Shown piece by piece: positions 1-64,000 of a stretch of DNA of 64,000 bases. The translations under genes were made by a program, and so were the position numbers. Below the pieces are notes generated by a model, which had not been told where the DNA came from, searched no databases, and worked only from the letters and a program-made list of their open reading frames with translations. The DNA is from Loxodes magnus. Its lineage: Eukaryota > Ciliophora > Karyorelictea > Loxodida > Loxodidae. Numbering within the stretch: the first letter of the stretch is position 1; each line of letters opens with the position of its first letter. The stretch lies in the NCBI GenBank assembly GCA_946699065.1, contig CAMPDV010000193.1:372001-436000 (forward strand), given 5' to 3'.

Positions 1-702
1 TGAGAAACTCACTCAGATAATTTTAACTAACTTTAATTTAAACTTTGCTTTGATTTAAGCTTCTTAATCAAACTTAGGTATTTCTTTTCTTTAAATCAAA
101 TACTTCTAATCAAGTGCTTTTTATGAATCTCTACAACTTTAGATAGTTCCTTTTAAAGGACTTAGATAGGAATAAAAATGTACAGTAAATGGAAGTTAGT
201 GGTATTGATTTAACTAATTCATTAAAAAAGACCCATTTGAATTATAATTAAAAGTTCATCTAAGCAAGTATATCTATAAGATGCTTATTTACCAAATACC
301 TAATTAAATACATTACTATAATAGAATGCAATTAATGACTCTTTGCATATACTCAAAACTAATTTAAGTTACCATACTCAATATGAATCAGCTTTCTAAA
401 ATTTTATTTAGTCTCTTTTATTTATAAGGAAGATAAACAACCATTTGTTTAATTCTAAATTTAAGCAGAATAAAGTGTTATTAAGGAGCATGTCATTAAC
501 ACTCAATCATAACTAATTAAAGAATGCAATCATAATTACAATTGTAAACTATCAAAAATAATTTAAAATGCCTTTATACTAAATCATTTGCAATTACTTA
601 ACTACATTTAATTAAATCCTTATTTCCTTCTAACAAACTTTAAAGATACTAATTATTTCTGTTTATTAGGCTAAATACTTTAGTAATCAATCTTATATTA
701 AG
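1..702. other. Intergenic AT-rich DNA
   Basis: No reading frame here has coding-like composition under the ciliate code, and no RNA motif was seen. It should hold the promoter of the clathrin-like gene that starts at 703. I cannot exclude an upstream exon of that gene. Confidence 0.55.
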
Positions 703-2253
703 ATGGAAAGTTACTTTGCTCAATTATAGATAAATTAATAGGATAAAGCAGCTTAAGAAGTAATTTTAGACCTAATTTCTAAAGAATAGTATGATTAAAT
801 TGAATCTCTTATTGTTTAATAAAGATTAAATCCTCATTGAAACAGCTTATTTTACGTACTATGCTAAGATAATAAGACTGATATTATCTAATCTTTATGC
901 ACCTTTCTTGGTAATAATCCTAAACTTGCTCCTGATCCTTTTGAAATCCTTAAAGTTCTTACTTATTTTGAGTCTTAGAAACAAAATACTTTGCACTTCT
1001 TATCGCTTTATATTAGTTCTGATGTAGATTCCTAGCTAAATGTTCAAATGCTAGATTTTATGAAGGAAGCAACTTCATTTTAGGATATAGCTTTAATATT
1101 TTAACAAAAGAATAACTTACCAAATTTGCTAATTTGGTTAGAGAACCATGTAAACTTAGGAAGCGCTACTCCTGAAATGTTCACTACACTAGCAAAGATT
1201 TATATACTAAAAAACTTAAATCCTTAGCACTTTCTAAAAACAAACTAACTATATAATTTCAAAGAAATAGGTAAATTCTGTGAGTCACTAGATCCACAAT
1301 TAGCTATTATAGCCTATAAGGAAGGTAAAAGTGAGTGTTATTAGGATTTTATCAACTTGACAAATACTAATTATCTATTTAGATCTCAAGTAGATTATTT
1401 AATCTAGCAATAAGATTCTCAGCTTTATGAACTAGTGCTTAGTGAAGATAACTAGTATAGAAGCGCAATGATAAAGTGCTTGATATCTTAAATTATTAAT
1501 TACCAAGATGCTTAATAAATTTCCTTAGTTGTTTAGTAGTTTATGGTAAAAGGCTTGAACTTAGAGTTAATAGAGCTCCTAGAGTAAATAGTATTATATC
1601 ATGAAAACTTTAAAAGCAATAAAAATATTCAAAACTTATTGCTTATATGTTGTATAAAGCATGCTTAGGATAGGGTACTTGCATTTATAAACGTGCTTGG
1701 GAATTATGATGTAATTGAAATAGCTTAAGTTGCAATATAATATAAAATATATTAAATCGCTTTTGAAATTTATAAGAAAAACTAAATGAATGAAAAGGCA
1801 ATACTGGTACTACTAGAACATTTAGAGGATTATAATTAGGCAGCCTAATTTGCTGATTTCATTTAATAGCCTAGTGTATGAGAAATCTTAGCAAAAGCTC
1901 AGCTTGAAAAAGGAATGATTAGAGAATCTATTAGATCATTTGTTGAGGCCAAATCTACTTGCTAATTTTAGAATCTATTTGAAGCAGCAACTGAATAATA
2001 ATTATATGAGCCTTTATTAGAATATTTGCTAATTATAAGGGATAGTTAGCTTGAAATCAACGAAATAGAGATAAACTACCAATTTTCTTATTGTCTAGTT
2101 AAATGTAAGAGATTAGAAGAGTTCAGAAATTTTTCTAGAAGCTACAAAAATAAAATGGATATTAATAAATTGATTGAAAGATTGCAGTAAGAAGGCCATA
2201 ATGAAGAAGCCAGTTTTTTATCAGATATTTGAAAGAAACTTTAAAGATAATGA
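703..2253 (+). CDS. Truncated clathrin heavy chain-like protein
   Basis: One uninterrupted frame of 516 codons under the TAA/TAG=Gln, TGA=Trp code. It matches the middle of clathrin heavy chain: 'IAYKEGKSEC', 'ELVLSEDNQYRSAMIKC', 'LELIELLEQIVLYHENF', 'NIQNLLLICCIKHAQDRV', 'LGNYDVIEIAQVAI' and 'SVWEILAKAQLEKGMIRESI' follow the animal protein nearly residue for residue. The Trp in the last motif is TGA, which fixes the code. Full-length clathrin heavy chain is about 1,675 residues. This gene lacks the N-terminal beta-propeller and the distal C-terminal legs/trimerisation region, and no matching sequence follows downstream. It could be a truncated paralogue acting as an adaptor-like solenoid, or a decayed copy, although the frame is clean. 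Start is the ATG at 703. The stop could instead be TGA 2230-2232 if that codon is not Trp. Confidence 0.88.
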
Positions 2254-3200
2254 AGATTTTACTTCTCTTAATTTATTTATTCCAATAAATTCAAATATAT
2301 CAAAATGAATGAAAAACTAATAACTAATATATAAAGTCTTTAGTAAGTATTTCAGTATATTTATAATCTTTTTCCTTTTCAATTTCTTAATACTACCTAA
2401 GTTTAAGTTTATTCACTAAAATAATAAAAATTAAAGTGTTGCTTTAATGCTCATTTATGTGCTATTTTCAAGAGGATATAATTTTCTATAAATGATAAAA
2501 TAAAAAGAGAATTCGAGAGTATTTATAAGCAATTATAAAATAATGATCTATATACTCTATAGTATGTTACATAAGTCTAATTATTGATAGTTGTATATAT
2601 AAGCAATCATTATTAAAGATACTTCTTATATAATAACTCATATTATTCTGACTCTAGAGTTTATTAATTTATTAGCAAGCTATTTAGACTGCTTCTATAT
2701 GCTTTTATAATTAGATTAAGCATTATTAAATTATATTTGACCAGTTATGTAAGTAATTAAGCTATCAATATGAAATTATTGTGAATATAAGATTAATTCT
2801 AATCTTATATTATCCCAGCTAATCAAAGCTGAAAAGTGATTATATTAAAAACTGTTAAATCAATTCTTTGTTGAGGCCTAATCTAGTTAAGACTCTGAAA
2901 ATAGGGACTAATCAGTAGTCAAAAATTGTTGGATAGTTATTTTAAACCATGTTAAGAGTAGATTATTTTAAGTTTTAAGCTAATTCAAAGTTAACTATAG
3001 AAATATTTTGATTTATATTGTTTAAGTTAGAAGATAGATTAAGCTTCCTTTTCTAAAAATAGCTTTAATCTTTTTCTCTGCTTATTTTAGAAAAGACTAA
3101 ACTCTAATTTTAGAACATCAGATATAATCGTGAAAATGTATTAAGTAATGCTTATTATATATTAGACGTTGAGAACATTTTCTTACAAAATTAATTAAAA
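2254..3200. other. Intergenic DNA between convergent genes
   Basis: AT-rich 3' flanks of the clathrin-like gene and of the minus-strand gene ending at 3201. No coding-like frame was found. It contains the inverted repeat at 3048-3095, listed separately. Confidence 0.55.
3048..3095. repeat. Inverted repeat, 11-bp arms
   Basis: Arms 3048-3058 (CTTTTCTAAAA) and 3085-3095 (TTTTAGAAAAG) are perfect reverse complements with a 26-nt spacer. It lies between two convergent 3' ends, so it could form an RNA hairpin in either 3' UTR. The arms are AT-rich, so chance is possible. Confidence 0.4.
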
Positions 3201-3779
3201 TCACATCCAATTTCTCTTATTTCCAATTTCTAAGTAAGAAAATAGCTCTTTGTGCTTGAGGCATTTATTGCATTTTAGATTTGGTATTTTTAATTCAATT
3301 TTGCATCCTTAATCATAAGGCTTTATCCTTCTCTCAGCATAAATTTCTTGGTTGTTATAAATTTCTTATACTACTTTGACTTTGTTAATTCTAGGACTTT
3401 TGTTTAAATTAGTTAAGCTTGCGTAATTTTTGTTTTAAGGGGTGATCTAAAGCAAGTTTTAGTCTTAGCTTTCTTAAGTTAGAAAGATATTTAATTAATA
3501 TTTCTTTCTTACTTTTCCCTTCTTTCTTCCTGCCTTTAAATTAGGTTTTTTAACAATGCAAGGTAGATTAAATTTGGTTCGTTTGACAGTCTATTTTTTA
3601 TATGGACTTTAAATTTTAGGAGTTCTAAAGGCATCTTTAAAAATAGAATGAGCGGAGTTTTGCGAAGAGTTTTTAGGAGAATTGCTAAGCGATAATGTGA
3701 TTCCATTGGAGTGCTGCATCTTTTACTTCTAGTCTAATTTCCTTAAATTGATTTAGTAATCTCTATTCTGATTTTTCAT
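3201..3779 (-). CDS. Hypothetical basic protein
   Basis: A 192-codon frame with no internal TGA, from ATG 3777-3779 to TGA 3201-3203. An alternative ATG lies at 3717-3719. The N-terminal half is Ser/Asn/Pro-rich and probably disordered. The middle is strongly basic ('KAGRKKGKVRKK'), and near the C-terminus is a Cys pair in 'LKCNKCLKHKE' that could be half of a metal site. No family was recognised. The opposite strand also reads as fairly plausible protein over 3556-3790, and the start codon falls within sequence that may belong to the plus-strand gene downstream, so the 5' end is doubtful. Confidence 0.5.
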
Positions 3780-3839
3780 ACTTATGGCTTATTAAATTAA
3801 ATCGCTAAATTGAAATAGTTAAGAATAAAGGGCTTTTAC

Positions 3840-5772
3840 ATGAGGCTAAAGATTGCTATTAAGAAGAAAACTCCATAATAATCAAGAGACACAAAGACTT
3901 GTATCAATATGGCTATTCAGCTTAATTCCCTATTATATAGCTTTAAATAAGGAAAACTGTATCCATTATAACTAATTGGGAATCTTATAGTACATTCATA
4001 ATGATTAAACCAATAGCTGGTAATCTTAATTTTCACATATAAGAAGATTAATCCCTTTTATACCAATCGAATATTATTTTATTGTATAATAATTACATAA
4101 AAGCTAACATAATATTTTAAATCTTTAAATAAGCTAAAGAAGCAAAAAAAGATAATTAGTGGTTATTAAATGCTAAGAAGGAGTTATATAATTAAATGAT
4201 TAATTAAATCTAAAGATTATAATAGATAAGAAGGGAATAATTTCAAAATATTACAGCTGTTGTCAATTTATATGCTAAATATGATTGATTAATATAAAAG
4301 GATAGGCAGCAAAATAACTTTAGATCTTATGATTTAAATAAACTATTTCATATCTTTCTTGCCATTTTGCTATTAACTTACATACTTCTTTGATTATAAA
4401 TTAATGAGTATCTCTTATAGAAATCTAAAGCTTTGCATTAACAAAAATATAATCACTTAATCTCAGAAACAGAATGTTAATGTAGCAAGAGTAGCTTTAA
4501 TTTTGATATTCCTTAATCTTTATATCTTTTATAACTAAACTAATACTATATAAATAATTCCTTATCTTAAATCAATTAAAAAATACGAAAATTAAATAAA
4601 ATAAGAGTTTTATTCTTAAAGCTTAGCCATTTAAAAGACTGAAAAGAAGCAAAAGGTTTATACTAAAAGAGTAATAAAATAAAATAAAATAGATAGTTAC
4701 ACTTTTACTATAGGATTATATTAAAACCTAAAGATATATAGTAAGTAAACTCTATTAAATGCTAATTAAGTTGTTAGAAAGTACCTAAACTCAACTTCTC
4801 TATAATTATATAGGTTAGAATATTTTTCTCGCTTAAAATTTGATTTTTTTAATTGATTCAAAGAAAAGTATATTAAATAGGAAAAAATTTAGAAATATAT
4901 ATTTAACTAAAATAGCACAGAGATAAGGGATTGCTAGTGGGTTTATAAATAGCCTGCTTAACGATATTAACAAGTTGTTAAAGTTAAAGCAAATAAATGT
5001 ATACAATCAAATAAACTAGATACTAAACTATTGAATGCACTAATACATTTATAGTAATTTATTCAATTTAAAAGCTACAAAGATGTTTAAATATAAGAAT
5101 AAGCGAATTCTTAGTACTGGATATAATTAATTTTCCTTATAAATATCATTAAAATGGGAAGCTTTAAAGATAAACTTATGCTGATAATATGAACTAGTAA
5201 TGTTATATCTTTTAAATTATATATATATATTATACTATGGAATGAGATAACTAGATAGATAAGCATATCTAATTTATTAATTGCTAAGTAAAATTAGTAT
5301 TTCTTACATTATAAACTGCTAAAGTTATTTTGTTGGCCTTAATATGAATAGCGCTTCACTCTTTTGTGCATTGAATTAGTTCTTAACTACCTTTTATCAT
5401 AAATTAGCTAAAAAGAGAACAATTTTCTGCAATATCTAAAATACCTTAGTTTATATAGAAGGGAAAAAGGATCATAAATGCTTGGATAAAATTACTTTAA
5501 ATGTCAATAAAGCTTAATTCTGTAATCTCATGCTGGATAGTTGTTAAATAGGCTAAAACTAAATATTTGGTTTGATAAAACTAATAAAATATTTGTTGAA
5601 AGAAAGACTAACTGCAGTATGCAAAAATACTTATATAGTTTAAGCTATGATATCATATATAGAATAGCCTTTAAATCTGGTATATCTACTTTAAATTATA
5701 AGAAAGAGATTTTATTAAGGAGTTATAATAAATGGAAACAGCATTCAATTACTATTTTATTTAGATAGCTGA
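3840..5772 (+). CDS. Uncharacterised helical protein, exon structure unresolved
   Basis: Coding-like sequence, rich in Leu, Ile, Gln, Lys and Asn, runs across this interval but changes frame. A working model starts at ATG 3840, removes GT..AG introns at 3959-3990 and 4607-4626, and ends at TGA 5770-5772, giving 626 residues in frame. It includes a hydrophobic stretch 'FHIFLAILLLTYILLWL' near residue 175 and otherwise amphipathic helices suggesting an alpha-solenoid. Problems remain. Frame 2 looks coding even upstream of 3840, without an ATG. The first intron is longer than others here. The last 41 bases overlap the KICS2 start in another frame. A second frame over 5541-5768 also looks protein-like. 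No family was recognised; treat the boundaries as approximate. Confidence 0.42.
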
Positions 5773-7252
5773 ATAAAATTTCAAGGAAGCTTAGGAAGCA
5801 ATCTAGAAAATCACAGAGTATGAGAAAGACGAAAGAATCATTAAAGACTTAAAATATCTCATTTTAATTGAAATTATGTACCTAAACTTTGATTTTCTCA
5901 GTACTAAATCTAATCAGCTGATTTAAATTCAACGATTTTGTGATTCTCTTCATAACACTCTTGCAGGTGATAGCTGGTAAAAAAATGACTTTTTGCAAGC
6001 AGTTTCTTTAGAACTTAAAAATGTAGTAAAATCCAGATTTACCATGCTTAAAATATATCAAAGGCTTGCCAATTCGCAAAACAATGATCTAGTTCAATTC
6101 ATTGATAAATGTTAGGAAGTATTGGACTAAATAGAAGAAGGGACTAACTATGAAGTTGAACCGTATAAACTTTGTATTATTTACGAAATTTCAGCTTTGA
6201 AATGTTTGCTTTTGACATAACATAAGCTATCAGATTTAGATAGTTTTCACTCAATAGTGTATTTATGTTAGGTAAAATACAATTTATCTAAATGGTAAAA
6301 CGTATTTAAGAAGAAGAAATATACTCCCTATAATAGTTCTAATGAAGAAGAAAACAACAAAGTATATGACTGAATGTCTTACTTTTTCTTTCATTTGATA
6401 TATAAAACTCATTTCTATTTCTATTAGTAACTGCCTGACCCTAGCAAAACTGAAAAGTATCTAAAACAGCCTAATAAATCATAATTTGGTCCTGAGTTCA
6501 TCTTGCGAGCAATTACTGAGATTAAAATACAGAAACTATATATCTTTTACAAGCATAATGGTAAAATTTTCCTTCACAATACCTATTCTAACGAAAGCAA
6601 TACTAAAGCAGAAGAAGTTTATATGGATATCTTAAATCAGATATCCTCAGCTATTGATTAGGAATATCAAAGACTAGATATTCAAGGTTTGCCCATATAG
6701 CTACAAGATGAAGGAGATTCTTATATACACATTTTAAAGGTAGAGCAAAAGAATTACATAGCGATAGTTACTAGCAATTAGAATGAAAGCTTAATAAACA
6801 GCTTTTTTTAGTGTATAGAGAAGTAAATAAAGAATACAGAAATTCTTCTATCTATAGCTGACAAAAGCATTTAGCCTTTAGATTTAACTTAGTATGAATT
6901 TGTAAAGTAAATGGATATTAATTTTCAACAAGGTATTTAGCCTTAGGAAATAATCAGAGAAACCAAAGAATAAATGGGAAACTCTTTTAAATAAAAGCAA
7001 TCAACTTTCCTTTCAGGAAGAGAGTTTGCAACTCCTAAGATTAAATATAACCAAAATTCTCCTGATGTTTAATCTTAATTTTCTCAAAATGAAGTTCTAT
7101 TTGTATAGAAAGAACCTTAAATAGAAGAATATGAAAGGGACCATTTGAATTCAAGTTGTACCTGTTTTCGAACAGTTAATCATAAAAGATATAAATCACA
7201 ACAATAGGCCATTAAAAAATCGAGTATGTAGATCCATATCACTGAAAACTGA
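5732..7252 (+). CDS. KICS2: KICSTOR complex subunit 2 (KICS2/C12orf66) family protein
   Basis: Intronless, 506 residues, ATG 5732 to TGA 7250-7252. In animals KICS2 is part of KICSTOR, which tethers GATOR1 to lysosomes so that mTORC1 responds to amino-acid loss. The match runs along the protein: an N-terminal 'ETAFNYYF...AQEAI' like the human 'ETFFSHL..DKAKDNV' start, 'SLHNTL' and 'ELKNVVKSR', 'YLCQVKYNLSKWQNVF' like 'LHSAHTKLQTWGQIF', 'KTHFYFYQQLPDP', then 'PEFILRAITEI' and 'LYIFYKHNGK' in the roadblock/longin-like C-terminal part. The last ~100 residues are Gln/Ser-rich and poorly conserved. The start is fixed because the homology begins at residue 2. It overlaps the modelled end of the upstream gene by 41 bases. 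Confidence 0.82.
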
Positions 7253-7731
7253 AGAGAAAACTTTAGTTTACGTTTTAATTGCATATTTATACTTTAAACT
7301 TATAAGCTTTTCGTACTTTATATCATCTTAAGCTTTATCATAGTATTTATAAATTCTGATGCTTTTTATTTTTAAATACAGCTTTAAATTCTAAAGGGCT
7401 ACTATATAAATTAGTATCTTGCTAGGCTTTTTTATTTAATTTAATTAGAGCTACTTATAGATACATAAGGATTACTGATAAGCTTGCTTCTTCATATCAT
7501 TATTATCTAATTAACCTCACTAGCCAGGTTATATTATTTGCATTTAAACTTTATAGATTTTAAAGGTAAAATTTGAGGAAATTAATAAAATAGTCTTAAG
7601 TTGAAGTTTGACAAATGAAAATAGGGAAATTTTAGAATACAAAAATAAGTTAAAAATACAAAAAACTTACATAGGATTAGCTAATAAATACTTACTTTAG
7701 AAACAAAATGTTTTTATTTTGTTAGAGGAAG
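7253..7731. other. Intergenic DNA with a small hairpin
   Basis: No coding-like frame. An 8-bp inverted repeat with 6-nt loop (7702-7709 with 7716-7723) lies just beyond the 3' end of the minus-strand MRP-like RNA. It may mark its terminator, but no clear T-run was seen on that strand. Confidence 0.45.
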
Positions 7732-7953
7732 GGTTAAAGAGAGAGTAAGCTCCATTATGTTATCCGTAAGGACAATTGCATTACTGTGCTGTAGCCAATG
7801 ACTTCAAGCAGAACTAACCGCTTTATCTTCGCTCATCCTGACTTGAAGCTTTAATCTACTCAAAGACGGTACTCGCTACCCAGGGGCTCGGAGACTTTTC
7901 CCGGAGTTAGAAGCAATCTTAAGTTTACTCCGAAGCAATTCTTCTCCTTAACC
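7732..7953 (-). ncRNA. RNase P/MRP RNA, probably RNase MRP RNA
   Basis: A GC-richer island in AT-rich DNA with the signature of the RNase P/MRP family when read on the minus strand. The ends pair in a terminal P1 helix (GGTTAAGGAGA at 7953 with TCTCTTTAACC at 7732). The CR-I-like element GGGAAAAGTCTCCG (about 7889-7902) resembles human MRP 'GGGGAAAGUCCCCGG', and continues with 'CCTGGGTAGCGAGTACC' resembling 'CUCGGGCAGAGAGUGCC'. Near the 3' end GGAGCTTAC acts as CR-V. AAG(T)CTCC pairs perfectly with GGAGCTT leaving a single bulged U, the hallmark of helix P4. A P3-like stem (CGGAGT with ACTCCG) and an internal GCTTCAAG/CTTGAAGT stem with a GAAGA (GARAR-type) loop favour MRP over P. Length is about 222 nt; exact ends are inferred from the P1 pairing. 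Confidence 0.75.
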
Positions 7954-8491
7954 GCTATTATTACTATTTTAAATTCCTTGCCCTTTTAAATTGAAAAAAT
8001 ATGGCTTCCTTCATTCTTTAATTCATTTAAATTTAAAATTTTTCAACTTTAAACTTAATAATTCAACTAAAAGATGCCGCTATTTTTATTCAGCTAATAA
8101 ACTTTATAGTTGGAAAGCAAAGTGTCTCTTTAAATAATTCTTACTTAACAATTTTATCATAAGCTCAAAATAAGAGAAATAAGCAAATAATTATATAAGT
8201 TAGTAGTTAGTTAAGTTTACTAAGATCTATTAATCTAAGTTATTCTCTATAAGCATTTATAAACCTCCTTAATTTTTATCACCAAACACATTCTCTAATT
8301 TTGAATAGCATCTTACTCTTATATCAAATACAAGATGCCCGTTTATGCATTATAGATTAAGTTTGTGTTGATGACAAATAAGCAATTTTACACTATTTAA
8401 GCATTTTATATTATAGGATATAAAAATTTTGGTATAAGTTATTGGAATGTATCTTTATATTGATGTAGTTATTCTTTTTATTCATCATTCA
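7954..8491. other. Intergenic region between divergent RNA and protein genes
   Basis: AT-rich. It should carry the promoter of the MRP-like RNA (minus) and of the membrane protein at 8492 (plus). No coding-like frame or specific promoter element was recognised. Confidence 0.5.
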
Positions 8492-9508
8492 ATGCTTAGG
8501 AAAATATAGAGACATTATATGGCTATTGTAATATCAAAAATTAATAAAATCTGCTTAGTAGTTTACTGTTATATACTTTTGCTTATGTCTTCACTTTTGT
8601 CTTAAATATCACCTCAAATATCTTTCTTTATTTTTAACTAAACAAATTTTCAAGGAAATGCGGATGATTATAATAACTCTGAATAATTAACAAAAATAAA
8701 GAATGACATAATAAAAGATAATATGGTTATATAGATTTTAGCATTTAGACTAAGACTATTTACTTGAATCTATATGGCTTATTTAGAGTATTTCCTTCAT
8801 TTAAGTTATTTTTATCTACACACTAACATAAGTTTTCTATTTGATATTTTTAATTTATTATTCTATTAATTCCCCTATTATAAATGGTAATTATTTAGTA
8901 CAAGCAAATACAAATAATTCTTTAAAAAGATTAAGAATTTTACTTATGCATTAATGATTTTATCTATAGATGAAATATAAGGCAATTTATTGATAGTCTA
9001 AATTAGCATTTTTACTAAATTTAAAAAAGTTCTCAGTTAATATCAATCACATCAAAACACAGTTACAAATTTTAGTAGCTCTTTCATTTTATTAATTTTG
9101 CTTCTTTTTTATCTAATCTTTCTATTTATTTTTTTAAACTTCATCAGTAGTTTTTTAATTTGAATTCTAGGATTTTATTTCTTAAAAAGTAGGATTTTAT
9201 AAAATAACTCAATCATTGCTTATATCACCATAATTACAACTCTATTATCTTGAATCTTAATTTTGCTCTTCTTTAATCTTTTTTTTAATCTATTATTTTT
9301 CATAAACCTCTATCTCGTAAATCCTTTAATTTTCTAAGTACTAAAGCTTTTGAGAATGAAGTTAGAATTATTAATCAAGTGCTTTTTTATTGCTAACTAA
9401 TTTCTGAAGCTAAAGTTAAAGAGATTGTAAAGAACTTACTATTTCTTTAACTAAAGCACTTTCTTTTTAAAGAGCTTAAGAGGTTTATTCAACTTACTAT
9501 TAATGTGA
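8492..9508 (+). CDS. Multipass membrane protein of unknown function
   Basis: Intronless, 338 residues, ATG 8492 to TGA 9506-9508. Hydrophobic segments lie at about residues 15-30 ('ICLVVYCYILLLMSSLL'), 90-125, 200-235 ('SFILLILLLFYLIFLFIFL', then 'SSFLIWILGFYFL') and 250-285 ('IAYITIITTLLSWILILLFF' and following), suggesting five or six membrane spans. Between the first spans is a polar loop with 'NFQGNADDYNN' that could be lumenal or extracellular. The C-terminus is basic. Three Trp codons are TGA. No family was recognised; a channel, transporter or receptor core are all possible. Its 3' end is only 39 bp from the convergent C2-domain gene. Confidence 0.6.
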
Positions 9509-9547
9509 CCCTAATAGATCCTTAATTTATATTGTATTGTTCCATTT

Positions 9548-10369
9548 TCATTGTAGTCTAATATTTACGTTTCCTCTGCTTTTCGTTTTTTTCTTTTTAG
9601 GATGTTAAAGTTCCAATCAAAAGGTATGACTTTACTAATCTTTATAGTTTCATAAATTGATTGTAGTATTTCCTGTCTTATCATCACTTTTATGTTTATT
9701 TGAATCCATTGAAGTAATAATTATTTCTTCCTAAGCATTTTAAACATTAAAAGTGAACTCTTCATAAAACTCTGCCTACTTGCCCGATTAAGCTACCTTA
9801 GTTTTGAACTACTGTCCTTCGAATTCAATAACAAAGTAAGGATCGCCTTTGCCAATTAAATCATATGTTTTTAATTTTTCAGCCTAAATTATCATTATAT
9901 TGAAGAAAGAATTTTTCATTATTCCATACTAGTTTTCTTAATCTTACTACTCTTGCACAGCTAGATGCTAAGCTATTTCAGTTTATTACTTTAATTTTAA
10001 CTAACAATCAACTTTTAACTCCTCATAGTTTTATTTAGCTAGCTCAATTTATTTCTCCTTACGAGCAATTTCTTCTTTTGATTCCCTAGTAATAGTTTCA
10101 GATAGATCTACTTCTCTCTTAATATTCATATAGTCTTCTCTACACTTTTCTATCTACTCCTTAAATTTAGATTCTATATTTTCCATTCTATCAAAATGTA
10201 TTATTCTATTAGATTTTTATTTAAGCAGTATTAATTATTTTAGCTCTGCATACTTTAAGCATATATTCTATATAAGTAACTGTAAGACTATTTAAACTTC
10301 TTTTCTCTTAAACCAGCTTATCTCAGCTAAATAATACTCCCTACTTTCCTTAATTTAGAGGTCTTTCAT
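9548..10369 (-). CDS. Coiled-coil protein with C-terminal C2 domain
   Basis: Intronless, 273 residues, ATG 10367-10369 to TGA 9548-9550. Residues ~60-135 are a charged coiled coil ('ESKFKEQIEKCREDYMNI' onward, Glu/Lys/Gln-rich). The last ~120 residues look like a C2 domain. It begins 'AEKLKTYDLIGKGDPYFV', the loop-1 motif typical of calcium- and phospholipid-binding C2 domains with its Asp-Pro-Tyr, and continues with 'FYEEFTFNV', 'DDKTGNTTINL', 'HTFWLELQH' and a terminal 'RGNVNIRLQ' strand. Two TGA codons inside the C2 fold read as Trp, so the stop is the third. C2 domains attach proteins to membranes, often under calcium control; the coiled coil probably dimerises it. It lies 312 bp downstream of the COMMD10 gene on the same strand. 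Confidence 0.72.
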
Positions 10370-10681
10370 GTTCTGCACTTTTATATGGCTTTACTTAATA
10401 TTCCCTTTATAATAAATACAGTTTAATTAGTTTTTGCTATTAGTGAAATAGAGAAAGAAAGGTAAATTTGATAATTGAGTAAGTTAAACAATGTAAGGTG
10501 ATTATCTATTTAATAGATATAATATGATAAGCAAGTATAGAAGATCTACTATATAAAGCTTGTAATTAGAATGAAAGTAGTTAAGAGATTTCTAATGGTT
10601 GAAATAAAGATTTAAAGGTTTAAAGTTAGAAATGAAAGATAAAGCAATAAAGTTAAATAAAGTAGATTTGAGGTGTAAGAA

Positions 10682-11266
10682 TCAGGTTAAGCTATCTAGC
10701 TAACCCTATATTAGTTCCAGTTTCTAAAAGAAGTCAGACAGCTGCTTTTTATTGAAATTAATTTAGAACTAATCCCCATCATTTAGTGTAAATACCATTT
10801 CAGACTATACTCCTCTTCCATTAGTCAAATTGCTTGCGGAAATTGGCATTTGTAAGCACCAATTGAATTCTTTCAAAATTTTAGGTGCTGTATCATTCTA
10901 AGATTTCAATTTGAGAACATAGTTAGATCCCTACTAGATCCAAGCTTCACTAAGAATGTTTGCTAAATCTTCTTCCATTTTGATTGACATAAGTTACTGA
11001 GCTAGTGATTTTTAAATGCCTGCACTAGCTGCACTGATATAAATGAAAACAATAGCATGGATAATTGTAGTTACTTCACCACCAGAAACTTAAAGGACTT
11101 CTTCAAGTTTATTAAGCTATTCTTACGAAAATATTTCTCCTGTTTCGCTGCAGAGGCCTGTAAGAATATGTTCAACCAGCAGCTTGAATTTTTAGGGTTT
11201 TATATTATTAATTAATTGGATAGAATCTTTTAGCCTCTCAGTCAATGGAATTTAAGCTTCAGCCAT
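10682..11266 (-). CDS. COMMD10: COMM domain-containing protein 10 homologue
   Basis: Intronless, 194 residues, ATG 11264-11266 to TGA 10682-10684. COMMD proteins form the ten-subunit ring of the Commander complex, which works with retriever and CCDC22/CCDC93 in endosomal recycling. The length and entire course match COMMD10: N-terminal helical part 'LTERLKDSIQLINNI', 'FSQEQLNKLEEVL', then the COMM domain from about residue 135 with 'FNWCLQMPISASNL' (compare human 'VGWQLNLQMAHSAQ') and the end 'KKQLSDFFQKLELIQGQLDS', whose last residues are almost identical to human COMMD10 'KLETIQAQLDSLT'. The exact match at the extreme C-terminus shows that the following TGA is the true stop. Confidence 0.92.
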
Positions 11267-12370
11267 TTTAAATTTTTACCCTTATACCAAAATATTTTTA
11301 TCAACTTATTTCAATTCATTTCTATCATTTAATTTCCTTCCCTCGAAAAACATTTACAAGACTATCTTTACTTTAGCTACAAGTAAGAGCTACTTAATTA
11401 AAATTTAATTATCAATAAGGATCTATTTAGTAAACCTTCTATGAGCGTTAAGTTACCTAAGCATAGGTAGGATATAATTAAAAATTGCTTCTAAAATACT
11501 TTAATCTAAGATATATCAACCAATTGCTTATATCCCTATTACATTCAACTATTTATAATACTTCAAGATTAAATAGCAAAACAGCTCTTAAGACAGTCTA
11601 AATTTATAACTTTATTTCTAATTTTAGTATAAACATCTTGCAAGAGACTAAGCTAATAATTAATAAGCAAGCTATTAAGATACTTCAAAACATAGCAATT
11701 AAGTTATTGGCTAATAGAATGGTATTAGTTACAAGATTATTAGAAGTGAAACCAACAAAATGCTATATTATTGGTATCTTTATTAAATCCTACTAGCAAG
11801 TAATTTAAATTTACTCTTTTTAGCTTTGTACTTAAATAAAATGTAATTTTACTTAATAAGATATTAGATAAAAATAATACTTCTTTAGAATCAATATGAG
11901 TACTAGGTACAATATAATTATATTAATTTTTAAGGATTAAGTATGTTCAATAGTTGTAGTAGTTTGAGAAGATTCTTTATTTTTACTGCGTTTAGAGATA
12001 AATTGGACTCCTTAAAAGGTAAACTTGATATTAACTGTAAGTATATATTCAATAACAAAAGGAAATAATTTAAACATATTTCCTACTTTCTCACTTGTAT
12101 ATGCTGCTCTGTAAAATTTATCATTAATAAATGATTTAATTAATTTCTTAATATCATTTATAGGGAATTAATTATAATACCTATAAATTTTAGATTCTTA
12201 AATGGTCATATTAACAAGCTTTAATGATTGTATTTTAAATAAAAAAAATTGATTTTAGTTTTTCCATGCTGAATAGTTATTCGAATGTTGATTATAGAAG
12301 AAGAGATTTTTTATTAGAGTGATTTACTCAAACTTGATTAAATTTTAAAAGTTAATAGCTGAAGCTTAAT
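11267..12370. other. Intergenic AT-rich DNA
   Basis: About 1.1 kb between two minus-strand genes. No coding-like frame, RNA or notable repeat was seen. It should contain the COMMD10 promoter and the 3' UTR of the potassium-channel gene. Confidence 0.55.
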
Positions 12371-15300
12371 TCATTCTTCAAAGCCCTTAAGATCTATTTT
12401 AGGGTTCTTTTGATTCTCTGCAGTGTCTACTTCAACACCTAAAGCTTGAAGCTCTATTTTGTTTACTTGACTTTCCTTGTTGTCTTTTTAGTTTTATTAT
12501 TAAACGTTGCTTTAAATTTTTAAGTTAGGTATTCCTGGTTCATCTTCCTCCTTAATTGACTTTGCGCTTTTAATGTGTGTGGCTAAAAAGGAATTTCCAG
12601 TTGATGAAGTTGGAAGAATTGATACCTGAGATTTAGCTGAGTAGCTAGATTTATTAGAATGCTATTCCACTTCTTAAGACTTTAAGCTAGATTAATTTTC
12701 AAAAGCCTAAAATGCATTTTGGTATAAAAATGAGCTATATCTCTTGATGTCGAGTATGGACATTCTCTTTTTACTTTTCTTTTTATGAAATTCTTTTACT
12801 TCCTACTTTAAATAGCTCAGTAAAATTACATTATTACCAAGAGAATCTCTTTTCCAAGCATTATTCTTCAACTTTATTGGACTAGAGTATCTCTTTGAAA
12901 TCTGTTCTAATCCTTTGCTTGTTTCTTTTTATATTCTTTACTTCTTCCTATTTTTCAGCTACTTCTCCTTTAAAGTTTTTTGCTAATCATATCATCTTAT
13001 AAACTATTCAGTGTTCTAAATCTAAGATGTTTACTTCCTAATAACTTTAGAGTTTTAGTTTTTTTAAGATCCTAACTAGAAGTTATCTATAGACTAAATA
13101 AGTACACTATCTCTTTTTTCCTTCTATTATAGTATCTATAGCTGAGTATAATATAGCTATAGCAGGTTATTTTTAGTTAGCTGCTTTTTTACCTGTTTCT
13201 TATTTCTAGTTTTATTGACATAGTTGTTGCTTAAGTATTTTTAATGGTTTTAATTGAAGTGTCTTACATTCTTCATAACATTACTCTTACCCACGTAGAT
13301 CAGCCCTAAATTTAAATTCAGAATAGAGTTTTTTATACATTTTTCTAGCTGACTACAGTTATAGATTTCAGATTTAAGTTCCTTGAGATAAATATAGTTT
13401 TGCTCAAGAATTAGCCATGCTACCTTGATTTTGATAATATCATCACAGATTTCATTAAACTGTAATCACATATGCTCTCTTGATGATAAATTCCTTTTAA
13501 TTGAGTAAATTTCTTTTTTAAACATTATTTTGGCATGAACCAACTTTTGCCTCCAAACCTTGTTTTAGTCTTTTTTGAGCCAAATTAAAAAAGAAATGTT
13601 TTTGTCTTTCTTCTAGTGCAAACACTGGAAAAAAGCTTTAATATAGTTAGAGGCACATATTTTACATCTCTTTAGGTTCCTCGATAGCTTTAGTTGTTAA
13701 ATTTTAACTTACTATTCAGTTTTGAAATTTGAAAGTTGAGTAAGGATGACGGACATTAAGCACGAAAGTATAATATTAGCAAGCAAGACTAAAAAGGCCA
13801 TCATGATCTGAGTCATAAACAATTTAGGCTAAATATCTCCAAAACCTATTGAAGATACTGAAACGAATATAAACCAAAGGGAATTTGAAGCTTAATGCCA
13901 TGTTTTATTATCTACGCTTCTTTCAGATAGTCTAATGCAAGGAACTGCTACAGCTAATGTAGTAAGGAAGATAAAGCACATAAATCTTTTAGGGTATTTA
14001 TTCATATTGTACTTTAGGTAAAACCAATAATTTTTTCTGAGTATTTAAGTTTTACCTACTCGAAACAAATCTTCTCTATACATTGCTTTTAAAAAGCAAA
14101 TTCTGATAAACACATAGAATCTTATCATAGTGAGTATTGTTATGAAATCATTTATGCTCCTTTTAAATTTAATATTACTAAAATCCTTATCTTCTCATTA
14201 GTAGTTTGTATAATCAAAGGGGATCTTTATTAGAGAGTTCAAAAACAATTCGATTATCATAAAGTTTCTACAGTAAGACTCTTGCATAAGAGTAGTTCGC
14301 TAGTCTTTTAATTCATATAGCTTCTTTAGGTTAAGGATTTGATTGTATCTCACGATAATTAAGAAATTGTTTACCATCACAAAAAACACATTCAAAGATT
14401 AGATCTCCTTGCTCAAGTTTTAATCATAGTCTATTTTGTAAACTAAGTCGTTATCGTAGAAGCTAAGATAAATTATTACTATCGACAGTAAGAAAATTGA
14501 AATATCGCAAAAATAGATTCTATTACGTATCTTGCGAAATTCTTGTTTGTTTGGAGTTACGTTAAATAATTGTTTTGGAAGCACTCCATCGTTTATTTTA
14601 CTGAATTACTTCTAAAGCTATTCACTTTCTTTTGACTTTTTAGATAATGTATCTAGATTTTGTTTTGAATTTTGCATTCTCAGTATTTTATCAAAAAGAG
14701 GATTTTGTTCCTAGATCTATTCTTAGCTTTTCGAAATATTCAATGGTTTACTTATTTCATTAAATTTCCAAAAGTCGTTTTCTTTTAAACTTTCAGAGTT
14801 GTTAAATTACTTAATTGATATTTAATTTTAGTCTCCATCTGAACTTTCGTACACATTCATAAATCTGGTTTTGAGTGATTACTACTTAACTGAGAGAGAT
14901 TTAGTCTTATTTAAAATTTTATGCTAATCTTTACTTTAGTTCTATTTATTTTCATTTTCAATTCTAATTATATATTTAGAACCTCTTCCTTTCTAATTTT
15001 CTTTATTTTCAAAGTTTTTAAGTTCTAGTATTTTAAGATCCTTTGCACTATCCCTTCTTCTATTTTTGGATTACACATCATTAATATCAATTTTTAAGAA
15101 TTACAAAGGTTTCTATCTCTGATCTTTTATATCAAGATTATTACAAATTTTTGGCTTATTTTCATCCTATATATCACTAGAGAAACTGAACTCGTATTAA
15201 TTCTCTTGGAGATTTACAATCTAAGTACTTTACAAATTTTCTGAAGACTCTATAGAGAATAGAGGGTTGGCAAGCAAGAAAGGCGATTAAGATCCGTTAG

Positions 15301-15400
15301 CCTACATGTAATTTTTAAAATTCTTGCTAACCTTTTTAAAGATCTAAGCAAGTAATCTTCGCTTTTTGTTCTGTAAAATATTTTTGAAACTCAAATCCAT
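12371..15400 (-). CDS. SK-like (calcium-activated) potassium channel
   Basis: Intronless, 1,009 residues, ATG 15398-15400 to TGA 12371-12373. A long polar N-terminus (~290 residues) is followed by six membrane spans: 'DISIFLLSIVIIYLSFY' (S1), 'FFVMVNNFLIIVRY' (S2), a helix around 'FMIIELFLNSLI' (S3), 'FITILTMIRFYVFIRICFL' (S4), 'RFMCFIFLTTLAVAVPCIR' (S5) and 'MMAFLVLLANIILSCLMSV' (S6). Between S5 and S6, near residue 510, is the pore 'SLWFIFVSVSSIGFGDIQP', i.e. a GFGD selectivity filter. The region after S6 ('KLVHAKIMFKKEIYSIKR' and neighbours) resembles the calmodulin-binding domain of SK/IK channels, so calcium-calmodulin gating is likely. The ~350-residue C-terminal tail is low-complexity. 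In ciliates such channels shape membrane potential and swimming behaviour. Confidence 0.85.
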
Positions 15401-15527
15401 TTATATACAGCCTTATTTACTATTTCCTTAATTGAAATTCTTTACATAAGAATTAATAAAGCAACACCACTTAATCTATTCTATATCCTAAACTCTATTA
15501 TTTCCCCTTATCCATTCTTTATTCCTT

Positions 15528-17059
15528 TCACTTTTCTAAGTGAGGCTTATAACTGCTTATAAGCAAAGAATAAAATCCTTAGCTAAGTTTTAATATTGTA
15601 GCATAGAATATAGATTGGTATTTTGATAGAAGTATTAATTATGCAAGCATATATATTGTTTCCTTTTTACTTTTAAATAGCCTTATAAAAACTAGTATAG
15701 GACAATTACTCTATTATAGGTTCAAAATTATAATAGCCTTATTGGCATTTTGTATAATATACCTGTCTTCTATTATATCTTATTTTACTTATACTCTTAA
15801 ATGTGTCATTTAACTTATATAAGTTTGCTTAGTGTTTAAGTGAAGGGCTATATAAACTTATAGTTATAGATGAGGATTATTAGATAGCCTTTGAAGCAAT
15901 TAGGTTATAAGGAATTAATTAAAAATGCTTTCATTGCCATCTAGTTACGAAAAAGATATATCATGCATCTAACTGCCTCCTCTATCTGTTAGAGGAGCAA
16001 AACTCACATATGAATCTTTACTGTATCCTAATATATTTTACAGAGATATTAAAGCCTGCCTTATTTGCTTTCTCTTGTTTGGTACATATTAATCTGATTT
16101 TATTCTTTGTAAAGTGAAGGAGTTTGTTCTCTTATAATGTTTGTACTAGTAACTTACTTAACTAAAGTTCTGAGAGGGTTCCACTTTGGTTTGATTAGAG
16201 TTAAATTGAATGCATTCCATACTTGGAGTTGTATATCTAGGAGTTGAATTTCTACTAGAGTTTTAAGAGGAAATTTCGTTTTCGTTTTCTATCATTTAAT
16301 CAAGTATATAAGAGAGTTCTTACTCTTTAGCTTTAGTACAGTTATAATCTAAAATATTTCCATCAAAATCCTATATTTAGAGCTTACAAGTAGCAAAGCC
16401 TCTATGTTTTTGCACTGTCTAATTATATAATCCTATCTAGTGAAGCTAGGTAAGCCTTGTATTACTTATTTCATTAAATCTGTGTCTATAAAGAACTTCT
16501 TTTGTATTGAAGGTCTGTATTCATAGATGTTTCTCATCAAATTAAAGGCTTCCATTCTAACATGCTAGTTTTGGGACAGAGAGAACTTAGGAATTATTGA
16601 CAAAATTCCTTGTTTAATGAGCTTCTCTGCTAGTCCTCTGTTCAATCCTCTTTACTCGTTTTAACTTTCTTAGCTTAAGTTAACAAGAGAAATAAGACAA
16701 TAGTTTTAGCAGATTTCACTCTATGAGAAGACCATTCCTTTAATAATCCTGTCTAAAATAATGTCTAGATGCTTATAATCCTTAATGATATCTTTAACAT
16801 TCTGAATTCTAAATAAAATACATAGGTAATAAGCAGCTAGCGCTCCAGTAGAGTCAGGGTTTTTATTTCAGGTGAACTTCGTATCGACAAATATTTCATC
16901 TACTAGTTCATTCTAATCCTGTATTAAGTTAGATAGCTAATATCAGTTCATAGCATTGTACTATATCCTCACCTAAGCTACTATGTACTTTACCTTGTAT
17001 ATATCAGGAATTTCTATATTTTCTTACGTTCTACTCTCGCAGCAGTATTTCAGACCCAT
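15528..17059 (-). CDS. Putative lipid-anchored helical-repeat (armadillo-like) protein
   Basis: ATG 17057-17059 to TGA 15528-15530, 503 residues after removing a 20-nt GT..AG intron at 16446-16465. Without it the frame breaks between 'FFIDTDLMKQ' and 'LHQIGLYNQT'. The start 'MGLKYCCES' is a classic N-myristoylation site (Gly2) followed by two Cys that could be palmitoylated, predicting membrane attachment. Residues ~60-250 are consecutive helices ('GALAAYYLCILFRIQNV', 'CLISLVNLS', 'HVRMEAFNLMRNI') like armadillo repeats. Together this recalls Vac8/ARO-type membrane-anchored ARM proteins, but I cannot assign it. The Ser/Asn-rich C-terminal half is certain to about 15915. The last ~120 residues up to the TGA have weak coding character, so the real end may lie earlier through an unseen intron. 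Confidence 0.68.
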
Positions 17060-17073
17060 ATTATTGAAGAAAA
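17060..17073. promoter_or_regulatory. 14-bp gap between divergent start codons
   Basis: The start codons of the minus-strand gene (17059) and the plus-strand gene (17074) are separated by 14 bp. Transcription of both must therefore begin inside this gap or within the opposite coding region, unless one ATG is not the true start. The in-frame match of both genes to their first codons is by composition only. Confidence 0.5.
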
Positions 17074-20061
17074 ATGCACCATTAAAAAGCAAGTAGAAGA
17101 AATTCTAATTCTACAGTTATTCCTAACCAACAAGTCTAAAATGTGCAGCTTAAACAAATAGGCAAGTATATCGCTAATGAATAAACAAGGTTCTTAATTT
17201 TATAGAATCAAGAGTTAATAGATCTCCATAATAAAAAGATAAAAGAGTAGTTCAAAAATTGCTAGGATACTGTTAGCACACTAGAGTAATAAAAAGAGAG
17301 AATATATGAAACTACTAAAAGGGCTATTCATAAAATAGAGGAAAAGTAGCAAGCTGGAAAGAAAAGAGAAGAAACCATTTGGAAAAGAATTAACATCAGC
17401 AATCATATTTCAAATGAAACTTTACTTGAGTTCTAGAAAAGTAGAGGAAAGGGAGATCTACTAGGATTGATTTACATATGAAACTAACTTGAAATATAAA
17501 TATTTGATATTAATAGAGAGTTCAATAAAATCATCACTGAGGGATCAAAGCAAATTGATTTAATTGAGAAAATTGAGGTTCTCATGCCATAAATTTAGTG
17601 GACTAAGAAATTATATTAAGAAGGAAGTAAAGAAAAGAATTCTTTAGTTAATCTTATCAAATCTACTTTGAAACAAGAATCTCCATCTTCGTTCCTAAAA
17701 GTACCAAGCGCTTAAACAATGATTAAGCAAACTGAAAAAAAGAAAATGGAGAATCCGAATAATAAAGCCTTAGAGTTAATCTAACTTAAATACACGAATT
17801 TACTTCAGAGTAAGTAATTGAATCCTGAAATATAACGTAGTGTAGCTTGCCAAGCAGGAAATAGCTCAGCAGAAAACTTTATTCAAAGAGCAATTTTAAG
17901 GAAATATCACGAACTTTTCCTACAAACAATAAAGAATCTAAAATTTGAAGTGCTAATAAGTTCAAATGAATCCTTTAATTGTATTTAAGACGCTAAATTT
18001 TTGAAAAGTCTAAATGAATATAGATGTAGCATTGAAGGGGATTAGCAGGCTGTAAATTAACTTTTATAGACCATTAAGATCCATAATAAAAATGAGCATC
18101 TCTAAAATATTTAGTTCGGTAAATAAAAGAAAAAAAAGAAAATCTAAGCATAGAAGCCCATTGCATAATTAATAATGTCAACTACTAAAAATAAGAAACT
18201 TATAACGCCTAAACTTAAGCAATGATAAGTAGGAAATGAAAGCATTAGTTAAGATATTAGTATGTTTAACTCAATAAGCACAAAATCAACCTATAATTCA
18301 GTTTTTAATAGTGTTTCTTCTCATTTTACATCATTAGAAAGCTAAGCTCATTTTTAAGATTACTCCAACTTAAACTAATAAGCATACAGTAATTAAGCAT
18401 AAGCATAAACACTAATACTTAAACAGTTTTCCCAACATAAGCAAGAATCTAATTCTCTATAAAGTTTTAAGCTCAATTTCTACATCAACCTTAACTCATT
18501 AGATATCTGAAAATAAAACTCTTACTAGTAAGTTTAGTGCTAGAACCTTGACTTTCAAACTAAATAACTCTTGAATCAAATAGAATATTTATAATGTTAA
18601 ATTTCTGAGGCTCATTTTTATAACTTAAATTTAGATGAAATTCATCCCCCACCCAGTTACTTTAAAAACCTAAACCTTTATTCCAAGTAGGATGGTATTT
18701 AGTATAATAAAGACTAATTAGTAGATATTCATAGGTTCTTTTATGACCGCTTTCAGTTTATTAAGTTATTAAACTAGTGAAAAGGCTTTCTCAAAGAAGT
18801 TTTTCTTTCCTATTCATTACTTAAATTCACTAGTTTATAGCAAGCCTTACAGATAAACTGGACTTACTACAAAAAGTTCTTAAAACACTGCTAACTACTC
18901 ACTCCTTAGTTCCCAGCATGGAAAGCAATGAAACTTTTTTATACTTGTACTTGAAACTAATAGTCTAATATGGATATTCCAAAGGATCTAGAAGAGTAAA
19001 AGAAGTATTTTGAGTTCTTTGTATTTAGTTAGGATGTAATTAAGTACATGAGTCTAAACTATATTCAGTTCATCGACTTACTCCTAAGAATTACGTATAT
19101 CCACCCTAGCTTTGATCTATAATCTTAAGATATCACATGAAATTTAACTGATAGATTTCAAGTTTTAATGTAAAGATGAATTCAACCATATGCCAAAATT
19201 AGTCAGGCCTTTTATTTCAAATACCTAGTAGATGATTTACACTTAAACAACTTAATCACTGAGGCTTGACCACTTTTATTAACAGTATTTGAATAGTTCA
19301 GCACCTAGCTTGGTATTTATAAAGATAACTTAGCTAAGGACTAAGATGGAAAAATGAATCTATATGGATATTGATCTTTCATGCAGTAGTTTGGATTTCT
19401 ATAAAAGAACAGTAAAGTGCAGGATTTGTTTAGTTAGAAAGAGAAAGAAAATGAAAATGAAAAAAAGCAAGCTATCATTATAAAAAGTCACGCTATATAT
19501 AATTTCAGTAGCAAAAATGAAATCTATTCCTATTCTAAGTATTTGCCTCCAAATTTAAGGCAGTATAAACACTCTGATCATTAAAGGTTTTAGAAGAAGT
19601 ACTAGACTAGTTTTAAAGTACCATAGTGAAATCATACTAAGATTTCTCCTGAAGCTGCTTTTGAATTATTTTTGAGCTGTGTAGAGGATGAATATTTCCT
19701 TACTTAAGACGAAGATTTCATTCAAGATTTCGATTTTTCAATAGACTTTTTGAATTTTACAGAATTAGTAAAGATATTGGCAGCTTATTACTGAACCAAT
19801 ATTAGAGCTTTGTACCATCTAAGTATTTGTGATACTTTAAGCTAAGTTTTACTAATTTTTAAGAAGTATCTAATAAACAAGTCCTTATATAAGGAGAATG
19901 ACTAGTTTTAGGAAATTGTTTAGTAATAAAATGAGATCTCCTCTTAATAAGAAAAGAGCAAATACATTCAAGCTGCTAATACTTTTTGTCAGAAAACTGG
20001 AATATTGGCTTAGACTTTAACTAACCAATCTCATTTTCATAACAGAAGAAACTCTAATTGA
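17074..20061 (+). CDS. Large coiled-coil protein with an EF-hand-like loop
   Basis: Intronless, 995 residues, ATG 17074 to TGA 20059-20061. An alternative stop 141 nt further on (20200) gives a less protein-like tail. Residues ~25-110 form a charged coiled coil ('ELIDLHNKKIKEQFKNCQ', 'TLEQQKERIYETTKRAI'). A Ser/Gln-rich linker occupies about residues 370-450. The C-terminal half is Phe/Leu/Trp-rich and globular, and near residue 765 contains 'DQDGKMNLYGYW', whose DxDGxxxxxxxW layout resembles an EF-hand calcium loop without the final Glu. A second acidic patch is 'DEDFIQDFDF'. Several Trp are encoded by TGA. No family was recognised; ciliary/cortical structural proteins of ciliates often have this plan, but that is a guess. 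Confidence 0.68.
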
Positions 20062-21250
20062 AACTACTCTCTTTTAATTATGTTTTATACTATTCTTTTA
20101 ACCTTAAAAAACTAAGCTAATTTACAATCCTCTAAATTAATTTCTATCTAATCAGATAATTAATAATAGGGATAAATTATTATGCATAGATTTTTATTCT
20201 GAAGAGAATAAAAATCTATCAGAAAGGTCTAAGAAACGATATGGCAAAGAAGGCAGATAATTCCCTTTTATAATAGACTATAACTAGAACTAATCTAAAT
20301 ATAGAGATTGGAAGCTTAGCATTGTATAAATTAAAGCAAGTATATTAAAAAGCTTTCTAGTTAATAGGTTTTAATTAAGAATAAACCAAGAAAATGGTTA
20401 AACTAGCAAACTTCTAATTATTACTTTAACTAATCTTCTTTAGCAAGTTGATTCCTTTCATATGTTAGCTTTCTAATTCAGAATGTTTATAAATTAAATA
20501 AAAATTGAGTTGTATACAAATTTATGCTTTCAAGCCAAGAAATTCATATTTTAGTTGCTTTTTGAACATAAGCTTAGCAATAATTTTCAACTAACTCTAA
20601 CCTCTTAAATGAGTGATAAACTGAGAAGAATATTTTATTTAAGTTTTTAGCATTGAAACTGAAACAAAAAGTTAGTAAATTTAATCTATATTAAAGGATA
20701 CAAATTTAACTTCTAGAAATAAGAGAACAAATATTAAATGGATATTAGTCATTGGAGCCTATTATTACCACATGCAAAAGTTAATAATGCATAGGCTTTA
20801 TAGCTAATTCTCTCTAATTTTAGTTTATTTCCCAATAATTGTAAAATAGTCAATTATATCTAAGCTTAAGTAAAATTAATTTAAATAAATTGCTAAATTT
20901 ATGTAGTGCTTGATGAGAATATAGAAGTAAGGAAGTTAAATTAATGCAGTAGTATAAGAAGTAATTTAATGGAATGAAGATTAATCCTTTATTATAGCTA
21001 GCATTTACTTATTTCATATACTGTTAGATTATATACTAATCCATTACTAATCTTGCTATATCTTTTTACTTAGCTTTCTCAGATATCAACATTGATAAGT
21101 GTCAAGTTATAAGTGAAGCATCAAAAGAAGAAGAGATGATATTGCTTGCTACGTTAAGAAAGTCTGGATGCTATCTTATAATAATTTGTGCAGCTGTAAG
21201 GGTAAAACTATAGTTTACTAGTAGCTTTAGTTAATAATCAGACTAATAAA
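20062..21250. other. Intergenic DNA with one possible small ORF
   Basis: Mostly non-coding in appearance. It holds the perfect hairpin at 20186-20219. A frame from ATG 20974 includes a protein-like stretch at 21079-21190 ('QVISEASKEEEMILLATL'), but it has no credible stop before the next gene, so it is not called. Confidence 0.5.
20186..20219. repeat. Perfect 15-bp hairpin with 4-nt loop
   Basis: ATAGATTTTTATTCT (20186-20200), loop GAAG, then its exact reverse complement (20205-20219). It lies about 125 nt downstream of the likely stop of the large coiled-coil gene, where it could act as an RNA 3'-end or stability element. It is the strongest small hairpin I noticed in the window. Confidence 0.6.
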
Positions 21251-24200
21251 ATGTTTTTTTCTAAATAACTATAAAAGAAAAATCTTAAGCCTATTGCTTT
21301 AAACTAGAGCTATAATGAGGAAATAAAATCGGCTGAATTAGGGGATAAGAACGTTCCTTCTCTTGATTTAAGTGCCTTAAAAGACAAAAATAAAGAAAAA
21401 AAGGCTTAAAAAGTGAATACCTAAAACTCCAAATTGAATGAGATGAGATAGAGTAGACCAAAACAAAGAGCTAAGAGGCTAGTTTTGTCTTTAGTAGGAA
21501 GTATGCATTAAGTTAGCTAAAAAGTACCAGTAATTAGTTAAATTAAAATAAAAGATAGAAGATCTTAAGGCCCACAGAATAAAAGGGAAACTTAAGAGTT
21601 ATTGGAAACTTACGATATTCTTAAAAATGAAATTAGGGAAGCTAGCAAACTTCCTAAACTTAGATCTTGGACACCTTAAGAGTTAAGAAAAAATGAAATA
21701 CTTTAGTAAAGACTGCTTAGTACTTCCGAGCAAAAACTAAAATGAAGAAACTTTATTTAGAAAAAATTTGAGATTAAAAGAGAAAACTTGATGCTTAAGA
21801 TTGCTGGAAAGGAATAGATTAATACAAGTTTATGCTTAAAATAGTAGCAAAAATATGCAGATAAATAACTAAAACTTCTTGACAAATTGAGGAAGTAAAA
21901 TGCTAGTGCTACTAGGAACTTAATAATGGCTGTAATTAGATAAAATAAGAAAGTTATAGAAGCCTTACTTAATGAATGTCCTAATGAAAATGCGAGAAAA
22001 GAGTTAATTCAGTAGAAAGACTAGTTTCATAGGACAGCTTTACATTATGCTTGCTTTACAAATTAATTAGGAGTAGTTGAGTTGCTCCTTCATAATGGAG
22101 CTGTTCCCGAAAGTATTGATCATAAAAAGCGAACTTCGTAAGTTTATTTTACTAGATAGGCTTCACTATGCTGCAATTAATGATTCAACTAGACTAGTGG
22201 AGTTGTTATATATATAGCATAACACAATGAATCCAGTTAAGAAAATAGTTTAATAAAAGCAATAAAGAAAAGATTCTAGGACGAATATAACCGAAGTCCT
22301 TCAAAGAGTGGTAACAAAGAACTCTATAGTATTTGAAAATAAGCATGAGGGTGCAGATATTATCATTGATGAAAATTTGATTCTTTATGATGAAATTGAC
22401 CATGCTTGTAAAGCAGTAAGAAAAAAAACGATGAGAAATATAAATCCCAGTATGCAACTAAATAGAGAAGAAAGTGAAGATAAACTTTCTGAAAAAATTA
22501 ATTTGATAGACGCTTAAGATTATAGAGGTAGAACAGCTTTGCATATTGCAGCTATGCATGGCAACTTGAACACTATAAAAAATCTTCTGGATTTAAATGC
22601 AAATATTGAGATTTTAGATCATGACAAGAAAACTGCTTCAGAACTCTGCTCTAATGTGCAAGCTGCCTCTATGTTTTTGTAAGAAAAGAAAACTGTAAAT
22701 ATAAAGCAAAAGTTTCATTTTTTGACAAATAAGCATTTCGAATAAGTAGAAAAGAAGTAATTTTTTATTCAGTTAAACTAAAGAGCAGGATTTAAAGCTA
22801 TTATCAACAGTTTAAAATAGTTTATTATAGTAGCTTATTATAGGAGCTGATTAAGACACTTACTTGACGTAAGATTTAATTTTAGTTTAGCTGTCAAGCA
22901 AAGAAATTTTTCCTTAATGAAGATTCTTGTCAATAAGTAACTCAGTGTTAGCAAAAAAAACGCGTAAGGCTGGAATGCAATTCAGCTAACAATAAAAAAT
23001 AATGACTTAAAGGCTTTTATCTATATTATGCAGGAATTAGATTTGCAAAACTTATCATAAAATGAGTTAATTTAATGAATAATAAATGTTAGTGATTTTG
23101 AAGAAACAGGCATTGAATAGATGGCAGCTTTAGATATTTTAAATTCACAATAGCATGGACCTCTTCACCTGGCTGCAATGTACAGTAGTAATCATTACTT
23201 CACTCAATATATAGTTAAGATCTTGTAATATAGAGAGACAGTAATGAGTGATATACTATCATGTTTAGATCATATCAACATGTAGTCCACTGATGGTCAA
23301 ACTCCTCTAATGCTTGCTATTAAAGCTTGTGATATTGATTTATGTCTATATTTAATAAATCAAGGAGCAGATATTTATCAAAAAGATGACTAATAGCGAA
23401 ATGCTCTACACATTGCCAGCTTTTATGCAGTTAAAAAAGTGATTTAGCTCTTAATAGTACTAGATGCTGACGAAAATATATTAAGAAATGAGTAAGATTT
23501 AAGGGGATAAAGGCCAAAAGATTTAGATGTAGGAGGGAAAAATCAGAATTCCTTTTTGCATATATGAGATTACGCAAGAACTGGGAATATTTAAAAAATT
23601 AGCAAACTAGTTAAAAGCAAAGAATTTGATATAAACTAGTAAACCAAAAAAAAGTTAAATACTCCATTGCATATTGTAGTTCAACATAAATAAATACTGT
23701 CTATTGAAGCTTTGATAAAACTAGGAGCTGATACTAATATTTAAAACAGTGAAGGAATGACTATTTAAGCAATGATTCAAAAGTACATAGATTAAAACTA
23801 GTAAATGATGGTTATTAAGATACTTAAGAATAGTTAGCTAGATGAGCAAGCTTATTAGGAGCTATAAAGAACATATAATGAAAAGAACGTTTAAACAGTG
23901 CTAAGCTAGTAGAAATAACAAATTTTAGAAAGATAAAGATCTTTGATGGGGTAAGTAACAAATAAGACAAAAGAGGAAACTGATCATTTCTATAGAACTT
24001 TGAGAGATAAACTCTAAGAAAAATAGATGACAATCAAATAAATTTATGAAATCCTAGGAAAGGCGAGTTCAGGTATTTCATTTTATTATACAGGAGAACT
24101 TAATTATCTAGATTTTGAAGGAATAATGAGATGATTAGGAATTAGCTATGATTAAAACTAACTTAAAAAGGTAATTATGTTAACTGACTTAAATAAAGAT

Positions 24201-24332
24201 GAAAAAATTTAATACACAGAGATTTTGAAAAAAGTAGTAGAAATATAGGAAAGAGACAGGGTCTTTCAAAGAGAAAAAAAATAGGAAGAAGAAAAGTAGA
24301 AAAATTAGAAAGTACCAAGACTAAATCTATGA
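21251..24332 (+). CDS. Ankyrin-repeat protein with C-terminal EF-hand
   Basis: ATG 21251 to TGA 24330-24332, 1,019 residues after removing a 22-nt intron (22138-22159, GTAAG...TAG). The intron splits an ankyrin repeat, and splicing restores '...KRTS-LHYAAINDSTRLVEL'. A basic, Ser/Gln-rich N-terminus precedes a coiled stretch. Ankyrin repeats follow with clear TALHYA/ALHIA motifs: 'RTALHYACFTNQLGVVELL', 'RTALHIAAMHGNLNTIKNLL', 'GPLHLAAMYSSN', 'GQTPLMLAIKACDIDLCLYL', 'RNALHIASFYAVKKVIQLL' and 'NTPLHIVVQHK'. Near the end is 'DLNKDEKIQYTEIL', a canonical EF-hand loop (D-N-D-K-Q-E), after a degenerate one ('LNYLDFEGIMRWLGI'). Likely a calcium-responsive scaffold; partner unknown. Confidence 0.85.
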
Positions 24333-25164
24333 TTCCTAGTCCTTTAACATGTTTTTAATCATTCATAATATAAAAATTTTAACGATATTTATAATCATTT
24401 ATGACAAAAGCTAGTTAGAAGCTATTATTTTTTAGCTTAACTATATAGCTAGTTGATTATGAAGTCAAAGAGATAGACAAGCCAAAGACTATATTTGTAA
24501 GTTACATTTTATTTGAATCATATGAAAAATAAGTTAAAGAAGATACTAAACTCAAAGAACAAAATTAAATTCAATCAGTAAATTTAATTAGAAACTCTGT
24601 ACAAGCTTAAAACTGATTATTTTATTCTTTTCCAACTTCATAATTTTCAATAAGCCATCTAAGCAATTCTTAATATATTAAACCTCTTTGTAATTTTATT
24701 ACTCTATTATATGCTAAGCTAGATGAATATATCATAATATGCTATATTATTAGTACCAAAAGAGAGGAAATATTAGAAAAATGAAAGAAGGAAAATGATT
24801 TAATAAGTGTCATAGAGTAAGAAAGGTAACATTATTTGTAGGTATAATAAAATTAACTGAATCTATTTAAAGAAATGCTACTTCTACAATAATGATATAA
24901 AACATACTATATAGCTAATCTCTTGTATCTATTATTTACTCTATTAATCATCTTATAAATCAGATAGCTAGCATATGAAACTAATTAAATTTATAAAAGA
25001 TAAACTTTTATTAATCTATTTCCTATATAAATACTTTATCTCCTTTGATAGATGGAACATTTTGGTTCTTAGTTACAATTAAGAATTCCAAAGAGAGATG
25101 AAATAAACACCAAGATAATAAGAATATTCATATTCTAAATTATTTAACCTTAAAATTTAAATTT
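24333..25164. other. Intergenic AT-rich DNA
   Basis: No frame with coding-like composition, no RNA motif. It should hold the promoter of the EF-hand gene at 25165. Confidence 0.55.
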
Positions 25165-27047
25165 ATGAGTATGGAAGAAGAAAGCTTCCAGATGTTGAGA
25201 TTAGCAGTAGATATAGGAAATGGAAAAAAAGATACAATAGTTGTTCATATTAAGGATAATCCTGAAGATTTAGCCAAAAATTTCTGTGTGAAGCATGAAT
25301 TAGATTTGGGTTTAGTAGAAACACTTAAAAATCTCATTGAAACTAACCTTAAAAATGAATTAAATTAGGAAAGTTAAGAGCAATATAATTCGAAAGATGG
25401 AAAGGCAGATCAAATAGATAAAGATTAATATATAAGAAATTGGAAGAAATCATTATAAAAGAACGTTTTAAAAAGAGCTGAAAATAGACCTAAAATTTGT
25501 GAAAAATCAAGATAAATAGCTGAAAGACAGTCTATTTAAGGTTTATCAGTCTTCGAACGATTAAATAATAAAATTTAAATATCATAAAGAAAAAGCAAAA
25601 TTTCTAAAAATGAGGCAAATACAATAAGCATAGCAAAGTGTGAGAAATCTACTAATACCACTAATTAGCAGAAGAGATCTTAAACATCTTTACCATTTGA
25701 GAATTCAGGTCATAGACTTTACTATAAAGGTATATAAAGACGCGAAAAATCTAATATAAAGTTAAGTCAAATAAAGTAGCAGTGAATAAATGAGGAGAGT
25801 AAGAATTTGACATTTTCCCCAAGAGTTTAAAAAAGTACTAAAATAAATTTTAAAAGGTATGGAAGTCCAATAGAAGACTATTTAATATAAAAAGGATTAG
25901 AGAAAGAGTAATCTAAAGAAAGATTAAAAAAAACTATTATGTAAGAAGAATTAAAAGATTGCACCTACAAACCTCTGCTTCCATGAAAATCTACTTCTTT
26001 TTTAGAACCGAAAAAAGGCTCTATCTTTATTGAATTATATAAAGAATCGAAGAAGAGAAAAGAAAAATAGGAAGAGTAAAATAGATTCATTAATACAACT
26101 GAATGCTCTTTCAGACCTGATATAAGCAGAAAGTTAAAGAATAGTAAATCTTAAAAAGAACTAATCCAGAGATTAAGTAGCAGTAAATAAAAAATACTTG
26201 ATGATATATAGTAGAAAAGAGAAACATATGAACAAAATCTATATGAATATGATCCAGTTACTTAAAGAAAGTGATTCTCTCCCTCAATAATTTCTCAGCA
26301 AAGTTCAAAAGAGGAAAATGAAAAAATTTGGGAGCATTTATATTCTAAAAGCACATAAAAAATAGAAAAAATAAAATCTCAAAAAGAGGAAGCGGATCAA
26401 GAAGCCAAAGAAAAGTCTACAAAAAAATTACTAAATTAAAAAACGGATTAAATAGCTGAAAAAGTCAGATCATAACAACTAACTGATTTTTTTTAGTAGC
26501 TAGATACAGATATGGATGGTGTTATTCAGAAAAGCTAACTTACTCCTGATAATTTGGGAGAAAAAAGAGTCAAAATACTCGAAAAATTCATACAGCAACA
26601 TGAAGAAGAAAACATAGATAAGAATACCTTCATCGAAACCTTTTCTCAATACTTAAATGTAAGAAATATTAATTTTAAATATTTAGGGTCTTTCTTTGTA
26701 TGATAAAAACCTTGTGCTAGAAAGAAAATGATCTTATCAAGCAGAAATTCCCAAATTTACCCATCATGTAAGATGTAATTTTAATTTAGCCAAATGTAAA
26801 TAAGGATCCTAAGGATAATAATCAGAAACAAAGATCACATAAAGTTTTAATTACCGAATTATATGAACATAAAAAGAAATTGCAAAATAAGCTTTAATAG
26901 AAGACAAATGAAGCATAGCAGTCTGAAGCAAAGGAGTGTACATTCAAGCCTTAGGTTAGAAAATTACCTGATTGGTTTAGCGAAAGAAAGCAAGATATAA
27001 ATTCGAGGATTTATGGAATGCCAAATTTAATTTCTCAAGAACTTTGA
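25165..27047 (+). CDS. EF-hand protein with Lys/Gln-rich coils (axonemal-type architecture)
   Basis: ATG 25165 to TGA 27045-27047, 619 residues after removing a 23-nt intron (26698-26720, GTATG...TAG). Splicing joins 'FKYLGSFF' to 'KENDLIKQKFPNL'. The N-terminus 'MLRLAVDIGNGKKDTIVVH' onward looks like a short beta-rich domain. Long basic, Ser-rich segments then carry repeated 'F-x-P' islands ('KDCTYKPLLP', 'ECSFRPDIS', 'KECTFKPQVRKLP') common in ciliary and sperm-tail proteins. Around residue 448, 'LDTDMDGVIQKSQL' is an EF-hand loop (D-D-D-V) followed by a helix pair. It probably binds calcium and structural filaments, but no named family was recognised. Confidence 0.8.
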
Positions 27048-27120
27048 TTTAAGTAGGGACGGAAATAACTTAATCTTTAATTAATTAGTTAGATATTATA
27101 AAATGGTTTTAATTTCAGTA

Positions 27121-27730
27121 ATGACTCCAGCTCTTAACTGCAAAAGTAGCGATTCTAATTTTATTTAGGAACTATGTGTCTAAAGCTTCGGAGGTGAAAT
27201 AGAGTTATTTTAATTAGTGCCAATAACAAAAAACACGGAAATAAAAGATCATGAAATTGTAGTAAGACTAAATTAATCCGAATTCAGCATAAATTCAATA
27301 GAGCAAATGTTAAAGTAGCATGATAATCTTAATATTTAACTTGAAAAATCTCGTGAAGCACTTAAAATCTATCAATAGGAACTTGACTCTTATTAACATA
27401 TTACTGAGCTTGATAAAAACAAAAAAATTAATCAGTTAGATGAAGAAAATAAAAAGTTGAAGCAACTACTGAAATAGCAACTCGAAAACAGCGAGAACTT
27501 GCGTGTCGAGACATAGGCAACAATTGAAACTTTGAGAGAAGAGTTTAATATGCTAGTCAAGGAACTAATAAATTTTAAAGGGGCGGGATTCAAGCATGAG
27601 CCTTTAAAATCTGAAAGAGAAGAACGAGAGAAGAGAGAAGTAAAGCAACACCCATAAAAGACGACAGGAGTTAGAGTAACCAAACTAAACATGTAAGTAA
27701 CTAATATATAGGGCAGCTATAAATACTTGA
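27121..27730 (+). CDS. Small coiled-coil protein
   Basis: It begins 73 bp after the EF-hand gene. ATG 27121 (an upstream in-frame ATG lies at 27103) to TGA 27728-27730, 196 residues, if a 19-nt intron (27693-27711, GTAAGT...TATAG) is removed. Without it the frame runs 450 nt further with deteriorating composition. Residues ~10-60 include 'ELCVQSFGGEIELFQLV'; from ~70 a coiled coil starts ('QMLKQHDNLNIQLEKS', 'QLDEENKKLKQLLKQQLE'). The C-terminus is basic. No family was recognised. The N-terminal part is compatible with a small globular domain ahead of the coil, as in many centrosomal or flagellar proteins. Confidence 0.65.
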
Positions 27731-29376
27731 AATAGTTAATTTATATTTTAATACACTATTCAATTAGTTTAAAGAGCATATTATAGTCTTAAAATCTTAA
27801 AAGAAGTCCAAGTATCATCATTAGCACTTCCTCTATTCTTTATATTTATACATTATTTTAAAATGCCTCTCATCTAATTTATGGCAATTTCAATTAAATT
27901 AGTAAATATGAAGCATTTGGAGTTCAACGGATTATCATTTTTTGTTTGCATCTTATTAATAGAAGTCTCGCCAGACAAACTTCTAGGTGTGAATATTATT
28001 TGACTAAATAATTAAAAAAAAATTTAAGATCTGAGTCTAAAAAGTTAATATAGCTAATCAAACAAATTTTAATTATCACTCGCAAATACAAATGTCTCTC
28101 AAAATTTTTGATTGTTTAACTTATTGCAATAGTATAAGATTTGATAATATGAGAATTTATTAGACTATGGTATTTTATACTCTTACTGAAAAGAGTATTT
28201 AACAAGAAAGCTTTCACAACTAAGATTTTATTTAGATTATAAGTAGCATTTATTTTTATTTCAGTAGAAAATAAAAGAATTTTCCTTTATTTTACTATTA
28301 AATATATATAAAGCATCAATGAGAGAACTTTAAGCTAATACCTTCCTAAAACCATACTCCTTTGCTTTATATCTGTAAAGTAGTATCAATGTTGAAGTTT
28401 TTTTGCTACTTTAGTTGCTATTGCAGGAAAAAGAAGATTATGTTATATATGTATAAAAGATTGAACCAAATGAAACCAATCTATGCTCCAAGTATTAAAC
28501 CTGAAAATAAAAAAACATGTAATACCATTTGAATCCATCCTAGTAGAGCTAAAAGCAAACTAAGTTTTCCTCATTTCAAGTTTATATCCTGCCTATAAAA
28601 ACCTAGATGAGTAATTTAAAAAAACAGATTTTTCATCTCATGATTTAACTTTTTAGTCATAGTTAAAATGTTACACTAAGTACAAATTATAAGTCTAGCT
28701 GATAATAAGTATTAATGAAGCATAGCTTAACATAGGAAAATATAAGGTAAATTAGATATTAAATACTTTTATAATACACAGGCAATTATTAAAAAATCTA
28801 CATTATTATCAGAATTACATCTTAATACATCTCTTATTCTCATACTTCAAGTTTATTACCTTATCTAATAGACATTAAGAACGTCCTCTTTATGATCTAG
28901 TTAATCCTTTGTATATTCTATTGTTATAACTGTTACTCTTAGGAAATTTTTTCACTTTTATACTTAAAGACTTTCGATTTTTACCTGCTATTAAATCAGT
29001 TTTTACGAGTCTTACTACCCTTACCTGTTCTAGTATAAATTCCGTAAAAGCCGTAAGCAATCCTTAATTTTTGAATAAATTTGAAGTCTGCACTTAAGTA
29101 TTGAATGAATAGATAAATGACATAACTATAGCAGTCTTGCTTAGTAATACAAGTTATCTAACATATGTTTTAGTGTTAAGTAATATATGAGTTTGGATAT
29201 AAATCTCCAAAAAGTGAGGTACTAAGGAAGTAGACTATATATCTATTATAAGCTATTAAATGAATAATAATTAATGCTTACTTTTACTTTAAGGAAATTT
29301 AATTTCTCGTAAATTGATAAATCGTATCATGATATTCCGAAGCTTCTTAACTGAAAAGAGTAAATTAATATGTTTA
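27731..29376. other. Intergenic DNA, small ORF candidate inside
   Basis: About 1.6 kb between convergent genes with no convincing gene. A 73-codon frame from ATG 28389 to TGA 28608-28610 has coding-like patches ('QMKPIYAPSIKPENKK', 'HPSRAKSKLSFPHFKF'). Random sequence is expected to give open stretches of this size when TGA is the only stop, so it is left uncalled. Confidence 0.45.
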
Positions 29377-30108
29377 TCAAATATTAAACTGATTTAAAAT
29401 AACCTTCTTCCCTTTAGTTATCATCCTCTATAAACACGGTAACTTGGGAGTCTGATAATGTTTGAACTTGAAACTGAGAATCGTTTCTTCTGTTAGCTGT
29501 TGTTAAATTGTTTTAATTTCGAACACTTCTGGTTGCTTATTGTTCATTTGCTCTTATACTTTCATGAATACTTAAGTATTTAGACAAGAGTTAAATTTTT
29601 CTTAAAGTTGCTTTTTGCTCTATCTCGGAAAGAGATGACAAATATGACACCACTCCAGACCTTGCAATCGTTTGTTTATTAAGAGTTCGACTTATTTTGG
29701 TCTCCAGCTTTTGTTTAACTTGAGATATTAGTAGCGGCATTGCGAATTTGTTCTGTTAGTTTGGAACATTTTATTGAGCTCCCTGCTAATAATAATCCAC
29801 TCTCTTTTATAGCTTCTGTATAATTTCTGAAGTTAGTTATTTTCCTCTACTGACCATTCTGTAGTCTAAGTCTTCATTTCGTATTATTTCAATACAGAAA
29901 TCTAATCACGGAATTCTAAAATTAAAATAAGTAATTAAAATTAAAGCCTTTCATTGCTAAACTTTGTTTAACTGCTTAATTCTACCCAATAATCGTTTTA
30001 TCTCCATTTATTCAGCTTTTTCTAATCCTTAACATTGAAAGTTAACTCCTTAAACATATTTCTCTACCATTTTGTTACAGCTTTCCTACCTAAAATTATT
30101 TGAAGCAT
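29377..30108 (-). CDS. Myb/SANT-domain DNA-binding protein
   Basis: Intronless, 243 residues, ATG 30106-30108 to TGA 29377-29379. Residues ~80-130 form a Myb repeat: 'TEWSVEENNQLQKLYRSY', 'REWIIISRELNKMF' and 'TNSQCRYQYL' give the W-x(n)-E-E...W...QCRxR/QY-L pattern. A second repeat follows ('KSWRPKQVELLINKRLQG', 'LEWCHICHLF', 'KKQLQEKF'). The region before them may contain a degenerate first repeat ('TKWQRNMFKELTF', 'KLNKWRQNDYW'). A predicted nuclear transcription or chromatin factor, perhaps of the SNAPc or Myb class. A coding-like frame continues upstream of the chosen ATG, so the protein may be somewhat longer. Confidence 0.8.
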
Positions 30109-31832
30109 TTATTAAATTTTCGAATCAAGCTAAACTAAGACTTCCAATGAGAACTTAATCTTTGATACCTTTAAAATAATTTAAAGATGAATAGATCCAG
30201 CAAAGTTAAATGTAATACTGATTAAAATTTATGACATAGATTGCTTAACAATCCTGATTCAACTCCTATTAGTATTTGAAACTTAGAGGATAGCTATCTT
30301 ATCATTAAAGAAGTCATTAGGCCTTTATGATGATCCTTGATAACTTACATAAAAGTAAAATAGATGTAATTATGAGATATTAAGTGGCTTTTCCAAAGTT
30401 ATCAACTTTACTTAGATATATAATTAAAATCTTCATCTTTATGAAAATAATAGAAATGCTTATTCCTTATAAAATACCTTTTCGCTCTAATGCTATTTCC
30501 CTTCATTCGCTTTATTTGTCTATGATAGCTTAATCTTAAAGAATAGTTATGCTTAATTTGTGTCTAAGCTGTTAAATTATGAATTCAAATATATAAATTA
30601 CTAAGGTTTGCTAATATAATGCTTTCTATTATATTTAATGGTGTGAGATTTCAATTAATGAACATAGAATCTTCATTAAACATTTTTCAGTTACTTGTAA
30701 ATGGAAAGGACTTAACTATAAGAATCTTTAATGCCTAAATACTAGTATCAATGTTATTTATTATAAAGGAAATGCTTAACAATAATCTTTGCTAGTTTCA
30801 TCAAAGCTTTAAGATTTACCCTCAACTTAAAATAGCTAAACCATCCATCAAAAACTTATGGCTTATTTCTCTACATTACTGAAGGATTTCTTTTTAAGAA
30901 TTATCAATTAAATATGAAGTTAAATTTATTAAAATGGTGTATACTGGTAATATTATCAGAAATAGTTTTACAATCATACTGATTTAAATTAAACAAGCAG
31001 ACATATTTTAGCACTAGTTAATACATTAAATTAGCTAAATGATGTTATTTATTGTGAAGAATCTTGAAATAAAGCTTTATTTATGACTTTTTATTTAAAA
31101 ATACTATCTATATGCATTATTTATAATCTACCAGTACTCACACTCCACTATTTAAAATCTAAATATGTTCTATTAAGCCTTTAGTTATAACTAGGAATAG
31201 CTTTAAACTAGCTTCCCTTAATAGCATTCCTATTAATAAGATTTAATAACTTTACTTTCTTACTCTAAATACTGGTTGCCTAAGTATTTAATGCGGTAGA
31301 GCTTATGTAAACAATTATTAAACTTATGAAATATCTGATTTTAAACAAAGTAGAAGAGATAATTTAGATAGGATAATGATTATTGCTTTATATAATATAA
31401 TGTAATATTTAAACTTACAAGAGACATTTCATCCTTATTTCCTTATTTGCTACTAATTAGATAATACTTACCTTTCTTCTTATATCTATGAACTTCTTTC
31501 TCTATAATTTAAACTGTTTTACTAAGCAGTTATTATATATGTTTTTCAATGTTCTAGTACTTTCTCTTTATTTTACATAATTAGTGTTTAGTAATGCAAG
31601 CGTTTGCTAAAGAAAGCATGGTGATTCTCTAATTACATAACCCTTACTATTTCATTAGTATCCAGTATTCTATCAATCTATATTTATTAAGAACATCATA
31701 AAATATCCTTTCTTACACAGCATTGATAGGAATAGTAAAGCTCTAACACAGAAATTTAATTAGTCACTTAGTGTGTATAGTGATTGATTAGAAGGGTTTA
31801 AAGATATTAAAATAAGGTAAAATAGATTTATA
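30109..31832. other. Intergenic DNA between divergent genes
   Basis: About 1.7 kb, very AT-rich, no coding-like frame or RNA motif seen. The first ~80 bp may still be 5' coding sequence of the Myb gene. Confidence 0.5.
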
Positions 31833-33184
31833 ATGGAAGAGTCTAAATATTTAAGCTTAATGGAAAATCTAGCTCCTAAAGGAAGAGACTAAATTGATTT
31901 ATCAGTAAAAGAAGTCACGCATAACCTTAGTAAAAGGTGATTTCCATAGTAGTATTTTAAGCAAAAAGCAACTATTATTAATAATAAACTTGCTGAACAT
32001 GAGATGATGAAGCGACTATAAAATCTTTGAAATAAAGGAATTTATCCTTTAACGGAAAAGAATAATTGACGCTAGAAAAGTGATGAGATAATCATAGAAC
32101 CTATTTTTAAAGAAAAGTTCAAGTTTAGAAAAAATAATTCCATCATTCCTGTAAAGGAAGAATCAATAAGACTATCTCTCAATAGAGAAGTAGCTATAAT
32201 TGGACTTAATAAAAATAGGTTTGGAAAGCATAAAACTTACAATAATGATTAGGATTTTAAAAACCATTTCATTGTTAAAAGTTAAAACCTACAGAAGAAT
32301 TTCTAAAATTTAGTTAAAAAAAAGTAACTTAAGAAATTAAAGAAAAACATTAAAAAAGCTAAAACTAAATTGGGTGAAATTGCTGCCAAAACTAAGGCTT
32401 GCAAAGAATAAATAAAGAAGATTTATGAAGCTGAAGAGTGAATTTAGAATTAAGATATTAAGGAAAATTAAAATGCTTAAAGTACGGGAAACTTGATAAA
32501 TTTAAGCAATGCTAAAAGGAACTTAGGGTTTCTGAAATAAACTCAGTTGATCAGCAACTGGAACTTATACAAAGAAAAGCTATAAAATTAAGGTAATAAG
32601 TCTTATGGACTTTTTAACTCTCTAGAGAATGATGCTATTTATAACTATAACAAATTTACACTAAGAGGGAGTTAAGAAATTAGATCTTTAAAAGATAGTA
32701 ACTCTAAATAAGACTTGACTCTAAATTCTTTAACCTAAAATACCAGAAGAAACTCTAATTTAACAATCAACTAATTTCCAAGTCAACGCTCTTTAAATGA
32801 GCAAAAATAGAAAACCTTTAAGATTAAAATTAGCAAAGTAAGTATAGATCATTCTAGTCAGCTAACCAAAGTTAGAACATTCAATGATATTATGCAAGAC
32901 ATTAATAAATCTTCTTCTCAAACCTTTGACTAGAAAGGCAAGTTTGAATGTCATACACCATCAAAATTCAGAGCTAAGCAAAGTTTGTTTACCAAGCAAT
33001 ACAAGACAAAGAAGGCTCATTTAGTAGAGCTAAAAGTATAACTTTATCAATATTTAAGCTTTTTAATCTATTTAGTGTTTAAAACCCGTTCACTAGGAAA
33101 AAGATTAAATTTGTAAATGTATAAAACTATTCTCAAATATAAAATCACAGGATAAATTAGCAAATAGATGTACTTCATTATTGA
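31833..33184 (+). CDS. Hypothetical basic coiled-coil protein
   Basis: ATG 31833 to TGA 33182-33184, 442 residues after removing a 23-nt intron (33036-33058, GTATA...TTTAAG). Splicing converts a hydrophobic read-through into 'LFNLFSVQNPFTRKK' and reaches an early TGA. A central coil has 'KKNIKKAKTKLGEIAAKT' and 'KEQIKKIYEAEEW'. The rest is Lys/Asn/Ser-rich with patches such as 'GLNKNRFGKHKTYNND'. No catalytic motif, signal peptide or membrane span. Nothing recognisable; a structural or cytoskeletal role is only a guess from composition. Confidence 0.7.
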
Positions 33185-33840
33185 GCTTTAGAGTATAGGC
33201 GATTAAACTTTTCGTTATATTAATTGATAACTACTTAAAAGTTGATTTAATGATAATGAGATAAAAAGGTTTATTAATACAAAAGGATATATATTATTGA
33301 ATATAATAATAAACATAAAAGTAAATGTTAATATCAATTCCTTCTCATGTAATGAATGCAATAACGAGGAAAAGCAACATTATTTTCAAACACTACATAA
33401 ATTCCTGTTCCATTATTAACGCTATCATATTAATAAGTAAAATTGATATCCTTTACAAATCCTTAAGGAAAATCTTAAGGTTCCATGATTGGAGCAACTA
33501 TATTTTAATTCTAACTGACTACTTTACTAAATCCAGTAATTACTTCACAAAGTAGAAGTAATTTCGTCTCATCTTATTCTTTTTTACTATAACAATCGCT
33601 ATATTAAGCACTCTCATGAAAATATATTCCCTATCCGTATAAATTCTTTTTTTGTGAAAATTAAATATCAAACCCTTATTTACCTTTGGCTATATTTTCA
33701 GATTATTTACTGCCATGCCATAGCCATTAAGTCTTTATCTGTTATTTGTAAATATCGCTTTACAAATAAAATTTGGTAACAAACTATATAGCTTATGGTC
33801 TATTAAAAAGCTTATAGATGTTTATTATTTCAGAGTCAAA
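33185..33840. other. Region with an unusual hydrophobic ORF, uncertain
   Basis: A plus-strand frame from ATG 33325 stays open through this region and into the next gene's antisense. Its first 76 codons (to 33555) lack even TAA and TAG. It reads as a basic, Ile/Leu/Tyr/Phe-rich membrane-like protein ('NAIILISKIDILYKSL', 'LFFFTITIAILSTL'). There is no homology and no convincing stop, so it is recorded but not called as a gene. Confidence 0.35.
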
Positions 33841-34494
33841 TCATGTTTAGTTAATAAATTCTTTCACTTAATCGAGTTCTTACCCTTCAAGTATCTGCTA
33901 ATTTACTAAACTACAATAGTTCTCAATTTCATTCTTAAGTTCAGGTATACAAGAATTCATTTAGAATGTTGGTCTTTTAAAACTTTATTGTAATTGAATA
34001 GAAAGAAAAACTGGCTTTTAGCTTTTCATTACAGGTGGGTTAGTAAAAGGGTATTAGTAAGGATTCACTTGCTAATTAATTTATTAGTAAAGAGGATTTA
34101 CTGTAAAATTTTGAGGTTGGGTTTAGATATTGATAACTTGCTGGTTTTAAACTAAAGTTGGTTTAAAAGATTATTACTATACATAGGAGATAGTGCCAGG
34201 CTATTAGTTCTATTAGTTCTATGGATTAATAATTTAATAATTAAATTGCGGTATAAATGCTTAACTATGGCATTAAGAAAGATGCTATTGCTTCATGTAG
34301 CTAGAAATTTGAATTAAGCATATACTACACTACCACTTTTAAGGACAATTATTTTCATGTTCTTTTCAGTTTACAAGGAAGCATAAAAGTGTGCAATACT
34401 AGCATTTTCTGGTCTCTATCATATTATTATAACTTCTAATGATGCCAAGTAATTTAAACTATATATCTAATGTAATCTATTTGGTTGCAATCAT
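33841..34494 (-). CDS. Zinc-finger protein with paired C2HC-like fingers
   Basis: Intronless, 217 residues, ATG 34492-34494 to TGA 33841-33843. Residues ~29-75 hold two consecutive Cys/His units, 'CQYCTLLCFLVNWKEHENNC' and 'CSICLIQISSYMKQQHLSQC', spaced like TRAF-type or C2HC fingers. A long Gln/Asn/Pro-rich linker follows (~80-165, with 'NQQNQQPGTI' and 'NPLYQQINQQVNPYQYPF'), then a short acidic helix ('PELKNEIENYCSLV'). The Gln tracts are written with TAG/TAA, so this gene is invisible under the standard code. TRAF-type fingers bind proteins, often in ubiquitin signalling, but no RING is present here. An internal repeat of TTAGTTCTA units occurs near 34200. Confidence 0.78.
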
Positions 34495-34961
34495 TTCTTA
34501 TATAAACACTATATTTACAAAATAATTTCTTTATTTTTACTTTTTAGTTCCACTAGAATTTCATGAGAAATTTAGTAATTAGCTACTTCATGTAGGTAAC
34601 TAAGTGGCTGAATAAAAGAAATTTGAAAAGGAATTTTAATAGTAAAATTATAGTAAGCTTATCAAAGATAAGCAACAAAGCATAATAGATAGGCTTAATT
34701 GATTATTTTATTAGGGTTCATAACTTATTGAAAGTATTAAGCTATTTGTTTTAATAGTCTAACTAATCTCAATATTCAAATTGCTTGCTGATAAACATTA
34801 AAGTATTACTCAGTTAATCTTCAACTCTTAAGTTTATTAAAAAGACTAGCTTAAACTGAAGTTTAAGTAAATAGACAAGCTTAAGGAAAGATTAGAGAGT
34901 GGAAATTAGAAGGGTTAAGTAAATAATTAAAGTAATAAATATAAAATTAATATTAGAAGCA
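34495..34961. other. Intergenic region between divergent genes
   Basis: AT-rich. It must carry both promoters for the zinc-finger gene (minus) and the XK-related gene (plus). No element was identified. Confidence 0.5.
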
Positions 34962-35993
34962 ATGGGTAATTGCTTAACCTGGTTTAAAAACTCTTTTATA
35001 TTTTTCTATCTTGTTGTTTGCATTGGTATTTTTGACGAGCTATCTGATATTTTATACTACACTAACACTGACTTCTATAATAACTAGATTAAAATTGCTT
35101 GTCTTTTGTTATTACTTGTTTAACCTTTAGCTTGAGTGTTATATTTCTGGATGAAATTTATCCATATCCTATGTTCCGAGAGTGAAGACAGTCCTATTAT
35201 GCAGAAAAAATGCAAGGCTTTCTTTTTGTACATTTTTGGAGGGCCAATTTTAAGTGAGCTGAAAGTAATACATATTTGGTAATATTTGCTAGAAAAGCTT
35301 AGAGAAGAGAAAATGGATAGAGATAGCTAAGCTAATTTCTACGGAATAGCCATTCTAGCGGAGTTTTTCTTTGAAGCTGGACCTTAGTTTTTCCTATAAT
35401 TTGTGAATAATATAAAAACAGGCTAATGGGATGCTATTTAAATAATCAGTCAAATCTTCTCATCCTTAATGATGCTAAAGACTTTTATAAAAATATGAAT
35501 GAGTTGCTCGCAAAATGATATCTTCGTAATAGTACCTAATTATTTAGCTAGACGAGCAAGTACAGAAACTTTAATAGTAGAAAAATAGGAAAAGCAACCT
35601 TTGAAGGATAAGGGACATTATAAACTATATAATGTTTGAGAATTAATTTACCTTCTAAGCTAATTATTACTTATTTTCACTTTCTTTCCATCTTATTATC
35701 TTCTATCTAGTTAATTTCCTCTATGCATAACTCTTAATCAGTCTATTTCTTTTATCAGCATTATATTTTATCCCATATTTTTCTTTAAGATGGCTTGCTT
35801 GCTTATTATATTGCCATATTAAGTCTCATTGTCTTTTCTTTACTAAAACTAAACAATAGCTAGAAGATAGTTACTTTAAATTCTAGATGCAGGCTACACT
35901 AATAGATAGAATTTATATTAAAGTAATAAGGAATAAGTTATATTAAGTTTATAGTTTTTAGCACTTGATAATAGAAATTTTAGCCAATAATGA
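34962..35993 (+). CDS. XK-related (XKR/CED-8) family membrane protein
   Basis: Intronless, 343 residues, ATG 34962 to TGA 35991-35993. XKR proteins scramble plasma-membrane phospholipids. Family signatures: an N-terminal span with 'GIFDELSDILYY' (compare XKR 'DLGTDLWLA'), a second span 'IACLLLLLVQPLAWVLYF', the central 'FGGPILSELKVIHIW' (family 'LQLGPLLRCLEVL'), 'DRDSQANFYGIAILAEFFFE' and 'AGPQFFLQFVNNI' (family 'LFETFLESAPQLVLQLY'), then 'IISQIFSSLMMLKTF'. Further hydrophobic segments at residues ~220-300 bring the count to seven or more. The TGA in 'QPLAWVLYF' is Trp. No caspase site was seen. The C-terminal ~50 residues are Gln/Asn-rich and polar. Confidence 0.82.
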
Positions 35994-36793
35994 GACTTAA
36001 ATAATATAAGTGGAATATACTAATACATCTAATATGATTTATAATTGATATATATAGATTTTAGTATGAATGAGTATTTAGTATATTTAGTATTTTGATT
36101 CTTTGCTCCTCATATTATAAGATGCATTATCAATTTTTAACTTTAATTTGAAGGTTAGTCTTTAATGAAATACACTGTTATTTGTTGTTAAATGCTAATA
36201 ATATCTTTTAAAGCAGGCTATATGATATATTTATTATTAAAGGGATACTATAATAAAACAGACACTTATTTAAAATAAGTGAAGCTTACTGCAAATCTCT
36301 ATCTTTATTGAATGATCTATTGAATTTTTAACTGATTTAATTAGAATTTATATCTATTTTCGTTAATGCTAGCATTTCTTGTTATAAGTACTTATATCTA
36401 TTAAAATATGATTCACAATAAGTAATACTTTAATACATATTAAGTTATGCTTTTAGTCTTAGAGGCTGCTTAATTATACAAGCTATTACAATTTCATATT
36501 TTAAATTCTTTTACTTTTTTAGTTAGACTCTCTTAACTTATATTTGATTTGCATAACTAGAGGATAAGATTTAATTATCTGAAAGTTCATTATGAGACAC
36601 CTTGCTAGTTGTCAAATTTATGAACTATAAACTGCTAAGCTATATAAGTTTAACTTTCATTATTTAAGTTCTTTACTTGGTATCTTACTTTGTTTTAATA
36701 GGTAGTTTTTTTATTGTGAGCATTAAATCAGAAGATGTAAGATAGAGTAATATAAAAGAGCTAAAGGGATTATTTATTAGTTAGGTTAAAGGT
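35994..36793. other. Intergenic DNA between convergent genes
   Basis: About 0.8 kb of AT-rich sequence between the 3' ends of the XKR-like and SRPRB genes. Nothing coding-like or structured was recognised. Confidence 0.55.
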
Positions 36794-37444
36794 TCAAATT
36801 GTTTCTAGAGATTCCAAGTACTAAATTACTTCTTTCAGTTCTGATCTCTTGATAGATGACTAAGCGAACTTAACTTTAATTCCCTGTACTTTCAAAATAT
36901 CCTAAAACTCAAAAGTCTTTTTATCTCTAAATCCTACTCCTTAATGCTCAGGTTTTCCCTTCAAAGTCACAATTTCTTTAGCTAATTTTTCTTCGATAAA
37001 AGTAGTTCTTCTAGCAAGCTTCTCATCTTATTTATTGCAAAGAATTAATATTGATCCTGTATATCCAGACTTAATAATTTCGCATAGCTTAAGAGCGGCG
37101 TCTGAATAATGTTCTTCACTTGAAGAATCAACCAAAAATATAATTCCACAAACTTGGTTTGTCCTCAACTAGTTAACAATCTCTTAATCAAGGGAATTTA
37201 ATCCTGGAATATCATAAACCTTTAGCACTTTAGTTCCAAAATGAAAGTCATCTTCATTTATTTTTAAGGAAGCTACAGTGGTTTATTCTTAATTGTAAAT
37301 AAGTTTATGGAATAAAGAGGTCTTTCCACTATCAATAGGTCCTACAATAATAAGTCTATTCTTCAATAGTCAGCTTTTTCTCTTCTTATAATATAAAAAT
37401 AAAAATAATAAAACTAGAACACCTATTCCTAAGTAGATGTACAT
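36794..37444 (-). CDS. SRPRB: Signal recognition particle receptor subunit beta
   Basis: Intronless, 216 residues, ATG 37442-37444 to TGA 36794-36796. SR-beta is the ER-membrane GTPase that anchors SR-alpha and receives ribosome-SRP complexes. An N-terminal membrane anchor ('GIGVLVLLFLFLYYKKRK', residues 6-23) is followed directly by an Arf-like GTPase fold: P-loop 'GPIDSGKTSLFHKL', switch II 'YDIPGLNS' (human 'IDLPGHES'), 'GIIFLVDSSS', guanine-specificity motif 'LCNKQDEKLA', and the SR-beta-specific tail 'FIEEKLAKEIVTLKGK', 'FEFQDI' and 'ELKEVIQYLESL'. The order and spacing match human SRPRB. The Trp in 'RKSWLLKNR' after the anchor is TGA. Confidence 0.93.
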
Positions 37445-38525
37445 CTTTCTTATGCTTTTTATTCTTTTACCTAATTAATTCAAATATAAACCTAATCTTT
37501 TTCTTTAAAAATACCCAATTCAACTGAAGTCTGAGAATATCTCTCTTAATCATTTCTGTAGAATAACCTAAATAAGGTAATTAAGCTTTTAATTTTCTAG
37601 ATTAAGGTGAGGAATAAAAATTTGATGTATATAATGAAATTTCTCTGACCTGCTTTAACTTCTCTATCTTTTATTGTTAATCATAAGGATTATGCATGCT
37701 AAAGGATTTACTAAGAGTTAGTCTTATTAGCTTTATTATATTTTCCAAGTTAATTCAATTACTATAGGCTAATAGCCTTATATTTTATCAAGTAGGGTTT
37801 ATTGCTTTTTAGTCTAATTACTAAAATTTCATTAGATCTAATATCTTGTAAATAGCAAACTTCATTAAATTAGCTTTAAAATGTATAAATGTATGATGAT
37901 CTTGCAATAAATAAATCCTAATTAAGAAGTAAATATAACTAAGTTCTCATTCAACATTAGCAAGGCTATATAATTATTGCTAAGCTCTAAGGAATTATTA
38001 TATATAGTAGCAACAAAAGGGTGATTGATAGTAAAGTCTTAGTTATTCATACATTTGCTAGTTAATAGGTTATTTATATTAAAGACCTTTAATTTTATTA
38101 CTATCCTAATTTATCTTCATTCTAAGAAGAAATTTATTATTTAAATTATAAAGTTAAAAATCAATCTATTGCTATATAGTAAACTACCTTTTAATAACTT
38201 ATATATTAATCTTACAATCTTGTTTAGAAGACTAGTATTTTTATCTATTAACTATATCATTAAAGCTATTAATTAAAAGTAATATCTCTCTTATAAACTT
38301 ATTAAAGTATTACAATTTTATCGTAGAAGCTTTTAAAAGCCTTTTATATGTAAGATATATATAAACAAATCATTTAATTATTTAAATTACTAACATAAAC
38401 ATTCTTAATCCTTAACTCTTTTAGAGAAATAAGGCTTCATTTTATATAAGCTTTATCTTATTAATTTATGGATATTTTCATATGATAAAATACACAATTA
38501 AATGTTTGGTGTTTTTGAAGGTATT
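37445..38525. other. Intergenic AT-rich DNA
   Basis: About 1.1 kb between two minus-strand genes, with the SRPRB promoter at its left end. No coding-like frame or structure was seen. Confidence 0.55.
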
Positions 38526-39426
38526 TCAAACTCTTTTTCGTTCATTTCTAGATGGTTCTAGAGGCTAAATATAAAGTTTACTGACATATATAGCCTTTCT
38601 CCTTGCTTTGTATTTGGTCCTTAAATTATTCTTTCGCCTAGATAATGCTTATAATCCTTTTTCTTGTATATTTTTCCTAGATTATAGCAATATGTTTATA
38701 TCTTTTTAGCTTTTAGCTGATGCTGTCTCTCCTTTTTGTTATCCTATTTATTCTAAAAGTTTCAGTACTTTTATTTGAAGTTGCAAAAATTCTAGCTTGT
38801 TCCATAGATACATTGGAGAGTTATAGTAAAAGCATCTTTTTGTTTCTCGTTTATATTTAAATCTTTAGCTTAGCTCTTCTTCAATTATTTATGGGTTTTT
38901 TCCTTATTCTCTTAGTTCCATGTTGCAATTTTTGCTGATTATCTTCTATCTTGCTACCTTTCTTCTGCTTATATTGCTAATTTTTAATTATCTGTTCTTT
39001 TCTCGTGAAATATTTTAGAAGACGTTAAGGTTTCTTTTTTAGTTCAAGAGTCTTGATTCTATTTCCTCTAATATTTATAGCTTTTCCATTAGTTTTTTAT
39101 TATCTTTCTATTTTTTTTACCTTTTCCTGGACTTAAGTTCCACTTTAATAAGCCTATCATAGCTTATTTACTACTTGGTATTGAAATCAGATGTATTTTA
39201 TTTTTAGTCTGATTTCAAGGTTTTTCTTCAGAATGGGAGTCTCGATTTGGCGGATGATTTTTTTGATGTTCTATTCTGATTCAACCCTCTCTAAGATATC
39301 ATTAACTCTTGCTTTTTTGAGCTGCGAAAAATCCTGACCTAATTTTTTAGCGAATACAGTTTATTTTCTATTTAAATTTAAATTTTAGAATTTAATATAA
39401 ATCCTTTGCTTAAAGGTTATAGCCAT
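38526..39426 (-). CDS. Hypothetical Lys/Gln-rich coiled-coil protein
   Basis: ATG 39424-39426 to TGA 38526-38528, 294 residues after removing a 16-nt intron (39291-39306, GTTAAT...TTAG), among the shortest here. Splicing joins 'SQLKKAR' to 'RGLNQNRTSKKSSAKS' and keeps a protein-like frame to the end. The body is a basic coiled coil ('QKDNKKLMEKLQILEEIESR' then 'NISREKNRQLKI'), later 'KLEFLQLQIKVLKLLEQ'. The tail is Arg/Lys-rich. No domain was recognised. The start follows a Lys-rich N-terminus 'MAITFKQRIYIKF'. Confidence 0.65.
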
Positions 39427-40439
39427 ACATTTTAATTGCATACTGAAATATAATACTAAGTATAGATGAAGGAACTATATTTATAAAGATGTGACTAGCT
39501 TTTTACTTGCTAATATCTTAAACCTTTTATTTAATACTAAATTTAGTGCCTTTTAGTCTTCTTTTAAGAGACAAAAGTCATATTTATAAAGTAAAGGTGA
39601 ACAAATAAGGATAAAGTCTCCACAAATAGCATAGAAAAGGAAAGAATATTAAATATAAAAATAAAAGGAAAAAAGAAGCTGAAAATAAATTAATATTAGT
39701 TAATGAAGCAATTAATAATACCTAGAACTAATAATAAATGCATGCAAATAATATAAAATAACTTGCTATTAATAAAGAAATCTCTATTATATTGGATAGT
39801 CTTTGCAACTTCTACTTAATTAGCATTATATAGTACAATTCTTCAATAATAGAACTAAGTAATTTTAGTTTATGCTTACAAGTGAAGAAACATCACTAAA
39901 TTTGGAATTTCTATTTCTATTTAAAGCATTTCCTAGATTCTATTTATTTGAATAATGCAGTAAGCTTTAAATATAATTTTCATAAAAATAATAGCAACCT
40001 TTAGATAAATTAAAGCATTCCAGCATTTATACTAATCTACTAATTAAATAAATTATAAGCATGCGTAAAATTAAAGCTAAAATATCGCTTTATAGTTATA
40101 TCTGTTATTAACTATGAAATATATAGAGGCTGGGGAGAAAAATCTAATAGATAAATTTTAAACTATTTAGCTAAAGTATAGCAATTAAAAAAAATTAGAG
40201 ATAAATAGATTGATAATTTAGATTATGGAAGGGAGATAAATGTTTTAAAGCTTATAAAAAAGAGATAGAAACAATTAAAGTTTGGGGCTTTAATATAAGT
40301 AGTAAGGGTGATATTAAAATGGAGAATAAATATATATATGATACTTATAATAATTTCAATTATATTAATAAATTGTGAAATATTATAAAGAGACTATAAA
40401 GTTAATAAATTGCTTCCCTTTAAAATTATCTTAATTTAA
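39427..40439. other. Intergenic DNA between divergent genes
   Basis: About 1 kb, AT-rich, containing the promoters of the coiled-coil gene (minus) and SDHAF2 (plus). No other content recognised. Confidence 0.55.
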
Positions 40440-40980
40440 ATGTGGAAATCTGAGTTCATTAGATTCTTTTCTGAAGATTCTTAGGTAAACTTAAGAAAAT
40501 AACTATTGTATAGACTGAAACGTCTTGGAACTCTTGAAATAGAAAACTTAGCAATTACTTGAGGAAATGTAATAATTCCTAATCTTGATCAATCTAAATT
40601 AGAGAAACTTGAATAAGAAATGCATAGCTGAGATGCTATAAATCTATTTAAATAAATTACAGGAAGATAGCCAATTCCACCAGACTGAGAATTCGCAAAT
40701 TTGCTTAAATAGTTCACAGATAATTAAATGAAAGATGGAAAGTTAAAAGAGGAACTAACATAAAAGCTTTCAAACATGTTTTAAGAAAGTTAAGTATAGC
40801 CACAAATCTAGAAATGGATGAAATTCTATTTGCCAACTGTAGGACCTAACTAATGTCAAGGAGTGTTACTATTATTGGAAAATACAGATTTATAGATTAT
40901 TATAGAAGAAATAGAAGGTAAAAGACCTGCATCTACTTTGTTTACTAAAAGTGTCTTTTAGATAAGTAACGAACTTTCAA
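40440..40980 (+). CDS. SDHAF2: Succinate dehydrogenase assembly factor 2 (flavinator), 3' end unresolved
   Basis: Starts at ATG 40440. SDHAF2/Sdh5 promotes covalent FAD attachment to the SDHA flavoprotein in the mitochondrial matrix. The core, residues ~15-95, shows the family pattern: 'LRKQLLYRLKRLGTLEIENL' (family 'RKRLLYRSKKRGMLENDLLL'), 'LEKLEQEMHSWDAINLFKQI' (family 'LDEFLEE.DWDIYYWATG'), then 'TGRQPIPPDWEF' and 'LLKQFTD'. No obvious mitochondrial presequence is seen ahead of it. Usual length is ~160 residues. Here coding-like sequence continues past residue 110 into 'LLLENTDLQIIIEEIEGKRP' (to ~40975), and the first in-frame TGA is only at 41646, so a small intron or an extra domain must lie beyond the core. 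The stated end marks the limit of good coding signal. Confidence 0.75.
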
Positions 40981-41991
40981 TTCCTTAAAATTTTTTATTT
41001 TATATAATATTTCTAGAAAAAGCTTATTACATACCTATAAACTAAAAAATTGAACTATGTTACCTATAAAGAACTTCAAATGTACTAGGAATTAAAGGCT
41101 TTATCAAAAAATGTTTAAACTGTTACCATAAACTTATAGGAAAGAGCAGTAATTTTAAAGTAAGCTAGGTTTCGATGGTTATTTACTTCTAAGTTTTAAT
41201 ATAATTATTTACCATAAAGAACTAATAAAAGTTGTTTATCAAAAATCTTTCAAAAAGAAAGAAAGCAAATAATGTATTATATTTAAAATGAGATAGCTGT
41301 GTATTAATGATAGTGATACAAATTAAATTAATTAATAAAAGATAGTCTACATTTATTTGGTTAAATGATATAAAGGCAATTTTTTATATTAACCTTAAAA
41401 TAATGAGAGAATGTAGTAACTTCACTTTGATATTTCCTAAGTTATTCAGAGTAATTTTATTTTAATTAATAAAACAAAAAAGATACTTTCGATAACTTTT
41501 TATGCTACTCTTGAAAAATTTTGTTTTGACAAATATTCTTTGCAAATAGAAAAAATAAATAAAATAGATAGTTGCAACTCTACTTCTTAGCGTTTATTAT
41601 ACAAGAATAAACTTAAAAATTTAAAATATTCAAGTGATTTAGATGTGACTGAAACAATTCATAGTGAGATATAGTGGCTTTAAGATAAAATATCAATTTT
41701 TAAAGCCTACTTTCAGTTTAGAATTTGAAATATAAAAAATGAAAAGAGTCTTTTTATTATCAAATTAGGAAACATTTAGATAAATAGATCTTAATAAAAT
41801 TAGAAAAATTACCAAGATTAATTAAAATATAAATACTTAATTAAGATAATGCTTAGATTCAATAAAAGGCTATTAAAATGTTTAGTTTAGAATGTAGATA
41901 AAAGTAATGATAGTGGATTATAAATCTTAATTGAATATAGAAATATTTTTGAATTTTTTATTAAAAATTCATGTCATTATGGTATCATAAA
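40981..41991. other. Unresolved 3' region of SDHAF2 and intergenic DNA
   Basis: May hold a further exon of the SDHAF2 gene: the frame around 41050-41260 has protein-like runs such as 'TYKELQMYQELKALSKNV'. The remainder is AT-rich without recognisable content. Confidence 0.35.
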
Positions 41992-43921
41992 TCATTCAGT
42001 CAGATCTAAACTTTTGAAAGTGTTTCTCACAAATTGTTCCCATTTATCAGGAGGAACGTTTTGGTACTATTTTAGTAATAAGCTTACTTGGCATTGCTTA
42101 AATAAATGGTTAATTTATATTTTCCTTCCAGGATGGTCTGGATGCAGATATGTTTTTTGGTCGATCACAACTTTATAAAAATTATTAAAGTCTGGTTATT
42201 CTTACGAAATCATTACCTGAGAGGCATTACTTTAAAAATCTGTTACTTAAACCTCATAACCCATGAGTGAACTTTCTTTATTTAATATACTTGTACATGG
42301 AGATGTTCTATAATCTTAAACAAAGGAAGACTTTGCTGAGTTTATTTGACTTGCTATTTCCAAAATAGGATTTAAGTTACTTACACTATCATTATGTGAA
42401 ATTGATTGATTGCACTATGTATTAGATGATTGATACAATTATCTAAGTTGAGAAATTTTATCCATGCAGATTTATAAAGTTCTTTTATATAATAAAACAG
42501 ACTTAACATTCATTTTGCTTAGCTTTAGAATGTTTTCTATCTAACCAAATATTATTTCAAGCTCAAAAATCTTATTACCCATTAGCATGCTGTACACCAA
42601 ATTTTAAAGCATTAAAAGTTCCCTGCTTTAGTATTCTTGAGTTCTTTTCTCTAATGTTCTGAGTAATTTCTATATTTGTTAGTCAGCAGAAGCTCTAAAC
42701 GATTCTTTATACTCAAAACACTTTTAAGAATGCTAATCGATTTCTCCAATAGGAATTAGAAACTAGCAGTTATGACAAAAAACATCAAAAGACTATCTTA
42801 AATTTTGTGAAGTTGTCAAATTTTAGCTTTAGTTTAAGCTTTGAACGCTTTCTTGCATTTAAACTGAGTACAGATGCTTTACAGGAGTTTTTCTTAGATA
42901 AGATTGAGGAGTTGAATGATGCTTATAATGGCTTGGTTTATTATATAAATTTTTCTTTTAAGCAGATTTTTCTGAAAAAATATTCATTTCATTCATTTCT
43001 AAAGGAGTGTTCTCCTGATCATTATTATCAATATCTCATTTTGAACTCCGCCATAAATCAAGTTTATCTTTAGACGAGCAAAAATCCTATGAATCTTAAA
43101 GTGTTTAATTTTATTTATCAGTACTTTCGCTTAATACCTCTTTTTCAGCTGATTACTTATAATCTCTATTAGCTTCATTTTCATAGCTTTCTTCTTTAAT
43201 AATCTCTAAATTTTTTTTATCTTAGATATTATCTTTGTTGGTTCCAAAACTTTAATAATTTACTTTAACGAGAGTTTAATTTTAAGGGATATAAACAAAA
43301 TGAGATTTACTTCTTTGATGTCTCACTACTTATTTCTTAATATATAGCGGAGGTTTAGCCTTTATTTAAGTGTTATTTGCTTGATTGTTTTTTAATTCTT
43401 ATTCATAATTTATATTTTTAACTTCTGCTTCATTTGCACTGTGTCTACGCATATGTAGACTGCGTTTTCGGTCTTAGTTTTATTCACTTTTTTGTTTCTG
43501 TTAATTTAGTAGCTACTTTTGCAATTATGCCGCTTGCATTTATATATAACTGATTTAAAATTTCAAATAAATTAAGATTTTAAAATTTTTCATTTGCTTT
43601 CGAAAGAATTTATTAAACTGATATTTATTTACTATATTGTTTAAATTCTTTCCTAGCTTTTTGCTTTATCTATCTTAATACTTTGGATACTTTTTCAAAT
43701 AACTGCTCAATATCTTTATAAGAAATCTCTATTTTACTTTAGCTATTCACCAATAGATTTTTTAATTTTTGTCTTAAAATAAATAAAAGTTCTATAAGAG
43801 ACTTAAACAATGACTTTCCCTTACTTAGTTAGGCTATAAATTTATCTATAATTGTATTAATTTTGAAGAATGTGTCAGTAATTATATATCTATATTAAAA
43901 GAATTCTAAGTCTCTTAGCAT
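41992..43921 (-). CDS. C2HC zinc-finger protein with Ser-rich disordered region
   Basis: ATG 43919-43921 to TGA 41992-41994, 636 residues after removing a 19-nt intron (43498-43516, GTAGCT...ACAG). Read unspliced, the first exon ends in a TGA overlapping a second ORF; splicing fuses both in frame. Residues 1-140 are helical ('KSLFKSLIELLFILRQKL', 'KDIEQLFEKVSKVLRQIKQ'). A long polar Ser/Asn/Gln region follows. Near residue 395 is one C2HC finger, 'CHNCQFLIPIGEIDQHSQKC', of the type found in ciliary and centrosomal ZNF474/ZC2HC1-like proteins. Helices follow ('QIQKLLRTLEKRTQEY', 'ICMDKISQLRQLY'). The C-terminal 'YLHPDHPGRKIQINHLFKQC' and 'PPDKWEQFVRNTF' suggest a small conserved domain, not identified. 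Confidence 0.75.
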
Positions 43922-45208
43922 TAAAAAAATATAATAATAGAAAATTTATAGCAAATTCCGAGTATCTTAATCCTTATTATTTGCAAAATTTATACTGATT
44001 TATCGTATTTTTACTGAAAGGCTATCTAATTCCCCAAAATCTACTTCAGATTAATTAGCAGGTATTCAAATCAACTTTAAGATAGAAAGCATTTATATCT
44101 TTTTATTGTTTTTCTCAAATCAGCTTAATATATAAATGCTAGATATAAGTAACAGTATATAAATGCATATGATTCTTTAGTTTTAATAAATGCTCTTTTT
44201 ATCTCTTTTATTATTTTTTAACTTAGATAGACTATTTCCTTTTTATATATTTTATTCTTGAAAATAATGCTAACAAATAACTACCTAAACCTAACATTTC
44301 ATACTTATGAATAATATACATCAAAAGAGTATAATATTAATCATTTTGCTTGACTTGGAACTAGTCTCTCTTATCTTTAGCAATCTTTTTATTTCTGAAA
44401 GAATCTTATTTTCTATATCGAAAATTTGATTTAAGATTTACTCTCAATCTAGGAATCTTATTTTTAGCTTTCGTATTATTTAATCTCTTATTATTTACTA
44501 CATTTTTTGTATAAAGTAAGTAATAAATTTATTTAAAAATACAAATAACTAAAAGCATATAAATAATATAGTAAAGATTAAATGTAAATATATGGTAAAC
44601 TTTAATTATAAACTTCAAACTAATTATTTAAATATTATTTATTCCTTTAGTTCATTTGTTTTCCATGCTTTTCTTAATCTTATTAAACTTAATATATTTT
44701 TTAATTTCGCTAAAATTTATCATTCTTCCTAATTAAATAACATCTCCAGTTTAAGTATTTAAAGTAGATTTAGATGTTTGGAATGAAGTTTGGATTGATT
44801 TACTGATATATATCTAATTAATTTTAGATTATATTGTTTATTCTATATAATATATTGGATATCAGTATTTATCAGAGTAATATTTTGCTTATTAGTGCTT
44901 TTATTCCTTATCCTATTAAACTATTAAATTTGTAACAAACTTACTTTGCTAAGCATTGTTTTTAATAAGCTATTCAGAAATTTAGTGTTCAGATAATTTT
45001 AATTCTAACTAGAACTTTCTTGATTGGATAAAAGCTTCCTTATTCTTAAGATTTAATGAAGAGAGATATTAGAGAAGTTTTTAAACAGCTAAAGTTCTAT
45101 TTTAATTATTTAACTAAATAGCAATAATCATAAGATAGTTGGGTTTAATAATTGATTAATGAAGGGTTATATTAAAATTACAAATCATTGAAATAATAAT
45201 TAGATAAA
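43922..45208. other. Intergenic AT-rich DNA with one small ORF
   Basis: About 1.3 kb. A 60-codon minus-strand frame (44321-44503) reads like a short amphipathic coil ('IFDIENKILSEIKRLLKIR'), but its size is within chance expectation. Otherwise nothing recognised. Confidence 0.45.
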
Positions 45209-45898
45209 TCATCTTGTTGTAATTCCTGGTAGCTTTTCAAAGTGCTCTATATTATCATCTTAAGACTATTTTTAAGAAATTCCTTAATCTTGCTAATTAT
45301 TTATAAATTTTTTCTTCTTCTACTTTTTAGCCATTCTTGCTGTAGGATTGTTCATTAAAATAATAGAATTATTTTAAAATAGAGGCAGATTTTCTTAAAT
45401 ATCTAGAGATACTTTTTATGATTTTTATCTTTTTTAATCCTTAGTAACGTCTTTCAATAATGCTTACTTAGTTTGGTTCACCTTTTCATAATATCTATTT
45501 ATAAGCGACTGACTCTAATTGTCTCTCATAGTGGTGATTTATTTTCTTTACTTTTCATTTAAAGCATTGATATAAGGAACTCTAGAACTAAGTTTAGAAA
45601 TATCTTAATCTCCTTAGTAAATTTCCACTATCTTTTTAAGCAAAATCTTATTGACTCTTGAGATTTCCTCAGATTTAACTAGATACAGGTATGTTAAAGA
45701 AAACTTACTTTAATTTCAATACTTTAAGTTTCTATTTCTCTTATGCTCCCAAGTAATCATAGAGTGGGGAGTATTATTATCAATATTTTTCTCCTTTTAC
45801 TTAATTTTTTGAAGTTTTAGGGTGTGTAGTTTATGTTATTTCTATCATTCATAGTTAGTCTAGTTATTATAATAGCTACTAAATGAATTAAAGTTCAT
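45209..45898 (-). CDS. Hypothetical protein
   Basis: ATG 45896-45898 to TGA 45209-45211, 219 residues after removing a 30-nt intron (45679-45708, GTAAG...CTAG). Splicing gives 'KYWNQIKSEEISRVNKILL'. The intron is a multiple of three with no in-frame TGA, so retention would merely insert ten residues. Polar and helical, with 'SEEISRVNKILLKKIVEIYQ' and a central 'TMRDNQSQSLINRYYEKV' reminiscent of short ciliary proteins, and a Lys-rich run 'ARMAKKQKKKKF'. Two Trp in the first exon suggest a folded N-terminal part ('HSMITWEHKRN'). No family recognised. Confidence 0.65.
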
Positions 45899-46931
45899 TT
45901 TTATTATTTCTATTTTATATTTATAATTATCTTCATTTCTATACCCTTTTAACTAACTATCAACTTACTTTTCTATCCTTATAATACCTATTTTCCTTTA
46001 CTTTAAAATTGTATAAAAGAGAGTATAAATTTCAAGCAATATTCGCTTTATAGGATATAGATAACTAATAATAAATACTTTCAGCCTAGATAAATAAATA
46101 TAATGAGTATCCTTTACTCAAAATGGTTAAGCAGTACTATATATTAAATTTGATAATTGTAGTTAATTTATAACTTGCTTAATTAAAATAAGATACTTAT
46201 ATTTAAGCATTGCTGTATACTCTGCTAATACATTCCTACATTTCCTATAAACATCACTGATACTACTTGTTAATACCTTCTAATATATTAAGCCTTTTAT
46301 TATCACTCTTCTTCTTTTAAGGATATAGTTAAGAATAATCTTACTCTACTTTGAACTTATTTATAAGAATAATAAATAACAAAATAGATTCTAGTGATTG
46401 CAATTGGAGATAGTAGTTGATAGATAACTAAGAGTAGTTAGAAATGTTTAAATGCTAAATTAGGTAAATAGGAAATAAGCAAGGTAATTAGTATATTACC
46501 TGAAGCTTTATAAAGCTATGCTCAATAAATCATTTGGTAATTATTATTAATACCTACAAATTACTTTCATCACTTTATATCTTTTACTTACTTTTTTAAA
46601 TTGATAATCAACTAGTACCTAAGTGCTTAATATGCTAAGAGAAAATTACTACTTGCTTTTATGGAAAGTAGCAAGAAATAATTAGGTTAAGTAAAAAAGG
46701 TTAGGAAGAATGAATAAAGAAAGCATAAATTATTAGCCTGTGAGTTGATATAACTTTAAGATATATATAATATGAATGTACAGTATTTGGCTATTAAGCA
46801 TTATTGTATAAGAATAAATAAATAAATAAGAGATTAAAGGAGTGTATTGATATATCTGATAAGAGTTTAAATAATAAACTAAAAGGTAAATTTTATTTAG
46901 AATTTAAAAGTTTAATTCAATATTTCTAACT
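45899..46931. other. Intergenic DNA between divergent genes
   Basis: About 1 kb, AT-rich. No coding-like frame or structured RNA was recognised. Confidence 0.55.
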
Positions 46932-48069
46932 ATGAATAAAGGCGAATCAGAGACTGATTAAGGAACCGAAAGTGGATTTAGTGATAATTTTAAAACTCTG
47001 GATAGAAACTCTGATTCTCATGCTTGGACGAACTTCATTTATTTAAGCATTATAAAGGAATTTGAGGCAAAAGGCTTAAGAGATAAAAATGTATTAAGTA
47101 CAAAAACTATGCATGATATTTGATTTATGGAAAATAAGCATATTTCTGATAAAAGTAAATAGCTATTCATTAAGATTATTAGTAACTTAGAATCTGAATT
47201 TCAGAGCATTACTGTCGGTGATTTCGTAACTTAGATTTCTAAAGAATTATACGAATGTTAGAAGAATATTGAACTATACAAATTTAAAAAGATTTAATGT
47301 CTAGAAATTATAATAGAAGCAAGAAAGCTTAAGTAATGAATTCTTTCTCAAGTTAATAGTAGTTCTGAACTTAGCTCTTAAGAAAGTTAGAGTAAAGCTC
47401 CTAAATGATCAAGTTAAAATCTAATCAAAATAAAATTACAATCTTTACACTCTTTATCTGCCAAATAAAAGTTTTACTGCATTATTTCGTTAGATAAAGC
47501 AACAGTAATGTAAACTAATGACTTTATAGGAGAGGGGAAAGGATAGAAAACTACTTTTGAATCGGATAACATCTTCATTTTTGAGTTTAAGGACTAAGTT
47601 AACACCCTAGTTTTCCATCTTTTTAATTCGAGCCAAAAGCAATTATAAGCTAATTCTTTTATGGATGTTAAAAGCTTTTTTGAGAGACTTGAAATCTAAG
47701 ACTTACAAAATTTAAAGACAAGAGAATTTGATGTCACGTAAGTTGACTTTAATATGTAGACTAGATTTATTAACCCCAAATAGTGAAACTGTCATTGGTA
47801 AAGTAGAGTTTCAAGTTTAAGCTTAACTTACTCTACCTATGAAGGATTATATTTTGGATAGAAAAGTGGAGATTTCAGATCGAATTATAAATAAGCTCTA
47901 AATAGACCTTAACAATCAAAAGACCATTATTAAAGATCTAATAAGTCCTTTTGAAAGCTTATCTTACGTAGAAAAGTTAGGATTTGTAAATAAGAAATAA
48001 GAAGAAAAGGAAGAAGAGAGAAGCTGTAGGATGTGTACATCTGGAGTGGAATCTTGCAAATTATTTTGA
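46932..48069 (+). CDS. Putative C2-domain protein
   Basis: ATG 46932 to TGA 48067-48069, 371 residues after removing a 22-nt intron (47738-47759, GTAAGT...TGTAG). The intron interrupts a beta-strand-rich domain and splicing restores 'FDVTLDLLTPNSETVIGKVE'. Residues ~1-150 are acidic and helical. Residues ~170-310 alternate strands in a C2-like order: 'KFYCIISLDKATVMQTND', 'QKTTFESDNIFIFEFKDQ', 'NTLVFHLFN' and 'ETVIGKVEFQVQAQLTLP'. The calcium-binding Asp set is not obvious, so this may be a membrane- or protein-binding C2 without calcium. The C-terminus is a charged helix ('KKQEEKEEERSCRMC') ending with three further residues of Cys/Lys/Leu character. Confidence 0.68.
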
Positions 48070-48404
48070 TAGATATTTTTAATACAATTGAGAAGAGTTA
48101 GTTAAATACTCAGCATCTTCTTTTAATTTTCAAAATAGCAACCTTTATTAAACGCTTCCATCTATTCTCTTCTATCTTGCCATATCAATATATTTGCTTA
48201 TTTGATAGATAAAATAGCTTAGTTAAGTAGCTTAGATGAGAAGGTATTATTATATGAGAAGCTGTTAATTTATGATACTGACCTACTTTATACTTTTCTA
48301 TGAATGGTTAGAGAATATTTCTTTAGAGAGATATTAAATATAAGTTTACTAAGTTGGTAAGCTTAATAATAGACATAATAGTTATAAGTTCCAAATAAAT
48401 TAAA
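48070..48404. other. Short intergenic region
   Basis: AT-rich 335 bp between tandem plus-strand genes, presumably the promoter of the EF-hand gene. No distinct element seen. Confidence 0.5.
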
Positions 48405-50841
48405 ATGAATTTAAGGAAAGCTAGAGTTCATCTAACGGGATAAAGCAACAAGGATAAACTGTTTTCATAAACGGTGCTTGATAGTAAAGGAGAGAAACTT
48501 CCTTTACATTCTCCTTCTTTTCCCTATAGCGAATAAAAAATGAGGAAAAGCCGTTTTGCAAGGTCGCTAGTGCCAAAGGAAATTGGACCTATAGAAACAT
48601 AACAAAAGTTTTATGAAGAATAAGGTAAAAAATAAAAAACATAGGTAAATATAGCAAATCCTAAAGCTGCTGAAATAGAAGATAAACGTTTATTTGGTAA
48701 ACCTTTCATTGGAGGAGATAATGAGCCAAATGTTATAAAAGCTTCTAAATAAGATTTCATTAAGAAAAACTAGTTAAATGAGCAGGGATAGTCATAATAA
48801 AACATTCAAAGGTAAAAACTTGTTGAGACTAAAATAGTAGCTCATAAAGCTGCAGTGCAAGAAACTCAAATTGTATTAGTTGATCATAAAGAAGGTTTAG
48901 AAGGAAAAGTAGATTTGAAAAGAATAGCAGATATTAGGAGAACAATCAGAAGAAGATATGCTAACAGAAAAGACTACTCTAAAATTTTCAATGCATGGGA
49001 TTTAAATAACTATGGAGAAATTAGCGTAAACGATGTTTAAACTATGATGGGAAGGCTTGGAATCAATATAAATGAAAATGAAGCGAAAGTTTTGGTAGCA
49101 ACTGCTGACTTAAAAGGTTCATAAACTCTCAACATAGATGAATTCTTCAGTTTAATATTTGATGATAGCGAAAATTTAAATGTTAATCTAACAACAATGA
49201 ATCCTTCAAAAGAATGGTCAAATGATTAAGCAAATAACAAGGGACTCTATAGTGACCTTCATTAATTGGCAGTCAATTAAAAGCTGAGGAATCAAATTAA
49301 AAGTCTTAAAGAAATTTGCTAACAACGTATTTAAGGGGCTATTGTTGAATTTTTGAAGCATGATAAAAAGAAGGAAAGAGTCATTAGCTATGATCAATTT
49401 AAGGACGTAATGAATGAGTTGGAAATTCCAAGAGACTTAAATGAAGATAAAGTCCTTAAAATGTTTTTTTTAGAAATGGGAGCAAAGGAATCTTATCTTA
49501 ATTATTAGTAATTCATAGATCAAATTAAAAATTATCATGAAGACCAACCATAAGAATCTAGAGAAAGATAAATGCAATCATCTTACAATTCTTTAGTTAA
49601 TCAATAGCAAGATAAGATGGAAAACTCTCCTCCTTTTAAAAAAACAGCAACTCAAATTCTTAAAAACTCTCAGGCCAAATTAAATATACTTGATGGAATG
49701 TCAGTTACACCTAACTAGTTAGAGATTATTCTTTAAAAATCCAGAAAGGTAAGAAAATTCCTTAAAAGCAAATATAAAAATAACAAACAATTGATGGAAG
49801 AAGCTTTAGTGCCTAAAAGCGATCCCAGAATTAGTATGCAATAGCTAAGAGAATTTTTATCAAATACTATGGAGAGTGAGTAATAAGTAAGTAATAGGCC
49901 TGAGTTAAAAGATATAGAAGGATTTCTAAGTACATTTAAATATAGTGTTGACAATCACGCAAATGCTAAAGATATAGTTGATAATATCTTTATGTAAGTT
50001 TTTTCTTATTCTTAGGGATGATATGCAAGTTCTTAACTCTTTAAATCAAAAAAAGCGAGTTCATCCTCCAATGCCTAGATAAATCTAGTCAGCAGGATAG
50101 TAGTTTGACAATTAGAAGATTGCTGGTTTACTTTAAACACTTGAAGATAAAGTTTTTACAGGAACAACTCAATAATTCTAGGTATTTAAGTAGTTTGACA
50201 TTGATAATGACGGATATGTCTCTTTTAAAGACTTTTAGAACAAGTTATAATAACTTCAAATGAATTAAGGAGATGCTGATGTAATATTTAAGCATTTGGA
50301 CTAAAATTAAAACGGATATCTGACCTTTAAAGACTTTAGCAATTTGATAAAGCCTTAAATTTTACGAAGTAATACTTTAGGAGTTTAATGCCACATTAAC
50401 AAAATGCAACCAAGCTAGTAGTATTTAAATGATTAAAAAAATACAACCAAGAATTTCTTCGATTAGCACTAAAAGTTATCTCATTTATACTCCCCTTAAT
50501 ATTGTTAGCCTCAATACTAGATTAATAGATTCTCATATAATCCTCCTGTTAAAAACACCTGGGATAATTTTATCCCTCCTAGAACAGCTGGAGCTTACTT
50601 AGATCCAAATTTCTAATATGTCAGGAAAACAATTGAACCTGTTAACATTGGAGTTGAGGAAAAGATTAAATATATAAGGAAAACTGAAGCCAAAAAGAAC
50701 ATTCGTATTCAAAGAGAAACAGAAAGAGAATAAAGAGTCCAACAAATTGAAAAAATGACTGCCGAAAAAGACGAAAGTAAAATTTTGATGAAGGGACTAA
50801 GGCAGCAGGATTACGAAAGAAGAATGCATCTTTTTAACTGA
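48405..50841 (+). CDS. Multi-EF-hand calcium-binding protein (flagellar-type)
   Basis: ATG 48405 to TGA 50839-50841, 804 residues after removing a 22-nt intron (49994-50015, GTAAG...TTAG). Splicing gives 'DNIFMDDMQVLNSLN'. EF-hand units: 'IFNAWDLNNYGEISVNDV' followed by its partner 'TADLKGSQTLNIDEFFSLIF' (residues ~185-245), a degenerate pair ('HDKKKERVISYDQFKDVM', 'EMGAKESYLNYQQFIDQI', ~320-375), and a canonical pair near the C-terminus, 'FDIDNDGYVSFKDF' and 'LDQNQNGYLTFKDF' (~595-640). The last 100 residues are a basic coiled coil. The combination of EF-hand pairs with 'PPRTAGAYLDPN'-type linkers recalls axonemal EF-hand proteins of the EFHB/EFCAB6 kind. That assignment is inferred from architecture only. 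Confidence 0.85.
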
Positions 50842-52190
50842 TTGAAAAATGCTGAATACTTTATATATTGGCTTAACTTAAATGAAATTAATCATTTTCT
50901 ATATTTGCCTTGTGTTTTAAATCTATAGAGAACTATCCTAAGTCAATAAGATTTAAGGATATCTGCTTGGATGGATGTTACTCTGCATGATATGTTCTTC
51001 TTATATAAATAAACTAAAATACATTCAGATTTAATAATGGAATTTACTCGATTTCAGTTATAAATGCTAAATGTATATTTTATGATTTATTGCACTTAAT
51101 GATTTAAAGATTTAATATTGTTTAGTTATTTTATATTAAAGTGCTGCTTATGATAAAGAACATTATTTTTAGCCTAATCCTTTATAGTAACTTAGAAATG
51201 TATTTTTAGCATTAAAATTATTGATTTGATTGAAAGCTTATTATTATAATAACGATAATAATATATAAACTGCTGGCTGTTTATTATTTTATAGCACTTA
51301 TTAATTATTTAAAGCTAACTTGCATTTATTTTTCTACAAAGAAAAGACAAAGCAATTAATTAGGGAATTTTCTTAAACTGAGCTATAATATTTAAGAGTG
51401 ATATAAAGTAGGCTATATTAGATTAAAGATGAAACACTTAAAGCAGTTAAAAATAAGAGCTATATAATATAAATATTTATCTCATTTCATCTTCAAAAAT
51501 CATTTAATTTGCTATCTATTTTCTATTAGTCTCAGATTAAAGTCTACTCTTATAATAAGCCTCAGTTATATTTATCTACCTTTATGTTCAAATTTATAAG
51601 ATAGGCTTTTAAAATAGATTTCAGTAATAGTAAGGAACTTACTATTTGGAAGTTAGATGAAGTTAGGATTTAGATTAAATTTAATTAAATTTAAATATTA
51701 TTAATAATTAGTCTAAAGATAAACAGCCAAATTCAAAGCAACAAGGAAAAATCAATAAAACAAGTAAAATCAACTAGCAAGTACAAAAGTTAATAAAGTA
51801 AAGGATTTACTTTTTCTTAATTATGAAGCTTACTTCTTTATTAATAGATTACGTATCTATTTATTTGGTATAGATTATTATATTGGTCTTTTTTTATTTT
51901 ATAGTTTCTTTAAATTAGTTTATTCTAAGATTAATAATAAATTCACTATATATCATTAGTTATTAAAATAAATAGGCTGATTAATTTATAAATAGTACTA
52001 TATTCAAGGTAAAAGGAAAGTTATTTAATAAGTAGGATAAGAAATCTCTATAGCTATTATTTTATACTAAAACTGGATTTTGATGTATTTTATTTGATTA
52101 TTAACATAGACTTAAGTTGGCTATGTTGAATTGTAAAAACTATTGAATTTGTGATAATTAAATTATTAATGAATAGGTGCTTGATTTAAA
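50842..52190. other. Intergenic DNA between convergent genes
   Basis: About 1.35 kb of very AT-rich sequence. No coding-like frame, RNA motif or repeat of note was recognised. Confidence 0.55.
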
Positions 52191-52796
<606 letters not shown>

Positions 52797-55593
52797 TAAA
52801 GTTTAAATAGTTTAGAATATAAAATAGAAAAATTATCTATAAATCAACAAGAATCAAATAATAACCCTAAGTACCTTCATCCTTTATATTATCACATTAA
52901 GTCATTAAGCTATTTGGTACTATAGTATGAAATCATGCATATGAGAGCAGTCAAAGCTTGATTACCAAAGACTTTCAACATAGCATACTTAGATATTTGG
53001 CTTAATAAGCATAAATAGGTATATTAAATATATTAATTACTATTTAACTATTAACTAACTACTCTAACTAAATATATGAAGTCTAATTTTATAAACTAGC
53101 TAATTCACCTATAGAACAAAACTAACCATAAAGAGTTAGAAATCTAATAAAGGATTAACTTCTAAGTTTAGATTTAATCCTATTAGTTAATTGAAACTTC
53201 AAGAGCAATTATAATATTTAAACTAGGAATGGCCTTTATAGTTATAATAAGAATGGCATTATTTAAATAATTTATAAGCAAGTTCTTTGTAATAAATGGC
53301 TAAAGATAATCAAAATTTAAATCAAAGTTTTGTTCTATTGCTTTAATGAAATGTCCCTAATGAATATCAAATGCTAATTTTACTAATTAATAAGTATTGC
53401 CTGCTATAATAAGGGCAAGTCTTTATTGAAGAAATGTGAACTTAAGTCATTAAATTTTAAATATTTCTTTGTATTTAGTTTTAAATTAATACCTTAATTG
53501 CGCATTAGGAACTGACTAGATGCAGTTAATAATCAATATATTTGCTTTAAGTAAGCTAGTAGAATACCTATTCTACTAACATATTTAAATACTTGTACTT
53601 ATATATAAAGAGAATAGGAACACTTCTCTTATCTCATCTTTAAAGAATTAAAGCAGTATCTAATAAAAAGACAGTGAGAGCGTATACAAAATGTTTGATA
53701 GATGCTAAATTACAAATAAGAAAGAATTAAATGCATAATTAAATAATTGTGATAGTAAAATAAATAAAAGCATAACAATTTATTAATTATACATTTAAAG
53801 TGAAAAGAGAATACTTTTATAAGCAAGAATAAACTTAATAGAAATTTCATTAATAAAGTATCTTAATACAAGTAAAGAGCTTAACTACTGAAATTACTAA
53901 AAGCTTTTTGCAGTTTAACTAGATAATTACTTATAATAGAATATTCTAATTATAATGAAATATAGTAACTCATATAAAAATTTAAGTTAAGTGCAAATCT
54001 ATAAAAAATAACTGCTAATAAATGAAAATACATTCATTAAGATTTAACTTAATATTAATAAATAAAAGCAACTAATGGAAAGGTAGATATGTATATTCTT
54101 AATTTAATTATAATTACTATAAATAAAGAGGTTTAAAGCAGATATTCATTTCAATAAATTAAATGTACAAAACTTGCCAAAGTATTTATTTCTAGATGAT
54201 AAAAAGGTATCCTTAGTGCAAAGCAGTATTATTTAATTTTAAAAGTTATATATATTCTACTTTTAAATATCCTAAAAACAATAAAGTAAGATCAGTCATA
54301 AATAATAAAAAGATAAAGATAATTAGAAAGAATAATGATAGTGAAATGATGTAAATGATAGAAATTTTCTTTATTAAGAATAGTAAATAATATCTACCAT
54401 AATTAATCTAATTACTATTAAAGAAAGTTTATTTTATAAAATAAAATTTTCATTCTAATTAAAGAAAAATAGTTTTGGACTTAAAGTTTATAATTGATAT
54501 TTATTATAATTCAGACACAAAATAAGTAAATTTAGTTAGTATAAATACCTTTTTATTTACATGGGAAAAATAGTTTAGTTGCCTCTTTTCAAATATTTTA
54601 ACTAATAAATAGATATAAAAGGTTTAACTTTTGGTATTATTATTAAAAATAAACTATGTTCCCTATATCAAAGAACTAAACCAAACAATATAAATGCTCT
54701 TCTAATTAAAAGCAAATTGATTTGAAAGTTTATTTATGTATAGAATAGTGAAATATAATCAAATAAGTTCTATTTTATAAGGAATTTTTATTTTTAATTT
54801 ATTATGATTACGTTAATACCAGTTTTAATTTCAATTAATTTATAATATTAATAATTAACTACATTTCAATATTTAGTAATATTGTGACGTAATTGTGTAA
54901 TTACTTGGAGTTATCACGCAAATTACTCTAAAAATAAAAGTTTATGTTCATCAAGCTCTTAGTCTCAATCATCTAGCTTTATACCCCAATCACAGATTTC
55001 TTAATCTAAGGTATTAATTTATTTTCTTTTAAAGTTAAAACTCTAAATGATTCTTAGGTATTTGCTCGAAAAAATTTAGATATATTGTCCTAACTAATTT
55101 ATATATTTATATTTAATGCATAACTTGACACTAACACTTTCATAATAAATTCCTTTTAAGCATTTAATTATTTAGACTAGTAGCCTTAAATTTAATATTT
55201 ACATTCTATGATAATAGTAAAGCTTTAATAATAAGAAAGTAATTCACTCAATGAGTTATTATAATTATTTATTATATAATTAGTAAATTAGATAAGAAAA
55301 TTCTATGTTTAGTTATTTTAATGTCTTAAATGGAAAAAATATTATTTAGATATTTTTTAGCCTAGTTAGTAAATATATTGATGTTTATTTGACAATATTA
55401 ATAATTATTTTCATAAAGCGCATGATGATACTAAAAGGATAATAAAATAAAGAATGGCTTTTTATTACTTTGCTAATTCACTAAAGATGTATTAAATTAT
55501 TATAGTGCAGCCTTTTAAGCTTTTAGATATAAATGCATAATCATTTATAGTATTATTTTACTTTTATTTTTCTTGCTTTATTTGAATAGAAAA
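52797..55593. other. Longest gene-free stretch (2.8 kb)
   Basis: Extremely AT-rich, with many short A/T runs. No frame of coding-like composition, no RNA-like GC island, no terminal inverted repeats or transposase fragment was recognised. It contains the Rab promoter at its left end and the RING-gene promoter at its right end. Confidence 0.55.
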
Positions 55594-57343
55594 ATGTAGT
55601 TGAATTAAAACCAAGCAGATGAGTCATAAAACGTTTCAATAGCTTCTATAGTAACTGTCGGAGACAATAGACAGTTCCTTCCAACAATAAGCAATGTAAT
55701 GAATGATTTAGAAATAGATAAGTTTCAAATAATTAAAAACTAGATACATAGATGATAATAACTAGGGATTGCTTTCTTTTTCTTTCATCTATTTATTCTT
55801 ATATGCGTGCTTACTAGATCTTGGAATACTTGGTTTCTTTCAGTCATTCCATTTCTACTTTTAGATGCTAAAATTATTTATACCAGCTTCAAATATATGT
55901 CATAGAGAAAATTAAAATGAGATAACAGAGACAGAATCGTAATTAAAGACTTTTTAGATTCTGTTTGTCTGACTATTGCGAAACTTTTATTAATTCTAGC
56001 TTCGAAAGATAATAAATTAGTTTGAATACCATTAATTCCACTTTATATTGGATTCATTATCAGAGTTTTGCTATGTTCTTGGCCGACTGATGAATGTGCT
56101 TCATTTTCAAGTTTTCTGAGAGCTTTCTCAAGAATAGTTCGGTTAGTATTTTTTCAATTTGTCGTTTTTAAATTATAAGGGAAAATAGAAATGAGTTGGT
56201 TTGGAACTTTTTGGATGATTTGAATTTGTTCAGTGATTCTAATTTTCGTGAGTCAAGGAATTACTTTATTTTAATTAGGAAATTTCTACAGAGCATTAAA
56301 AAACTATTAGCATAAGAAAAGAGATTTGATAGCCTCTTGCTGGATAGTTTTCACTTTATAGGGATTCACTTTTGCTTTGCTAGTTGAAATGTTTAATTTA
56401 ACTTATATATTAGATAACAACTAAGGATCTTATACTTTAACTTGCTTACCTTTTACTTTGTTTGGATCTATTTGGATTGTAATTACTAAGCTTTCTGAAA
56501 AACATTTAATTGAATGGTGGTAAATTTTCTTTTCAAGCGAAAGTGATTCTTAGTAAGAGGAAATATAGAGAAGAAGCTAAATGCTTAATGGATAGAATCA
56601 AAGTTAAGAAAGATTAGTGAATTCTTTAACGAATATGATAAAAACTCCTCCAAGATTTCTAATAAGGATGAGCTCTACTTACTTTAGTAGACCTAGCGAG
56701 TATGTATTTTTAAATAAAAGAGGATTAAAGGCTAATAACAATAGTGTTGATATTTAGAAGATTGGATAATTCAACGAACTAAAGTATTAGGATGCTTTAA
56801 CACGTAAGTTCTAAATACTTAGATAAAAGAATTTTGACTGAAAACTAAAATTTAGCTTTTAAATCAAATTTGATTGGTAGTAATTAAAAACTGCTAAATA
56901 GATCTAAATCAATAAATCCATTTCATTAATAAAATAAAAGCTTTCAAAATACAATTTCAAGTAGACCTAGTATAGCAGAACAAACTTAACTATAATAAAA
57001 ATCATGCAATATATGCTTCACTAATAAAGCTGATGCTGTTATTTTAGAATGCGGACATGGAGGTCTTTGCTATAATTGTTCTTTAGAATTATGAAGATAA
57101 ATTGATGAATGTTATTTATGCCGAAAAAAAATCTCATAGGTTGTATAAGTCGATAGCATAAAAAATGGGACTCAAACTGTATAAGTTCTAGCCACAACAG
57201 CACCAATATTCGCAGAGGATTAGGATATTTCATAATTTTAAGAAGATAATAGTAACGAAGGCTTATTAAATAGGGGAGAAGATATTCATCTTGAAATTAG
57301 CACTCTAGGAATTAACGAAGAAGATGAAAAAGAAAATAGATGA
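55594..57343 (+). CDS. Multipass membrane RING-finger protein (putative E3 ubiquitin ligase)
   Basis: ATG 55594 to TGA 57341-57343, 576 residues after removing a 19-nt intron (56804-56822, GTAAG...TTAG). Without it the frame ends before the RING. Residues ~55-320 contain about seven hydrophobic spans, e.g. 'IAFFFFHLFILICVL', 'FLSVIPFLLLDAKII', 'LIPLYIGFIIRVLL', 'GTFWMIWICSVILIFV' and 'LPFTLFGSIWIVI'. A Ser/Arg/Asn-rich cytosolic linker follows. Near residue 475 is a C3HC4 RING: 'CNICFTNKADAVILECGHGG', then 'LCYNC' and 'CYLCRKKI'. The Trp in 'SLELWRQID' is TGA. The acidic tail ends '..EEDEKENR'. This layout (membrane spans then C-terminal RING) is common in ciliates; substrates are unknown. 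The start follows a polar N-terminus without a signal peptide. Confidence 0.87.
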
Positions 57344-58430
57344 AATTTAATTTTATTATTGCTTTTATTTTAATTTATTAATACACTAAGAGTAGTCAAT
57401 ACTTATTTAAAGTGCTAAGCTTTCTAATCTTAATTATTTAATCTTTTAGAAAGTGTTAGATTAAGAATAATTGGATTGTCATTTATTCCTTAAACCAAAA
57501 TAATACCCAAAAAGCTGATTAATAATCTTCTCTTATTTTTAATTTTATCTTTTACTGCTTTTATACAAAAATAGCTAAGAGTAGGAAATAGCCTTTCTTT
57601 ATATTTAGAATAAAGCTATAAAGGAATAAAAAGTACCAATATAGCTTTTATGTAGATTTAAAATTTGGAGATAATTTGTCTAAGAAGAGAAAAGGTAAAA
57701 GGAACTTAATTTTATAAAAATGTAATAAAAAATGATATTTAACTTTCGCTCTAATTAAATTGCTTTTATCCAGATAGAAATGCTTGAATCGCTTTTTTAA
57801 GTAAAACGATAAAATTATATTCTAGAGATAAAAAATACACTAAAATTAACTTTTTGCTTAATCTAAGAAAGTTTTGCTTGACTTACCCCTAATAAACAAT
57901 TAAATATTAAATATAGTAATAAGTTTAATCCTAAGCTTTTTGAGCTTGATAAATAAATCTAAATACATATTTTAATAAAATTCTAAATGTTACGGAAAAT
58001 AAAAATTAGACTAAGAAATAACAAAAGTAAGAAAGATTAAAAATAAGATTTATTTTAGGAAAAGTTTTAATAAAATTAATTAGAGTTTTGCTATCGAAAT
58101 TATATTTCCAAGCATTTCTTATACTATTAACTCATCGAAATAGACAAAGATTTATAATTAGTAGATGATCAAAATAAATATATAAGTCTGCTATAAAATA
58201 AAAACATTTAAAATTAAAAGCATTTGATTTATTAGAGATTTATGAAATTAATGAATATAATATATAAATGCTTTCAGAGATATTTAATTTAGCTTATAAT
58301 TCTATCCGAGAGTTTATTATTTTTATATAATTTGAAGCTTATTTATTTTGATGCTGATTAAGCTATTAATTAAATATATATTTCTCTTTTACTATTTTTA
58401 TCAATCACAATAATTCGAATAATTTTAAAT
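57344..58430. other. Intergenic DNA upstream of the acyltransferase gene
   Basis: An in-frame open stretch runs from ATG 57987 into the MBOAT gene. It is not counted as coding because MBOAT homology starts right at 58431 and an open run of this length is not rare when TGA is the only stop. Confidence 0.5.
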
Positions 58431-59750
58431 ATGCTGCTGGATAAGTTGTACGAATTAGGACTTCCAGCAGATTAAATCAATTTCCTTTTAATAGTTACAA
58501 CAAACTTACTTGTTGGATATTTCCATCACGCTCTTCGAGGCTACTATGTTAGACTTTTCTACAGTTTTTTCATGGGTGCAATTATGCTTTTCTGAATGTA
58601 TGGAGTAAAGGGAGCAGTTAACTTTTTAATTATAACGGTTTTGGTGTATGCGATAATGATGTGTTACCAAAAGAGATGTGGATTTATAGGTTCTATTGCT
58701 GCATTAGGATATTTAAGTTTAGTTCATATTTATAGACAATATTACTATTATGGCTCTTGGAATATCGATGTATCTATGCTTATTATGATGCTAGTTCCAA
58801 AGCTTGTTATAGTTGCTTTTAATCATCAAGACAAGACTGTAGAAAAGCCTAATTTACTCGAATATTATGCTTACGTAACGTTTTATGCCTCGGTTGTTAT
58901 GGGACCAATTTACGAGTACACGGATTTCATTAAATTCTGTAAAGAAGTTGGTTACGAAAAATTGACCATTTGGAAAAGCATAAGATAGAGCATCCTTTAT
59001 TTTTTAAGAGCTGGCGTTTCTTATGCAATAAATACGGTAGTTCTTATGTATTTCCCTCTTGAGTATTTGTGGTCTGAAGAATATGCAGCTCTTCCTATGT
59101 ACCATAAAATGGCTTACTTCGTAATTCTTAGCTAAGGTCTTAGATTCAAATTCTATTTAGGATGGAGCCTTGTAGAAGCAAATCTTGCTGCAGCAGGTAT
59201 ATCATACAGTCATAAAACAGATCGCTTTGACTTAATAAGAGCTTGCCATTACGAACTTGTTTAGTTTTCTTTCAGCACAAAATATATCTTAGAAGGATGG
59301 AATTCAAGCATTGCTTTATGGCTCAGAAATTATGTTTACAACAGATCAATCAAAAGAATGAGTCCAGATATGGCAAGTTTATTTACAATGATGGTATCAG
59401 GATTATGGCATGGATTTTATCCAGTATACTACTTTAACTTCATAATGCTGTGGAGTTATGGAGAACTTGGAAAAAGATGGTTCAAGATTTAGAATCTTAT
59501 TAAAGGACATAGACTTATGCCATTCTTTAAGTTCCTCAATGCATTTCTTGTTGAAACATTCACAGATTGCAACTTCTCCATGCACTTCGTGTTAGATTTA
59601 TAAAAGTGCTTGCTATTTATGAAAGCAGTTCATTTTTATACTCCCATAGGCTTTTTCACAATGGAAGTGATTACAAGAACTGTTTACAACTATTTAAGAA
59701 GAAAAAGTTTAGAAGGTTAGAAAAAAGAGGAAAGTAAAAAAGATAAATGA
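58431..59750 (+). CDS. MBOAT-family lysophospholipid acyltransferase
   Basis: Intronless, 439 residues, ATG 58431 to TGA 59748-59750. Members of this ER multipass family (LPCAT3/MBOAT1/2/Ale1) transfer acyl chains from acyl-CoA to lysophospholipids in the Lands cycle. The start 'LGLPADQINFLLIV' matches the family's 'LGLPVDQVNFL' opening exactly, fixing the ATG. 'GYFHHALRGYYVRLFYSFF' is the typical next segment. The catalytic pair is present: Asn in 'EGWNSSIALWLRNYVY' (~residue 288) and His in 'MVSGLWHGFYPVYYF' (~residue 327), as in the family 'WN...WL...Y' and 'SAFWHGFYPGYY'. About ten hydrophobic spans. The C-terminal tail is Lys-rich ('KKEESKKDK'), consistent with ER retention. The Trp after 'AIMLF' is TGA. 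Confidence 0.93.
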
Positions 59751-61411
59751 GCAAAATAAAGAAACTTTAAGAATTTTATTTTCTTTATTAAATAAAATCT
59801 TAATTGTATTTCCTTTATAATAGCAGCATACTTCTATTCACACATTATATTTAAATATTAGATATCTTCATATAGCTCTAAGGAAGTATAATAACCATTC
59901 AAATAGCATTTTATAATATCTTTTACTTTTTCTTTAAAATGATAAGCAAAGATATGAAATGCAAGTGATAGAAGCTTTTTATATAAAGAAAAATTAAACA
60001 AAACTAGCAAAGAAGATGCAAAAATATAAAAGTTATTACATTTAAAATTAAATATAAACCCTTATTTCAGAAGCTATTACAAGTAAGCTTAAGATTACTA
60101 ATTATTTATTCTAATACTTTAGTATAATCAAATTACTGGACATAAGAGGAGGAATATATCTAAGATTGTTGGATGATTGAAAGATTATATACAAATATGA
60201 GCGAAAAAAATTGTTATTTATAACCATAATATTGGATGAGATATGTTTTCTTTCACATATTCTTAAATATTATATTTATATAGCAAAAGATTATTACATA
60301 TATTGTATTGATATACTAAAGCATAGATAATTATCTTAATAATCAATCTATTTATTCTTATTTACATTGATCATAAAGAAAGAAAAGCTTTAAAAGATAA
60401 GATACATACATATTAATGCATTTTTAATATTATTATCCAACATATGAGATACTCTATTGTAGTCTGTTTAGGGACTTATTAATAAAACATTCTTTTTTAA
60501 TTAAAATCTCAAGAATTAATACTCAATAAACTATAATTAGAGGTAATAAGGGAAATATAAGAAGGTTAAATAATAGTAAGATATCTACATTATATTTCTA
60601 GTTTATCAAAGCAACCAAGATTATCTCCAAAATTTATCTTTTTAGGCTAATATTTAAAAATGGTTATTGATTAGAAGTAAATACTAAGCATCATTAATTA
60701 AAAAATAACTAAAAAGTACAAAAATTAAATATAAAAATGAATTATTAAAAGCAATTTCTAAGATAAGTTAATAAATTGAAGATTTGACACGATAAAACGA
60801 TATAAATAGATTAATAGAATGAAATTTCTGGAATATACAAATAAAATAAATAAATGAGTGATAAAAAGTATTTTATTTGCAACATCAATAGACTTTTTAT
60901 TTAATTAAACATAAATTAAAATAATTAAAATACTTATAATGCACCCAGCTTAAATTTATCGGTATAGTAATCATCATTATTACAATATTATATATTTTAT
61001 TTAAAAGAAAGAAGATAAAATAATTAGCAAATATTATAGGGAGACTTGTAAAGACTAGGAAATAAATCTTAAAATATTTGTAACTTAAAATGTAAAATGA
61101 TATATAGACACTTAAGTTAGTTTAAATTAAGCAACTATAGAAATTTAAGCATAAATGTTTCCTTCATTTATTAAAGTATATCATGAAATCATAAAATTAT
61201 TTAGATAAGTTCAGAAAAACATATTCTATTAATTTCTATTATCCTGATTTTAGCTAAAGTTTCTTTATATGAGAGCTATTTAATCAAATGAGCAAATATA
61301 ATAAAATTTTAAAGGAAAAGGTTAATTTAAGATAATTTTACAGGAAAGTATAAGATAATAGTGATTTATATACTTTAGAAAATAAATTTTAAAAAGATAT
61401 CTTAAGTTAAA
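59751..61411. other. Intergenic AT-rich DNA
   Basis: About 1.7 kb between tandem plus-strand genes. No coding-like frame, RNA or repeat recognised. Confidence 0.55.
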
Positions 61412-64000
61412 ATGTCTTCTATTCCATTTATCACAATTCCTTGTAAGTTTTAATATAGCACCTGGAGTTTTTGAAATATCAGAGTAGGCTGTTTAAATGC
61501 TACAAAACTTGGATTATCCTGTAGGAGTCATTTGCACTGTTGGTCCTCCTCGATCAGGAAAATCTTTCTTGTGCAATTAAATTCTTAATAGGATGAGTGG
61601 CTTTGAAGTCGGTCATACTCCATAGTCTTGTACAAAAGGAATTTATATATGAAGCGAGCCGCTATAAGTTTCAAGAAAAAGCACATTAGGAAGTAATGAA
61701 ACAGTTAAGCTTCTTTTAATGGATTGCGAAGGAATTCACGCATCTGATCGAAATGAAAACGATGGACTTCATCTATTTTGCTTATCTATACTACTAAGTT
61801 CTCATTTAGTCTATAATTCAAACAAATCTATAGAAAGAGAAGCTCTAGAAAGTCTAGATTTGGTTACAAATTTGACTCAATTTATTAAAATAAAAGAAGA
61901 AAACTAGCACGATGAGGGGAAATATTATAGACATCATTTCCCAGCCTTAACTTGAATTATTACAGATCATACCTTGAAAACAAATAATCCTAAATAGTTA
62001 TTAGAAAATAGTCTTGAGCTAGTCGAAGGAAACTCTGAAGAAGCAAAAGCTGCAAATTAAGTAAAGACAAGAATTAAGCAGTTTTTCCCTGAAAGACACT
62101 GCTTTACTTTAGTGAGACCTGTTTTAAAAGAAGAATAGCTACATTAAATAACATCTCTTTAGATTGAAGATCTCAGACCAGAGTACTAGTCTAAAATAAC
62201 AGAAATTAGAAATCATTTAATTAAGCAGACTCATATAAAGCGAGTAGTTTCTAAATAAATATCTGGAAGTGTTCTACTTAACTTAGCTCTTGAGTATGTT
62301 TTTTAAATTAACTAAGGCTTTGTGCCTGTCATTGAAAATGCATTTGGAGAAGCTGTAAGTGCTGAAGCACGACGAAAAAAAGAGTATATCTTCTAAAAAT
62401 TCAACTAGCAAGTAACTCTTAATTTAGATAAGCTCAATCTCGTTACCAAGAAATGAATAAGACTTGTTTATAGAGTGGCAAAGCAGCTCATTAAAGTTTA
62501 TTAATTAGTATGATGATTTGCTTGCTGACTTGCTTAGTGATAATGAAGTAAGAGAAAGGAAAAAAGAATTATGATAGAGCTTTGAGGATATTCTATTCTA
62601 ATTTATTAAAGAGAACGAAAGTAAAAGCAATTAGCAATGTCAAGAGCTTTTAGAAGATATTCAAATGAAGCTTAAATAGTCTGAATCCTTAGATAAACTT
62701 TTAAAAAACTTCTAGGTTTTCTTAAAAGACTATGATAGCTAAGGAATAGGGCCTTCTAAATATACCTGCTTAGAAGAATTCTACAACTATCTAATCAATT
62801 CTATTTATTCAAAGCTTCAAATTTAATACCAGCAGCATGAAAACTAGATACTTGAAATGCAAATAGATCTATAAAACCAGTATAAATTAAAAGAGGAGTT
62901 TAAAGTGCTAAATTAAAGACTGAGAGATTAATTCCAGTAATAAGATAATGAATTCAATATAGAAAAGGAAAAACTCCTAAGCGAAATAAAGAGATTCAGA
63001 AGTGAACAGGATGCTAAAATAATCGAAGCGGAGGACTAAAGAGATCATTTCAAACGTGAAGCGAAAAAGTACAAATTAGAAATAAATTAAGTAACAAAAA
63101 ATAAAAAGAAAGAAATTGAGTAAATTTCTAATTTTAAAGATTAACAGATAGAAGAGCTTACTAACTAGAATAATGAAATAATATAAAAATTACATGAAAG
63201 CAAGTAATAAAATATCATGAAATAAAAGCAAATAGATCAGATGGAAAGAAATCATTTAGAAGAAGTTTAAGACCTCAATAAAAAAATAAAAATGCTTGAA
63301 GCAAGAGCAGGATAACTTCCCTAGAAAAACAGCGATACAACAGCTCTGGAAACAGTTTAAGATCATGTTTAAAAGCTATTTGTAAAAATTAAAGCGAATT
63401 CTAGTAAAAAGTATGACGAAATAGACACTTTGGAAAAAATGAAGAGTTAATATGAAAAAATGGACCACCAGAATTTTGAATATCAAGAAAAATATACTAA
63501 GCTTGAGGAAAAATACCATTGTGATATTTAAAAGCAGAAGTAAAATTTTGAAGATAAGATCTATAACATCAATTAAAATTGTGATTACTTAAACCAAGAG
63601 AAAAACGAGATTCAAGGCAAAATAGAAAGACTTGAAGCAGAGAAGTAAAAGTTATAGCAATTCTACTAAGAGAAGTTGCAAAAGAATGAAATTATTTACT
63701 AAGACTACAAAAAGGAGAAAGAAGAATTAAGTGAATAAATTTCATATCAAAAGTAAGAAATACAAAAGTAAAACGAAGATTACTAAGAACAGATAAATTC
63801 GATTGTAAAGTTTAAAGAATAGTATACTCTTGAGCGTGATAATGTAGATATAATACTCAGCTTATTTAGATAACTATGTCTCAATCTAAATCCAAAAGGT
63901 TAGAAAAATAAGGTTTGCGGAATTGCACATGATATTAATAAGTTGCCATCTGAATACAGAAACACTATAACTAACGTGCTTAAAGAAACTAATATCCCAT
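61412..64000 (+). CDS. GBP/atlastin-type large GTPase with long coiled coil, 3' partial
   Basis: ATG 61412, still open at the window end, 852 residues so far after removing 16-nt introns at 61443-61458 and 62412-62427 (both GTAA...TAG). The GB1/RHD3 GTPase domain occupies residues ~10-290: P-loop 'CTVGPPRSGKSFLCNQIL', 'FEVGHTPQSCTKGIYIW' (GBP 'FSLGSTVQSHTKGIWMW'), G3 'LLMDCEGI' (GBP 'LLDTEG'), an RD-like box 'TWIITDHTLK' and 'FFPERHCFTLVRPV' (GBP 'FFPKRKCFVFDRP'). A helical domain follows, then >400 residues of coiled coil ('KKYKLEINQVTKNKKKEIEQ' and similar). Such dynamin-like proteins oligomerise on membranes. The cut end prevents seeing a prenylation site or membrane span. The Trp in 'GIYIW' is TGA. 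Confidence 0.88.

Follow-up and report, generated by a model that had tools for sequence, protein, structure and literature searches.

A codon with both a sense and a stop meaning strongly tests how the ribosome chooses between a tRNA and a release factor. The window analysed here, a stretch of 64,000 nucleotides from Loxodes magnus, raises the question of which codons carry such a double meaning in this ciliate. The sequence-only reading took TGA as both tryptophan and the only stop, and TAA and TAG as glutamine, and recognised the karyorelict code. The genome paper agrees: it assigns the macronuclear genome to table 27, with UGA as the sole stop, and the available excerpt of a transcriptome survey (PMC6935857) gives UGA as the karyorelict stop and UAR as glutamine. 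The karyorelict code of Loxodes magnus, in which UGA is tryptophan or stop and UAA and UAG are glutamine, is thus already known and published. It is highly probable that the full explanation is macronuclear DNA read with this ambiguous code, in which genes end at UGA and in a minority at UAA, and UGA is selenocysteine in thioredoxin reductase (TrxR).

Sense meanings of UGA, UAA and UAG

Our own gene finder placed 27 models in the window, 26 of them complete at the 3' end. The finder accepts TGA alone as a stop, and its 26 stops are therefore not independent evidence. Model 0 was given too late a start; the frame that is open from 703 holds one further TGA. The 26 complete models (8727 codons) contain 47 TGG codons and 38 sense TGAs, the latter spread over 19 models. 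A Pfam scan of 20 of the 27 models, for some of which a single exon or a version with a longer start was used, returned a match at E <= 0.001 in 15, and supports clathrin, COMM_HN/COMM_domain, SRPRB, Ras, MBOAT and GBP for the genes that had been named beforehand. The genes that bear on the code are as follows.

703..2232, plus strand: clathrin-repeat (VPS-like) gene; sense TGAs, for example at 1879; TGA end
9548..10186, minus strand: C2-domain gene; sense TGA at 9652 and another at 9619, which lies 23 codons ahead of the TGA stop
10682..11353, minus strand: COMMD10-like gene; without sense TGA; TGA stop after the COMM domain
12371..15400, minus strand: ion-channel gene (Ion_trans_2); three sense TGAs
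21251..24332, plus strand: ankyrin-repeat gene; six sense TGAs; predicted 19-nt intron at 22311-22329; Pfam scan covered 22227-24329
36794..37444, minus strand: SRPRB gene; sense TGA at 37372; TGA stop
52191..52796, minus strand: Rab gene; sense TGAs at 52598 (W of WDTAG) and 52478; Cys-Cys-TGA end
58431..59750, plus strand: MBOAT gene; sense TGA at 58593; TGA stop
61497..62456, plus strand: GBP-family GTPase gene; sense TGAs at 61650 and 61953; TGA stop

The tryptophan TGAs proposed earlier lie where they had been placed: in the Rab motif (LWDTAGQ, 52598, minus strand), in the GBP motif given as TKGIYIW (KGIYIW, 61650) and in MBOAT IMLFW (58593). The clathrin TGA also exists, at 1879, and only its surroundings were misread, the residues being PSVW rather than PAVW. 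The ends that had been called TGA by homology, those of the COMMD10-like gene (10682), SRPRB (36794), Rab (52191, after Cys-Cys) and MBOAT (59750), are indeed TGA. A UAA stop is not required in any of the 26 window models, where the lowest coding score after a TAA is -1.3.

Invariant positions in Rab-like genes extend these assignments beyond the window. From 150 Rab-like matches listed, 129 loci were read (8 from the profile search, 120 fetched and 1 in the window); most of the 21 left out were either incomplete matches or contig copies that are nearly identical. The motif D[TSM][AS]G allowed the codons to be scored in 112. The tryptophan position before the motif is TGA in 56, TGG in 48 and another codon in 8, which is more than chance. 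Together with the window genes, this matches the table 27 meaning of UGA inside genes. The glutamine position after the motif is TAA in 67, TAG in 23, CAA in 12, CAG in 5 and another codon in 5, so that UAA or UAG fills 90 of 112, again as in table 27. The earlier claim that TAA and TAG occur freely as glutamine is also borne out by the codon table, built in part from seed genes of other loci, in which the two make up 643 of 917 glutamine codons.

Gene ends and UAA as a probable second stop

Gene ends were fixed independently of the gene finder by the Rab prenylation motif, after which five codons were scored (TGA, TAA, TAG and CAA/CAG). An end was fixed in 57 of the 129 loci; 70 had no in-frame motif, and in two the motif was present but followed by none of the five codons over three residues. 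Spliced tails were inspected but excluded from the count. The 57 ends comprise 45 TGA (including four hand assignments) and 12 TAA (L041, L054, L080, L083, L088, L090, L117, L119, L120, L122, L126 and L138); CAA or CAG follows the motif in none.

The four hand assignments concern TAG. No unambiguous UAG stop was found among the 57 fixed ends: TAG follows the motif in four, and in all four a TGA lies 1-7 codons further on. Two of them read CCK-TAG-TGA (L001 and L002), a third reads CC-TAG-YV-TGA where its paralog L045 has CC-TGG-YV-TGA (L036), and in the fourth the first CC is spurious and CKC-TGA follows (L113). UAG was rejected as the stop in each, and the end was assigned to the next TGA.

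Termination at UGA is seen in the 45 Rab ends and in the exact ends of other families. Seven of 13 HSP70/BiP tails have an exact EEVD or HEDL end, all with TGA, although, of the five EEVD ends, three belong to copies in a single array on contig C45. Of the other six, one has a variable tail before its TGA end (L143), one reads ADFKKK-TGA-TGA (L144), two read TAA-TGA, which is compatible with either meaning of TAA (L142 and L153), and two have no recognisable end (L150 and L154). Among 20 LC8 tails, for which the reading frame was picked by motif score, seven have the exact KSG end, all with TGA, and 15 have a TGA end within one codon of the family C-terminal position; one has TAA and then TGA within six codons (L163), and four are unreadable. 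The fixed Ran ends are TGA as well.

The twelve TAA ends suggest that a minority of genes is terminated by UAA as well, and it is here that the claim of TGA as sole stop fails to hold genome-wide. Under table 27 taken strictly, these codons would be glutamine, with translation continuing to the next UGA, or the genes would be decayed copies or contain an unseen intron. We regard this as unlikely. It is what the genome paper states, and it agrees with the UGA-only eRF1 motif result in the excerpt of PMC4695839; furthermore, one locus (L091) and four spliced tails (L044, L065, L066 and L072) have TGA 1-2 codons past the TAA, as expected of glutamine followed by stop. Against it, the next TGA lies 16-128 codons downstream in 11 of the 12 TAA-ended genes, and the coding score across that stretch is negative in all 11. 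GC content drops across TAA from 0.304 to 0.210, and across TGA from 0.307 to 0.205. A positive coding score over the 25 codons past the stop is found in 1 of 13 TAA-ended and 2 of 49 TGA-ended genes; in L126 the score is slightly negative ahead of the stop.

Paralogs also speak against the strict reading. The groups L117/L119/L122 and L083/L088 retain both the TAA and the protein ahead of it, and conservation stops at the TAA: read-through identities are 0.18, 0.31 and 0.42 in the former and 0.28 in the latter, compared with 0.27 +/- 0.08 for random sequence, so that the highest is about two deviations above random. In the three TAA-keeping pairs for which rates were computed, dN is 0.18-0.26 and dS at least 1.5 (saturated in one). 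In L138 the end is CNVL-TAA, while its paralogs have CNxL-TGA. Finally, in-frame TAA is absent from the last 20 codons of the TAA-ended Rab genes (0 of 240) but occurs in those ending in TGA (25 of 900; Fisher p 0.0047).

The chance level was taken from the same scan in antisense frames (387, three frames for each of 129 loci), which gave TAA in 6 (2, 1 and 3 of 129), TAG in 6, TGA in 1 and CAA/CAG in 5. At about two TAA hits per 129 antisense loci, chance may account for one or two of the twelve. Genuine spliced tails occur in frames +1 and +2 (TAA in 5 and 4 of 129), which were left out of this estimate. Three intron-based TAA hits (L055, L062 and L047) were dropped, as their splice choices were judged implausible.

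The likely reading is one of two stops with dual meaning, UGA (tryptophan, selenocysteine or stop) and UAA (glutamine or stop), with UAA ending about one fifth of the motif-fixed Rab genes (12 of 57, or 11 of 57 on a strict count) and UAG being purely glutamine. In 2022, Seah et al. reportedly raised the possibility of UAA stops in a small minority of karyorelict transcripts. If UAA does release the peptide, what would be new is the demonstration of such stops by homology-fixed ends, their frequency, and the absence of UAA just upstream of them. Table 27 and UGA-only gene prediction would then put the ends of UAA-ended genes wrongly, and karyorelict gene annotation would need a second stop.

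tRNAs, eRF1 and probable selenocysteine

For tRNA-Trp(CCA), a pattern search gave 137 matches in all (control 2); 93 of the 100 listed lie on two contigs, C67 (48) and C148 (45). In the six genes that were drawn, pair 27:43 is unpaired, leaving a 4-bp anticodon stem: A.C in three genes on C67 and T.C in three on C148. Excerpts of two papers (PMC13092985 and PMC12005148) report a 4-bp stem for Loxodes tRNA-Trp. We infer that this tRNA decodes UGA in Loxodes magnus, as others have demonstrated in other species; the shortened stem would permit wobble onto UGA. Decoding by a cognate tRNA-Trp(UCA) instead is improbable. Such a gene might sit among the 37 pattern matches beyond the 100 listed, or have a different T-arm, but the sole UCA-type match among those listed (C11:778610, L179) is not called as a tRNA, and the 4-bp stem described for Loxodes in the two excerpts above points away from it.

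The idea that tRNA-Trp was amplified as a special adaptation is weakened by the copy numbers of other tRNAs. A pattern for UUA/CUA anticodons gave 431 matches (control 2; 100 of them listed), and the two commonest listed sequences (loci L189, L203 and L190) are tRNA-Lys(UUU) and tRNA-Arg(UCU); many copies of one tRNA are thus not peculiar to tRNA-Trp. ARAGORN found no glutamine tRNA with a UUA or CUA anticodon among the listed matches and loci examined, which is not evidence of absence, the patterns having assumed a spacing or a Tetrahymena-like sequence. Two loci (L205 and L206) are called as tRNA with an unclear anticodon.

The eRF1 sequence, which had been proposed as a check on the code, differs from the human protein by E55A, T58R, S60Q, S70A and Y125F (L010). 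Its motifs RAQNIKS and FLCENTF and its Ala70, the parts that were compared, are identical to those printed for Loxodes striatus in Table 2 of a review (PMC4695839). The excerpt of that review describes the TASNIKS and YCF motifs of Loxodes eRF1 as together ensuring UGA-only specificity.

A third meaning of UGA is probably selenocysteine, in TrxR. Four of eight TrxR tails fetched, out of 13 PF02852 matches, end in GC-TGA-G-TGA, the C-terminal GCUG of a selenoprotein TrxR with an in-frame TGA, and the genome holds tRNA-Sec genes (3 of 52 profile matches above the gathering score). Seven loci with weaker tRNA-Sec matches were scanned and hold tRNA-Ser. In the TrxR mRNAs, the UGA two codons upstream of the stop would be read as selenocysteine. 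All four genes have GTGA 34-36 nt past the stop; minimum-energy folds place it in an internal loop of a long hairpin in L199 and L200 and not in L201 and L202, and Rfam gave no hit to SECIS at E <= 10. Glutathione peroxidase was rejected as a further selenoprotein, since cysteine is at the catalytic position in all four matches.

Known codes and the context of termination

The code resembles table 27, that of Parduczia and Loxodes, in UAA and UAG as glutamine, UGA as tryptophan or stop, and the depletion of UAA, but not UAG, before the stop; it differs in that UGA is the sole stop there, whereas 12 of 57 fixed Rab genes end in TAA here. Assembly errors or pseudogene lesions in a genome with the plain ciliate code, table 6, are a negligible explanation of the in-frame TGAs, as nothing was found to support them other than TGA being rarer than TGG in the window (38 against 47), and they are already contradicted by TGA being the commonest Rab tryptophan codon (56 of 112), including in loci that match the Ras profile along its full length, and by its presence in 19 of 26 window models.

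Condylostoma magnum uses table 28. Its eRF1 has been inferred to treat each of the three codons as a stop, and it too has context-dependent stops that are also sense, selenocysteine as a third meaning of UGA and, according to the excerpt of PMC13092985, a 4-bp-stem tRNA-Trp. Unlike in that species, no unambiguous UAG stop is seen among the 57 fixed Rab ends of Loxodes magnus, and the last 10 codons show no depletion of TAG. Blastocrithidia, as described in an excerpt of PMC12153298, shares a UAA that is both sense and stop, a 4-bp-stem tRNA-Trp(CCA) and an altered eRF1 residue 70 (Gly there, Ala here). However, UAR is glutamate and UAA the sole stop there, whereas here UAR is glutamine and the main stop is UGA.

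In the preferred reading, with both UGA and UAA as stops, internal UGA is translated as tryptophan and internal UAA and UAG as glutamine, and the release factor would prevail close to the 3' end of the mRNA, so that UGA, and UAA in a minority of genes, would terminate while UAG would not. Nearness to poly(A) and PABP may supply the context. That termination needs a context such as nearness to the 3' end had been suggested earlier, and we judge this to be right; since tryptophan near Rab ends is rare anyway, the Rab data alone do not prove position dependence. This genome offers one codon as tryptophan, probably selenocysteine, and stop, as well as paralog pairs ending in UAA or UGA, which makes the choice between tRNA and release factor testable.

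The last tryptophan TGA was said to lie usually well over 100 nt before the stop. This is mostly so, the distance being at least 66 codons in 17 of the 19 window models with sense TGA; the exceptions are the C2-domain gene (TGA 9619, 23 codons) and a model at 40440-40688 with no Pfam match (19 codons). The last 20 codons of the 26 window models contain one TGA and one TGG. In the 57 homology-ended Rab genes, sense TGA is absent from the last 35 codons, and TGG occurs only twice in the last 40. The genome paper reports UGA and UAA, but not UAG, to be depleted upstream of the stop; here, UAA is likewise depleted in the last 10 codons and UAG is not.

Sense meanings of TGA, TAA and TAG

The ambiguous code is already published, in passages on the L. 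magnus genome (PMC11441545) and on the karyorelict class (e.g., PMC4967479). The macronuclear assembly is given there as 706 Mbp (PMC11441545), and the genome searched here comprised 705,730,643 bases in 7,843 contigs. A small purpose-built gene finder, which allowed short introns and scanned both strands, gave 27 gene models in the window, 26 of them with a 3' end. TGA was the sole stop permitted by this finder and, therefore, its models are no test of the stop codon. Pfam matches were obtained for 15 of the 20 models scanned (20 of the 27 were run, some as single exons or in extended form), including clathrin repeats, C2, COMM, ion channel, ankyrin, PARP, SRPRB, Ras, RING, MBOAT, GBP and Myb. 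Three GT-AG introns were predicted, their lengths within the range reported for L. magnus (mean 19.3; PMC11441545, in part):

22311-22329, predicted GT-AG intron, 19 nt
27693-27711, predicted GT-AG intron, 19 nt
49994-50015, predicted GT-AG intron, 22 nt

The sole Rfam match in the window at gathering thresholds is an RNase MRP RNA gene on the minus strand at 7733-7953 (RF00030, 89.6 bits, gathering score 50).

The four sites at which a sequence-only reading had taken TGA as tryptophan (52598, 1879, 61650 and 58593) are all real and in frame. Altogether, the 26 models complete at the 3' end hold 38 sense TGA codons, spread over 19 of them, versus 47 TGG. That reading had also placed the last Trp-TGA usually well over 100 nt before the stop; this holds for 17 of the 19 models, where the distance is at least 66 codons, but not for the C2 gene (23 codons) or the model at 40440-40688 (19 codons).

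A genome-wide search with PF00071 gave 150 scored Rab-like matches, of which 129 were read, one of them from the window. The motif D[TSM][AS]G, with a Trp position before it and a Gln position after it, is present in 112. At the Trp position, TGA occurs 56 times, TGG 48 times and other codons 8 times; at the Gln position, the counts are TAA 67, TAG 23, CAA 12, CAG 5 and other codons 5. As far as sequence allows, this settles the sense meanings: TGA is Trp, and TAA and TAG are Gln.

Stop codons at motif-fixed gene ends

The C-terminus of Rab proteins is marked by CC or CxC, their prenylation motif, and the end of the gene can be read from it with no stop assumed. The scan took the first CC or CxC in the in-frame tail, and then the first TGA, TAA, TAG, CAA or CAG within 0-3 codons. 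It gave a result in 57 of the 129 loci: TGA in 41, TAA in 12, TAG in four, and CAA or CAG in none. All four TAG cases have a TGA 1-7 codons on, which fits TAG as Gln; assigning them by hand to that TGA gives 45 TGA and 12 TAA ends. In 11 of the 12 TAA-ended loci the next in-frame TGA lies 16-128 codons away, and the earlier claim that TGA is the only stop probably fails in this family. The identical scan of antisense frames gave TAA in 6 of 387 (about 2 per 129), so one or two of the 12 could be due to chance.

What the present analysis adds is this homology-fixed count, backed by four more checks on the loci that end in TAA. Three paralogs that are 65-75% identical (L117, L119, L122) each end in CCKN-TAA, while L083 ends in CCY-TAA and its paralog L088 in CCF-TAA. 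Past the TAA, identity is 0.18, 0.31 and 0.42 among the former and 0.28 between the latter, against 0.27 +/- 0.08 for random pairs; the value of 0.42 (L119 with L122) is about two deviations over random. The codon score falls from 0.107 to -0.160 across TAA (13 genes, including L138) and from 0.125 to -0.189 across TGA (49 genes, four of them with a CaaX end), and in the same sets GC falls from 0.304 to 0.210 and from 0.307 to 0.205, respectively.

In the last 20 codons of the 12 TAA-ended Rab genes, TAA is absent (0/240, versus 25/900 in TGA-ended Rab genes; Fisher p = 0.0047), yet TAG occurs 7 times and CAA/CAG 8 times. In TGA-ended Rab genes, TAA is scarce in the last 10 codons (4/450 versus 239/6274 at positions 21-160, p = 0.0003), whereas TAG is not (10/450 versus 108/6274, p = 0.45). 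The 26 window models agree (TAA 1, TAG 11 in the last 10 codons), and the pattern in the Rab genes matches that reported for L. magnus, where UGA and UAA are depleted and UAG is not (PMC11441545). TAA and TGA are also swapped between paralogs: L041 ends in CNC-TAA and L027 (71% identical) in CNC-TGA; L138 in CNVL-TAA and its paralogs L116, L127 and L132 in CNxL-TGA; and, with an inferred intron, L098 in CCK-TAA and L030, L077, L099 and L105 in CCK-TGA.

In other families, EEVD-TGA ends 5 of 13 HSP70-family tails (three from one array) and HEDL-TGA two; KSG-TGA ends 7 of 20 LC8 tails, with no TAA end among the 15 clearly readable ones; five Ran-like tails end in DEDL-TGA; and both eRF1 genes end in DEDFL-TGA. 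When these ends are added to the 57 Rab and five CaaX ends, a non-random sample of mixed families, TAA accounts for 13 of 91. On these counts UAA appears to serve as a stop in a minority of genes, and is perhaps avoided in highly expressed ones. No mention of a UAA stop in Loxodes was found in abstracts, passages and sections of the literature on the code. Seah et al. (2022) reportedly proposed that karyorelicts end a small minority of their transcripts at UAA.

HSP70 genes form arrays on contigs C45, C86 and C854, the last consisting of repeated HSP70 fragments. Further in-frame TGAs come soon after the eRF1 stops, L010 having three of them in the next six codons and L011 two in the next four, a repetition resembling the EEVD-TGA-TGA of the C45 array.

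Probable use of UGA as selenocysteine

The tRNA-Sec profile gave 52 matches, three of them above the gathering score of 47 bits (73.9, 70.5 and 63.5) and called tRNA-Sec(UCA) by ARAGORN. Pyr_redox_dim gave 13 matches; of 8 tails fetched, four, from thioredoxin reductase paralogs (L199-L202), end in GC-TGA-G-TGA, presumably the GCUG end of this enzyme, Sec then stop. Judged from these tails, the first UGA of this ending probably encodes Sec, the penultimate sense codon of thioredoxin reductase being Sec (PMC4967479, in part). A GTGA lies 34-36 nt past the stop in all four genes, but only two of the four folds show a long hairpin with the GTGA in an internal loop, and a search of these genes for SECIS elements gave no Rfam match. 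All four glutathione peroxidase (GPx) matches in the genome use Cys. UGA as Trp, Sec and stop, including in thioredoxin reductase, is described in part of a 2016 Cell paper for Condylostoma and the karyorelict Parduczia (PMC4967479), and Sec at UGA is therefore to be expected in L. magnus. If this UGA is Sec, translation continues past a UGA that is only two codons short of the stop, and proximity to the end cannot be the sole cue.

Release factor, tRNA-Trp and the likely mechanism

The most likely mechanism is translation by default with release near the 3' end, as in the 2016 model of PABP-assisted release (PMC4967479, in part). In the body of the mRNA, UGA, UAA and UAG would be translated, since tRNAs would outcompete an eRF1 altered at its decoding site. 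Where the poly(A) tail is near, beyond a short 3' UTR, eRF1/eRF3 aided by PABP would prevail on UGA and, to judge from the motif-fixed ends, on the less often used UAA. One reported result speaks against this: motifs of Loxodes eRF1 are said to give UGA-only specificity. As a passage of the review describes it (PMC4695839), that result applies to the motifs rather than to the complete factor close to a 3' end.

Two eRF1 genes that are 95% identical in DNA lie about 35 kb apart on contig C196 (L010, L011); the only other PF03463 match, on C2, is probably Pelota. Relative to human eRF1, L010 carries E55A, T58R, S60Q, S70A and Y125F, and retains NIKS, GTS and C127/F131. The L. striatus entries in Table 2 of the review (RAQNIKS, FLCENTF and Ala70; PMC4695839) are all present, which together with the assembly size strongly supports L. 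magnus as the source. Residue 70 is Gly in Blastocrithidia, in contrast to Ala here, and together with a tRNA-Trp with a 4-bp stem it much increases UGA readthrough, according to a passage of PMC12153298.

A tRNA pattern has 137 matches in the genome (control 2), and among the 100 listed, 93 have the tRNA-Trp(CCA) sequence (C67 48, C148 45), in two arrays (L175-L177):

C67:482324-491202, tRNA-Trp(CCA) array, at least 48 copies, period about 187 bases
C148:155465-167689, tRNA-Trp(CCA) array, at least 45 copies, period about 241 bases

Six of the genes were drawn, and in each the anticodon stem begins with an A.C or T.C mismatch and so has only 4 bp, a stem already reported in Loxodes (passages of PMC13092985 and PMC12005148, both citing another paper). 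The sampled genes of the C67 and C148 arrays differ in this mismatch (A.C versus T.C). Another tRNA pattern has 431 matches, the two commonest sequences among 100 listed being tRNA-Lys(UUU) and tRNA-Arg(UCU) (L189, L190, L203); high copy number is therefore not peculiar to tRNA-Trp. These copies are dispersed, partly in small tandem arrays.
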